64,000 nt of DNA from Nereocystis luetkeana. Lineage: Eukaryota > Sar > Phaeophyceae > Laminariales > Laminariaceae. Shown here in pieces: positions 1 to 64,000 of the stretch. How positions within the stretch are numbered: the stretch's first letter is position 1; each line of letters starts with the position of its first letter. The position numbers and the translations under genes were made by a program. Location of the stretch: the NCBI GenBank assembly GCA_031213475.1, contig JARUPZ010000008.1, positions 11,031,938-11,095,937 of the forward strand, written 5' to 3'. The notes beneath the pieces were generated by a model. That model saw nothing but the letters and a program-made list of their open reading frames with translations, was not told the origin of the DNA and searched no databases.

Positions 1-133
1 AATCTCCTGTTCAATACACACACTAGCTCACCACCCGCGCTCTGCTGGGCACGAACCAGCCGAAGGTGCGACCGCAGCGTGTCAAAATGGCAGCACAAAA
101 AAAACTTTCCTCAAAGACACATAGAAATTGCAC

Positions 134-242
134 TATTACGGGGGGCCATAGTTAATAGAACCTATGGTCTACATAAAAACCTCTATATTTAACCATTTTT
201 ACTAAGAATATTTGGTCCTATTAACTATGGTCCCCCGTAATA
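134..242. mobile_element. Tc1/mariner-type MITE, copy 1
   Basis: About 105 bp between TA dinucleotides. Both ends carry the inverted repeat TTACGGGGGACCATAGTTAA (here with small changes), and the A/T-rich core contains CATTTTTACTAA. TA flanks on both sides fit a TA target duplication of the Tc1/mariner (Stowaway-like) kind. The copy lies in intronic DNA before the first amine oxidase exon seen. Confidence 0.7.
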
Positions 243-954
243 TTAATAGTAACAGAGTCTGCAGGAAACCCGGGGACGGGGATGGACCCTCCGTGCCCTC
301 GACGTTTGATGCGACTGTATTTAATATATATATGTATGTGGTTCTCTGCCTTTGCTAGAAGCGTATACGAGGTCATTCGCTTCGAACTACACCTGCGTCG
401 GAGATACATATATTTCACCTCTTGACTCCGATAGAAGTGCACAGCACCGATCGATTACAGTTAATAGCACAATGTGGATATCATATTACTGGTGCCACGG
501 CTGGTGTTTCGAAACAATGAAAGAAAGAGGGGGAGAGCAGACCTGGGTTGTGTGTTGTTGCGGTTGAGAATGTGTGTGTCCTACTGCACGCTAATACTAC
601 TGGAAGTTCAGCACAGACACTCGAACTGACTATTTTCTCGCACGCCTGAGTCTGTCTTTCCCTACACTCGTTTTCTTAGTGGCATACCTGGTACCTGGTA
701 GTACGTATGTGCCCTGTACTGCACCATAAACCACGCCCGGGGAGTCGGCAGTAGTAGTCCCTTCCATTGGACCGTTTGAGAAAACCTTTGGTAGATCAAG
801 CCCTAACCTGTTGGCATGCATACCGGTTATCAGGCACCTGGGAATATATATGTGTACTCCCTGAGTCCGGCAGTAGTAGCTGCGTAAATGTGACCCATAT
901 TTTTCCTGTCTCTGTGTTGTGCTGTATGGAATGAAAAACACACGCAGGTGGCAG

Positions 955-2957
955 GATGAGGTCTGTACGAGGTGACGAGATGCCTGAAGAATTAACCGCT
1001 ATTGGCTCCAAGGGCCTAGACGTTGCGGCTTACCGCGCGTGGCCGGGCTTGCACCCGTTCGTCATTGCCGCCTGGGCGGAGCTCGGCGTGAAGACCGGCT
1101 GCTACCATGACATCGCTTTCCGCACGGGAAACTGTGTAGACGAGGTAAAGACCACGCAACATTGAGGGGTGATGGCGATGGCGTCGTGCACGAGAAAAAA
1201 ATAGAGAAAAATGAAAGCAATCGGTCAGATGACTGGCATGGCAGTGAATTCGTGGCTGATGCCTGTGTTTCAGTATATATACCCTATGTGCTAACGTTTC
1301 TAGTAAACTAAAGGCAAGGAAAAACAGAGTCTCCGAAATAATGTATGTTTCTTCGTTCTGGGTCGGCCGTCCAACTAACCACACGGGCAATGACGTTCAA
1401 AAAGAAAAAGCGATACGTACCATGCGTGTTCCATACAGCAACATGTCCCCGGGCTTAGGCTCACATTCCTATCGGGGAGCTTTTTTTCCAAAAATTCCAA
1501 AGTTTGGAAATAATTGGAGATATATATTATGTATCGATATACGGAGGCGTTCTGTCACTATTCGTAATATTCTCCAGAAAGAAGCAAAAATATCAAGTTC
1601 GTTAACATTCCAACATTTTAGGGAAAAAAACAGGAAAATATGGAAGATGAAAAAAATTGCGCGAAAAAAAATGTCGAAAATTTGAAGAAAAAAAAAACTC
1701 TCCGATAAGAAAGGCCCTTAGTAGTTTGCCGTTTTACAGGCAGACCGATTTTAACGAGTAAGTACAACACCAAAAACAAAAGCAGTTCCTCGCCCTGGGC
1801 CCATGACTCTGCCGCGATCCTATCTGCCGACTGGCTATTTATGTGATATCAGCGTTTGCGTTTGGGATATATATATCGTGTGCCTCCGGGGTAGAAACTA
1901 TTCACTACGACTCAAGTCATTGACGCAGGTCGCCCCGGTGGTTCAAGTGGTTATAACCTCGAATTCTACTTGTTTGAGTCCTGGGTTCGAGCCCCAGGAG
2001 GGTCGGACTTTGACTTTATTTGCAAAAATAAAAAAAGGATTCAATTGTTGAGAGCGCCTTGCAGCGTGGGTATAGGCACAATTCGATGCGAGTCGACGAG
2101 GGAAGAAAAGGCTGAAATCTTCTCGCGATAAAAATGAAGGCACGTACCGTAGCGGGAAGGGGGGAGAAGAGCCTGCTATGTGACCCCGGATCTGAGTTAC
2201 GAGTTGGAAGGAGAGAGAGAAGAAGATGTGCGAAGATAATGAATGGGATGGAAAAGAAAAAAAAAAGAAAAAGTCATTGACAAGTATTTACACCTGCCCA
2301 TACCGCAGTTACGTGTTTCGTTAGTGATACCCTGTCAACTCCTTGAGAACTTCACCCACGTTTTTGCCACAAACTAGTTGCAATTAGTATAGGGTGTTGT
2401 ACGCTGTGTAGGGAAAGGATGAACATCATTTTTTCGGCAACGCTTTTTAAATCAAAAATTAATTATTACTACGAAGTGTAAACTCGTACTCTTATTAAGA
2501 TATAACTCAAAACCGATATACCTGGTATTGTTTTATTAATAGAGTGTTTGCGATAGAGGTAAAAAAAAAAAAACTTTACTTGCGCTAAAAAAAGTGAATT
2601 TCCTTCCTTTCCTGATTTCGGTGTGTTTGCGAGTGAGGTAAATCAATTCCTGCAGGCGACGCCTCCGAAAATAAGAAGGGAAGGGGGGAGGTGAGGCAAA
2701 CGCGCCAAAAAAAAGAACGAAAAACTAAAAAACAGCTTGGGAGTAGCAACGTCGGCCCAGCAACGTTTCGCCGGTAGAGTTGACAGCGGTGCCACCACTG
2801 CCAGCCCACGACTGCAAGCAGCAGCACAGCAAGCGGCAGCTAGCAAGCGCTAGCCGCAGCTAGAGGCAGCTTGAGCAACAAAAATAAACAGCGTCAGCAC
2901 CAGCACCAGCAAGCACCAGCACCATTGGTCCACCAGTCAGCTTCCCTTTTTGGATTG

Positions 2958-2998
<41 letters not shown>

Positions 2999-5900
2999 GC
3001 TCAGCCTACGCACGCCACAGCGCCGGCGGGCTCCGCTCCGCCGCCACTGTCGCCGCCACTGCTGCCGCCGCCGCTGCTGCTGCTGCTGCTGCTGCTGCAG
3101 TGTGGTGGAATCGAAAAGATACACGAGCTGTCGCGCTCTGTGCGAGCACGAGTACGAGTACGAGTGTGATGCGAGTCCTTTTTTGGAACGAAGCATCCTC
3201 CACGTCGTCACCAAGTAGGCGAAAGCGTGTACCCTACGTAGCAGCGGCGGCGGCCCGCTGGCACAATCCAACGCCGCTCGTGCGCGCTATACTAAAGCTA
3301 CACCTCTCGAGCCTCTGTGCTCCCAGCGGTTGGTTGTCGTGATGCGTACAGCAAGCAGCATGGTGGCATGGAAGATGCTCGGTGTTTTGATCCTTCGAGA
3401 TTTGAGATGATGCGTTTTGCGTCGGGATAATGCTCGGTGCGTGTAGGCCAATGAGACAGAGAGCCAAAAGTTACCGTAACTTTTGATGAAATCCTGACTT
3501 CGCTGAATGAAGTACTTTTTCTAGGGTTGGGTCCTGGATCAGTATCTACTGGCAGTATTCCTGTACTGGCAGTACTCCTAGTACTGGATTTGAGACCGCC
3601 AGTACAGCCAGTACTTGGCCCACTTACGTACGTCCTACACTATGCCTCCTACACCACATGGAAACCCACCAAATTGCGCCGCATCAGAGGGGAGAGGCTG
3701 TGAGACGAAGGCACGCACACACAGAGGGAGTTGGGTACAAACGATGGAACAATATATCAGTAGCAGCAACACGCCCTCTGCAGACCCGGACGGCGGGTCT
3801 CAAAATCCCGAAGCCGCCGCTGCCTCGAGCGAACCCGGTGAAGCATAAGTAGTGATGAGGCGAGGGCAGGGCAGGGCAGTTTTGTTTTTGCTGTCTTCGA
3901 CCAACGCCTTTTACCTGCGTGGCTTTTCCTGCTTCTTTGCTTCTGCTTTTTCATCTATTCATTTATTGCTGCGCCTTTGAGTCGTCTTTGTTGCAGCTGC
4001 CACTATGCATTACACGTTGTCGTTGCATGAGATTGTACGGGTTTGCTCTGCCTTTTTACTTGCGCATTTTCTAGCATTACGATTTCCAACTGAAATATTT
4101 GTCCATCGCTTCAAGTAACTTGTCAAGTAAGGATGGGTTCAAATGAAAAATGCAGTCTACTAGGTTTTCAACTTGGTTCAACATGTTTCGGAAGCAGCTT
4201 GTTCATGAATATGTTCAATACGCTAGCTGTCATGCTGTCATGTGATGAATATCACCGACCAACTTCAAGATATCAGCCAAAAATCAATAATCAGATCTGA
4301 TTATTGTACCTTTAATCTCTTCAGTTTTAGTGGTTCACACACGAGTCCGGCACCATCCGAGTGGCCCAAAATCACCCAAAAAATATGCTCTAGTGAAGCC
4401 AAATCGCGTAAAAACCGCGACCACGCGGCTTCGCCGCGACACCAGTGTACTGTTTGGACCCAGTGTACTGGCTGCCGACGCAGCCAGTACACCTGGCAGC
4501 GCCAGTACCCAACCCTAACTTTTTCGCTTTTTTTTTCAGAAATTTTACCTCAAAAAGTTACCTCGGGGTAATTTTTGGAGAAGTAAAAGTAGAAAAAAAT
4601 TAAAACGCAAACGCTCTAATAATGTCACCAAGCCATACCCCCCATGGCATCCTGCAGGCATCATATCTGTTATATTTTCAAGTATCATATCTGATACATT
4701 TACATATAAATATATATCCGTGGGTGGTATGGCATCCCCGACCCTCGATCTTCGGTACCAACAACGTTAATATCTCCTTCCCCTCTCACATTTGATATCT
4801 TCTGTCAATAATCTGGGAGAGCTGGTCCATACATACATTTTGTATATATTCAAGAGACGAGAAACACTTCAACAACCTTACCAACTATTTACTACCAACT
4901 ATTGTGGGGAATTAATGAAGGGGTCTTAGAACTGGCTTTTTTTTTCCGAACACCGACAAGTTACGTACTGGACACTCCCCAGGATGCCCAATTTAGTTTC
5001 CCGAGATCTTTCTCGAGCACTTTTTCGTTTTTCCACATATAGTTGATCGGGCGAGTGACTCCAACACAAACTGGCCCAAAGGTCTGCTTTAACCTCGATT
5101 CTACAGCTCAATCATCCTATGAATCCAATCGACGCGGTCGCCCAGCAACCATCTCAAGATCCGCAACGGGACTGCATGTATGTCGAGACCGAACGCAGGA
5201 AGAAAACGTGAAAGTAACAAGGAGAGTAAAGCACAACATCAGTGAGTTGGTGATGATAATGATGATGACGACGATGATGATGATGATGATGATGATGGTG
5301 ATGTTTTCGCATTACTGCCGCTCGTTTCCCTGAAATATCTCCCGTGGCCGAAAGACAGGCGGAAACAAAAAAATCAATACTGAAGAGCGTCTCGATTGAT
5401 TGAAGGTAATAGACAACTACAAAAAAATAGGCACTGTACCTGTACGTAAGGGAACGGGTACTACTCTAACGAGCCGTCGCATACCGTCCCGGATCGCTTG
5501 CAACCAAAAAATATCAAAAACAGTCCATGGTACGAATGCACCCCCGAACGAAGATCATGGAACTACAGTAGAAATACCGGCGAAAATACAACACAGAAAC
5601 AAAATAACAGGAAACATTAAAAAAAAAAACATACGCTCAAGGGCTCAGGCCGAGTCCCGAGGAGACGGGGTTGATCTGCCTTCCGGTAAGAGCAACCAAT
5701 GCAGTACCGCAACTATAACGGTAATACAACAATGGTTAACGACAGGGTTCGACACATAAAAATTACGTGGCAAGTGATAGTGGTGCCCGTCGACGGGGAC
5801 AGAAAACAAATAGCCTATAATAGTAAAAAACAGCTTGGAATCACAGGACCGCAATTAATTTAATAGGACGGAATCAATGTGTCCACTTCTTGGGAAACCC

Positions 5901-8900
5901 ACGCTCCCTCCAAACGTTGGTGCCTCTTTTGAAGAGACATTCGAAAAGAGAATCGCGCACCTCCAGCCTGACAGGCAAGCCTCTTGTAACCTGTTGATGA
6001 TCGCATCGTGACCACGGCAAGACGTTCGAAAAAGAAAACGCTTTTCAGTCGAGTGCTGCAATGAATGCGCAACTTGGTTCACACTCGTATTTCTGAATGC
6101 GCTTCGCCGAACTCGCTCTCTCTCCCCCCTGTTGGCAGTGCGATCCTTCCCATGCAATCCACAAGTACCTCCGAGACAAGTACATCCCCTTCGAGGACAC
6201 CCTGGTGAGTGCGGACATTGCCCACCTCTTGCCGTCCGGTTGTTCGTATTAAGCACGGCGCCACGCTTCGAAACCCTCGATCGTGATTGATGGTGGTAGC
6301 TGTTCGATCGTGAGACGGTGATGTGGGAGGGGCGTAGTCTCGATGGTGAGCGGAAAGAAGGGCGTTCGTCCCTAGCTCGAGTGCAGACAGCCCACTGCCT
6401 GAGTGCGCTAAACGAGGTTTCGGCGAAAGTCGATCGTACCGCTCATCACACAAGTTTGCAGCAGGTCTGTGATGGATGTAGCCGCGACAGGGGATCCAAC
6501 GATGATAGTCAGCCCCGGGTGTGAGAAAGTGGCAATGAAGCCATCGGCGGTCATGGGGACAGCCGTGTCTCGCTCGGGAACGCAAGCGCTGGTTCGACCA
6601 GTAGGAAGGTCAGCGCGTCTGTGCGAGGCAAGCGCCCGTAAACCATGGTCACGCGTGACAAGGGCATTGAGGGAAACACTCGAGTTTCGGGTTTTATGAC
6701 AAATTCTCTACATGGTTTTGTACATGAAGGGTCACGAACTAGGACGTATTTTGGTGGAAATTGCGAGGGTGCTCAGGGTCCTGCGCTTGTCTTCCGTGCA
6801 TCGGTTACGTATACAATGCAAGGTCGACTGCACGGCGGTCTGCTCCTCCCTTCGGCAAGGTAGGCCTTCTGTTGATAAATACCTGGTAGGCAACAGCAGA
6901 GCCGACTATCATTGCCGCTGTATGACAAGCGTTGTTCGTGTTGCAAACGTTTCCCCCCCATGTGGCAACGCACCTGTTTTTCTTGTCATCTAATTTCGTC
7001 AAACAGGACTCCGCCAACGACTTGCCCTACAACTTCGGGCCTGATAACTCGTGGAACGTCAACTCCACCTATCTGAGTCCGTACGACTGGCTTTACGGTG
7101 CTTACGCCCCTCCCTTCTGGGCAGACAACTTCGACGCCTTGGCGCTGAGTGAGGTGTGGTTTAGTCAATCAGGCGCATTCTGCGGCGCTATACTGTCACA
7201 CGTACGTATCAAATGTGTGTTTGCATCGCTTCGTTTGCAAGGGGTCTTGCTCCTGTTTCCCGGTGCTTCGTTCGCCATGTACTTGGTATGGGTTATTGCC
7301 CGTAGGTGTGAGGCGGGTTTATTGAGCACTATTTCCCCCAAAAGACAATTCAGCGGCCATGCATGAAACCGTGTCGGGTGCATGATATTGTTGAGCAGGG
7401 TGCGTTGCAAGTCGCGATGCGTTGTCTTTTTGCAGTCGATTTCCGACGGCGCAACCACCGCTACCACGGCCTCCGTTGGGCGGGTATAGAACTCGTGATT
7501 AGCCGCTTGATGCCGTCTGTGAACCCAGACACGTATGGAAGGTACTGCCTGTCGCATACGGGCGACAAACGATAGTACCACAGGCATTGCTGTGAGCAGG
7601 GTTGTCAAATATTGTCAACACACAAGGCAACCAATAGCGGTGGCGAACGAGTACGCCGTTTCCGCATGGACGGATAGCACTGGCCAAACCCCATGCGCCG
7701 ATGCTTTGCAAGCTGCTGATGCCGTCAATGCATCGAGACACGCGTAAACGCTCAAGCGACATGTACTGCTGTTCCTGGCACTGTCTGTGTTTGTGTCTCT
7801 GCCTGATGAACGGTCGACGAGTGAGGTACATGGTGAGGGAGTCATTCGTTTGGCCTCCAAATGACCACAGCCGAGGTATCAACTATATTCACCATGTTTC
7901 GGTCGTAACGTTTGCCCGTCTTCTCCTTGCGAATGTTGGCACAGGACTCGAAAGTCAGGTGGGCTGCACGTGACGCAATTGTGGCGGCGTCCCGAGAGTA
8001 CGAGATCGACGGGACCCCTTCCACGATGCTCACCCTGGAGATGCTTGCCATGAATGGTCACAACAGGTGCATACCCGGGGAAATTTGGTCTCTCACAAGT
8101 ATCGCAATCGACGTGTCGTTATGACGTAGCGTTGTCCAATAAATACCTACCGAGGTGAAATGTTTGGTTCGCACCAAACAAGGCGCACCATAACGACCGT
8201 TCAAGCGGCCCTGAGTAAGGCGCAGATAAAAAGGAGTGTCCACGGCTAGGTAACCCCAAGAAATAGTTTCACTTAGTGTGTCCGTTCGGCAAGACAATGT
8301 CTATACTAGATAGGTACAGACAGGTTGGATGCGCTCTATGGATGTGGACAACGTACGAACGGCGTTACGCGGGGCTAGCGTTCGCGCTCGGAACAGCAGC
8401 TTAAGGCACAACAAATGAGGCCACGCACAATATTTAGGCCGATACCGATCCCCGACTGCTGCTACGGCGGTAGCAGTTTCAAGACTGGTGGGCGCCGGAC
8501 TGAACCAGTGATATGTTGTCTAGACTGTGAATAAATCTGTTTTGTGTGCCGCTGACACCAGAACGACGTGTGTGTGCCTGGCATTTCCGCCGTCGCTTGC
8601 TGGATTAAAACCCACCCCCACAACGTTGATGCGCGTAAACAATCGAGTTTCTAGCTCCAATTTCGGGTTTAAACCAAGGGGAACGTGGCCAAAGCGTGAA
8701 GCGCTCGCCAGGGGGTATTATTCATGCATACTATTTTTTGCGAAGGTGTTCCGGGTGCGAGGGTATTCATTTCGTGCATTCCTCAGAAGCTGTGCCCTGC
8801 GCCAGGCTACGGTAGGCTAGGATAGTATCTATCTCGCAAATAAATCGCATTTGTATCTAGAATTATCGTCCATTTCGATTGTTACAGGCGTCTTGGCCAC

Positions 8901-11900
8901 GAACGCCAGCGTTGGAATCGTTCCCATTTAGGCGCACACCGGTCAATCACCCCGCCGAGCTCCGCGCCTCTCCGCTCCAAACAGCGACGGGGTACACATG
9001 ACCAAAGAAGATTACGACTTTTTCCTCGACGGTGACTGCAGCACGGGGGAGCACGTGTCGACGCGCATCAGCTTCCACGACACGGTTGTGGAATTCGCGA
9101 ACAACTTTGCTAACGGTGAGACAGCAAGATCATATATCGTAAGGGGGCGTCGGTGAGCAAACCTCGCGTCCAGTCCAGGTGTGGTGAGTATCTGATGCGT
9201 GGCTTTAACAGCAAACCTAACAGGCAGGGCAGGTGAACATGGGGGCGGTACGGTCAGCCCGTTAGCAGTCGACGTGAAATACCCGAGCCTGTAGTAGAGA
9301 CTCGAAGTAAGCGTACGCAACATTTCAACAACGGCGAGCCCTCATCGAGGCATGCTAATCGGCCTCCGGGAAGGGGCACCTACACTGCACCCGTCGTGGG
9401 CTGCATGGGCCTGGACCAGTCCATGTAGGGGGTAGCATTCCCGTGCGTCGTTTAGGGGCAATCATGAAACAAGTTTCTCCCGAATGGATTGTTTTCGGGT
9501 ATCCAGAAAATGCCGATTCCGTGGATATTGGTCGTGTGGTACCGCAGAGAAATATTATGTGGTCTTGTCCTTCGCAGAGGCTACAAAGGGAAACCATTCA
9601 CGTGGACGATTCTAGAGATAAACGACGTCTCACTCCCCGAGAAACTTCGAAGCGATGTCGAGATATCCGGTCGCGATTCCCATGTCCGGACGCCACCGCA
9701 TGTTATACAAGTCCTCGGCCAGGGATTGTTCGCTTCGGTGACCCACCGCCGCCTGTCTGCCTGCCTGCGGGCACGCCCCCCCCCCCCTCCCCCTTGCGAC
9801 GTCCCTTGTGCTGCATACAGGCATCGGCCAGGGTCTTGGAGGGTATTTCTTGGTAAGTGATGTATCTGCAAAGCTTGTATTTTCAAAGTTATCGTCCGAA
9901 ACTTCTTTCGGGCATTGAATCACGTCGATTGGGGATAAGCCCATCGCCATGCACGCGTCCGTAGTTGTTTTGCAGAGGGTGGCCTCGCAATCTCGGGCGT
10001 GTCAGATCGGCGGCGGGGATGTTCGCACTGTGTCGGCACGTCGTAAACGCGCTCTATCACGCGAGTCTCAAAATTATACCGCTATTGCGTATTCCCCGAG
10101 TTTCTTGCGCACCGTGTTCGTACGCACGTCAGCCTTGAACCGTGTTGACCATTTCCTGGTAGAATTGCGCCAAAGGTGGGGTCAAGAGGGAGTGCCGATC
10201 GAGGACATCATGAGTAGTATTTATAGGGTGTTGCTATTGCTTGCAATGCGTGGGAGGAGCGGGTTCATTGGGTGATAAGGTGAAAGGGGATAATGTTCTC
10301 TTAGTTGAGTGAGTGTGCCTCCTGAGATAACGCGCACGCGGTCGACCGTGCGTAGGGTTCAACCTTGCTGGTTTTTCCGGTAGTAGGTGTTTTACCTATC
10401 TGGACCGCTTCTTTTGTGTGAGACGTGGGGATACAGCTAGGTCGCACACAAGAATCGACGTAGGAGGGTGCTGGTATCGTTGCGCTCAAATTCTAGTTGT
10501 ACCGTTATTCGACTATTCAAACTGAGCGTGCGCTGTGGTCGCCTGAACGCTGGTTATAACCGTTTTGCTAAACGTAATCGACGGGTCCACACCTAGGCGC
10601 CTGTGCTACCCCCAACGACCCTTGTTGTTTTCAGTTCTGAACGTAGTCGATCTTGCTGTCAACGCTTTCGTCCTAACGGAAATTGCAGGTGCCCGTGGAT
10701 TCGGACGGAAAACAACTGGGCTTCGACCTCATCGCCGTGCTCATCCGAGAAAGGCTTGAGGCCATGGTGAGCAGGCGTCAGCATCAGTGCCAACGCCCGC
10801 GACAAGAGCAAACACTTTTACACATCGCGCGTACGAATGTTTGTATTTTCGTGTGCGGTAGGGGTTCGATAACATCGAGGAGTAATCGGCTACTATTTCC
10901 GCCCCTTGTGACCCCTCCAGTATGACATGGGTACGCCCTCCCCAACCCCCCGGTAAGCAAGAGCTCTGGGCAGCGCTTCGCGATGCGAGACGACGCTATT
11001 CGCCAATTTCGCCGCTCACGGTGCTCATCTGGCGCGCTTGTTCATCATGACCGGGTCGAGAGCGACCGCACTTCGCATGAAGTCGTACCTGTCTCTTGGT
11101 GTATCTCACGCATAGAAGGGAGATATTGTTTCCTCTTGCCCGCCTTGCTCTACAATACCGCCACGATGCGGACCTCCGTGGCGCCACCCGCGAGTGAGTG
11201 TAAACACATACCTGGTATACATATAAGCCTAAGCCTGCCCAGTTCGACACAGCGTTCCTTCTCTCCGCTTTCCCCCCCCCAATCAATGTACCCTTGCACT
11301 ATACTTCATGTGTGCGGCCGCAACCGTACCTTCCCTCCCCACCCTAAACGCTCGCGCCCACTTCGTTGTGCCGGTTCTGCAGGGGGTAAAGCTATACTTC
11401 AAGCACCAGGTTTACGGCACGCGCCCGAACCCGAAGAGGGGCAAAAACGCAGTCGTCAGAGTCCAGAACTTGGAAACTGGTGAAAAGTTCAGGATCAACA
11501 CCGAGCACGCGGTGCTAAACGTCCCTACCGAGGCTAGTCATGCTGCTGTGCTGTTGGGCGTTTGTGCGACGGAGCGTTTCCAATATTGACAGGGCGGGGG
11601 GGGGGTCTTGAAGGCGGGAGACGAATGCGAAGAGATTGATGTCCGTGTACACGTTTCTACCCACTGATAACGCACAAGCCAACTATTTCCGGTCACGCTT
11701 GAGTTTCGCCCTGTACCGTTTAGTTATTGATGCGCAGACGCTTGAACCACCGCGTCCGAAGTTCTCGAGGGACGCCTCCGTTTGTTTTTTTTTTGGGCAC
11801 CCTCTGACGGGGATCAAAGTGGATGCCGTCGCCCTCAGAGTTAGGTTGAGACGTTCGCTCCAGGGTATTAACACCCACCTGAGCCACCCTGGTGGTCGTT

Positions 11901-14900
11901 CGCGACGTATGCCGCAGTTCGATATGTTTGAGCGACACCTCTGGTTGTATATATATATATGGCTTAGAGTGATTGTTTGGTTGTGCACACCCGTACGTAC
12001 GCATTTGATTGGCGGTTCGCTCGTGGGCCCGTACAAAATTGCTCTGTGATTTTTTTTCGCCTATGTCTTCGATGCTTCCCCGGCGGCAGTTCATCCTGGA
12101 AGTGCTGGGCGACGGCGCCATCGAGAAGTACGGTCGCGACGATCTGTACGACGTGTTTTTGACGACCGAGCAATGGAACTTCGTGAAGGCTTGTAAGTGA
12201 ACACCTCTTTGTGCTCGTGCAGAACGCGGCTACCCGTGATAATCGTCACGTCATTTCCTACACTTTTCGCGGCTGAGTGGAGAGCATGATGCAAACATTA
12301 CGCCGCAGTGACAATCACGCATGTTAATATTTCAAGCTAAAGGGGCATGTAGAGATGACCGTTGAACTCGATGCGTATCCGACCGCTACGAGGCCAATCG
12401 GTTTTAACCCCCCCAGAAGCTCGCGCCCGCATTCCTCCTACTGCATACACAAGAGTGCTGCGGACTGCCACAAACCCCTGACGTACACCCGATCAACTCC
12501 TACCGCGCATCAATCATCGCGTGTTAGCTAAACCACCCCTGGCGCTCGTCAACATGAATCAAAATCATTGTTGATTCAGGCCATCGACCTACACCCGTGG
12601 GAGTCCCCTTCCCCCTTGCAAGTAGGTTGTGATGTTTGAGTGACACTCGCTTCGTCGTGGTTCTTCCTGGAAGCACGAAACGCACATGCCAACTGCACGC
12701 ACCCTTTCCACTTGTCAGTCTTCTACGAAGACTAGACTGACACTATTGTCCCCCGGGTGCGACGCGCGCCTTTTGACTGTTGTCGGGGTAGAGCAGCTAG
12801 CTCCGTGGTTCTCTAATAACCGGGCTCTGTCGCCTCGCACAAATGTCAGATCCTTTCTACGAAGACGCCTGGTGGGCCAAGCTGGGCTATGTCGGCGGGC
12901 GAATGAAGACAACGCAGAACATCTACCATACCAGGTGCAGCGTGTGCTAGCCTCATCGCCGAAAACGCTGTCCGCGGTGACGTCGGCAACAACCCCTAGG
13001 CTTCGGTTTGTTCTCCTCTTCCTGTGCTATTGTGCATTCTCACCCACACCACCTCACGGCGCTAGCGAGGCGACGGGCAAGACGGTCAAACTGGGGGTGC
13101 ATATTACGCCACACCCAAAGTTGTCTGTCCTTTGCGTTTCCGGGCAGGCTCACTTGCGTTTCTTGGTCAACAACGGCATACGATGTTGCTAGCAGGGATG
13201 TTTGGTGCTTTGCTGGACACAAACGAGAATTTTTCCCTCCATATATACCCTCACTCGCGCGCTCCGGGGATACGACTCCACGTGTGTTTTGTCGCGTGTG
13301 ACAAGGACCACGACCACGGGTCTGGTTAGCGACGCTCCTTTCTCGACGCGTACCCTTCTTCTTCGGAGAGTGAACCGAAACACCTGTACCGCTGCCCGAT
13401 GGGTGTCAATTGCTTCGTGTGCTTGTTGGTTTTGGTCGCCATGTCTGGCTTAGTTGATGGATGGATCATGGCGATTGCACGAAACATACACATCGGCGGG
13501 GCAGGATGCATATCACAGCCGTGAGGGGGGGGTGGCGTAACCCAAACTCGTGTTCGGATACATGGTATTTCCCGATTCACGAACACGCTAGCATGTGCTG
13601 CGCGTGACGTCCAGCACCTATTCGCCTATGGTGGTGTACGGCCGTTTAGTATGTTACGCAAACATGGGTTTAGCTAGGCCTCTCTTCACCTTATGGGGGT
13701 TCTTCACTGTCGTCGCAGAAGTCCCACACGATCGCCCCAGTGATGCCTGTCCGTACTTTCCCTCCTCGAACAGTATTTCGATCGATCTCCCGCTTCTAAC
13801 GCGGCGATACTCGTCCACCTCTCGGGTTTTGCGCTTCGATGACCTAGGTACCACGACGGGTACTCTAACTGCACCGACAACACTTTCACCGACTGCAGCG
13901 GTGTTCTCCTGGCCACCTACACCCAGGTGAGTCCGATAAACTACGGTACAGTTATTGGAGATTTTCGTGAGAACGTGACATTATTGAGGTCATGCGTTGG
14001 GTTGTGTGGCTACCTTCAGGTTCACGCTAAACCGCGCCGCAGCATTGCGCAGGCGATGGTGGTAGCGACCCGCACCCAAATATTCACTCGGGAATGGATG
14101 GTGCCAAACTTCACCACCGGAATAATATCCCCCGCGGTCAGCACGCTTCCGTCGGGTGAACCAGGCGGGTGACTGCTACCCTTGGACATGACAACTGTGT
14201 CGGCGGCACGGTGCTTGGCACGTATTCGTAGCCTCAAGGATAGGTGAAGAGTGCTATGTGCTATTGCAATATATCGTGGGCAGGTTCGTCGCGTACATAC
14301 GTACAAACCTTGAGCAATAGCCTCTGGAAGTGAAGCGCTCGTGAGGAATACTGCTCGTAGGTAGTTGTCAAGTCGAGACCGCTCGGCCTAGTCTTTGGAA
14401 CGCTGCATTTCGCGCACGTGCGCGCTTAGGGGAGTACACAGCGCAAGGTAACAGGAAAGAGGCCAGGCAACTCGACAGGCGATAGATCTGAAGCCACTGC
14501 GTACAGCAGCAATAGCCAGTCGCCCGAGGAGAGGGAACTCGAACAAGGCAATCCAGAATGCACATAAAGTCCGGGGGTACAGCCTGCCTAGTTCTCCGCT
14601 GTAGGTTCTCTCAACATTCCGAACAGGAGTTCGACGCGTTCCGCCAACTAGTCCTATTTGTGTCCCCCCTTCGTTGCTATTTCGTGTGCTTCAGGGAGAC
14701 AGGGGAGAGCAGTGGATGCAGCAGTTCTTCCCGAAGAAGCCTTTTGCCGAAAGTGCCGACGGTCTTACCACCATCCGACGTGGCCAAGGGCCCGTCGAAC
14801 AGGCGAGTCGTCGTGCGCTCCCCTATTGTCCCGTATGTGGTAGTCCATTTGATTAGTGGAAACCCACAAAGAACACCGCTTGGTATCGGCAGACTACGAT

Positions 14901-15601
14901 AGAGGAAGCACATGTCCGCAAAATGTTTTCTGAATGAGGCGGCTCCTTAACAAAAAATAGTCGGAGTTGCAATTTTGTTTCGTAAAATGACGTTTTGGTA
15001 TACTTGGACCATGAGATTATTCGACCCAAAGCGAATCGATTTTTGCTGGAGTCAGTTTTCGAGTGAAGCATGGAGCGCCTTACGTGGGGAGCCTCAGAAC
15101 GTTCAGGGTGAACCTCTATCGTAGAACATATCTGCACTAAAGCGGGGGGGTGTACGAGTTTCATAGGAGGCTCCTCTCTTGATGGGGCCTGTAACCTCAC
15201 TCGAAGACCCCAAACTCCAGAAACGTACTGTAGTGCCCTTAGCTCGTTCGGGTCTGCAGTCAGTCCCGTTTTAGGAATAAAACACTCATATATATTCTGA
15301 GCGTTGTCCCCCAAACGGGACTGCCGTGCTAAAGGGGTTGGGCCGATGACAAGACATGCCTACTGTAGGTATGTACCGAAAAAGATATGAACACGATTGT
15401 CAAACACAAAACGGAATGCCGAACGGAATTCCAACAGTGCTTTAGTGATTTGTCCGTAGAGGGGCCCCGTATGTCAGATGCATCCCGGCCACAACTTGGG
15501 CCTGCTATCATGCCCCGCGTCAGGCCCACGGCCATCATAGCAAGCTACCAGTGCTTTAATCTCACATGACCAAAAAACCGTAGATACCGTGCCAATGAAT
15601 A

Positions 15602-15638
<37 letters not shown>

Positions 15639-18600
15639 TCGGAAGTATGACGGAAGTACGGGGGCGCCGACGGTTTAGGTTGTGTAGCGATTTGGCGGGG
15701 GGTACGTGGTGCATTCTGGCCGCCGCTTGATCGCAGATGCAACGTATCCACTTCAGTCGGCTATAGAAGGCACAACGTATGACGGCCGCCGAGACAAAAC
15801 CACCCTATAATACGGACAGGAGGAAGCGCTTCTACGAGCGTTCGACAAACACGCCGAGGTCTCCCGATCCCGCGCAATGCTAGCGGACATGCCGCACGTA
15901 TGCTGTAATGGCCCCCTTTGGTCCGGCTTGAGGGGGGTGAAGGAATCGAAACAATGTGAAGATCACAGCATGGGCCCGACGAAGTATGATAGCCCGGGCT
16001 GCTGTGATAGCAGGATTGTCCGAAGCGCAACACAGCAAAGAGACGTGTGACTCGCGCACAGCATGACGATGCCAGTAGTGTGTTGCACGCTCTCTCCCTG
16101 TTGCGGAGGACCACAGGAATCGGAACTCCGTCATATGCACGAAAACCTGCCAGGTATATACTACTGTATATTCACTAGGCATATTTTGTCCTGAATACCA
16201 TGTTCCACCGTAATAAACTTGTTTTGTAACAAGACCGGACTTTGCCACTTTTTTCTCCTTGACCTTTTCAGAACTTCACCGTACATGAACCTAGCTTCGA
16301 CTGTGTTGACAAGTAAGTGGTTTATACCTCAATAATAGCGGTGCGGCCCCAAAGCTGCGCTGCGGTACATAAGCCAAGATTTGACGCTAATTCCTCCGTC
16401 TATTTCGAGCCCACAATGGGGGTGCAGCTCCAACGCTGCACTGTACATAGACCTAGGTTTGATTGCGTATGATTCCATGTGTTTTCCCCACACAGTAGTG
16501 GGAGTGGGGCTCAAACTTTGGTCAAATCTGGGTCTAAATAGGGAGATGCAAGGGAACGCCGAAACTTCCTCTCAATCCAGTGATTGCACGCACGCTCGCT
16601 CCGCGGTTTGCAGGACAACTTCCTGGACGCTCTTCACGCCCAAAACATGGAATCGCACAAGGACGCGCTGGCCGCAGTCGGGATCGACACGGCGGATATC
16701 CCAGTCCCCGATCTGTGCCTCGTGGGCGTCTTCATCGGCTCCGTCGGTGATTGCGCAGATCAATATGATATTTCCTCTTCAGTTTATTCAATGTTCGAAT
16801 TTTGTGGTCGTTTCATCATCATGGCTCTATAGCCTGCGAAGCTAAAACTCCTCGGTACAAGGGGGGCCCTTCGTAGCCATGGCGCTTTCTTGTCGGCGTA
16901 CGTTCCTGCGCGCGTACAAGACGTGAGCAAAGCCGAATGGCACCGAAGGAGCATGGCCGGCGAGCTCGAAGACCTGGGTTTTCTGCCACAGACTTCACTC
17001 CTTTTGCGATCATCGTGAATCACTCTTCGAATCGTTTTGACAGCTGCGGTGCTGTATCGTGCGGTTCTCTAGCTTCGCTGCGCTATGCTTTGCGTTGTTT
17101 CTGTGCTGTTCTTCTGATGCGGTGTGTAGTGGGGGTTCATTCTGTGCTGTGATGTGTTGTGGTGCTTTCTGTTGTGCTGTGATATGTTGTGGTGGTTTGT
17201 GCTGTGTTGTGGTGGTGTGTGATGTGCTGTATTGTGTTGTGTTTGCTCTAACATTTTGAACCTTCCTTGCCTCTCGTACGGTTATTCGTGTTTGTCCCCT
17301 GTCAGCTGGAGCCCACGTTCGCTCGACCTATTCCCTCGCTCCCGGAACTATCGACGAGGTGACAACCCAGTGTGATTATTTGAGTTAGATCGCGCGGGTC
17401 GGGGTGCTGGGTTTTTGGGGGTTAGGGAACATGGAGGGGGGGGGAGGGGGGGGCTACCGCCCCGTAGGCGAAATGCCACGATCTGCAGTAAATGAGATGT
17501 TGGTTTTGGAGCAGTTTTCAGGGCGGCCTCGGAATAGTCACGAGGAAAGGAGGGCGGGGTGTCAGGACGCTATGTACGCATATGATCGGAGTGCGTCTTG
17601 CTGCCAAGCAGGAAACCCCACGCATTGATCCTTGCCGCCTTCCTTCATTTGATCAACACCGTCAATCGATGTTCAGTCCCTCTCAAGCCCGTGGTAAACG
17701 TTGCCAAGGCCTCTAACCAAGGCGCACTGCTGCGTTGCACGCTCTTCTCTTCAGGCCGTTGTCGAACCCTTCCCTGGCTACAACATCCACCTAGTCAACG
17801 AAGCCTACGGCATCCCCGGTGGCTGGCTCCAGGCGTCGCTCTACAGGTGCGTCTGTACCCAAACCACGCGTTGCGGTATCATTAAGTCGTATCCTTGTGT
17901 ACGACGGTCAACCACAGAAGGGGCCCAGCTGGTTCGGAACGTTCTGCCGCGGGGTTCGGACTGCGGGACAGGGCGCGGCGGAGGACACTGGCGCGCGCAA
18001 ACAATTATTCCACAGCGTCAGTGCGCTCTACGGCCCTCAACGTGCCTTGAACACATATCACGTATCCAGGCTGTATTTATCCAAATCACCCGTAAGGTGC
18101 CGCACCCCTCGGGTTTTTTGTGGTCGGGATCATGTTCATGGGATTTGTCCGATAGGCAGGCCGCCACGTTTATGTTGTCAGAAGCATTAAAGGGTGCATT
18201 CGTGCGTCGCGCGCGCCCCTGCTAGGCAGGCAACACCCAACCGGAGCCGTAACAGGGTAATAGCGTGCCCATGCTGCTTTATACGTAAACGACTCGCACG
18301 TCGGTGTTGAAGCCGAACGACTTCATCGGTGTTACATCGGGTTGATTGAGAAGGCGGCTGCAAAGCTAAGCAGCTCTTGCATTGTGCCGACCCAAAGATG
18401 GTGCCGCCACTCGTCTCGCGCGGCTATGGAATACTGGTCGTATCGCACGGTTTGGAAATGCTGGTGACATCGCACGGTTGCGGAGCGTTGGTCACATCAA
18501 ACGGGTACGAAATACTGGTAACGTCCGACGGTCATGTGAGGTTGACCACACAGCACATGGATGGAATGCCTGATCACATCCTTTCCTCGCTTCCACTCTG

Positions 18601-19369
18601 TCTTGCTATATTTCCTGGTCTCTGGAACGTCCAGCTCGGAGCGCATGCTTCATCACTACTACGGCCTGGGCAAGGCCCCGTGGTTTACTGACGACATCTA
18701 CGAGGGTTTCGACTCCGACAGTTGTGAGTGGCTTGACCTTGACACTCCGCAGAGGGGCTACTCTGTAGTTGTGGCTTCTGAGCATGTTAACGGGGCCCCG
18801 AAAACGGCCCAAGGGAAGGCAGCTTCCTTTCCGGGGTTAGGGCGTGCATACCTAGATTTAGGACACCTGGGTACACAGGTGTTTGTAGCGACTGGCGTTC
18901 GAGACATTCGCACGACGATTGTCTTGCACAGGAAGAGAGGGCACTGTGTATATATGTACCGTGTATGCTGGAAAGTGGAGGGGGCAACGCACTTTCCAAA
19001 ATGGCACCGTCGTTATGGTGCGCGCTTCATAGCAGCTTATGCTCGCCTTCCAATCCTCTCGATCTTCATATACAAGCCTGAGAAAGTTATGAGAACATGG
19101 AAACAACAATAAGTTAAGAACAGCAATCACAACAGGTATCCTACTGGTCATATTGCCGTTGGTGTTCTGGGAGTGCCGGCTTGTTGGGCTACTTCGCTCC
19201 GTATTTAGACGCGGTTTTGGCGATGTATGAGTGCTAACGCCATATTGTGTCTCACGAACTACAGGCCGCAAAAACAATGTTGGAACTCCCCCTATCTGCT
19301 TCGCCTTCTATGTATTCACCCGCAGACTACAACTCGGCCATCGGCAACTCCAACGGAAATGGAAAGTAA
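955..19369 (+). CDS. Flavin-containing amine oxidase, C-terminal part (5' end outside window), about 18 exons
   Basis: Exons: 955-1144, 6139-6204, 7007-7153, 7945-8066, 8985-9115, (9653-9727 and 9821-9852 tentative), 10689-10766, 11383-11532, 12090-12192, 12850-12934, 13848-13926, 14695-14802, 16614-16746, 17306-17358, 17755-17846, 18635-18723, 19326-19369 (stop TAA 19367-19369). Joined, they stay open for 591 codons; every junction is phase-compatible with an AG acceptor. Family landmarks, in order: GVKLYFKHQV followed by AVLNVP (substrate-domain strand and the 'VP' turn of amine oxidases), FYEDAWWAKLG, YHDGYSNC, then the FAD-contacting C-terminus with LVNEAYGIPGGWLQASL and an SSERMLHHYYG helix. 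The family oxidises amines or amino acids with FAD, releasing H2O2 and ammonia; the substrate cannot be read here. The N-terminal GxGxxG dinucleotide fold is not in the window, so the gene starts upstream. The tail is short and Asn/Gly-rich. Introns hold the hAT element, MITEs and satellites. Confidence 0.85.
1930..2040 (+). repeat. tRNA-derived SINE-like sequence
   Basis: A box-A-like TGGTTCAAGTGG is followed by a good T-arm, CTGGG-TTCGAGC-CCCAG, about 50 bases on, then an A-rich tail (AAAAATAAAAAAAGG). The acceptor stem does not close and the anticodon arm is misfolded, so it is not a working tRNA. The combination is typical of a SINE head plus tail or a decayed tRNA copy. Confidence 0.35.
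2959..3099. repeat. Two (CTG)n microsatellites
   Basis: CTG runs at 2959-2998 and about 3070-3099, separated by a GC-rich stretch of CCGCCG units, inside the 5 kb amine oxidase intron. Poly-Ala, poly-Leu and poly-Gln open frames here are repeat products. Confidence 0.85.
3522..4517. mobile_element. Non-autonomous hAT-like DNA transposon with 8 bp target duplication
   Basis: The left end TAGGGTTGGGTCCTGG (3522-3537) is inverted at the right end (CCAGTACCCAACCCTA, 4502-4517), with one mismatch in 16. The element is flanked by the perfect 8 bp direct repeat ACTTTTTC at 3514-3521 and 4518-4525. Terminal TAGGG and 8 bp duplications are characteristic of the hAT superfamily. Many CCAGTAC/GTACTGG motifs lie just inside both ends (3540-3620 and 4440-4510), like the subterminal repeats that hAT transposases bind. 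No transposase domain is seen in the 996 bp. It sits in an intron of the amine oxidase gene. Confidence 0.8.
9653..9852 (+). CDS. Tentative amine oxidase exons 9653-9727 and 9821-9852
   Basis: The exon ending at 9115 leaves phase 1 and the exon starting at 10689 enters phase 0, so at least one exon must lie between them. The piece from 9653 reads AMSRYPVAIPMSGRHRM, and a 32-base piece at 9821-9852 ends in a strong GTAAGT donor and reads GQGLGGYFL, which would join smoothly to the next exon (VPVDSDGKQLGFDL). The second piece resembles the Gly-rich segment that precedes the substrate-domain strand in amine oxidases. The acceptor of the first piece lacks a good pyrimidine tract and its donor (ATT|GTTCGC) is weak, so its boundaries may be wrong. 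Confidence 0.4.
15261..15323. mobile_element. Short hairpin repeat, family 2, copy A
   Basis: Imperfect inverted ends CAGTCCCGTTTTAGG and CCCCCAAACGGGACTG enclose an A/T-rich centre. The copy lies in an amine oxidase intron. Related copies are at 52479-52541 and 55921-55986. Confidence 0.5.
15599..15634. repeat. (TA)n microsatellite
   Basis: About 18 AT units with ATG interruptions, in the amine oxidase intron between exons at 14802 and 16614. Confidence 0.9.
17140..17255. repeat. TGTG(C/T)TGTGG-rich tract
   Basis: Imperfect GTGCTGTGATGTGTTGTGGT units fill about 110 bp of the intron before the 17306 exon. Confidence 0.7.
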
Positions 19370-22259
19370 AAACGCAGGGAGTCTGGCCACCACCTTCCGG
19401 GAACGTCTACAACAGTGGGTTGCACCACTAGGCCGCAGGCCCTCACCGTTTTCCAACCGGAGCCATCATCAGAAGCTTTGTTTTGATTTATACTCATGAC
19501 GGTTCGATCACGCTTGGTTGTGGTCCTCCTCTTCGGTTTGCCGCGGTTCGATCGAGAGGTTAGATTGGGAGGTGCAGAGGGGCACATCCTGAACACTAGA
19601 TACGCGGCAGACGATCAACAGTGGGTTGGAGCCTCCTGATGACATCGTCCTCTTTGTTCGCGAAGCCGGAGTGCTCTAGCAGTCATGTTTTACTCGGCCA
19701 CATGCTGAACTGCTACCGCAGCAGTGCGTTATCCTATTGTCGTTCGTGCTCCCTACTGGGTTTTACCGTGGTGGATAGACGATAGTGCAAAGGAGGTCCG
19801 GCATGATTATTCCTGTTGCTGATAGGTTCCCGCCGGGCCTCATTTGCTACTGTCGGTATCACCGTAGTCATTAGACGAGAGCCCCCTGAGGAACGACTTA
19901 TATTTCGTTGCTGCCGGCTTCGTACCGCACTATGAATACTGCAGCGCGTACCGTAGCGTTCTTCATGGTACGTAGGGAATGTAAACGAGAGTGGAAACAA
20001 TGTCCGGCGTTTTTCGTTTCTTCTCGTCGCTTAGACCCTCTGGGCTGTCTTCGCCGCCATGCGGCTAAAGAGATTATATCTATTTTGCCGACCCAGGCCC
20101 CCGCCTTGTGCATACAGCAACACTTCGATCTAATATACCTGGTATATAGTATACATACCAGGGTATACAATAGGTCGTAGACGCGAAGATGAGGCGTTTC
20201 GACTATATATAGTGTGTTCCTGTCTTAGTACATACCAGGTACAGGTACATTTCTTGGTCGTGCATAGGTCGCCGTCAGTAGACAAACCAAAAAATGCTGC
20301 GCGCGACGTTTGTCTGCCCGCGGGTCCCTGCTGTCCGAAATTCGCCGCGCGCAACCCCGATCCAGCTTCCAAAATCGCACTCATCTTTCGCAATCATGCA
20401 GCAAATACAGCAGCCGTCTCAGTTCTGAGCCAAGGCGTCGCGGGCACGGAGAAACCGAGAGTGAACAAAACCAAAGACTTGCGTTTCGTTTATTGCACGC
20501 CCTTTGTTACGTCAAGGATGGTCTTGCGGCCGTGGTTGTTGTGGCCTGGGTGGGATGGAGTGGGGTAGAGAGCTACGTTGTGCGCGTTTTCCCTGGTCGT
20601 TGCGATTCGGCCATTGCCTGAGAGAGGGAATTGCATGATCCGTAGAGATGTATGGCTCGCTGCGAGTGGCTTCTTCGCGCTATTATTTTGTCGCGTTCAT
20701 CTGTCTCTTCCTATTTTCATGGGAGTATTGCGTACAGGGTTTGTTGGATGTGGCTAGTCAAGGCGACAGGCGGTTTTCGCCGCGAACAACCAACCGTGTT
20801 ACTGCTGTAAAGAACATGAACAACGTTTTTTAACTCTTCTGTAGGAGGCCGCGGGTGTCGAGACTGCGTGTGGGCACGCCAACGTTTCTGTATACCAGCA
20901 CCGGGTATATGTATTGCGTGTTGTTGTATCGCCGATCAGGTTTAGCGGGTTTGTATGAGGCGATATATGGTTACATGTTTACATGTTGGGTAAGTGCACG
21001 TTTCGCATCGTGCGTAGGCCTTTGAGGATCGACTGGTTGGCACGATGCGGAGGTCTACAAGCTGTACTGCCAGATACCAAGGGCTTGGCTGAGCGAGGCC
21101 GCTTCCAGCCGACATAACCTACGTCCGGCTGTCGTCACTAGCACCGCAAACACCCTTGGTTCAAGGTCGGGCAGACGTTGAGGGTATACGCCCCTCATTA
21201 CCAGACCAGTCGCGCGGGGAGCGGGGGGGGGGGGGTCGTTTGTATATTATTATGCTGTTCAAGGCAGCGCCCTCTAGGCGGCGAGCATTACCCGTGGATC
21301 TACAAAGAAGTGCAGAGTTTAATGATGAACTTAACGTGTTAGTCCTTCAAGACTAGTGACTACCAGGTCGTGCAAATTGCACTTATAACCCAGATAGACG
21401 TGCCCAGGTAACGGTGAAGATCGGTCGATTTTCAACGACGACTGATATGGAAAGTGAAGAGTGCTCCGGTAGTGCTCGGCGCGCACTGTACAACCCCGGA
21501 GGGCATTTCCTGCGACCAACACCATCCGTTTGACACTATCGAGTACGGACGCAACAGGAAACAACGCTTGCTCGAAGTCGGTTTGCTTGAAGCGAAACAC
21601 AGGACAATACACCTGGTAGGAAAACAAGCAGTCAGAAAAGCAGGCTGAGATTATTTACTGGAAAATATAAAAATTGGAAACCGACATACCGAAATCGCCG
21701 TCCTGTAAACCGCGCCCATTTTCAATCACGAAATCCAGCCTGGAAACAGTTTTCGTGGTTATTACTAGGTGCCCGGTACTTTGGGCGTATGATACATACG
21801 TTCTGAGCAATGTGGAAAGGGCAACATGATACTGTACGCAAAAGCCAACCATCCCCTCGCCCCCCACTGCTGGTCTGGCTCATACAGGTCGGTTCAAGCG
21901 CAAAACCTCAAATGCTCTAAGTAACTAATGCCGCATGCACAATATATATATATATGCGTGAATGTCATACCTCGTGTTAATATTTGGTGTTATACTGACC
22001 GTAACGATCAGCGGGAGAGGATGGCACAGCCGGTCTTTTATTGGGGGCCTAGACCTGGCGCTAGCATCCACAGGTCTTCAGAAAAATAAAAAAATGGCCA
22101 GGCGTCTCCGCGGCGAAAAAAAAGAGATTGCCGTTATTTTTCTGAACAAACCTGATTCAGATACGTACTCCCAAGGCATGTCCGTGACACGCCCCACACA
22201 AACACTCGAGTAACTGACTGCGTAGGACCAATATCAAGCAATGTTCAACGTTAAACGTT

Positions 22260-23570
22260 GATCCTATACTGAAACTACAGTAGTTACTGCAACGCCTATT
22301 TTGTGCGCTGTTACCGCAAAAAAGTCATAACGTCCACGCTGTCTTTCGAGGGTAGACCCTGAACATTGGAACACGTGTTCTATCATCCCTGCCGATCCTT
22401 TGACGGGTGCGGTTTGGCTTGTTTTGTTTTTGGGCCGGAATTTTCGAATATCTTGAAAACAAAAACTCTCAAATATCCTGAAAAAACTACAAAAATAATA
22501 ATCTTCGCGGCAAAAAAAACACACACACACACGCTGCGGTGAACGGGCTTGGCAGGGGCTGGTAGAACACGCGCGCCAAAAATTTAGGGTCTTACTCGAA
22601 AAAACTGCGTGGGCATTGGACTCTGAAGGAATCTGGTGCGATAGGCTTGAACCAGCTCGTATATATGTAGCTGCACAAGCTGCGTAACAACCGACCCCGA
22701 CCTTCCTTCTGCGGCATACTGACAATAATATCGGGTTCGGACGACCCCAAGTATCGTCGAATATTCCGCCTCTCTCTGCGGGCGTGTTTAGATTCAAACT
22801 TGGGTGCTTTCCGAGCACTGCGAGGAGTGCCAAACTAGTACCGGCAAGGACGCCGGCCACTCCCTCGCCTCTCGCTTGCATTTCCAGGCGTAAGAGTTGC
22901 AGGACGCTTCCTGGGCATCTTCCGGCCGCTGGCGACAGCCCCATCCATATAGTGCGTCCTGATCGACGCTCTGGGGCGTGACAGGCCTTACGCAGTTTGG
23001 CGAGGTAAACAGAACTCATGATGGTCCTTGGAAGGACTGTCGTGTTGTATTATATCGGACGAACGAGGAAAGAAAGAGAGTCATATATTCTAACCACTGG
23101 ACTACGAGGGGAAGTGTTTTTTCTTTCCAAGAGGTGCACTCCAGTCGAATTTACAGCAGTGTGACGGCATGCTTAGCCTGAACTGCGTGCAGGGTGAATA
23201 GGTTGATTGCAAGGCCGTCCACTCCACTACGTACGCTCGCGGCAACTGTACGCCTGACGTCGGTGTCACACTGCAACTCCAAGTTCGAAGTCCCTACGAA
23301 AAGAACCTTCTTGACTGTACCATCACCAATCGTGACCCATTCCTGACCCTTAGGGGGCGAACGCCTTGCGATTGAATACGTTTGCAGCATCTCCTGTCAT
23401 GTGATCACTCGCACCGCTATCGCACACTCAGACCCTTCGATCAGAGATCGCTACAGCTGATTGACCACCAACACCATGCTCGGACTTGCCTCGAGGTACA
23501 AAATGCGCCGTTTGTGCCGTCCGGTGGTTGTACACCTATGAATGAGTAAGGCAGTGCTGTTACTTTTGAG
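22260..23570 (-). pseudogene. Decayed Ty1/copia-like retrotransposon fragment (protease region)
   Basis: On the minus strand, 23421 to 23353 reads DSGASDHMTGD, the aspartic-protease active-site signature of copia-type Pol, followed by NVFNRKAFAP and then a stop. A little downstream, after a frame change, 23390-23151 gives VTIGDGTVKK and DGLAINLFTLHAVQAKH, matching the segment that in copia polyproteins leads to the pre-integrase region. The frame before DSGAS is open except for a TGA where a Trp codon is usual. Stops and frameshifts make it non-functional. A 251-codon open frame at 23019-22264 continues on the same strand but I do not recognise it; integrase and reverse transcriptase are not visible. 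Left and right ends of the element cannot be set. Confidence 0.6.
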
Positions 23571-24774
23571 GCCAACGTTTCTTACTCCCGGAGTTCCTGA
23601 ACTAAGGAATTACTTCACAGACAGTATACATGTCAGTACAGTAGTACCCAATACGTGCGTATCCCTGTATGTGCGCTCTACCCTTTTGTTCGTACGTACG
23701 ACGCTTGCCTAGCCGATGAGGTGTTGGGAGGCTCACGCGTTCAGCTATTCTCAACATTAGTGTTTCGGTTAGGTGTGGAGCTTCTTGCGTGGAGAGCCTC
23801 GGCAGACTTGTGCGTGGGCCTCTACCGCCTTTTAGCACGTACGTATCAAATTCAGAAAAAAAAAATCGCGGCACGTTTCAATGTCGGCTGGGAGATGCTC
23901 TTCGGGGCCATACGCCCGTAGGCACCATGAAGTGCGCGGGACTTCCACGGCCACATGCTACCGGCGCCCACAGATGAATGGTGCTGTGCGTGAAATGCCA
24001 AGTATAAAATATACCCGGCTCTGAGGCACCCCCTTCCTCTAACAATATAGCAGTGCTACCCGCTATGAAACTCATCCCTTCGTCTCCCTGCAGTGCACTT
24101 CGAGTACAGAGTCATCCACAGCAGTAGTAAGGTTATCAAAGTGACATCCCTGTAAACCAGTATAGGCGAGTCTGACTGAACACCACCTCCCCGTCCCCCT
24201 CTACAAAATATTTAGCATGTTTACTGTTTTTCATGTGTACTACGTGTGTCCTTGTTTTGTCTATCCCTTCTATTTAATATGAATAGCCGTGACTCAGATC
24301 CGGAGTCATACAGAAGGCTCTCTTCGCCCATCCCAACAGCTCGTACGGGTAGGTGCCTTCAGTTTATCGCAAACGAAGTTCAGCGCTATCTTCCCTTGTC
24401 GACTCGTGTCTGAAGGCCTCAAAACTCGCGAGGGTGTCGTTTAGCACAGCAGTCAGTATCGCCCCTTCTCGGCATTCTTTCCACCTCGAGGCTCGAGACC
24501 CCCAACTTCTACACCTAGCCGCTCCCTCGAGATACGACCCGCTGAGTTTGATATGCTTCAACGCTGCTGTCTCCTGCATAAGTGGCGTCTTCGCGTGCAT
24601 TATATCGGGTGTGTAGCGCGAGCCGGGGGGGGACAGACGTTCGCCGCTGCTGCATTGACCTACTCCCGATGATAGTATCGACCTTGATACAGGACTCTCT
24701 CAAGCTGACACTGGTGACGCAGAAAAAAAAATGTTGTACGAGTATATCACTCTGCGAGGAAATCTAAAGATCGC

Positions 24775-25345
24775 TAGGTCCTTGTATTGATGTACCAACG
24801 GTCCTTATAATTCCGTACAATAGTATCAAAAACGGTTCATCATTTTGTTTTTCGGTATATTGATGTATCAACGGTCCTTGTAGTTCCGTACAGTAGTATA
24901 AAAAACGGTTCATCATCTTGTTTTTCGGTATACCGGGCTCATGGCCTGGGAGAGTACACGGATTCTACCATCATTGCTGTACGTAATAAAAGTCTGTAAC
25001 TAGTGTTCACCCGATGTATCGATATAGACTCTCTTATGTTGGTGATGATGTTGATGACATACTCTCAAATCACGCATGGGTACAGTGTATCAAACCAACG
25101 GCACAGTTTTTTGTCCTAATTCTTCCTCGTATTCGGGGCTCACAACATGGTAAAACACACCTATCCCATCAACACGAAGCTCGTACATTCTGCAGCTTGA
25201 TGCCGATCCGACGTTCACGATAAAGGGTCGCCTATGCTGATGGTGCTTGCGCCAAACTCTGATACCAACAACACGGTTTTTATCCTAATGGTCTCCAGTA
25301 TACGGGGCTCATAACCTGCTAAAAATACGCGTGTACCCTGTCAGT
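24775..25345 (-). repeat. Three degenerate direct copies of a retrotransposon-leader-like unit
   Basis: Segments near 24785-24950, 25060-25160 and 25240-25330 share an arrangement which on the minus strand reads 'ATGAGCCCC.TATAC', an A-rich stretch, and 'GTTGGTATCA'. 24785-24860 and 24861-24935 are also near-identical ~75 bp tandem copies. The GGTATCA and GTTATGAGCCC strings recall the primer-binding and leader area of copia elements, and the unit lies upstream (minus-strand sense) of the protease relic, so it may be its leader or LTR edge. This is a weak inference. Confidence 0.3.
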
Positions 25346-25479
25346 AATTCACCTTTGAGGTTTTAGTCAATGTTTCTTCGGACAGGCTTGAGAGAGAGAA
25401 CGTGGCCCGTGCGGGGGGGGGTAGCTGGATCAGGGATAAAGGGAGTCCGCAGTAGGAGCAGCACTATTTGGTTGCGGGG

Positions 25480-25670
25480 GGGGTGTACCAGGTACTCGAT
25501 AGCACGCGTATCCGTATACTCGTATGACGAAAGACCCTCGCATCCCTACAATGCCGGGACGGAGCACGTCGCTTTTTTAACAGACCAGGCAGACATTGCT
25601 AGCACCAAGCGCAAGGCACTGAGAGGTGATCGGCGACTCGCATGAAGGGTGAGCTGCACCCTACTAGCAA
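25480..25670. repeat. Dispersed single unit of the 125 bp satellite
   Basis: Contains AGACCCTCGCATCCCTACAA, GGGACGGAGCACGTCG and the same tail as the 35.3 kb array (CAGACATTGCTAGCACCAAG, GAAGGGTGAGCTGCACC). It differs at its start by TACCAGGTA in place of TA (25486-25494). It is followed by a long G-tract at about 25693-25719. Confidence 0.7.
25486..25494. repeat. TACCAGGTA scar inside a satellite copy
   Basis: Sister copies at 34900-34901 and 35149-35150 read GGTGTACTCGATAGG; this copy reads GGTGTACCAGGTACTCGATAG. The difference is exactly CCAGGTA added at a TA. It is one of about two dozen occurrences of this 9-mer in the window. Confidence 0.75.
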
Positions 25671-28019
25671 CTGCTTGTTAGGAGGCCTTGCTGGGGGGGG
25701 GGGGGGGGGGGGGGGGGCTACAGAGGGAGTAAGGCGGCAGGGGTTGTTTCCTCCGTACGATCAATAGCAATACGAACCAGCGGCCCCGAACGACCCTCAG
25801 GTCGTTGAAAGAAAGCAGTTTGAAAGCAACAATTTTTGTTGGGCAGCGGGTGTTCGGTCGATACTTGTTCAGAAGTCGGGGGGGGGGGGCTGGTCAGGGA
25901 CAGACGAGGTCAAGGCAGGTAGTAGTATGTTGGGGGGGCGTCGGAGAAGGTAGAGAGCTTCAGGCGAGGCAAGGCGGCAGGGAGGCTCTCCTCGGTACGA
26001 CCGACGGCAGTACGGACTACTGTAGCAAATAAACCGCACGACCTTATGGCAGTGATGGATACCGATACCGTACCGCACCGCACCGCACCGCACCGGACCG
26101 CACCGGAAATACCGTGAAACGGTGTCGATAAAGGCACACCAAGCAAGTATCATTCGGTGAACACCGATACCGAAATACCGATATCGAAATGCCGTTACCG
26201 TACTACGTTGTTCCGGTATGCGTCGTCCGACCAGTACGAAAGCCCCCGCTCTGCATACGACAACACCCATCTGGCCTAGCAGCGAACCGCAACGAAACTC
26301 AGGACGTGTCGGCAAACAAAAAAAAACGACGGTACCGAAATACCGATACGGTCGGTACTCGTCATCCCCCTTGCCTGATATGTTTGCCTCCGCCCTCTTC
26401 CTTGTCGTCCGCCAGGGATCTCGGTCCGTTGGGCTACTGGTAAAAGGATAACGAATGACCTCCCCAGTCTAAAAGCCTTGCAGCACTCTCTTTCCCTTCA
26501 AAACAGCGGGATCATCGGTATCAAGTCCGAAGTTTTCGACAATACCTGGGGATCCACGAATAGTGTGTTCGGGCGTCCACAATAGACGAACTCGTCAGGC
26601 ATTTTTTTTTTCGGGCATATCTATGTTCACGCGTGTACCGCATTGTGTTTGCCTCCAGCGGCATCTACGCGGGGGGCGGAGGGGGGGGGCTCTGGGGCTC
26701 CCTGGGGGGGGCTTACACGCCTACCCCTGCGGGGGGCTAACACGTCAGGGGTGCTTTCACGCGCAACACGCCTGCCGCTCTCCTAGCGGCGCGCGCAACA
26801 GACGCCGGGGTCTTAATCAATGCCCTGACAGCCAGTGTCTTTAGCGCGTACATTTTACCAGCTGCCTGGTATACACAGAATGTACCTCGCTTACAATAAC
26901 CGAACGAAGTGGATTGAACGCCAAGTGAAAAATAGGGCAGTTCTTCATCCCCTCGGTCCGACTGTCGAGGTTGTTGCAGGGACCGTGGTTGGTGGCCCGT
27001 CATGGTGCTGTGGTGTTGTGGTCATGCAATCTGCATACGAAAAAACGATTTTAGCACAAGCCTTAGTATGCTATTGATAGTACGTTAGTATGCACACTCA
27101 AGACGAGTAGATACCAAGGAGGAAAAGGGAGAACAAAATGAAAAGCACATTGGGGCAGCCGCGCTATGCACCTGGCTCGGCTCGGGACGTCGGCTGCGCT
27201 AACGAAGCCGAAAGGCAACCCTACCAGGACGATACGTGTACGCGACTTCTAAGCAGAGGCTGGAGTCACGCACGCTTGAGGCCGCCCCGAGCTCCTAAAG
27301 GGACCATGACCCACCGCCCACCTCAGACAGCCGCCAACCCTTACTTCCCACCACCAGGCGACCCCAAGGCAGCCTCCATGTGGTATCAATGATGCTCCGA
27401 GGCGACCTCACGACCATCTCACGAACTCTTCAAGCGCGACCTCAAGGCGATCTCGTGATTAAAGATTCTCAGTGAAACATCATACGCACCCCTTCCCCGT
27501 CCAGCAGGGCAAACACACCAGGCAATCCACAAAAAAAAAAAAAAAAAAAAAAACTGCACCTAACACGAAAGGTTGCTGAAACAAAAACGACGCCGTCAAT
27601 ACGGCCCCCGTCCACGCTTGAATCACGGCCCAGCGCGCCTAGCTCCGTGCGTGGGGTTGGGTGGGGCAAGGTTGTCCCAGGGAAATAAACCTTGCCTCGG
27701 TCGCCGGCGCGAGAGTTCCGTCGGCACGGCCGCAGCAGCAGCGGCCACAGCATCCACGGTAGCCACCGCGGTGCCACGATCTCGGAGCGAACAGCGCAGG
27801 CGCGAAAACAAAAATCAAAAATATCAAGCCGCCACGATCAAAGCCACCGACGTGAAACCAGTGGCACTTCCGCTGAGCAGTACCGGGGAGCGATGGCGGG
27901 GGGAAAAACGCCTGTTGGCAACGCCCGGCGACATGAAAACCAGGGGGGAACGCAATGCCGGAGACTATACCGGAGGGCGATACCAGCGCTAAGGGAGGGA
28001 AGAGGCGGGTGCACTCGTG

Positions 28020-28138
28020 TCATGTATAGCCGTACAAGTATAAGACCATAGACCCTGGCATGCCGACAATCGATGCCGGGATGGAGCTCGTCGGCCGGTT
28101 ACCGACCGGGGGTAGTTGTGGGGGGGGGGGGGGGGGTT
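28020..28138. repeat. Diverged satellite unit ending in a G-tract
   Basis: The string GACCATAGACCCTGGCAT, then GATGCCGGGATGGAGCTCGT, matches the satellite at 34.8-35.3 kb with substitutions. A run of G at about 28121-28137 follows, and the isopropylmalate synthase stop codon (28146-28144) comes directly after. Confidence 0.5.
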
Positions 28139-28143
28139 GCGGC

Positions 28144-28360
28144 TTACAAGACGTCCTTCTGTGGGTGCGCCTTGTCGGGCTGGCCACGGTTGCTGAGGAG
28201 GCGATTTACTGCGTGTAGGTAGGCCTCGGCCGAGGCATGGATGACGTCCGTGTCGGCCGCCTTCCCGATGTACTCGCGCTTCGACAGCTCGTCCTGCACG
28301 CGGACCGTCACCTCGCCCAGGGCGTCAATGCCGGCGGTTACGCTGCAAGGCCGAAACAGC

Positions 28361-28439
<79 letters not shown>

Positions 28440-31400
28440 GCAACAGCAACAACGAAGCGGCGACGAAAAGCAAAGCATTCAAAATCATATATCCGGGCGA
28501 AGCCGCAACAAAATAGCGTCCAAAACACAACGTCCGCGTGAAACCGCAAAAAGGACGACAATAACAATACAATTGACCAATAAAATTCGCGGGAAACCGT
28601 AACAAAAAACCGTCACATCAACAAAACAAAAAAAACGTGAACGAAACCAACAGCAAATCAAACAAAATCGCCCCCGAACCGCAACACATAGAATATTAAC
28701 AACAACAGAATCAGCGCGAACCCGCAGCGAAAACCGTTCACAACAACAAAATCCGCCGTGGAGTAGAAAAAGAAGTGGGGGGGGAAGGCGCGGGCAGACG
28801 TATGGGCAGAAGCGGGAAAGGGGGGACGGGACAGTCATCCGGTGAACCGGTGAGTTGGAATCGGGATCTTCGAGCCGGCGAAATCGGCATCAAGAGCCCA
28901 ACGCCTTCCAATCACACGCGGGACAGAGAGGAGGTGACGCCCTACTTACGATAATCTAGATCTTAGCCTCCTATTTTTATGTTTCGTGCATGATCTGTAA
29001 AGTACGCTTCAGACCCAGAGAGAGCCCGTCCTCTATACATCATGCAGATACTGTGTGAGGCAACCCGACGCGGTGGCAGGAGCTGCTAGATCACACAGAT
29101 CAGGAGTCCATCTCCTCGGGAAAGATCTGCAGATCGTGAAAGGGACGGATCGACCATATTTCCGATGCGTGAAACGTTCGATTGGGTTCAAGGATCAACG
29201 TTCGGGGCCGCCAGCACACTCCTCAAGGTCAAACAGTGGGACTAGTTATTATGCTTAGCGACGGCCGCCATGCGGGACAAGGAATGGAACGGCAAAAGAC
29301 ACACGTTGTACCATGGTCTGAATAGGAAACACCCGAATCGAGAGAAAAGAAAAGAAAAAAAAAAAACATACGTGCGTACGTACCGTACCGTAAGCACAAC
29401 ACCACATACGGAAGAAAAAGAACGTAGCTCGAAAACCGCGCCATGTTTCCTAACTTCCGAATCGATCTGCAACAAAATATGTCAGTACTTCGCCCCGAAC
29501 ACAAGCAACAACCCAACGAGAGCCACGCGATACACGCACACGGCCGCGACGTGGAAGTGAGCAATCACCCCCCCTCCCCCCCGCCCTCCCCGTCCCTCGC
29601 AATCACAACAGACTCGTCGTCGTCGTCGTCGTCGTCCCCCCCTCCCGCCTCCCCCGCGATCATAACACACTTGACCCACCCACCCCAAAAAAAGCATCAC
29701 AGCGCTGTCGGACCCCCCCCACCCGCCCCGCCCTGCGTCAAACCAAAACCAAGGCCGAGACGAAGCGACGCGATTCACGCACCTAGCGACCGAGTACTCC
29801 AGGAGCTTGGTCTGTTCGTTGCCCACGAGCACGTCTACCGCCTTGTAGGCCGCGTCCACTGGACCCGTCCCCACAGCGGCAACGCAGCTCTCCTTGACCG
29901 TCTCCGTGTCGTACAGGGTCACCGTAGCGGTCGGCTTGTTGTTCGTTCCGACGGAAGCCTGTGAGAGCGGGGGTAGCGGGGGGCAGGGGGGTTAAGGCGG
30001 GGGGGAGGGGAGAACGACCGGTCAAATTGGCGCACGGAAAGTATTGTCGCGTGAAGCGTGGTGAGCTTAAGCTTTTTTTTTCGTTTCTTACCAACAAGCC
30101 GGAGGATCAGATCATATTATTTTCACTTATCTGCCGGAGGATAAAAATACGAGGGACGTAAAAGGGGGGAGGCGGACCGGGGCAAGGGAGAGGTGGGAGG
30201 CGGGGGGGGGGGCGTATTGATTCGTTGCTTGCCGTAACCGTTTGACCATTGACCACGCATCCCTTTCGGGACGGGGGGAGGGGGGGGTATGGAACGGGAG
30301 AGGAGGGGGGGGAGGGGGGGGGGGGGTGAGGAAGGAAGGCAATCAAACCGTTAGGCGGCCTGGGCGGGCAGAAGCCGGGCAAGCTCGAGGGTGCGACCAT
30401 CCACGGGCATGACACAAGAGACAGCAGCAGCGCAACGACGAACGACGGCACAGCGAAACAACGTGAACCACATCGGGCTACTATCACACTCTGCAGCCGT
30501 AGAAGAAAGCAACACACGCAGATCCGACAACGGCCAAGCGCAATTCGGGTAGGGTACGGGGCACGTCTTGCCTGCAGGCCGACCAGCTCGTAACGCCTCA
30601 GGTTGACATCGCGGATCTCGTCGTTCACGATGGAGGCCAGATCGAGAGAGGTGATCGTCTTTTTTTTGTCCGCCAGGTCCTTGAAACGGAGGAAAGCCCT
30701 GTTGAGCTCGTCGTTCGTCAAAGCGTAGCCGGCTTCCTGCGGACATAGGGGGGGGGGGGGGGGGGGGGGAGCGGTACGATAGCCGATACCGGCCAGTCCG
30801 TTGGTCAGTTGATTCGTTTCCTCGGTACGGCAGAGAAATCGCGAATCAACCTGTCAATCAATCAATCAATCAATCAACCAATCGACCAATCAATTAAGAG
30901 ATTACTATGAATCAGCCGTTCAATGAATTAATCAATCAATCAAACAACCACCGGCAACCAACGTACCAACCAACGTACCAACCAACGTACCAACCAATCA
31001 ACTAATCGATTGATCGAGCAACCAATCAACGAACCCGAAATCGTTTAAGGACATCATTTAGTTAGTGACTCAAATTAATCAATGACTCAGTCAATCTTGG
31101 CGGAGCATGATTTCCTGCTTCGGACGCCACGCACGGTGCCCAGTACCGCCCATTCACTTGAGCAAGCTGCGAACAGAAACAGGACTGCGCAGAAAATGAC
31201 GGTCCGTCATGTCCAGCACAAGTACAGGGTGTGTTCGACCAAGAACAGGCCTTCTTCCGACGCAGCAGAGCGCGAAGCCCCTCCTCCCCTTGACCCCTCA
31301 TGCCTGCCCCTGCCCCTGCCCCTACCCCTACCCTCGCTATTCAAACGCACACAAGCAAATTGGAAACCCAATCAGAAAGAAACAACAAAATACAGGAGGG

Positions 31401-34400
31401 CTACAAGAGCAAAAAGCGGGACAAACACACCCCGTCGATTAGACAAGCGCAGATCGTACCGTCTACCGGCGGTATACCCGTGTACACATCTCAGCAAGTA
31501 ACGAGAAGGTGCTCAGCAATTAACGAGAACGTTTCCCAGAACGCCCCCCAAGCAACAGTCCTCAGAACGGCCCCTTAGCAAGGTCCATCGGCGACGTTTC
31601 TCTTACACCCGGGATAGAGACAGACCCCAAGAAAACTACAGAACAAATAAAAACAGCAACGATCTTCTGGAATCTTTCACGCAACATTCCTCGTAGCCGC
31701 CATTCAGCGACGCCCCCCAGCACGGTCCTTGCCTGAAGGCGGGAGCGGAAGGCGTGGCGGCCGGAGTGCTTGCCGAGCACGAGCGAGGTGTCCTGGTGCA
31801 GGCCCACGAGCTCGGCGTCCATGATCTCGTATGTCTCCTTGTTCTTCAGAACGCCGTCCTGTAAGGGCGCAAGCGCAAGCGCAGACACAATACCAGGCAC
31901 CGTAAAAAATAAGAACATAAAAAAATGCCCAGTACAGGTAGTTAAAAAAAACAAAAGCAAGCGCACGAACAAGCAAATAAGACACATACCCGGCAACGGG
32001 GTTAACAAAACGGAGAAGCAAACGAAACACAACAGGACGAAAACAAAAAATAACAAGACAAGAAGTAAGCGGAAAGTTTTGTCCCGGGGGGGTTTTCACT
32101 ATGCCGCCGACCGGGTGGTGTTTTTATTGCGAGCCATCCAGAAATGGCAGAACAACCCTACCCCTCAGTTCGATGACTTAACCTCGACGGCCGATACTAT
32201 ACATGCTTCCTTCATAAACACAGAACAAACGAGGAACAGAAACAAAAAATAACAACAACAAACAACAACAACAACAACAACAACAGCAACAACAACAACA
32301 GCAACAACACCAACAACAACAACAACAACAACACCAGCACCAACAACAACAGCTCAACAACAGCAGCAACAACAACAACAGCTCAACAACAGCAGCTCAA
32401 CAACAGCACCAGCACCAACAACAACAGCTCAACAACAGCAGCAACAGCGATAAGAACGGAAAACAACAGCAGCAACAGCGATAAGAACGGAAAGCAACAA
32501 CACCAGCACCGATCACCACGAAAACGATACGCCTTAGAGCCACGCACGCATGCATGCACATGCTTGGCGCACTACATAGAGGACAGCAACAAAACGAGCA
32601 CCGGGTCTACCAAAACACGGCATTTTTCTTGTTTCAACCGCACGGCATGCGCTCATGCTCACATACCATGCCTACAAGTATGTACCCTACACCAATACGC
32701 CACTGGCAATACCCCCGCGACCACGCCTGAAACGGCGAAAAACCGCCATGTCCCCGACGTACAAGAAACGCTATGGATAGGATCATCGCAACATATACAT
32801 ACTTCGAAGTATAACTTCATCTCATGTCGACCGACTTAGTAGTGGGCAAATATCTCAGAAAAAAATGTGGAATGGCACACCATCGTGGACATCCTTTCAG
32901 TCTCGTACTCCGGACGAATCTATCTGGCACTGCCTTGTTGCTCGCTGCTGTCCCAGCTAAAGGCCCTATACCAGCGCCTCGACGTTTCGCACTTCGTTCG
33001 ATCATGTATAGAGGCGGGGAGGCCCATTCTAATCCCTGTACTTCGATTTGAAAAAAAAAACACACACACACACACACAAATGTTCCTTTTACTCCAGGAA
33101 GCAGGGCGGCACGATCGCCCCCCCCCCCCCCCCCCCCCCCCCCCCGCGTAGACAACTTGCTTGCCTGGTGAATTCCCGACTCGTGCGAGAAAGCGTTGGC
33201 CCCGACGATGGCCTTGTTCGCTTGGACCATCATGCCCGTCATGGAGGACACCAGCTTCGACGACCTGTAGATCTCCTGCGTGTCGATGTTGGTCAGAGCG
33301 GCGTCCGAGAGGACTGGCCGATCGAAAGAAGGGTTGTAGTACGTCTGCAGAGAATGAGCCAATTCGCGACCCAAGGCCGATATGAGGGGGAAGGGGAGGC
33401 AAGGCCGGTGGGGAGGGGGGGGGGGAAGAAAGAGGGGGGGGAGGGTAAAAAATGTGGGTGAAAGGTCTATGAGAATAGGCCGAGAGGGTGGAAGAAGTAA
33501 AAGTGGGAAAGGGGTGGGAACTGGAGATGGGAGGGATGGCGTCTGCCTCAAGAGACCCATGGCTTGAACAGACCTACCTACCTCTGTGCTGAGGTTGCAG
33601 GGTGGGGATAAGAGGCAATGCAACAAAAAACGAAACATTTAAAGCCTGTTGGACACCTACTTGTCGAAAGCGCGAACAGGCCGAAAATGTCACCGATGAA
33701 CTCCGCCAGCACAGCGGAAAAAGAGAGGAGGCGTCACGGTGTGTGTTCCCTCGATGATGAGGCCTCGTTTCGCTGCCCGGTGGGAGACACGAGACAAAAA
33801 CAGCTTGATACAGCGGAAAACAGAGGCGTCACAGGACCATTCGGGTCCAACGGCTGTCGCAAAATCGATCCGAGCACTGCACTCTACGCGATGATTTCTG
33901 CACCGCGCATCGTCTCGTTCACAGTCTCGCCGAACGATGGGGACAGCGATGTTGGTCGTAGTGAAAAAACACCACCACTGCCCCCGCCACTACCACCAAC
34001 ACCACCGACCCTTCTTCGTGCGCCAAAGTCGGCGGCGGGGATGAGCAAAAGCTACCCATTATGTAATGCCTGTTGACTACTGCACTTGGCAATGGTAAGA
34101 AATCGAAATGCTGGCCCGATACCACCACCACCATCACCATCACCACCACCACCACCATCATCATCGCCACCACCATGGACTCATCACGGACCAAAGGCGG
34201 CGGCGGGGATAAGAATGTACGGACTATTCAACCCCTGATGGCATCGCCACATTCTCGTAGTTTGCTGTACTCTGCGCCTTTTTCTTTATGGCCCTTATCA
34301 TGGGGGGGGGCATAGTTAACAGGACCTATGGCATACATAAAAACCTATATATTTACCCATTTTTACTAACAAAATTTGGTCCTCTTAACTACGGTCCCCC

Positions 34401-37400
34401 GTAATAGTACAAACGGGGGAAATATATACCAGGTCGGTTTTTGTGTGTACCGTAGGTCCTATTTACTGTGGTCCCCCGTAGTAGTATTTGCGGTAAACTA
34501 ACGTACGCAAACGGAAACAAAAAAAAACAGAAATCATGAAGTACAGGCCCCCCCGTGTTGCTTCCCATTCCAGGTACGGTGTGACTTCCTCTCAGTGTAG
34601 TAGCAGTTAGTAGCAGTACCAAATAAAATCTGTGTCGCATACCGCTGTGTATGCAAAAATGGGAACAGAAACGGTAATCGTGAGGTAAAGGTCCCCGTAA
34701 ATCCTGTGCAAGGCATACCTTTCGGGGGTGCATACCAGGGCCACGACGATCTCCGTGTGGAGGCGGTGGGGGGGGGGGGGGGGGGGGGGGGTACTCATTA
34801 TCATGCATGGTCGTAGTCGTAAGCCCATAGACCCTCGCATCCCTACAATACCGGGACGGAGCACGTCGGGTTTTCACCGACCCACAGGGAGGGGGGGTGT
34901 ACTCGATAGGAGGGATGTACTCGATCTTATGCATGGCGGTAGTCGTATGACCATAGACCCTCGCATCCCTACAATGCCGGGACGGAGCACGTCGGGTTTT
35001 CACCGACCGACAGGGAAGGGGGTACTCGATAGGAGAGATGTACTCGATCTCATGCATGGCCGTAGTAGTATGACCATAGACCCTTGCATCCCCACAATGC
35101 CGTGACGGAGCATGTCGGGTTTTCATCGACCCACGAGGAGGGGGGGTGTACTCGATAGGAGAGATGTACTCGATCTCATGCATGGCCGTAGTCGTATGAC
35201 CATAGACCCTCGAATCCCTACAATGCCGGGACGGAGCATGTCGGGTTTTCGCCGACCAGGCAGACATTGCTTGCACCAAGCGCGAAGCGCCGTGAGGTGT
35301 CTGGCGAGTCGCATGAAGGGTGAGCTGCATCCTACTAAGAACCACTTTTGAGGCGGACTTGTATATGGACGACAGCTTCAATGAGTTGATTTAATTTCCG
35401 GTGTAACGAGGAGGGGGGGGGGGTAAAAAACACCTACTGCTAGTACCGCCAGCAAACAAGCGGCAGCAAAAAAACACTACAGTACTTACTCGTGAGGTTA
35501 AGGTGCCCCTAAAAAAAAAAATGGAAACGAAAAAGGTTACGAGTACTTATCACCAGGTCAGCCCCTCGATGACTGGACGCCCGTTTCGGGGAGACTATTA
35601 TTACCGGGGACCATAGTTAATACCAGGTAGGACCTATGGTGTACATTAAAAAAAAAACTGCAGATTTAATCATTTTTACTATTAATATTAATAACAATGT
35701 TTGGTCCTTTTAACCATGGTCTCCCGTAATAATAACAACTTAGTCTCCTGTACACTGCAGCTCGAGGAAATGGAACAAAGCCCCCCTTGCTATACTTTGA
35801 AGTATATATATGATATGTAGGTCTAGATATATATCGTAAGTACATGTACCTTTCTGACGTGCAGAGCCATAACGATCTCTTCCAAGGCGGCGTTACCAGC
35901 ACGCTCCCCGATCCCGTTGATCGTGCACTCCACCTGTCGCATGCACCCGGAAGCCGACCCCAGAATCGAAAAAAGACGGCCGGAAAAGGAAAAAAACGAA
36001 TTACCGAAGAAACAAAAAAACACGTGTTAATATATACCTGGTATGCATTCGCGGTGATACTACAGTACGGTAAGAATACACATTTTTGAATAAAAGCAGA
36101 GACGATACGACACGGACAGTAAATATTCCGAAGGGTGAGTCCAGTAGGACATAGGTATGTACTTACACTTTGGACGGGTACATATGGTACATACCCTCGG
36201 TGTACCCGGGTACATGAGGCACATACTCTGGAGGTACCCGGATACCTACGGTATACCTGGTATACCCTAGGGGCACCCGGGTACATACGGTATGTCTACA
36301 TTATATATACAAGGCTCTTCGCTCCGCGGGCGGCCTACGCCGCCCGCTACGCTCGCTCAGGAAGGGAAAAAGTACATCAAATTATGCGAAGCGAACAGAG
36401 GTCCACGATTGAGTTTAGTTTGTCAAGGATCGTAGTTGCAAACCGGCGACTTGATAATGCCAAGAGTCCCGTCACCATGCTTCAGGGAAAAACAGCTCCG
36501 ACGTTAGCTTGGATGCCACATATACGCTTCGCGTGGCGGATGTCGTACGTACGTACATACCCCAGGTAGGGTACTTCTACTGTCTGTGCTTATTTTCTTC
36601 TTTCGATATGCTCTATATCTGTACTGTATGTACGAAGAAAGCGAAAGCACAGGACGGCACAGCAGCAAAAACAATGAAATTGAAACCGAAAACTCGGAAA
36701 GGAAAAAAAATCCCCGTCCTCTCTCGTGTAATATTTTTCTGCCTGATTGGAACACCTTAGACCCGGTCGGAAAGAAGAAAAGAAAAAAATCGCACAGAAG
36801 AGCTTCTCTCTCAGCCTCGTACGCCGCCCGCCCCTCTCGCGACCACCTCGCTACCGATTCGGTCCGGGTAAAGCATTTATCACTCTCTGCCACAATCAGC
36901 CCCGTCGCCCGCCTCGCGTGAAGCCCGGTGCACCGTGGCCGTCGTTCGCCAGCTCGATAACGTTGGTGTTCAAACTGCACACCTCCCTCTTTCAACTTTA
37001 GTGTGGTCGCAAAAATAAGCACCGCTTGAATATTATCTTGCCCTCCCGAACGACCTTCATAACTCGTACATACTCTATCAACAATCATAAATCGAAGCCA
37101 GACAAAGCCCGTTCATGGATCCCTCGTGTCTCGAGGCACACGCGACGCCTAGGCACGAAAGCGGCGACCGCGCTCCTTGCAACCCCCCGTCTACCCGCCA
37201 GCACCCGCTGACACCCGCGACGGTGCCGGGTCCTCCCGCGATGCCGTGCTCGGAGAACACGCACGCACACGAAACGAAAGAAGAAAAAAGGAAGAAAGGA
37301 CCGAGAAAACAAAGAACTGCTGGAAAGGTCCGGCAAGTAATGAAAGGAGGGGTTTGAAAGTGGGAGCTCTGAGAGGCCAGGGATGCACCAACGGAGCACG

Positions 37401-40400
37401 CTCAGGGGTTGTGATCTAAGTATGTAGTTCTATACTCTGGGGGTAACCGGGTACGCAAGGTATATACTCTGGAGATACCCAGGTACATGCGGGTATACAC
37501 CCTAGGGGTGGGGGTATCCGGGTACATACGTGAGAATACACTCTGGGGGTACCCGGGTACATCGGTACACACTATAGGGGTACCGGAGCACATACCCGAG
37601 TATGGCCCAAACAAGCAGGTTTGGTACCCGGGTACCCCAGAGCATATACCCACTCTCGGCGGTAACATAACGATCGTATAGACATTGCTATAAAGACGAA
37701 GCGGTCCTTATATTTCCACCCAGGGTGGTAGTAAACACACCCTTGCACACCTCGGACAGGCCACCATCTATAGATCATCTACAGATCATCCGCACATAGA
37801 TCATCTAGATCCTAGGCTGGCGTTACGAGATGCTATGCAGGGGTATGCATACTTTCCAAGCATCACACACAGCTTGCAAAGATGAGTTTCGACCAAGTCC
37901 TCGATCTCACGGCCGTTGTATTTCAATTCCATACGCAAGTACAGATGCCACCAAGCCAGAAAGCAGACTGTACGGCTCCCATCCGGCAACATGAGCTAGA
38001 TCCTACAGATCATACAGGTCATACATATCATACAGATGATACAGATGATACAGATCATACCGATAATCTGCCCTGAAAGAGCTAACTCGTGGTTCAAAGG
38101 TCATTCGCCGGGGAAACTGTATGTACACCATCCGTCCGACGTGGGGAAGACACCCTCGTATGATTAACGTATCAGCATCTCACAAGGAGGACGCCAGTCA
38201 CAAGGAGGACGCCAGGGCGGCGCGCCAGGAAAAAGAAACGGATGAAAGAATCTACTATTTTAACAGGACCGCGCGCGAAACGAACTACCACATACGTAGA
38301 ACACTTGGAACCAGCACCGAGCAGCAACTACACCGTGAGTCGGAAGCACAAATACCTTTACTGTCAAAGGAACGCACAGTAGAAACAGGCGCGCCCGATG
38401 TATCCCTCACCTGTAATAGCTTGAGAAACCGAGAGTATCAACCCCCTCACATGCCGACGTACTTGGCAACCACTTCATAAAAAAACGCCACATTTTCGAC
38501 CAACACACCAAACAAGGCCTAAGACCGGCAACAAACGGTTCCCGATCTACGTACGTACACCGGTACACCGAATACACGGGAGTCATGAAACGGCAAAAAC
38601 ACACAATGAACAAAAAAAAAGAAAAGAAATAAAAAACACATCCCCCCCACCTGACGCGCTCCTCCCTCGATGGCGGACATGAAGTTAGCCACCGCCATTC
38701 CAAGGTCGTCGTGGCCGTGGACGGAGATGGTGACGTCATCGATGCCCCTGGTAGCCGCGGTAAACGCCGACAGCAGCATGATGGGTTGCAATGTACTGTC
38801 GACATGTGCGCTTGCGTCGTATAAAGTCGTACCAGGTATGATACAGTAGTGCCGTTCCCTCTATAAAATAGTGCCGGTCCCTTTATAAAATACTTCCGGT
38901 TCCTTTATAAAATAGTGTCGGTACCGCTATAAAATAGTGCCGGTCCCCCTATAAAATAGTGCCGGTCCCTCTATAAAAATAGTGCCGGTCTATCTGTAAA
39001 ATAGTGCCGGTCCCTCTGTAAAATAGTGCCGGCATGGTATGCGACAGCAAACAATACCGGCACTAAAGCGACAGTTGGCACTACTAGTATTTCGGGGGGC
39101 CCTAGTTAATAGGACCTATGGTTTACACACAAACCTGTATATTTACATTTTTTTTCTTACAATATTTGGTCGTATTTACTATGGTCCCCCGTAATAGCAC
39201 ACCACCACACTGGTTCATCCCATCATCATAGGCACTATACCGATCCCACAGGCACTATAGCGGGAAACCGGCAGTAATCAACGGGCAGTGTACAGGGACC
39301 ACTATTACGGGGGGCCATAGTAAATAGGACCGAATATTGTTAGTAAAAACAGGGAAATATATCGATTTTTGTGTGTACCGTAGGTCCTATTTACTATGGT
39401 CCCCCGTAATACTGACTGCTGTATATCGTCTTGCGCCGACCACGTCAGCCACGCACTATATTACAGGTGGTTTGAAGGATCATAGGACAAGAAAACCAAC
39501 CTCCCAAAAATATTTGAACAAAAGTGGAAAACATGTCACTGCTGTTCCACAATGGTCCCTTGGACCTTGGACTGAACTCGGCACAGGCACTGCTGCCGCC
39601 GCTGCTGCTACTGCTGCTGTTGCTAGTGCTGCTACACAACCCATGAGCGTTGCGGTGTGTTCGAACAGCGGTAAAGCGAGCGGATGCGTCCAAACCGGGT
39701 GTGTAAAACGAGTGAGCCGGCGCTATTCGAGGAGGGGGGGGCGGGGGGGGTAGGCATAAATACCGGCACTATCGAGGCCGGTCCCAGTATAGTACCGGCA
39801 CAGGCACTACTGCGGGTTCCATCTGTGCCAAGCAAGCAAAACGCACTGTAGCTGGCAACCGGCACTAAAGAGGAACCACGACGGTATTATATTATATATT
39901 CCATTATCAGGATTCTCGTGAACATAAAAAAAAATGATTTGCCGATGCTTCCAGGAATTTTCGTTGGCCTGTGGCTACGCAGTATGTGACGGGGAAAGGT
40001 GAGGTTGCATTGCGCCGCACTTGACAGTCCTGCGCAGGTGGTGCATGAGGCCCATGAACTCCTTCGGGGTGGTGTATCCGACCGTGTCGGGGACGTTGAT
40101 GGTTGTCGCCCCTGCCGCGATGGCCACAGAGTACACCTAGAAACGAACACAAAAGAGATACCAACGAACCCGTGCATGAGGCGATCGAACGCGTGCACGA
40201 GGGGATCGAACACGTGCACGTAACATAGCACTGCCGTAGACTAGGCTACCTAGCGTACGGGCACCTATCAACAGCGTAACACTGCCGTAGATGAACGACA
40301 AAAGCTGCAATGAATAGGAACCTATGATAGGCATGCCGTGTCCAGAGCGGATAGCACCTAGGGTATCCCGTCGAGTTGAGACACGTAGCAAACCGCCCAA

Positions 40401-43400
40401 CCACGAATAACAGCCATCAACCAAACAAACAACCACGAACAACAGCCATCAACCAACCAACCCACCAACCAACGAAACCAGAAAAGCTCACCACTTGTTC
40501 GATATTTGGTATGATTGGCTTAGGGTTAGGGGCAGGGTTGCTCCGATTGGCTGAGGATTAGGGTTACGGTTATAGCGATGATCCCACTAGTCTTACAGAC
40601 ATTGTGGACAACCATGTTTTCGAATAAATGGTGAGCACCCTCAACCAACCAGCCAATCAACCACCACCGAGTCACCAACCAACCTATCGACCGACCAACC
40701 AACAATCAACCAACCACCCAACCAACCAACCAGCGAACCAACCAACCCCTCAACCAACCAGCCAATCAACCACCACCGAGTCACCAACCAACCTATCGAC
40801 CGACCAACCAACAATCAACCAACCAACCAACCAACCAACCAACCAGCGAACCAACCAACTAATACGCACCTTGGAAAGGAAGTCGTAGTCGGATCGAAGG
40901 GCGTCCTCCGCGCTGAACTCCACGTCGTCCACGTGCGACCGAGCGCAGGTCACCATCTCCTTTGTGATCTCCAACACCTGCTCATGAAGGTCGGTAGCAT
41001 CACCAACGGACGCCAGGGAACTCACTCGTCAGGAAGACAACACGGAGACGTGTGTACGGGAGTACGAGTACGTTACTTCCACGAAAGGCAGAAGGGGGGT
41101 GCCCAAAGCTCCTCAGGGTCATACACACAGCAACGGCAAGAAACCTACGTCTCACCCATCCCCTCGATATGGGAGATATATATAGCCTTCATGCGGTCAT
41201 GGAAACCCGCAATAGGGGCGACCGATGTGTCCCACGCAGCTTGCAAACATGAGTTTCGAAGGGAGAAAAAAAAAAGTTCGATTCCACAGCTGAGAGGGGT
41301 GTTCTATTTTATTTTTATAAAAAGTGATTTTGGTAGATGTTGGCCGCGCAAGCCGATTGACGACTCGATGATCTCGGCAAAACGACCAACAAACGGAGTA
41401 AATATTATTCAAGCCCCAACTGGGGTTGCAAAGTCACCTTGCAGCAAAGATGAAGGCGAAAATGGGATTGCCAGGTAAACTACATGGCGAAAGAAATGGC
41501 ATGGAGAAGTCACCAAGCACGAATGGGATTGCAACGATATAGCACAAACGGGATTGCACAGGCAAAAACCGCAAGCGGGATTGCAAAGTCATTTAGCACA
41601 GGCGGGATCGCACAGTCACAGGCCACAAACGGAACTGCAAACTTATCGAGAACAGGCGGGATTGCACAGTCACGAACCACAAACGGAATTGCAAAGTCGT
41701 TCGGCCCTAGATGGGATTGCAAAGCCAATGTGCAGATTCTATTTCGAGGGGCCCCGTGGGACGGACACAACTGATGTATCAAGAGTACCCCCCACACACA
41801 TGTGTCATGCCGGGCAAGCTCGGCGTAGATGGCCCAGGTAACCTACTGCAACACACGCATCGGTACCTCATACAGAGCCACAACAGGCATATATTGAAAA
41901 TAACAAGAAACCAGGATGGTTGGCCCAGGCTCACTACTATACTACTATTATCACACGCGGGAAGCACTGAATACTGCTGTGTCGGCGTCAAAACGAAAAC
42001 ACATTGGGGACGCAGCAGTGACACAAACGAGATAGCGCGGAGATATCCGAGGTAGCACGCGCAAGCTCAGCGCGGATGGCCCGGCAGCCAAGCGCAGAGT
42101 GCGGGGGACCCCCGACCACGTGCACTCCGTGCGACAGCGAGAAACAAGGAAATGCATGTTGCTGATGTCGGATTTTCTGACTTGAAAATAGTGCATTCCA
42201 CGCTCGTGTATTACGGTCAAAACGGCTTCCGAGTCCCTGTGGGTCTGAACCTATGTGCCTTGGGGCGTTGGATATCGTACCGAACGTTTTACAGCTCGAC
42301 CCGATCGTCGACTCCCACTGTAACTACGGGGGACCATAGTTAATAGGACCTATGGTATACATAAAAGCCTATATATTTCATCATTTTTACCAACATTATT
42401 TGGTCCTATTAACTATGGTCCCCCGTAATAGTAGAAGATTATCTACCTGGTACATATTTCCGAGCAGATAGATGTATGATCTGTAGATGATCTAGCTCAT
42501 GCTGCCAAGTGCGAGCCGTGCAATCTGCATGATCAGCATGATCTAGCGCTGGTTTCCTGGGTTGGGTCTGTGCTATTCAGATCCTGCACAACCTCGTCAT
42601 AAAAAGCGAGGAACTAGGTGATCTCCTGCTGTAGATAGATAGATAAATCATGATCTGGCAAAGGCGTGGAAAGTTTCGATACATCGAAACATATCGGAAC
42701 ACTCATCAATCGATATGGAGCACCGAACGTCCCTTCAACCGCTGGCATCCCCGTGTTTGTTATGGTGGCACTGAACGAAAGCTTCCATATTATCAAATAT
42801 CGAAAGCGTATCGATTACGATATGTGTTTTGCTTGTCGGTATCGTATCGAAATTGACTATCGTCAATCGGTATCGTATCGATTCGATTTATCGTTTATCG
42901 GTATCGTGTCGATATTCGCTCATTAGTATCGTACTGGTTATCGTTCCGTATCGTATCGATTTCGATTATCGTTCGATATACAACACTATTAATAGTAGCT
43001 ACACTGTCGTGAATACTCGTATATATCAGAACAGCAACCCGGGGAGGTCGACGAACGGTGGGGCCGCCGACCGCGTCGCCGTGTCGTCCGTCGATTAGCC
43101 ACGACACCGACCGGCCGGCGCCACAATAGCATCACAAAAAAAGGCTTGCATCGCATCGCATATTATAGCCATTACCAACATCGCGTCACATCTCACTATT
43201 ACCACATGACGGCATGCACCACACGACATGTGATGTAACATGACCTGGCCTCACATCCCACTACATGACATGACATGGCATCACACCCCATTACATGGAC
43301 AACATGAGATAACATTATGAGGCATTGCCCCCAACCACACCCCAACCCATCATGAGCAACAGCACCACATCCGAACCCACAGCATCACACCACACCACAT

Positions 43401-45820
43401 CCCACCATACCGTACCGTACATACCATACCATACAATACCGTATCATACCGTACCATACCATACCATACCATACTCTACCATACCGTACCATATAATACC
43501 ATACCATACTATACCGCATCATACCGCACCATACCATACCATATCATACCATACCATACATACCGTACCATACCATATCAGACCATACCATATCATACCG
43601 TACCATACCATACCATACCATATTATACCATACCACACCATACCATACCATACCATACCATATCGTACCATATAATACTACACCACACCACACCACATCA
43701 CACCCACTAAAATCACCTCCTCCCTGGATTTCTTGAGTTTGTGCTTCATGTGGATGTCGGACGTGGCGATGAAGGTGTGGATGCGGGGGAACCGTGCCGG
43801 TGCCACCGCCTCCGCGCAGCGCTGACCAATCACATCGGCCGTACGGAGGGAATGAAACCGAGCAGTTTGACAATCAGAGTACTTCAGGCGTGTACGTGAG
43901 AGCCTTGCGAGCGCAGCGCTGTTGACCAAAGCGGTCGTGAAGAGGGGATCCAACCAAACGATTGCCCAATCAAATCAGGGTAGACATTGAATGCGGGAGA
44001 CTTGCGAGCGCAGCGCCGACCAACCAACACGGTCTTAGAGACGGAACAACCGGACCACCAGCCAATCCGATCAACGTATAACCACATGCGTGACGGCCAT
44101 GCGAGTCAACCAAAAAGGCGGTCGAAGATGGGTCGTGGTGAGGCCTCTCTTTATTTTTGTTTTTGTTTCGATAACCAAACCGCTCTACACAGGTCGAGAA
44201 GCTTTTATCGTCTCATGTTCTTTCTCTCTCTACCCAACGAGGTGTCTTCACTCTGGTCGATCAAAAACGTCATCATCCGCCCGCCTATATAGCCGTTCTT
44301 GCTCGGGAAAAACACAAAAACAGTATCGCGTCCGAACACCGAACAAAACAACAGCCAGTAAAGAACATAGACCATTGGGATCAAACACACCCACAGGTCA
44401 AATCGAATGAAAGGCTAGACATAGAGGTTGAAAAAGAAAACGATCTCGTTTCAAGCTGAGCGGCACATGCAATCGGCTGATGAATTGACGCATCGAACCG
44501 ACAACAGCGCCCTCTGAGCACGGGTAGGCACACGGTGAAAAATCGCAAGCCAACATGGAATCGACCGGAACCACTGCTGTACTTGAGTAAAACCTGACGG
44601 ATACGATAGACAACATAACGACCGGAAAAATCCAGACCAACAAGTCAAAACGGAGCCAGAGCCAGATGCTTTCAAGAATCCACCAGCCTGTAACCCCCCC
44701 CCATCCCCCCACTCTCCTCCTCCACGCCCGGTCTCGAGAGGGGTGCGAGGTCAATTGTCAAGCGACTGCGACAAACAACAAATTACCCCCCCCCCTCCCC
44801 CCCCCCTGCCCCCGGCGCTCCGTCTCGAAATGGACGCGTGGTCAATGGTCAAACGACCGAAGCAAGCAACAAGTGAGTACGGCGCCTCCCCACCCCCCTC
44901 CACGCTCCGGGAAGCAATACTCCCGCAGCCCCACCCTGTGGGGGCACGACTACCCCGAAAGTACTAGCCCCTCACATCGATGTCCTTGGTCAGGGCTCTC
45001 GCGAGGCCGCAGATGATGGGAGGGTTGCTGCCGTTGCCCACGACGCTGGCGATCTCGTGCACCGCCTGCACAGCGCCGTACATTGATGCGGGTAGATCGC
45101 AAGGTTGTCATTGGAGTCAGAAGCGATGGTGTCGGTGTTGTTGGTGGTGGTAATGGTAGTGGTAGTGGTAGCGGTGTTGGCAGTGGTAGTGGCGTTGGTA
45201 GGGTTTGCACCTCAAGGAGGCATGGTACCGTAGGGTTTGCACCTAAAGGAGGCACGCTACGGTAGGGTTTGCACCTGAAAGAAGCATGCTACGGTAGGGT
45301 TTGCACCTTCAGGAGGCATGCTGCGGTAGGGTTACACCTGAGGGAGGAGTGCCACGGTAGGGTTTGAGGCATGCTAGGGTAGGGTTTGCACCTAAAGGAG
45401 GCCTTCTACGGTAGAGGTAGAAGTGCACTTACAATCTCTGAGGCCCATATCACACCCCATGCAAAACTTACGCTTGAGAAATATGTGGGCTTAAAACCCA
45501 TGAACATCTCCATGGCCTGGTACGTGCCAAAGAAGATTATCATGGAACCCAGATGACATATGTGACCGGGTAATTACCGGGTACTTCCTCAGTGGCGGAG
45601 CTCTGTCAGGCTGAAATATTTGTAAGAAAAACAACATTTCGGCCAACAAGCGCCACCCTTGTCGGGGACAAATGGTACCCTTAACGGGGTACGCGTCTGG
45701 TGTTGTGATAGTAGTAGTCGTAATGATGGTAATAGTATTAATAATAGTCGTATTGATGGTGGTATAAGTAGTAGTAGTACTACTACTAGTATTAGTGGTA
45801 GTATAATAGTAGTAGTAGTG

Positions 45821-45857
<37 letters not shown>

Positions 45858-45897
45858 CAGTGGCAGTAGCAGTAGCATTAGCGGCAGCAGTAGAAGC

Positions 45898-45936
<39 letters not shown>

Positions 45937-48468
45937 TGTAGTAGTAGTAGCAATAGCAGTAATAGTAGCAGTAGTGGCCTTGGTACTGTTATTCGCTGTT
46001 GCTGTTGTTGTAAATGTGGTCGTTCTCAACGCTGTTACTGTTGTTGCTGTGGTATCGGTCGCGTTTTACCTCCCAGCTCAACTCGCTAGAGCTTTCACGC
46101 TCAGCAAACCTTCCGGGCAGACCGTGGTCGTGCGTATCTAACCTAGCCTTGCGAACATCCCACTGCTTCCTACTTAGGGTTAGGGGAGCACCTAAAGGAG
46201 GCATGCTACGTTAGGGTTTGCACCTCAAGGAGGCATGGAATGCACCAGCACTTACTGTAGTACATGAGGATACACGCCTCGGACAGATCATGACCGATCC
46301 ATCCACAGATCATCTAGTTCCTACCCTGCCGTCGTAAGAGTCTGAACAAAGGATCTGCCTTATAGGGCACATCCAACCCAGGAAACACGTGCTAGGCAGA
46401 CTACGAAGATTACACGGCTCCCACCAGGAAAAAATGAGCTTAAACGTATATGGTAAAGATCAGCAGATATCTGCTGTATCTGCCTTGAGAGATCTAGATC
46501 ATGACACTGGAAATCGACCATGTGTAGATGACCTGTCCACGGATGTAGCGAATGAGAAAAAAAACACGCACACCTGCCGGTCGCTGGTCGCTAAGACTCT
46601 ACATGTTGGTCGTGAGATGTTCTCGTTTCGCCGGGGAGTGGCTGGATGTCCACAGCACAGCAAGCTTTTTCTATGACTACATCAACATGTAATGCACCCC
46701 ACCCCCCCCGCCCCCCTCCCCCCTCCCTCGCTCCTTCTCTTTCCCTTCACCACCACCACCCCCCCCCCAAGGCCCCTTCCCCTATTTGCGATCAGACCAA
46801 CGATATAGGACAATCGATGCGATCACCCTCACCTTGAAGTCACCCTGCGAAGCGATCGGGAACCCAGACTCGATGATGTCGACCCCCAGCTTGCTCAGCT
46901 GCTTCGCCACCTACATGCACCGTGTCCACCCCAGTCACGCACGTCAACAACGATGTCGCATGAGAACCGAATGAAAACGACCCAGTGTGAATCCGAGCGA
47001 CGGGGGCCGGGTGGGGGTGGTTGACGGGGGGAGCGCGCGCGAACCCCACAAAGGCACGCATTAGTTGCCCCCCGTAAGTCCCAATTTGTTTGGGAGGAGC
47101 AGATGGGAGTGAGGGGGGGGGGGGGGGGCGAGGGCTGTCACTTAGCCAGGTGCACTCGAAAAGCACCCCAACTTCTTGTCCACCCCTGCAACTTCACGTC
47201 AAAGCTATCATCACGATCGAATCGGTGAACATTGTACGCCCCTCTTCCGTCCCCTTCCCTCTCCTCCCCTCCCCTCTCCTCCCCTCCCTTCTCTTCCTCT
47301 CCCCCCCCTCCCCCCCCCTCCCCTCCCCTTCCCTTCCGTCCCCTCCCCTCCTCGCCCCTCCCCTCTCCCCACCTCCCCTCGCCACCACCGCCTCCCTGAT
47401 TTTGCCTTACCAAGAGCTTTTCCTCTCCCGTCATGGTGCATCCGGGGCTCTGCTCCCCATCTCTGAGGGTGGTGTCGAACACCTTAACTCGGGTAGGATC
47501 GCGGCCAGTTTCTGCCAAAAAAAGAAACGAAGTAATAAATACGTGAACAGTAACACGGACGTGTTACAAATAAAAACAAAAATCACAAAAAAAGGCGAAA
47601 AGTGAAGCAAAGCAGTCGTAGCCAGGCGGGGCCTGATAGCACAAAACTCGGACGAGAAGGGCTGTGGGTGTTTCGCAGCGTGGAGCTCCTGCGTGGTCTA
47701 GCTTCTCTCCGAGGCATCCCACAGAAACAAAAACAGACGCAAGGGATCACAACGCAGCGCCTCTATTGTTTGTCCATTTCTCCACCTCTCTCCCCACCCT
47801 ACCCCTCTTCTCCTCCCTCCCCTTCCCCGCCCTCTCGCTCTCTCTCCAACATACTCTCTCATTCTCCCCCCCTCTCCATGGATATCTCGTCCATCTTGCT
47901 TCGTATACGTGCCGTTTGGAGCCTTGGCGACGGAGCGGCCGAGTCTACACAAACCCACACTGAAACAACAGGCACGAGAAACAAACCACAGGTGAAGAAA
48001 ACGGAAATAAAAACAGAACCAACCCAGGTCGCTGAGTGTGAACGTGCCTCCTTCGTGCGCTCTCCATATTTCCGAACAACGTCACCGCTGCCTAGGTCAA
48101 CTCCAGAAACCTCGCACACACGATGCCAACCCCCCCCCCTGCCCCCCCTCCCCCTTGCAAGTCCAGCAACCTCGAACATGCGATGCCAACCCCCTACCCC
48201 CGCTCCTTTTGTCATTCCCCTAGCCACACCTACACAACAAGGAGCAAACCTCCTTCTCCTTCCTTTCCGTTTAGCCGCCCCCGACCTCTCCCTTCCTCTC
48301 ACCCAAATCGTGCCGGCTGGGCTTAACGTGAACCTTCGCCATCGGAGGGGACAGATCCTCCCCGTTCCCAGACAGCACTGAAGCCGCGGTCGTAGCCGTC
48401 CCAGGGTCCGTTGCCACCATCGATGGCTGGGTGCCACTCGTGACCCCCCTCGCCGCCACCACCCCCAT
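28144..48468 (-). CDS. IPMS: 2-isopropylmalate synthase, 14 exons, leucine biosynthesis
   Basis: Condenses acetyl-CoA with 2-oxoisovalerate, the first committed step to leucine; probably plastidial (inference). Exons from 5' to 3': from 48468 or further right to 48303, then 47511-47411, 46910-46833, 45065-44976, 43821-43717, 40977-40870, 40136-40021, 38747-38651, 35933-35850, 33344-33165, 31858-31733, 30736-30572, 29958-29783, 28342-28144. Exons 2-14 total 1625 nt and stay in frame. Exon 2 carries [12 protein letters not shown] (catalytic/metal-site signature), exon 5 [18 protein letters not shown], exon 8 [12 protein letters not shown] (metal-binding HxH), exon 9 [14 protein letters not shown], exon 10 [12 protein letters not shown]. 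Exons 12-14 form the LeuA regulatory domain ([25 protein letters not shown]), the usual site of leucine feedback, which argues against homocitrate or citramalate synthase. Most introns are phase 0; those after exons 10, 11 and 12 have GC donors. Introns are packed with simple repeats. Confidence 0.93.
28358..28455. repeat. (CAA)n microsatellite at the last 3' splice site of isopropylmalate synthase
   Basis: About 27 CAA units end only about 15 bases before the acceptor of exon 14 (AG at 28344-28343, minus strand). On the transcript it is (GUU)n leading into CTGTTTCGGCCTTGCAG. Confidence 0.9.
30850..31060. repeat. AATC and AACGTACC tracts
   Basis: TCAATCAATCAATC runs and three CAACCAACGTAC units, in the intron 5' of exon 12 of isopropylmalate synthase. 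A G-tract at about 30750-30770 lies between it and the exon. Confidence 0.7.
32240..32500. repeat. Compound CAA/CAG microsatellite
   Basis: About 260 bp of AACAACAAC with CAGCAGC and CAACAGCTC interruptions, in the intron between exons 10 and 11 of isopropylmalate synthase. Several longer units (CTCAACAACAGCAGC) are repeated as blocks. Confidence 0.85.
33119..33145. repeat. Poly-C tract just after exon 10 donor
   Basis: About 27 C on the plus strand (poly-G on the transcript) starting 20 bases past the GC donor at 33164. G-runs next to a donor can act as splicing enhancers in other systems. Confidence 0.85.
34296..34406. mobile_element. Tc1/mariner-type MITE, copy 2
   Basis: Same family as 134-242. 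The right end is intact (GGTCCCCCGTAA before TA) and the left end is diverged (TCATGGGGGG). It lies in intron 9 of the isopropylmalate synthase gene, immediately beside a shortened relative at 34408-34483. Confidence 0.65.
34408..34483. mobile_element. Tc1/mariner-type MITE, copy 3, internally deleted
   Basis: The right half matches the copy at 39303-39411 (GTGTGTACCGTAGGTCC then the CCCCCGTA end). The left half is reduced to AAACGGGGGAAATATATA. A TACCAGGT string lies in the middle. It abuts copy 2 with only a few bases between them. Confidence 0.5.
34780..35340. repeat. Satellite of about 125 bp, four tandem units
   Basis: The string CCATAGACCCTCGCATCC recurs at 34824, 34951, 35074 and 35200 (spacings 127, 123, 126). 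Each unit contains TGTACTCGAT, TCATGCATGG, ACAATGCCGGGACGGAGCA and CGGGTTTTC. The array starts right after a G-tract near 34769-34790, and each unit carries a shorter G-run. It ends in a tail (CAGACATTGCTTGCACCAAG, GAAGGGTGAGCTGCATCC) also found at the 25.6 kb copy. Confidence 0.8.
35599..35731. mobile_element. Tc1/mariner-type MITE, copy 4, carrying a TACCAGGTA insertion
   Basis: Ends TTACCGGGGACCATAG and GTCTCCCGTAA lie between TA dinucleotides. Inside the left inverted repeat, TTAATAGGACC of the sister copies reads TTAATACCAGGTAGGACC here (insertion site 35621-35629). The copy is therefore the empty-versus-filled comparison for the CCAGGTA scar. Confidence 0.65.
35621..35629. repeat. TACCAGGTA scar inside a MITE copy
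   Basis: Six sister copies lack it; here the inverted repeat is interrupted by CCAGGTA at a TA. Further exact copies of the 9-mer, on either strand, include 685-693, 692-700, 11209-11217, 20136-20144, 36035-36043, 54705-54713, 54712-54720, 58570-58578 and 63578-63586. Confidence 0.75.
36150..36295. repeat. Minisatellite of GGTACCCGGGTACAT units
   Basis: Units such as TCTGGAGGTACCCGGATACC and GGTACCCGGGTACAT recur every 25-35 bp. The same family appears at 37430-37640 and at 57055-57180. Confidence 0.65.
37430..37640. repeat. Minisatellite of GGTACCCGGGTACAT units, second array
   Basis: Eight or so imperfect units: ATACTCTGGGGGTAACCGGG, ACACTCTGGGGGTACCCGGG and so on. Same consensus as 36150-36295, 1.1 kb away in the same intron. 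Confidence 0.7.
37955..38065 (+). repeat. Dispersed repeat with GCAACATGAGCTAGATC core, copy 1
   Basis: Reads CAGACTGTACGGCTCCCATC, then CGGCAACATGAGCTAGATCC, then several CAGATCATAC units. Relatives are at 42440-42600 (inverted), 46255-46440 and 62930-63080. No coding content; inside an isopropylmalate synthase intron. Related GATCATCTA strings also occur at 37765-37812. Confidence 0.5.
38850..39040. repeat. Minisatellite, ~21 bp unit containing TATAAAATAGTGCCGGTCC
   Basis: About eight units of the type CTATAAAATAGTGCCGGTCCC, varying at one to three positions, just 5' (minus strand) of exon 8 of isopropylmalate synthase. CACTATA and CCGGCACTA fragments continue to about 39260 and reappear at 39765-39870. 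Confidence 0.8.
39088..39196. mobile_element. Tc1/mariner-type MITE, copy 5
   Basis: The left end is TTTCGGGGGGCCCTAGTTAA, diverged. The right end is GGTCCCCCGTAA followed by TA. It is about 105 bp and sits in an isopropylmalate synthase intron, 107 bp from copy 6. Confidence 0.65.
39303..39411. mobile_element. Tc1/mariner-type MITE, copy 6
   Basis: Well-conserved ends (TTACGGGGGGCCATAGTAAA and its inverse) flanked by TA. The core is inverted relative to copies 1, 2 and 5: the GTGTGTACCGTAGG side is on the right. This shows that the family has inserted in both orientations. Confidence 0.7.
40636..40860. repeat. AACC-rich repeat with an internal ~108 bp tandem duplication
   Basis: The block CTCAACCAACCAGCCAATCA ... 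CGACCGACCAACCAACAATC occurs twice, starting near 40640 and 40748. Shorter AACC-rich sequence precedes it at 40390-40475. It abuts the donor side of exon 6 of isopropylmalate synthase. Confidence 0.8.
41410..41735. repeat. Degenerate minisatellite with GGGATTGCA core
   Basis: The core (A/G)GCGGGATTGCA(A/C)AGTCA recurs about ten times at roughly 30-33 bp spacing between exons 5 and 6 of isopropylmalate synthase. Open frames through it are by-products of the repeat. Confidence 0.75.
42321..42430. mobile_element. Tc1/mariner-type MITE, copy 7
   Basis: The best-conserved copy: ACTACGGGGGACCATAGTTA at the left and the exact inverse GGTCCCCCGTAA at the right, flanked by TA. It lies between exons 5 and 6 of the isopropylmalate synthase gene. 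Confidence 0.7.
42440..42600 (-). repeat. Dispersed repeat with ATGAGCTAGATC core, copy 2 (inverted)
   Basis: On the minus strand it reads GTTGTGCAGGATCTG, CCCAACCCAGGAAACC, GATTGCACGGCTCGCA, GCATGAGCTAGATCATCTAC. The CCCAACCCAGGAAAC and CACGGCTC blocks are shared with copy 3. Confidence 0.55.
42740..42985. repeat. TATCG-rich array
   Basis: Imperfect GTATCGTATCGATT units. A comparable CCGATACCG-rich tract with CACCG runs lies at 26050-26220 and 26330-26360 in the intergenic spacer. Confidence 0.65.
43390..43690. repeat. Pentanucleotide array (CCATA)n
   Basis: About 300 bp of ATACC/GTACC units immediately downstream (minus strand) of exon 5 of isopropylmalate synthase. A related looser CATCACA/ACATGAC tract extends back to 43150. 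Confidence 0.85.
45196..45418. repeat. Minisatellite, ~36 bp unit GGTAGGGTTTGCACCTAAAG
   Basis: Six to seven units of the type TACGGTAGGGTTTGCACCT followed by AAAGGAGGCATGC. A two-unit outlier with the same consensus is at 46185-46240. Located just outside exon 4 of isopropylmalate synthase. Confidence 0.8.
45690..46010. repeat. (GTA)n trinucleotide array
   Basis: About 300 bp of TAG/GTA units with scattered GCA and GTG variants, in the intron between exons 3 and 4 of isopropylmalate synthase. The poly-Val and poly-Thr open frames on either strand are produced by the repeat. Confidence 0.9.
46255..46440 (+). repeat. Dispersed repeat with ATGAGCT core, copy 3
   Basis: ACAGATCATCTAG, then GGATCTGCCTTATAGG, CCAACCCAGGAAACACGTGC, GATTACACGGCTCCCACCAG and ATGAGCTT follow in the same order as in copy 2. 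It lies in the intron between exons 3 and 4 of isopropylmalate synthase. Confidence 0.55.
47240..47395. repeat. Polypyrimidine CCCCTCCCCT tract
   Basis: About 150 bp of almost pure C/T, beginning about 15 bases past the exon 2 donor of isopropylmalate synthase. Homopurine on the transcribed sense strand. A second C/T-rich tract is at 47770-47880. Confidence 0.85.
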
Positions 48469-48603
48469 ACCCCCAGCCGACGCCGCCTCCGCGGCTCGTT
48501 GCCGGCGGCCCGTGCTGGTCGCCGACACCCACGAAGAGGAGGAGGAGGAGGAGGAGGGGTGGCTCGCGTGGCTTCGAGCTCGGAACCCGGTCGAGGCGGC
48601 CAC
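48303..48603 (-). CDS. IPMS: Exon 1 region of isopropylmalate synthase; true start unresolved
   Basis: The donor at 48302-48301 (G|GTGAGA) leaves phase 1 and joins exactly to the exon at 47511, giving [16 protein letters not shown]. Upstream the frame is open past 48700 with a Ser-rich, Ala/Arg-rich composition typical of organelle-targeting extensions, but it contains no ATG until 48468-48466 (MGVVAARG). A start there would give a protein of about 597 residues; Arabidopsis-type enzymes run to about 630. Either translation starts at that Met, or an unidentified 5' exon supplies the start and a signal/transit peptide. I could not find a convincing upstream exon. Confidence 0.6.
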
Positions 48604-49664
48604 GTTGGACCGGGATTCAACCCTCGGAGTGAACGGGGTGGAGATAAACGCTTCCGCAAGCTGTCCCAGCTTTTGTTTTTCAATGGTGTGCAGGTGATTG
48701 TATTTTTGTTTTGGTAAGATGGAGGCGGGAGGGGGAGGGGGGGGGAGGGACGGGGAAGGCGGAGTGTTGGAGTTGGACTTTTAATGTTTGAGCGGGGGAA
48801 AGCCGACGTCTTCCTTATTGGGCGGGGGGCCGTTCGGTAGGTATATTATACAATACCAGGTATTAAGGAAACGTCTCTGGGATACGAACGCCTATTTCTT
48901 AAAGAAACCAAGAAACCGGGATATCGGACGGCCGGAAAGGACAGAAAAAACACTTGGTCATAGATCGTGCCGGTTATGTACACGGGTGTACTAGTACATT
49001 CAACACTATAACGTACTAATACTACTACATGTACAGCGAGCGAGAGAGGTACTCGTACGACGGCGGAGCGTACGCAGTACTCTGATGTACGACACTCATG
49101 AACTGGAAATTATTGCGCACTTTTCACAGACAAAAACGATTCGACCTGCGTACGAAGTCTCAGTGCTCAACACCCCCCGGCGTTTCTACTTCTACAGCAG
49201 CAGGATAAGCAACAGCCTCGAGGGAGTTGTGCTTCGTCCGCCCCGCGCTTGAGAAGGGACCACGCCAAAACTCGAGGATACAAAACAGGTCATACTCGAA
49301 CAGTTACGTATGATTATTGATGATTGATAGAACAGTAGTCTGCTGAAGATAGGGTAGCTATCGCTATCATCTAAGTCGCGCTAAATCGATATGCTTAACT
49401 ATACTACCGACCGTAGTACCTACACGTTCTTTTTTTTGCAGATACGTACGTACTCCTGTGCTGCTGTTGTTTTATAGGTATCAGAATACGTAGTTGTTGC
49501 TTCGACCCAGCTTCGACACAGCGGTTGGTAGCGCACCCAAACCCTTAAACATAGCGCTTCACTGCGAGGGCTTTCCCACAGGTGGTCGGGATTAGGGTTC
49601 GTTAGGCTTGGTGTATGTAAACCCTCTTGTGGAAGAGCTTGGCCACATCGTAAAACGGCTCGTT

Positions 49665-49727
49665 GCGGCAGCAGCACCAGCACCAGCACCAGCACCAGCA
49701 CCAGCACCAGCACCAGCACCAGAAGCA
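49665..49727. repeat. (CAGCAC)n hexanucleotide repeat
   Basis: About nine CAGCAC units in the spacer between the isopropylmalate synthase and PWWP genes. Confidence 0.9.
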
Positions 49728-52478
49728 GCATAAGTACGATGCGATATATACAAGCAAAAGGTCTGCGGTGTCGACCCCAGTCACGCGAGACGTTCACGTA
49801 CAGGATGAGCGACACTGCCGCGACCTATGTATCTGGTACGCTAACAGCAGTCGGTGATGGTAAATATGTACCCCGGGTACTTGCTAACAGCGGTCCGTGA
49901 CGTTGGTTTACAGCTACACCGCCGTCACCCGTCACACGTGACACCTTGACATCCGGCACCATCATTGGAGGCAGGTAGAGGAGTGCCATATATGAACACC
50001 TAGGTTCAGCACCGCTATATGTAACCAGATACAGCAGGGCGGCATCGGCGAGGCGTAGAGGCGTAGGCATGATTACCAGCTTTTGGAGTAACTTCTGAAG
50101 ACGTACGTAACAGAATGTCAGAGGGGCGAAGACTTGCGTGCCATATGGGCTAGCTCTGTGACACCGACAGCAGTGATACGTCGTAAAAGGCACCAGGGTC
50201 GGCGCGCTCCCGTGTGGGCATCTCGGCGAATAAGCACCACACGGACGGGAAAAGCCCCGCCCAGTGCGAAAGATCTCGCGAATTTCCATCAACAAGCAGT
50301 AGAGCTATTTGTCGACACCAGTACTCCGCGCAGCAGCCGTCGTAGAACGTATACGAATCTCCTACATTGCAAGTACGCAGATGTTTTGTTGCCGCTGCTG
50401 CCTGCATCGACACTCAACACTTCGTGTCTCTTGATACGGTGGGACCTTCGAGATGAAAGCGTGCAGGTGTGGTGTCTGTTCACTGCTACACTCTTGTATG
50501 TAAACTGTAGACTCCACCGCCTCTCACCTTACCGTTACGCGCGGGCAACGAAGCAGCAGCAGAAGAAGTTGAGGACGTTGCCGCGACTACCACACAGCCG
50601 CAGCAAGCGGCCCTGCCCATGAGCCCTCTCATCTTCGCCTGCGGTTGCTTGGTCCGAGGATGTGAATATCGACTTCAAAAAGAGAGGCGGGTTGAGAGGA
50701 GTGAATGTCTACTTGCTGTTCGGCGACAACTCGAGCTATGAGAACACGTCCTATTCACTAGAAAAAACAGGACAATGAGACAATTACACCTACCCCGCGA
50801 GCTGAGCGGTGGCTGGTGGACAACAACCAAGCGCAGTAACAGCCTCGCCTGGTGCCTTACGGACCGGTCTCGTGTTTCCTGGTCGAGCTTGAAGCCCTAA
50901 ACCGTAACGCCTGCCGATACTCAACAAAACTATTGGGTTTCGACTTTAATACGCGTTATGATCCGGAAGAGGGAAAGAGGGGTGCTTGCAGACTTCGGCA
51001 CGGTCGGTGTGCGCTTGCTTGCTTGTAGACCGTGTCCGAGAGCAGTTTCGCGCTGTTTCGGAGCACGAGTTGGTCGCTGAGAGGCAGGAGAAAGGACCTG
51101 CTGGTGTCCGGAAGCCAGTGTCCACTCCACTTTTGAAAACTGCCGTAGAGTGTGACAGGGAGAAAAGGAGGATGGAGAGCGGGGAGAGAAGGCCCGTACC
51201 GCCTTCCAGCGTCTCCCGAGAGGATGACAAAAGCCCCCACAGGTGTGTAGCCGTGTCAGCTACGCCAATCGGCGCCAATAATTGGCGCGCTTGATCCTGT
51301 AGAGGGTAGATGTTGGCGACCGGAGAAGCGTCTACGTACTGGCGTGTTGCACCACCTGCCCGCAAGAACTCAACCTGGTATTTGACTACCTGGTACACCT
51401 TGTTCGCTTGAGAGCTAACTATGATCCTTGTTGCGTCCTGTTTCTACAGCAGTAGACTTTCGTCTCTCGTCTGAGCGCCATCGCTCAGGGTCGCGCACCT
51501 CACTCACTCAGGCGCGCAGCGCTTCCGAACCGCTGCGAGCGGTCGGGAGAGTCGGTGCCGCGGCGCTGTCTCCGCAGCCGCTGCTACCACCGCCGCCGCT
51601 CCCTAGCTCCTGCCGCATTTTCTGCGCGCCTCGTGACATGCTTTTTTCGTGCTCGCCTTTGAAAATGTGGTGCCTCTCGGAAAGCCGCCGCCGTCGTTAT
51701 TCAAATTTCGTCGGAAGCCGGGCGTTGTTAGCGTTGTGTCTACCCTGGTACAGCAAGTGTAAGACGACCCTGGAACTTGGAAAAATTCGTCGGCATGCAT
51801 TTTCTCGACTGCCCACTCAACGCCGACCCCAAAATCTTCTCCTTCTCTCCTCCGTGCGGGACATGCCCGAACGCATCGCGTCGCCTGCTACAGCTGTTGT
51901 GGAACAATGCATGCGAAGACAGCAGCAGCCTTCGTTTTGAAGAAAAGTTACTGCAAAAATACGTGCCACTCGTTGGTTCTGCGAGCTCGATTTTTCTAAA
52001 GAGCAACGATTTTTCAAAGAATAAACGGGCGAAGAAACGGCTGTATGTTCATACAGCGGTATGTGCACTCTGTAGACAAGTGTCTACCTGGTATCCACGA
52101 GCGGCCGTATCGATCTCACTATTGATAACAGCAGTATTAAAAGTCGAAGCTGTACTGGAGTTTCCAGGATACTGCTGTGGTATATTCCGAACAAGCAGTT
52201 TTGCTCTCGTCTCTCGTGCGAGCACGTCAACACCTATGGTGCCCGACGGCGCGTTCGGAGGCATCCCTGGCCCACCGTCACGCCTTGAAAATGTGCAATT
52301 ACAATTGTGTCAATCCGTACGGGGCATGGATCTACAGCGATCTCTATGATACAGCAGTCTACGAAGCAGTATGAATATGCTCGAGGGATGGTGTATGACA
52401 TGTTACGAATACGCCTCAACATGCTTCTGAAGATTAAGATTAGATGTGAACATGGAGGAAGGAGTTCATTTTAGGACT

Positions 52479-52541
52479 GCAGTCCCCTTTTGGGGACAAC
52501 ACACTTGGAATTAGAGTGGTTCGTCCCCAAAACGGGACTGC
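52479..52541. mobile_element. Short hairpin repeat, family 2, copy B
   Basis: Ends GCAGTCCCCTTTTGGGGAC and GTCCCCAAAACGGGACTGC are inverted. The inner part (CACTTGGAATTAGAGTGGTT) is the reverse complement of the inner part of copy C, so the family is more than a chance palindrome. Confidence 0.55.
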
Positions 52542-55500
52542 GGTACTAAAGGGGCTATAGAAACGAAGAAACAGTTTCCTGACTTCCTCGTTTTCGTACG
52601 AAGGGGCGTTTTTTGTTGGTGTTATTTTGCGCCGAACTACTCGTACTGGATACGCGAAGTACGCACCAGGTAGGGCGTCTCTGAAAAGTACCCGGCATCA
52701 TTCGTACATATATGGTATGTCGTACGTAGACTAAGGAGCAAGGAGTGTCCATGTTCTGCTTGATGCTGACGATCAGCACGGTAGCAGTATCATAGCTGAT
52801 GTACAGGGACAGCAACGTAACAACGTGAACCATCAAGACATACTTCAATGCATGTCTGGTACGAGGACTACTACTGCTGCTGCATATTTCGGTATCAACG
52901 TATGAACCATGGTACCAGGTACAGCAGTACAGCTACTGCTGCTTGTATGTATACTCGTACTCGTACAATATACTGAGTGCTACTATTAGTAATGATGTGC
53001 CTTGTATCTGGTATGGTTATACCTGCTGCTGTCGATTGCTTGCCAGGTATTACTTGCAGAAAGCAGACCCATACGGCTACTGCTGTGCGTGACGGATTTC
53101 GGTCGGTTCGATTTTCGGAAACCCCAGCAGGCGTGTACAGTTAGTCGGTTTTTGTTGGGATTTATCTAGAAAATTCTGGAATTTTCCGCCGAGTAGTATG
53201 AATCAAAAACTACATTTTGTATGGATTTTGTTGCGACAAACGTCGGTGATTGGCTGCACGATCGCGCCGCCTTTGTTAGACGAGACAAGAGGTGGCGCGC
53301 GCGAGGAAGATCGAGACCGCTGTTGCAGCTTGTAAGCTGAGACGATCGACGCAGCAAAGGGCGGCCCAACACCATGCTGGTGTGGTGGGTGTCTCCCCCC
53401 CGATAGTGTGTCCCTTGTTGTGTGTCTCGGAGCCTGCGCTGTCTCTGTGAGAGGGTAGAAAGTCGGCGGGGCTTGCGCAGCCTGCTGTCCCTTTACTTAT
53501 ACCCTCATCCGCCAAGAGTCCACAGGCACAAGTGTTCATTGCGTGCGCGTAGCCAGACCACAGCAACAACCAGCACCAGACTACAATACCACCAGCGGTA
53601 TGATCGCCTTCTTGGATGCGAGCTCTGGCCCTTGCCTGCAGCGGCGGAACGAACCCTGTGCTTGCAGTGGCAGGACGCGTTTCCCTTCAAATTTTCAACA
53701 GCAGCAGTACTGCAGAAATACTCCCACCTTTTCCGGAAATCTAAGATATGTTTTATACTCGTATTAATGCCCAAACAGTCGTTATATTTCCGGAGATGGC
53801 GGTAGTAGTAGCGCCACTCTGTCCGGAAATGCACGAAGTTGTCGGTACCGCTCTAAATACCCGAAGGTTTCTTGCGTTATGGGCATGGTGGTATTGTTCA
53901 CGCGTAAAAGTCAAAACCAAATATGAAACCAAATTCAGCGAATTCTCCCCTGAGGAAGAAAAATCCCGATAATTGGATGCCCTAAAATGTGTTCTCCAGG
54001 TGTATAGGATCGGAGCCTAGTATTTCAAAATCTATTTCATATTGTGTTTATTTTAGGGCACCCGTATCTATCTACACAAAAACGAGCCTGCAGCGGTAAA
54101 CAAGGTACTTGTTAGGCATAAACAGGGTAACGTGGGCGTTCGGCAAAAAAGGTAACGAAGATAGCGAGATGCTCATGTGGGAGTACGCGACGAGGTGCAA
54201 GCCGAGGAAAAGTAAGAAAAATGCCATCGGGGATTTCCAATGTTTTGGAGGCGTTGGTACCTGCCAAACCAAAACCGGCTATCCAGATTTTGCATTCTCG
54301 AGAATAACGCCTCCTATCCGGTTTTCGGTTTTCGAAAATGCTATCCGGTGCCCGTCTCTACACATCATACGTGCCTGGTATGTGCATACAGCAGTAGAAC
54401 TGCAAGTAAAACTGTCGACGTCTCCACCTTCCCACATGACGCGACCGTCCACACGTGATTGAAGTATCACACGCAGCTTCCAAATACGAGTACTTCGGAG
54501 AACAGCAGTAAGAGTTTCGACAAAAAAAACGACCCCACAGCTGACGTCAATCTTGACTTTTTTCAACTGCATAATTGCGTGAATTATGTGCCGTATACTC
54601 GCACGTGGCGCCTGGGGACACGGGCCCAACCAACCCCTGTCGCGTATGAGGAGCAAGGAACACCGTCGGGGCGTCTTGCCTGCGAGAAAGGCCATGTGTT
54701 GCCATACCAGGTACCTGGTATGAGTTTCCTGCAGGCTAAGCGTGTACTCTTATATACCTGGTATAATAGAAGTACCGGGAGTGTTTAGATGTAGTCGCTG
54801 CCGAGATTAGACTAGGTTATGCCACCAGGCTCTGTAGAAGGTAGATTAGAGATTACTGCTGTAGGTACACATTCATGAATGAAAAAACAACAGGTGTGAG
54901 TTTGAGGGTTTCGTCATAGCTCATCTTTGCGAGCTGTGTGTGGTAGTTCGATCGCGCGTACCACGGGGTGTATATGGCCTCATGCAGGGGTATACCGACG
55001 GATAGTATTAGATTTTACGCGTAAGAAATCACCTGTCCGTTGATCGCAGTAGTTCCCTCAGTAGGTTAGACTACGTATTTTGACTTGGACGGATGTTAAT
55101 GTGAGACCACAGAACAGAACAGCATCCATGAACGCGGCGCCAATTCGCTGAAGGAGCTACGAGTACAAAACAGCAGCAGTGCCATGTGCTTGCATTCAGC
55201 ACCAGGTACACCGTACCGGTGTTTATATACCCCCGGCTGACCGCAAGGAAGCATGTCAGGTACCGGCATACCTGCTTTGCGTTTTTCCTGTTGTTCCTGG
55301 AACTCATACGTCACTCACGGCCATAACGTATTCCGTTGTCGCTATGTAGACAGGCTCCAATAGTTGTGGAGTGGAAGAAAAACCAAGCCAGGCAATACCA
55401 AAATAACTAGTGACCGGTGCCGGCTACCTGGTACACTGGTAGATGTACCGGGTACTCCTATTATAACGTGTACCGGAACCTGGTATGTAGGTAACAAAAC

Positions 55501-55920
55501 CTGGGAATCCCTGTTTCCAACTGCAGAATATTCTTCAGTCCCAAGGGTGTTGTCGCTTTGTCCTTGAAGGACCTATTTTTGCCCCTTCAGGCGTTAAGGA
55601 CCCCTTTTAAGGGCCACATTATTTTTTATCCCTTGAGGCCTCAAGGACCCCCTTTAAGGACCGCATTCTTGTTGTAGGCCAACAAATAAAGTTCCAGGAT
55701 AAAATAGAGTGAATCGTAGGTACGTACATGTACGATGCAGAACCCAAAGGGTGGTAGTACATGGTCGGAAAAATCGCGAATCTCAATCTTGCTTAATATC
55801 CCACCGGTATGTATATTGATGCAGCTGCTGCATGCACGTATTGCGAACAACTTTGTGTACAAGGTATACGAGTAACGTATGATGTGTTAGTTAACCCTTA
55901 TACTGTGCTAATAGCACTGC

Positions 55921-55986
55921 CTGTAGTCCCGTTTTAGGGACAAACCACTCAAGTTCCAAGTGATTTTGTCCCCAAAACGGGGCTGC
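55921..55986. mobile_element. Short hairpin repeat, family 2, copy C
   Basis: CTGTAGTCCCGTTTTAGGGAC at the left, GTCCCCAAAACGGGGCTGCAG at the right, with AACCACTCAAGTTCCAAGTG between. No open frame. Target duplications are not clear. Confidence 0.55.
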
Positions 55987-56564
55987 AGCCCTAGAAGAAA
56001 ATATGGTAACTTAAGAAACGACTGCTGTGCGGCATTTATATGTTTATGGCAAACCTTGTACCAGGTACCACGTATTGTGCTGCGAAGGGTCGTCCAACAC
56101 TCTCCCCAAGTATCCCCCCCAAAAAAACGCGGGTCACAGTTCAAAACGTGTGTACTGAGCTCTTGATGAACTATCAGGTACCTGGTGGACTCTTTACGTT
56201 GCTACTGCTGTAGTATCGAGACGGGTTCGGTTCCGAACGGGGCCGTTCGCCGTCTCATTCCATTCTTATCTAATATCGCATGCAGTACCCACTACTACAG
56301 CTGCGCACAGCAGAAAGCTGTAGACATGCAGCCAAAGAGGTAGAGAGACGCACAGAGAGACGGAGGAACCAAGAGACCCGAGAGAGCGAGAAAGACAGAG
56401 CAATCACCAGCATCTTTCCTTGGAGTAAGTGAGAGACTCAGGCCTAGGCCGAACCAACGGTCCAGCGCAGGGCAAATTATTATACCTCCACAACAACGTC
56501 TATCCGGGGAATACGTTGGACGTGAACCTGCTGATATACATCCGCATGAACATGAGCATTGAAA

Positions 56565-56645
56565 TTGAGACATGAACATGACATGAACATGACATGAACA
56601 TGACATGAACATGACATGAACATGACGTGAACATGAACACGAGGC
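56565..56645. repeat. 11 bp minisatellite ATGACATGAAC
   Basis: Six to seven near-perfect units in the intergenic spacer; open frames of HVMFMSC type come from it. Confidence 0.9.
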
Positions 56646-57054
56646 CACACGTGAGACGTGGTGCTATTAATAGAGCGTGTATGTACCTACTGGCGACGTT
56701 GACGAGTTCTGGTCTTCTGGTCACATCTATACCAGTATTGTTGATTACTGGTAGACGACAGACACCGTATTTGAGTGGAATGTTTCGCCTTGGGCATGCG
56801 CATGCGTGTGCCGTGCTTTACGCGAACTGTATTTGTTATTTGAAACATGATAGTGATGTGGTACGCAGCAGTAGCCCAAGGTACGCCTGCCTACCAATGG
56901 AGATATCATCGACCAGGTACGTGGTAGCGAGTATGCTGGGAAGCGCCTTGATCGGGTGATGCACGGCCTGCTCATTCCGGTGAGCCATGTCAACTATCCA
57001 GTTGATGATGCAGACATCAAGGGGTGTGCCTTTACTATTGATAGTAGGATGCGG

Positions 57055-57180
57055 TATGTACTCTGGGGATCTGGGGTACTCGGGTGCCAAACTTGAAGGT
57101 TTTCTCATACTGGGTATGCACTCGAGTTCATACGGGTACGTACCCGGGTTCATACTCGGGTATGTGTCCGAGTATGCACA
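57055..57180. repeat. Minisatellite of GTACTCGGGT/GGGTATG units
   Basis: TGGGGTACTCGGGTGCC, CGGGTACGTACCCGGGTTCA and CTCGGGTATGTGTCC form a short degenerate array resembling the 36-37 kb arrays, in the intergenic spacer. Confidence 0.5.
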
Positions 57181-59538
57181 CTCCTATAAATTCCCGTATG
57201 TTGATATATCGATAGCGCCGACGGCAGGAGACGCCTGTGGCATCCACCATGCACACATGCCGGTCCATGGCAGCAATGATACAACTGGCATTCTAGACTG
57301 TGGCACGCACACGTCGAAGGCGACGATGTTATTGTGTACTGCCTGTGATACGTGCCTGTTTCACTGAGTGTTGCCTGAGTTCGAGGTAGTTCCGATATTG
57401 ATGCGTCGATGCCAATGAAAACTTATGAAAGTTGAAGGAACGCCCGTTTATATGACACTGCTGCGTATCCGAACGTACTCCGTCTCCCCCCAATCCTTGG
57501 GTTGTGTGTTTTCAGCGACACAGCTCATTTTTTGTCCTTTTTTTGGTTGCACAATGTGTTTCTGAGTTTTTTGTTTGTTTTTTTCAGCTGTCACATCGCC
57601 GAGATTTTGACCACCACGTTTTTATTTAAATGTCGAAGTCGAGAAATGTCTTGACCCCAAATCCCAAGTAGAGCATCCGCCAAGGTGGTTGAGGTCTGTC
57701 AGTTGAACAAACACAGCAGTAAACTACCAGTGCGGACTACTGCTGTACGACCAAGTCTTCGTTTTTCCGCAATCAAGCACACAAGCCCACAAAAGCGGGC
57801 AGATTCGACGGTTGAACCTTGATACATTCCAGCAGCTGTTGCAGGGTCAATGATTGTGCAATGGCTGCAGCAGTGGCCTGAGCCAATCAGACTCAATCAA
57901 CCTTTTGTTGGTGCTAGGTCCTTCGTCTCGTACACAACTTGTGCTCCTCAACTTTTGTTTCGAACGCCAGGTACTTGGTACCAGGTATGTGGTAACCTCT
58001 ACTTGAGGACAACGGTACCTGGCAGGACACATTACGGCGATTCAACACGGTATACGGTGTGGCGCTACAGATGCAGTCGTGGTGCCTAAATTTTTACATT
58101 ATAAAAAAACGCAAGCTATACATCGCGACACACAGCAAGGCGACTAAGGCTTCAAGGCGACCCAACAAGGCTGGACACAACTAAGAGCTTATAAATGACG
58201 AGCTAGCCGCGTTATGTAGGAATAGGCGAGTGGTCGCCTTATTCAGACGACTTCGACACAGAAAATACTAAATAACCAAGAAGGCATCCGGAGGCACCCC
58301 CCGCCCCTCCGCCCGACACACAAGCAGTCCATTGTTTTCGCCACTGCTTCAGCTCTCGATGCAGTTTATAGGTCTTCAGATATTCAGTGCCCTTCCATCA
58401 GTTCGAAGAGTACGCTGAAGCCAGCAGCACCGACGAAACGTGCCATGAGTTGCGCATGCCTCAACTGTTTTTTCATGACAGAATACAACGTATGCCTGCT
58501 GTAAGGGTGGACTATCTGAGCATCATGATTTCGGGGGTTGTTGGGGCGTTGCTGTTAGCTCGTAGCTGGTACCTGGTATTTCGTATTATTGTGTCCTAGT
58601 GTCGGGCGTTGTTGGCGGTATAAACGGCCTTTTGTAGTCAGGTGCTGTATGGGGTGCTGCAACAAATGGCAATACTCTTGCCGCACTACTCGTGGCTGAA
58701 ATCAGTTGCATACAGCACCACAGCTGCCGTCTACCGCAGATGGTCCCGATGTAACGCTGATGAGCTGGGCGACAAGCTTTGACGGGAAAACATGGCCACG
58801 ACAGAGCACGCGTGCTCCCACAGCCCCAAACCTCAATCTCGGCACTCAATAGGGTGTTTTTCTTCGCTCCACGGCTGAAGGGTACCTCTGGTTTAGTCAC
58901 CGAGTCGCGGGGGGGGGTTGTAAAACTGTAAAGAGGATGCTGGTACTTCGTGTTTTTTTCCCGGTGCGCTTTGACCTTAGCCCCGGCTCGCGTCCACCAC
59001 GCCCACCACGCCTGTATGTGTAGACCTTGACCCGGCTTCTTCGACAAAGCTGTTGAATTACAGGACTCGACAATTTTTGGCTACCCTAACCCTAATCTCG
59101 ACCGCCTGGAATTTCTCGGTGTGTATGAACATGGAATGCAGAGCTATGGTACCACACCGGTGATGAGACAGCACGCATCCTCCGACGAAGTTCCAAGCTG
59201 ATACTTTTGCGACACCGAGTAGGGTGCAAACGCCGAGCGACATGTATGTCTATGGTGGAACGATCTCGACTAAATCGTCGCAATGCCGCCACTCTTCATT
59301 GTGTGTCCCCCCCCCCCACAGCAGTTTCGGAGAAAAAAGTCGTCTCTTGAAATTCGTCCCAGGAGTGTGATGTCTCGTCTCGTGCGGTATACCTGTACCG
59401 TACACTGTTGAAAAATAGCGTGGGTTATGAACGTTTTTCATCGAAGCTGGGGGAAGGAAGAAGAAAACACTCCCTTGACCACCTTACTTATGTGTGTGTT
59501 TGCTTGTTTACTTGGCCTGTTTGCTTTTTTTGTTACAG

Positions 59539-62500
59539 CAATAGGACCGAACCTCGCAAGGAGTCGTCAGGGGGGCCCGGCAGACCCTCTGCAGTGACGG
59601 GAGCAGATCGAGACGCAGATCGAGGGTCGGCGGCGGGTGGCGAGGAGTCAAAGCGACAGGCGGGGTTGCCAACGTCCATGGCGGAGCGATTACGGGCGCC
59701 GCCCGGTGGGGTTTCCAATCGATCGTCACCGGCGTTTTCGTCATCAGGGTCGGCCACCTCTCGCGGTGCGTCTTCGTCGTGGTCGCACCCTAACAGCGGC
59801 CGAGATACCTGCGGCGGCAGTAGCGACGGTAGCGGCCGCGGCGGCGGCCAGGGCAGAGGCTACGGAAGCTCCGGCACGCACGCTCGGGGGAGGGGGAGTT
59901 CCCCCAATGGAAACCGCATGGGGCGGGATGAGGAGGAAGCGGCGGCGGTGATGGCGTCGATGGCCGGGATGGGCGGTGGGGTGGGGGCGAAGATGGCATC
60001 GTCGGGTGGTCCCGGTAAGGGCTACGGCGGCGCGTCAGAGCGAAAATCACCCCCGTCTTCGCTGCCTACGTCGGCTTCGATGTCGTCATCGTCGGCATCC
60101 AAGTCGTCGTCGCCGTTGTCGATTAAGTCTTCGTCGTCGATGAAACCGTCGTTGATGAAGCCGTCGACTTCAACGAAGTCACCGTCGTCGTCGTCGTCGT
60201 GGATGAAACCGCCGCCTTCAACGAGGTCACCGTCGTTGTCAATGTCGATTAAACCGTCTTGTTCAGCGAAGTCGCCGTCGTCTTCAACGAAGTCGCAGTT
60301 GTCTGCAGCGAAGTCGCAGTTGTCTGCAACGAAGCCGCAGTCGTCTTCAACGAAGTCACCGTCGCCGTCGCCGTCGAAGAAGTCTCCGTCGTCGCTGTCG
60401 TCGGTAAATTCTCCGTCGTCGTCGATGAAACCGTCGTCTTCGACGAACCCGCCGTCGTCTTTATTGAAGCCGCAGTCATCTTCAACGAAGTCACAGTCGT
60501 CTTCAACGAAGTCACCGTCGTCTTCATCGAAGTCAACATCGTCTTTGTTGAAGTCACCATCGTCTTCATCGAAGTCAACATCGTCTTTGTTGAAGTCACC
60601 GCCGTCTTCAGCGAAGTCACCGTCGTCTTCAAAGAGATCGCCGCCGTCTTCAACGCAGTCACAGTCGTCTTCAACGAAGTCACAGTCTTCTTCGACGAAG
60701 TCACAGTCGTCTTCAATGAAGTCCGAGTCTTCTTCAACGAAGTTACCGTCTGGCAGAGGCGGCGGTAGCAGCGGTGGCGGTGGTGGTAGCAGCAGCGGGG
60801 ACCGCGGCAGTTGGGGGCGTGGGGCCCGCGAGGACAGTGGAAGCGGAACCCGCAAGGGCGGCGGTGGCAGTGGTGGTGGCGGTGGTAGTGGGTCTACTAC
60901 TACTGCGGGTGCTGCTGCAACTGCTGCCGCTGCTGCTGCCCGTCGTGCTGCGAGAAGCCCATCGCCAAACGTGACTTCCCTGGCGAAGGAGAAGAAACGA
61001 AAAGACGACCGGGCCAGCTCCGGGGGTTCTAGCTTGGGCGGCAGCGGGAAGAGCAACGGCGGCGGCAGCGGCAGCGGCAGCGGCGGCATCAGCAGTAAAG
61101 GGGCAAAGGAAGGCTCCGGCCGCGCCTCGCCATCGCTCAAGCGGCCGAGGGAGAAAGACGCGATTACGTCTCCCGGCGCGCGCGAGGCAGCGTCGACAAC
61201 GTCTGCTGCTTCTACTGGTAGTGGTGCCGGAAAAACTGGGACGGGGGCGAAGGGAGGGTCAGGAAGCGCGGGCAGGGCGTCGCCTCCTCCCTCGGCCTCG
61301 AGACACGCAGTGCCTGGGAAGAGCGGAGGGGCTGCGGCAGGCGCAGAAAAGGAGAGAGGAGGAAGGACAGAGGGGAAGGCGGATGGGCGGGATGCGGCCG
61401 CGGATAGAAAGGAGAAGGGGGACGCTAAGAGGAAGGCGACTACGGCACCCGGTGGCGACGCGAAAAAGAAGAGCAAGGTGAGATGTTTCTCGCCCTCCCT
61501 TGTAACCTCCGTCCCCCCGTCCCCCCGTCCCTCCCTCCCTCCCTCCCTCCCTTCCTTCCTCCCTCCCTCCCTCCCTCCCTCCCTCCCTCCCTCCCTCCCT
61601 CCCTCCCTCCCTCCCTCCCTCCCTCCCTCCCTCCCTCCCTCCCTCCCTCCCTCCCTCCCTCCCTCCCTCCCTCCCTCCCTCCCTCCCTCCCTCCCTCCCT
61701 CCCTCCCTCCCTCCCTCCCTCCCTCCCTCCCTCCCTCCCGCCCTCCCTCCCCCCCTCCCTCCCTCCCTCCCTCCTTCCCTCCCTCCCTCCCTCCGTTTCC
61801 GCCAATCCCCCTCCCTCACCACGCCCGTCAATCTTTCCTGGCTCTGTGCCTGCCACCGTTCCCGATCCGATGGTGGTGGTGGTGGCGGTAGCGGTAGCGA
61901 CTGTCCGATGAGAGCAAGTGCAGGCCCACCGACTGCGAGCACCCGCGGGCACCTCGTTTTGTTGTTGTTGTTGTTGTTGTTGTTGTTCACTCAACGATCT
62001 CACCTTTATCGCGTGCCATGTCATCCAGTAATGTACAATATGGGGTCAATCGTTGGGTGGGTTGACTGGCGAGGCAGTCGATCGAAGAATCTGTCATTCG
62101 GTCTAATGGTCGATCGGCTTGTCGTCGGATAGAAGGTTAGGTCGGGGCGGCTAATACTGCACGTTGTTTGGGTGTGTTTGGTGTGGTACCGTGCGGTGGG
62201 ATATTTGGCGCTGTTCGTGTTTTGTTTTCGTAAGTTTTGCCAAACATACGCATCCGTGGGTCGGTCGTTCTGTCGGTCCGTCGGTACATCCGGTTATTCG
62301 TTGTCCGACTGGTCAGCCTCTCAGGCGGTCGATTAGCCAACGTCTCTATTAATAGTCCGAAGTAGTTGTCAGCCGGGCAGTTGATCGGTTGGAACAGCAA
62401 CCACAACAGCAGTAAAGGCAACACCATCATCAACAGCAACGACAACAATACGAGCAGCAGCAACAACACTCCCTTATTAACACAACAACCCCCCCCACCC

Positions 62501-63920
62501 ACCCCCTACCCCATCTGGACAGGCACACGCCCCACCTCGAAACCCCCCACGATCAACACCAACCCCAGCAGCAGCTGCGGCTGTGGGGTCGACTACCATT
62601 CGAACAAAATCGCCATCGCCACCACCAGACAAAGCTATGGTTTTCCCTACTGTGGAGGCGGTTGTTCCTGGGGCGGGGGGCGATCCTAGCAGGCCCCCCG
62701 CGGTGAACCCCTTCCCTAACTGGGAGGAGGATTCGGAGGAGATGGTGGGGTGCCGGGTGCGGGTGTACTGGGACGGGGACAACGAGTGGTACAGCGGGCG
62801 GATCGTCTTATTCGATGACTCAAAGAAGAAGCCATATCTGATCAGGCATGTGTCTCACCTGATATGCTATGTGTCGGGTTCTGTTATATGTGTTCCTTAC
62901 TAGGGTGGAATGGCTTGTGGCTTGCTTCGCACGCTGCACAGATAGATCATCTACAGATATATCATAGCCTGCAGCCTCGAGATGTTGTGTAGGATCTGTG
63001 TAGTACCAATCTTGTCCTGAGGACATGTGCTACAGTACGTGGTCCACACTACAACGACTCTCACCTAGCAACATGAGCTACAATAGATCGGTAGCGGTTT
63101 CTCGGGGGGGTTTTTCGCTTCGTGTTGTTTTTGGTTGGAGTTACGATGTGCGTGTGTTCCCTGGGTTTCGGTTGCGATTTTTTGTTCTATCTTTGTTGAT
63201 ACATGAGTACTTGTAGTACGTGTGTTGGTGTGCGTGCGCGTGAGTTTGCTTGCGCGTGTAGAATTCCAGGCATGCGTGTGCGTTGGGTTGCGGTGTGTAT
63301 GCGTGCGGGTGTTGGAGTTTATTTTCCCAAGAATGTGTCGTTTTTTGCTCTGATGGGTGCCGGGTTGACTATTGGGTGCTTTTGTTCGAAACTCTGGATG
63401 TGGTGGTGGATAGTATGCAACCGCTTCCTAGGCGCGTTGCGGGGAATGAGGAGACAGGAAGCTTGATATACTGTACTGCACAGCCAGCGCTGCCCAGAAA
63501 CGTGGGGTATACGATGCTATGTATATCACTAGGTACCCGTAGCCTATTGTGGTCTGTCTGTGTGTGAGTGTTTTATGTACCTGGTATGTGTCTGCGTGTT
63601 GATGTGTGCCAGTGCTTCTGTGTATCGGCGATGCGTGCAGTCTGCGCTATGGTGTGTGCCGTGCTTCTACGTAAAGGCGATGCGCTTTGTCTGCACATTG
63701 GTGTGCGTGTGTTTCTTTTGTGCACAGGCACGGCGTGTGTTTTTCTGTGCGCTAACGAAAGCGTCACCGCTTCTGCTCCTCCGCTCCTCTCTTTCCCTTC
63801 TGCCGCAGGTACGACGAGGATGGCTCGGTGGAGTGGATGAATCTCCCCAAAGAGCCCGCCATCGTCGCCAGGCAGGTGGTCTGGGTCAAGATGCGCTCGC
63901 ACCCCTGGTGGCCTGCCCAG
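59539..63920 (+). CDS. Ser/Lys-rich protein with Tudor-like and PWWP domains, partial (3' end outside window)
   Basis: Exon A runs 59539-61477: a strong pyrimidine tract and ACAG acceptor precede it, and AAG|GTGAGA ends it. It encodes about 645 residues rich in Ser, Gly, Pro and Lys, including SSSTKSP-type heptads between about 60060 and 60750 and basic patches such as AKKKSK at its end. Exon B, ending at 62845, encodes VRVYWDGDNEWYSGRIVLFDD, a Tudor-like barrel. Exon C, 63809-63920, completes it (YDEDGSVEWMNLPKEP) and opens a PWWP domain with VVWVKMRSHPWWPAQ. The B-C junction is phase-exact with a GC donor (ATCAG|GCATGT). Tudor and PWWP domains read methylated histones and bind DNA, so a nuclear chromatin role is likely. 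The 5' end is uncertain: ATG at 59678 (MAERLRAPPGG) could be the start, but the good acceptor at 59538 implies an upstream exon. The frame beyond 61477 into CCCT repeats is intron read-through. Confidence 0.75.
60060..60750 (+). repeat. Coding minisatellite, 18/21 bp units for SSSTKSP-like heptads
   Basis: Units of the type CCGTCGTCTTCAACGAAGTC recur about 30 times inside exon A of the PWWP gene. In the gene frame they give Ser/Thr/Lys/Pro heptads, reminiscent of tails phosphorylated at SP sites. All six frames are unusually open because of the repeat. Confidence 0.85.
61525..61800. repeat. (CCCT)n tetranucleotide array in the PWWP gene
   Basis: About 270 bp of nearly perfect TCCC units, starting about 50 bases after the donor at 61478. 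The repetitive PSLPPSLP read-through is not protein. Confidence 0.95.
62575..62845 (+). CDS. Tudor-like exon of the PWWP protein; 5' boundary uncertain
   Basis: The frame that encodes the Tudor-like strands is open from at least 62575 and reads KSPSPPPDKAMVFPTVEA before the domain. AG acceptors at 62573-62574 (after CAGCAG) or 62627-62628 are possible, but both enter in a phase that does not match exon A's end at 61477, so a small additional exon or another donor is needed. The 3' end at 62845 is well supported because CTGATCAG plus the G that opens the 63809 exon restores an Arg codon and a continuous Tudor-like strand. Confidence 0.65.
62930..63080 (+). repeat. Dispersed repeat with ATGAGCT core, copy 4
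   Basis: CAGATAGATCATCTACAGAT, GAGATGTTGTGTAGGATCTG and CTAGCAACATGAGCTACA repeat the order of blocks seen in the other copies. It lies in the intron before the PWWP exon. Confidence 0.45.
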
Positions 63921-64000
63921 GTGATTGAAACCCGTTTCATTGTTACGGGTGTGGACGGCAACGTCCAAATACCCCCCGCCTCGCTTGTTGTCTGTTGTTA

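Follow-up and report, generated by a model that had tools for sequence, protein, structure and literature searches.

TACCWGGTA, an abundant 7-bp insertion at TA sites in the genome of Nereocystis luetkeana and the probable excision footprint of a TA-targeting element

Excision of Tc1 and Mos1 leaves footprints in which the target TA is duplicated and a few bases of the element ends stay between the two TAs, and the idea of a central mismatch exists for Tc1/mariner footprints. In Paramecium, internal eliminated sequences are bounded by TA and are cut out of the somatic genome so that one TA remains. Sleeping Beauty footprints are described as identical to the element's own 3-nt overhangs (PMC7827188), those of Stowaway and Osmar5 as TIR fragments between TAs, where an old footprint may receive a new insertion (PMC1925063), and those of pogo and mariner as varied and 0–4 bp long (PMC9976928, PMC9632168).

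The sequence described here, TACCWGGTA, works like a Tc1/mariner footprint and by its behaviour is a candidate member of that class. It resembles the Sleeping Beauty footprint in having a duplicated TA with a few apparent end bases in between, but differs from Tc1/mariner footprints in being five bases long, near-uniform and present in ~182,000 copies in one genome, with no source element found in the sequence examined. Tc1/mariner elements leave 2–3 nt of their ends, whereas the product here is 5 nt, and reading it as 2 + W + 2 needs an extra base. It shares TA boundaries with the Paramecium sequences, but those are removed while the 7 bp stay here. Grass Stowaway and Osmar5 footprints are similar in the TIR fragments between duplicated TAs, in the reuse of one TA and in reinsertion at old footprints, but are varied and 1–4 bp long, whereas one product dominates here (PMC1925063). 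The length and near-uniformity of the scar likewise set it apart from the pogo and mariner footprints described in those two papers (PMC9976928, PMC9632168), which counts against the explanation preferred below.

The window, i.e. the whole stretch of 64,000 nt that was analysed (assembly GCA_031213475.1, contig JARUPZ010000008.1, positions 11,031,938 to 11,095,937, forward strand), contains 25 exact matches to TACCWGGTA versus 0.44 expected, close to the two dozen or so versus about 0.5 given in the first-pass annotation. None of 100 dinucleotide shuffles of the window reached 25 copies, Markov models of orders 1–4 predicted 0.4–1.1, and the word is at the top of the complexity-filtered 9-mers of the window ranked by order-3 score; the S-centred form occurs twice. 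The excess beyond composition extends to the whole genome (465,085,209 bases) with 182,395 sites versus 1,744 for the reversed control, a pattern ~105 times rarer. TACCSGGTA has 10,882 matches (control 1,899), the W centre thus being 17 times as frequent as the S centre. Other counts come from a 264-kb sample, consisting of the window and 20 stretches picked by place, and from a pooled 356 kb, to which were added loci chosen by the word (L001–L004, L007, L008) and a dense region (L051–L053) as well as a hot-site locus and pogo-type loci, with slight overlaps (L007/L008 and L046/L047). L005 and L006, overlapping L004, were left out of the later inverted-repeat scan, the flank comparison, and the filled/empty tabulation onward. 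Flanks are independent at 83 of 90 TACCWGGTA sites, which shows that the word does not belong to a longer conserved repeat unit.

Exact matches of the form TACCTGGTA lie at 2519..2527, 6880..6888, 11209..11217, 20136..20144, 36035..36043, 42444..42452, 51387..51395, 52085..52093, 54755..54763, 55425..55433, 58570..58578 and 63578..63586, with one more in a diverged local repeat at 36254..36262, for which the empty pairs are weak. The form TACCAGGTA is matched exactly at 20233..20241, 38830..38838, 48854..48862, 52913..52921 (where the second TA is common to TACAGCAGTA), 56059..56067 and 57979..57987, and is also found in a satellite unit (25486..25494) and within a MITE copy (35621..35629). 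The pairs of abutting copies sharing a TA that had been reported from the sequence are real, namely TACCTGGTACCTGGTA at 685..700 (scars starting at 685 and 692) and TACCAGGTACCTGGTA at 54705..54720 (54705 and 54712). The variant TACCAGGGTA, one base longer (+1), is at 20156..20165.

Comparison of related repeats revealed what is added at these sites. Among the 7-bp indels with a duplicated TA, 13 of the 15 listed are TACCWGGTA, and the tabulation, with one double listing removed, gave 12 distinct insertions of CCWGGTA at TA (L009 being a weak pair among them), each with TA on both sides, i.e. 7-bp insertions at a duplicated TA as in Tc1/mariner footprints. This tabulation was used for the counts because some of the "empty" pairs from BLAST were poorly aligned, e.g. 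L003:1501. In L053, three paralogues carry 0, 1 and 2 scar units. The MITE copy at 35599..35731 (+ strand), with a single CCAGG scar and two TTAA units, had been proposed to be filled where its sisters are empty, which holds: in an alignment of six copies (one on both strands) TTAATACCAGGTAGGACC is present only in this copy, the other five being uninserted; in these, TTAA or TAAA precedes TAG, CAG or, at one end, a variant. Ten BLAST paralogues, three of them window copies already aligned, also lack the 7 bp, and several have CAGGACC instead of TAGGACC at the site. The proposed satellite pair was seen as well, with GTGTACCAGGTACTCGATAG at 25486 versus GTGTACTCGATAG in the units near 34.9 kb and near 35.1 kb and GGGTACTCGATAG in the one that separates these two, no related unit at 34.9–35.2 kb having a counterpart of the scar; this pair carries less weight, since TACTCGAT occurs twice in the unit and the sequence immediately downstream is different in the 25-kb copy. 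A selected protein-binding motif would suit a word that is palindromic save for its centre, like many binding sites, and composition or slippage might raise a word count; both are contradicted by insertions in filled and empty pairs of dispersed repeats, while the shuffles, the Markov models and the rarity of the reversed pattern also speak against them, so we regard this origin as highly improbable.

The target preference of the scar is palindromic. At 76 non-tandem sites the base before TA is R in 82% and T in 3%, position -7 is W in 84%, and RTAY makes up 66% versus 37% of all TAs. Tandem doubles occur at 13 of 125 sites, where ~4 would be expected were all RTAY sites equal. The centre base is the same in 11 of the 13 tandem pairs, and two of the 13 belong to repeats of L052 that are related to each other; part of the tandems may therefore have arisen by copying and not by fresh events. 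A scan of a viral collection for two abutting scars found nine stretches, of which L030 had three copies and the other eight just the two of the pair; these matches were attributed to chance. One-base variants of the word, noted in the first-pass annotation as many, number 170 in the pooled 356 kb versus 65–73 expected, with a transition-rich one-substitution halo (87 versus 23 expected) absent for three control words. The halo points to ageing in the genome and the flanking preference to a biological origin; no sign in favour of a sequencing or assembly artefact was seen, and such a source is scarcely credible.

The same genome offers a precedent. The TTACGGGGGACC MITE, represented in the window at 134..242 (+ strand, ends TTACGGGGG, TA-flanked) and 39303..39411 (+ strand), duplicates TA in the filled/empty comparison, and TATTAATA, which would consist of TT and AA of the MITE, is an insertion at TA (L021:4568, 18 of 21 pairs empty). 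The flanks of TATTAATA and of the MITE agree (C at -1 in 0.52 and 0.64, A at -2 in 0.55 and 0.73, G at -3 in 0.05 and 0) against a background of 0.20, 0.28 and 0.21, respectively, for all TAs. With TA duplication, inverted repeats and flank preferences that agree between scar and element all found, TATTAATA behaves like a footprint left by the TTACGGGGGACC MITE. Two tandem TTAA units, TATTAATATTAATA, lie at 35680..35693 in the scar-bearing MITE copy, where a 12-base gap is seen in 7 of 11 (at 35680) and 9 of 10 (at 35686) paralogue alignments. No pairing of TTACG.GGG-type ends around a transposase was found in 12 pogo-type loci, the one occurrence (L039) being inside a MITE copy. This family and the CCWGG scar have in common the TA target, a scar of terminal bases, tandem scars and the host genome; they differ in target preference (YAC-TA for the MITE, W at -7 and R before TA for the scar), and many MITE copies remain in the sample, unlike the source of the CCWGG scar.

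Because of the palindromic target preference, the A-biased +1 variant and the MITE precedent, we consider TACCWGGTA to be probably (about 0.7) the excision footprint of a TA-targeting cut-and-paste element with 5'-CCAG(GG) ends. Excision scars are one of the two readings offered in the first-pass annotation, and the genome-wide excess, mostly independent flanks, TA-duplicating insertions, target preference and the TTAA parallel all lend support to it. A DNA element would insert at TA, duplicating it, and later leave, the break being sealed with five end bases, CCAGG or CCTGG, between the TAs, so that the site ends up 7 bp longer. The transposase would leave a 5-nt 3' overhang, CCAGG, on each flank, and the overhangs would pair as C-G, C-G, an A.A mismatch, G-C and G-C; repair of the mismatch to A or T would account for the W centre. 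The TAs of the scar fit the target preference of the element, which would let scars recur in tandem.

The proposed end sequence is drawn from the +1 form, in which TACCAGGNTA has 13,781 matches (reversed control 2,071) versus 1,578 for TACCTGGGTA (control 362), so this form is mostly A-centred, by estimate about 7–8 to 1; six of seven TACCAGGNTA matches listed are TACCAGGGTA, and the pooled 356 kb has 11 A-type to 2 T-type copies. In the +2 form the bias is reversed (TACCTGGGGTA 4, TACCAGGGGTA 0 in 356 kb), which counts against excision as described, and TACCAGGGV (7) is no more frequent than TACCTGGGV (11) in 356 kb, i.e. there is no excess of a CCAGGG end. An element ending in CCA, with a joint of 3 nt + 2 nt (CCA+GG or CC+TGG) and no pairing of 5-nt overhangs, would also predict the W centre, that TACCAGGGTA is A-biased (CCAG+GG) and that TACCAGTA is in excess (32, expected 7.9–13.6), TACCTGTA being nearer expectation (14, expected 7.9–15.0). 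It should, however, often give CC+GG and CCA+TGG, while TACCGGTA is only mildly enriched (24 on both strands, expected 8–11) and TACCATGGTA occurs twice in 264 kb; we therefore hold this chemistry to be quite unlikely. As further scars, TACAGCAGTA and TACGAGTA were rejected with no clean insertion pair, and TACTCSGAGTA and TAGATSATCTA are mostly inside local repeats.

The element responsible had been placed outside the window, and indeed none was recognised there or elsewhere in the sequence covered, up to 356 kb. Scans for inverted repeats in the window and L001–L028 gave no recognisable CCWGG-ended element among the matches listed, which in one scan include those starting with CC (another scan, with a filtered list, left out L018, L027, L005 and L006), nor did extending TACCWGG in 356 kb, where TACCAGGCAGGAG and TACCTGGGGTATG each recur three times, the former belonging to a longer repeat as its copies have a common left flank. 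The nearest candidates, among them 20136–20241 of the window and L016:851–1481 (12 of 14 bases), were judged to be scar pairs with chance-like flanks. Large TA-flanked insertions in repeats (53 candidates, 11 with TA at both ends) yielded the TTAC MITE but no element with CC ends. Among 2,924 matches at a repeat hot site, searched with a pattern that misses ends with T at the sixth base, one CC-starting non-scar insertion was found, apparently the empty site with a point change. There were no matches to Tc1-type PF13358 (DDE_3), whose control matched in 3 of 14 genomes, or to mariner PF01359 (Transposase_1), a search made uninformative by a control without a match in any genome. The 28 matches to pogo-type DDE_1 transposases were not linked to the scar, and in 12 of these 28 loci, 1.5 kb to each side, no inverted repeats ending CCAGG at TA were seen among the matches listed. 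The papers listed by a literature search for the scar string look like primer or barcode papers, and absence of the scar from print is claimed no wider than for the literature searches made. Zero elements in the 264-kb sample would put the scar-to-element ratio at least at about 34:1, which is unusual.

Such a result would also be expected if the 7-bp unit were added at TA in one step, a transposase or end-joining delivering or copying a 5-nt palindromic end with no full element, much as in the second reading of the first-pass annotation, insertion of an ultra-short TA-CCWGG-TA unit. The duplicated TA and the preferred target would look identical, and the product is uniform: TACC and GGTA are separated by one base 99 times (90 with W) versus 19 times by two bases, other spacings being mostly in single digits apart from eight bases (21, partly abutting scars). 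Against it are the mostly A-centred +1 variant, which remnants of a longer end would be expected to give, TA-CCTGCGTCTAGG-TA in L018, which resembles ends plus filler, albeit within a local tandem repeat, and TATTAATA, for which a MITE in the same genome is an ordinary explanation. One-step insertion is thus less likely than excision scars, and on the whole unlikely.

What is unusual is that the scars are so many and so uniform when no source copies were seen. Speculatively, self-complementary cut ends may seal uniformly, and more than 180,000 scars may have outlasted a nearly vanished element, being themselves preferred landing sites in a self-reinforcing process. At 7 bp each, the ~182,000 scars amount to some 1.3 Mb of added sequence. 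If they are excision scars, they would form a dense, datable record of the past sites of an element whose departures far exceed its surviving copies, the host would repair such breaks almost uniformly, and sequence alone would suffice to follow excision history, target choice and the fidelity of repair, with ~182,000 sites usable as markers for strain comparison.

The 64-kb window has 25 copies of TACCWGGTA (on the plus strand, 9 are centred on A and 16 on T) where 0.44 would be expected, and no shuffle out of 100 yielded as many as 25. In the whole genome (465,085,209 bases), of which the window covers C8:11031938-11095937, there are 182,395 copies, about one per 2.55 kb, versus 1,744 for the reversed pattern used as control, so the over-representation reported in the first-pass annotation was right; the S-centred word has 10,882 matches (control 1,899). 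The 264-kb sample, made up of the window and 20 place-chosen stretches of 10 kb each, contains 90 copies, 83 of them with mutually unlike flanks and the remainder either similar or without full flanks. The TACC-Nk-GGTA spacing series has a sharp excess at k = 1, with W at the centre in 90 of 99 cases in this sample, and minor peaks at k = 2 (n = 19, ten being TACCAGGGTA or its complement) and k = 8 (n = 21, abutting copies in part). Three copies were also seen in the 2,270 bases of a viral contig, L030, and two in each of the other eight viral stretches.

The suggestion that the word is a 7-bp insertion at TA is borne out by 12 distinct filled/empty sites, that is, repeat copies with and without the 7 bp, in which the TA is duplicated. 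Among 356,617 pooled bases, repeat comparison yielded 15 TA-duplicating 7-bp indels, 13 of which are TACCWGGTA (12 sites after one double listing, the L009 pair among them being weak) and the other two TACAGACTA and TACCTCGTA; an earlier run on the window and loci L001-L028 gave seven of eight. At the dispersed-repeat site (A)GTAC-TA-TGTAAC, the T-form is found in L010 and the A-form in L025 on the same repeat strand, and many copies are empty. AATGGGAGTACTA has 2,924 matches genome-wide, and among the 59 listed there is one with the scar, one with a TTAC MITE, one with TACGGTA and one with a G-rich continuation, while the remaining 55 appear to be empty sites, point variants among them. In L053, the same TA holds 0, 1 and 2 units across three related repeats.

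Target preference was computed from the rejoined flanks of 76 non-tandem sites. The base before TA is R in 82% and T in 3%, position -7 is W in 84%, RTAY accounts for 66% (37% of all TAs) and TA stands at -7/-6 in 26% versus 7%, a palindromic preference of the kind that a transposase dimer would tend to impose. The scar itself offers TA at -7 and has a G in front of its second TA, in keeping with this preference. Doubled scars make up 13 of 125 sites, about 4 being expected were all RTAY sites equal; copying may account for some of them, since the centre base is identical within 11 of the 13 and two are located in related repeats of L052.

A precedent is provided by the TTAC MITE, an inverted-repeat element with the ends TTACGGGGGACC in the window, whose L003 copy duplicates TA (GGGAGTACTA-TTACG...CGTAA-TATGTAAC versus the empty GGGAGTACTATGTAAC). 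TATTAATA, composed of TA + TT + AA + TA, is found at 55 sites in 264 kb (110 with both strands counted, where 2.4 are expected at order 2 and 8.4 at order 3), and two units lie at window position 35680. At L021:4568, 18 of 21 paralogue alignments are shorter by 6 bp, indicating insertion at TA. Its 110 flanks resemble those of 22 MITE ends, with frequencies (flanks, ends, all TAs) of 0.52, 0.64 and 0.20 for C at -1, 0.55, 0.73 and 0.28 for A at -2, 0.60, 0.45 and 0.28 for T at -3, and 0.05, 0 and 0.21 for G at -3. Because of this likeness and the insertion at TA, TATTAATA looks like a two-plus-two-base scar of the TA-targeting MITE family. Such scars are known from Tc1, and by analogy the same kind of origin is likely for CCWGG. 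The right-hand TA of the MITE at 134-242 (window position 241) is shared with a TATTAATA, as if the element had inserted into its own family's scar.

Longer variants bear on the end of the source element. TACCAGGNTA has 13,781 matches genome-wide (control 2,071), TACCAGGGTA being present in six of the seven listed, and TACCTGGGTA has 1,578 (control 362); in 356 kb they number 11 and 2. There, TACCAGTA is in excess (32; 7.9, 10.6 and 13.6 expected at orders 1-3), TACCTGTA to a smaller degree (14; 7.9, 15.0 and 9.9). Slippage of a symmetric word would yield both forms equally; the element end is therefore probably represented by one of the strands, reading 5'-TA-CCAG(GG), although the opposing T-centred +2 form (TACCTGGGGTA 4, TACCAGGGGTA 0 in 356 kb) runs against this. 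A self-complementary 5-nt 3' overhang with a central mismatch would give TACCWGGTA as the main product; alternatively, CCA ends might be joined 3+2 in place of overhang pairing. In L018, TA-CCTGCGTCTAGG-TA looks like ends with filler but sits within a local tandem repeat.

Scans of the window and L001-L028 for inverted repeats revealed none recognisable as ending in CCWGG, and no TACCWGG extension recurs in 356 kb beyond those in repeats or +2 forms. TACCAGGGV has 7 copies there and TACCTGGGV 11. With none in 264 kb, the rule of three would put the element at no more than about 5,300 copies genome-wide, recognisable ends being assumed. The PF13358 profile gave no matches (its control was positive in 3 of 14 genomes), PF01359 none, without a working control, and PF03184 (pogo-type DDE_1) 28. 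DDE_1 was found in three of four frames scanned, one slightly below the cut-off, and the L039 frame also gave a Tc5-type DNA-binding domain match below the cut-off. No CCAGG ends were linked to the pogo-type transposase within the 1.5-kb flanks of the 12 loci covered out of 28. Close to such a frame, a TTAC MITE copy carries a CCTGG scar at L039:2269, in the TA that corresponds to window 35621.

In the passages found on TA-targeting elements, Sleeping Beauty footprints are identical to its 3-nt overhangs (PMC7827188). Stowaway and Osmar5 leave TIR fragments of 1-4 bp and can reinsert where an earlier footprint lies (PMC1925063), while relic residues of the ends stay behind when a rice Stowaway MITE excises in yeast (PMC3660474). 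Footprints measure 0-4 bp for the pogo-type Passer (PMC9976928) and 1-4 nt for Ppmar2 (PMC9632168); a uniform 5-nt scar is not described in these passages. The TACCWGGTA scar works like a Tc1/mariner-type footprint. The transposon-scar origin proposed in the first-pass annotation is the best-supported reading, with a probability of roughly 0.7; membership in Tc1/mariner is not established, since these searches turned up neither the element nor its transposase and the scar is of a different length.

TACAGCAGTA/TACTGCTGTA could be a further TA-bounded unit, present in the window at 20800, 51445, 52920, 54387, 54854, 56203 and 57738 and 36 times in 264 kb (0.7-1.4 expected), seven of these in a single L024 array; no clean insertion pair was found for it. 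TA-flanked inverted-repeat elements of about 91 bp with ends like ACCCTTTTAGAACC occur at L019:9097-9191, L021:378-472, L021:1604-1698, L025:7492-7587 and L027:6260-6353, and large inverted repeats with similar arms at L027:37-3740 and L018:3424-5154; most copies of TACTCSGAGTA are in L014 and L027. On the minus strand of the window, 47141-47563 and 30110-30853 resemble isopropylmalate synthase exons by eye, the former with a Pfam HMGL-like match below the cut-off (E 0.00034) and the latter with no Pfam match. Introns, and contigs that are long and rich in repeats, point to a eukaryotic source.

There are 170 one-substitution forms of TACCWGGTA where 65-73 would be expected; 87 are transitions (23 expected) and 83 transversions (42 expected), and three control words have no comparable halo. 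Relative to the 138 exact copies, the excess would correspond to roughly 0.7 substitutions per 9-mer and hence to a long-term build-up of scars.
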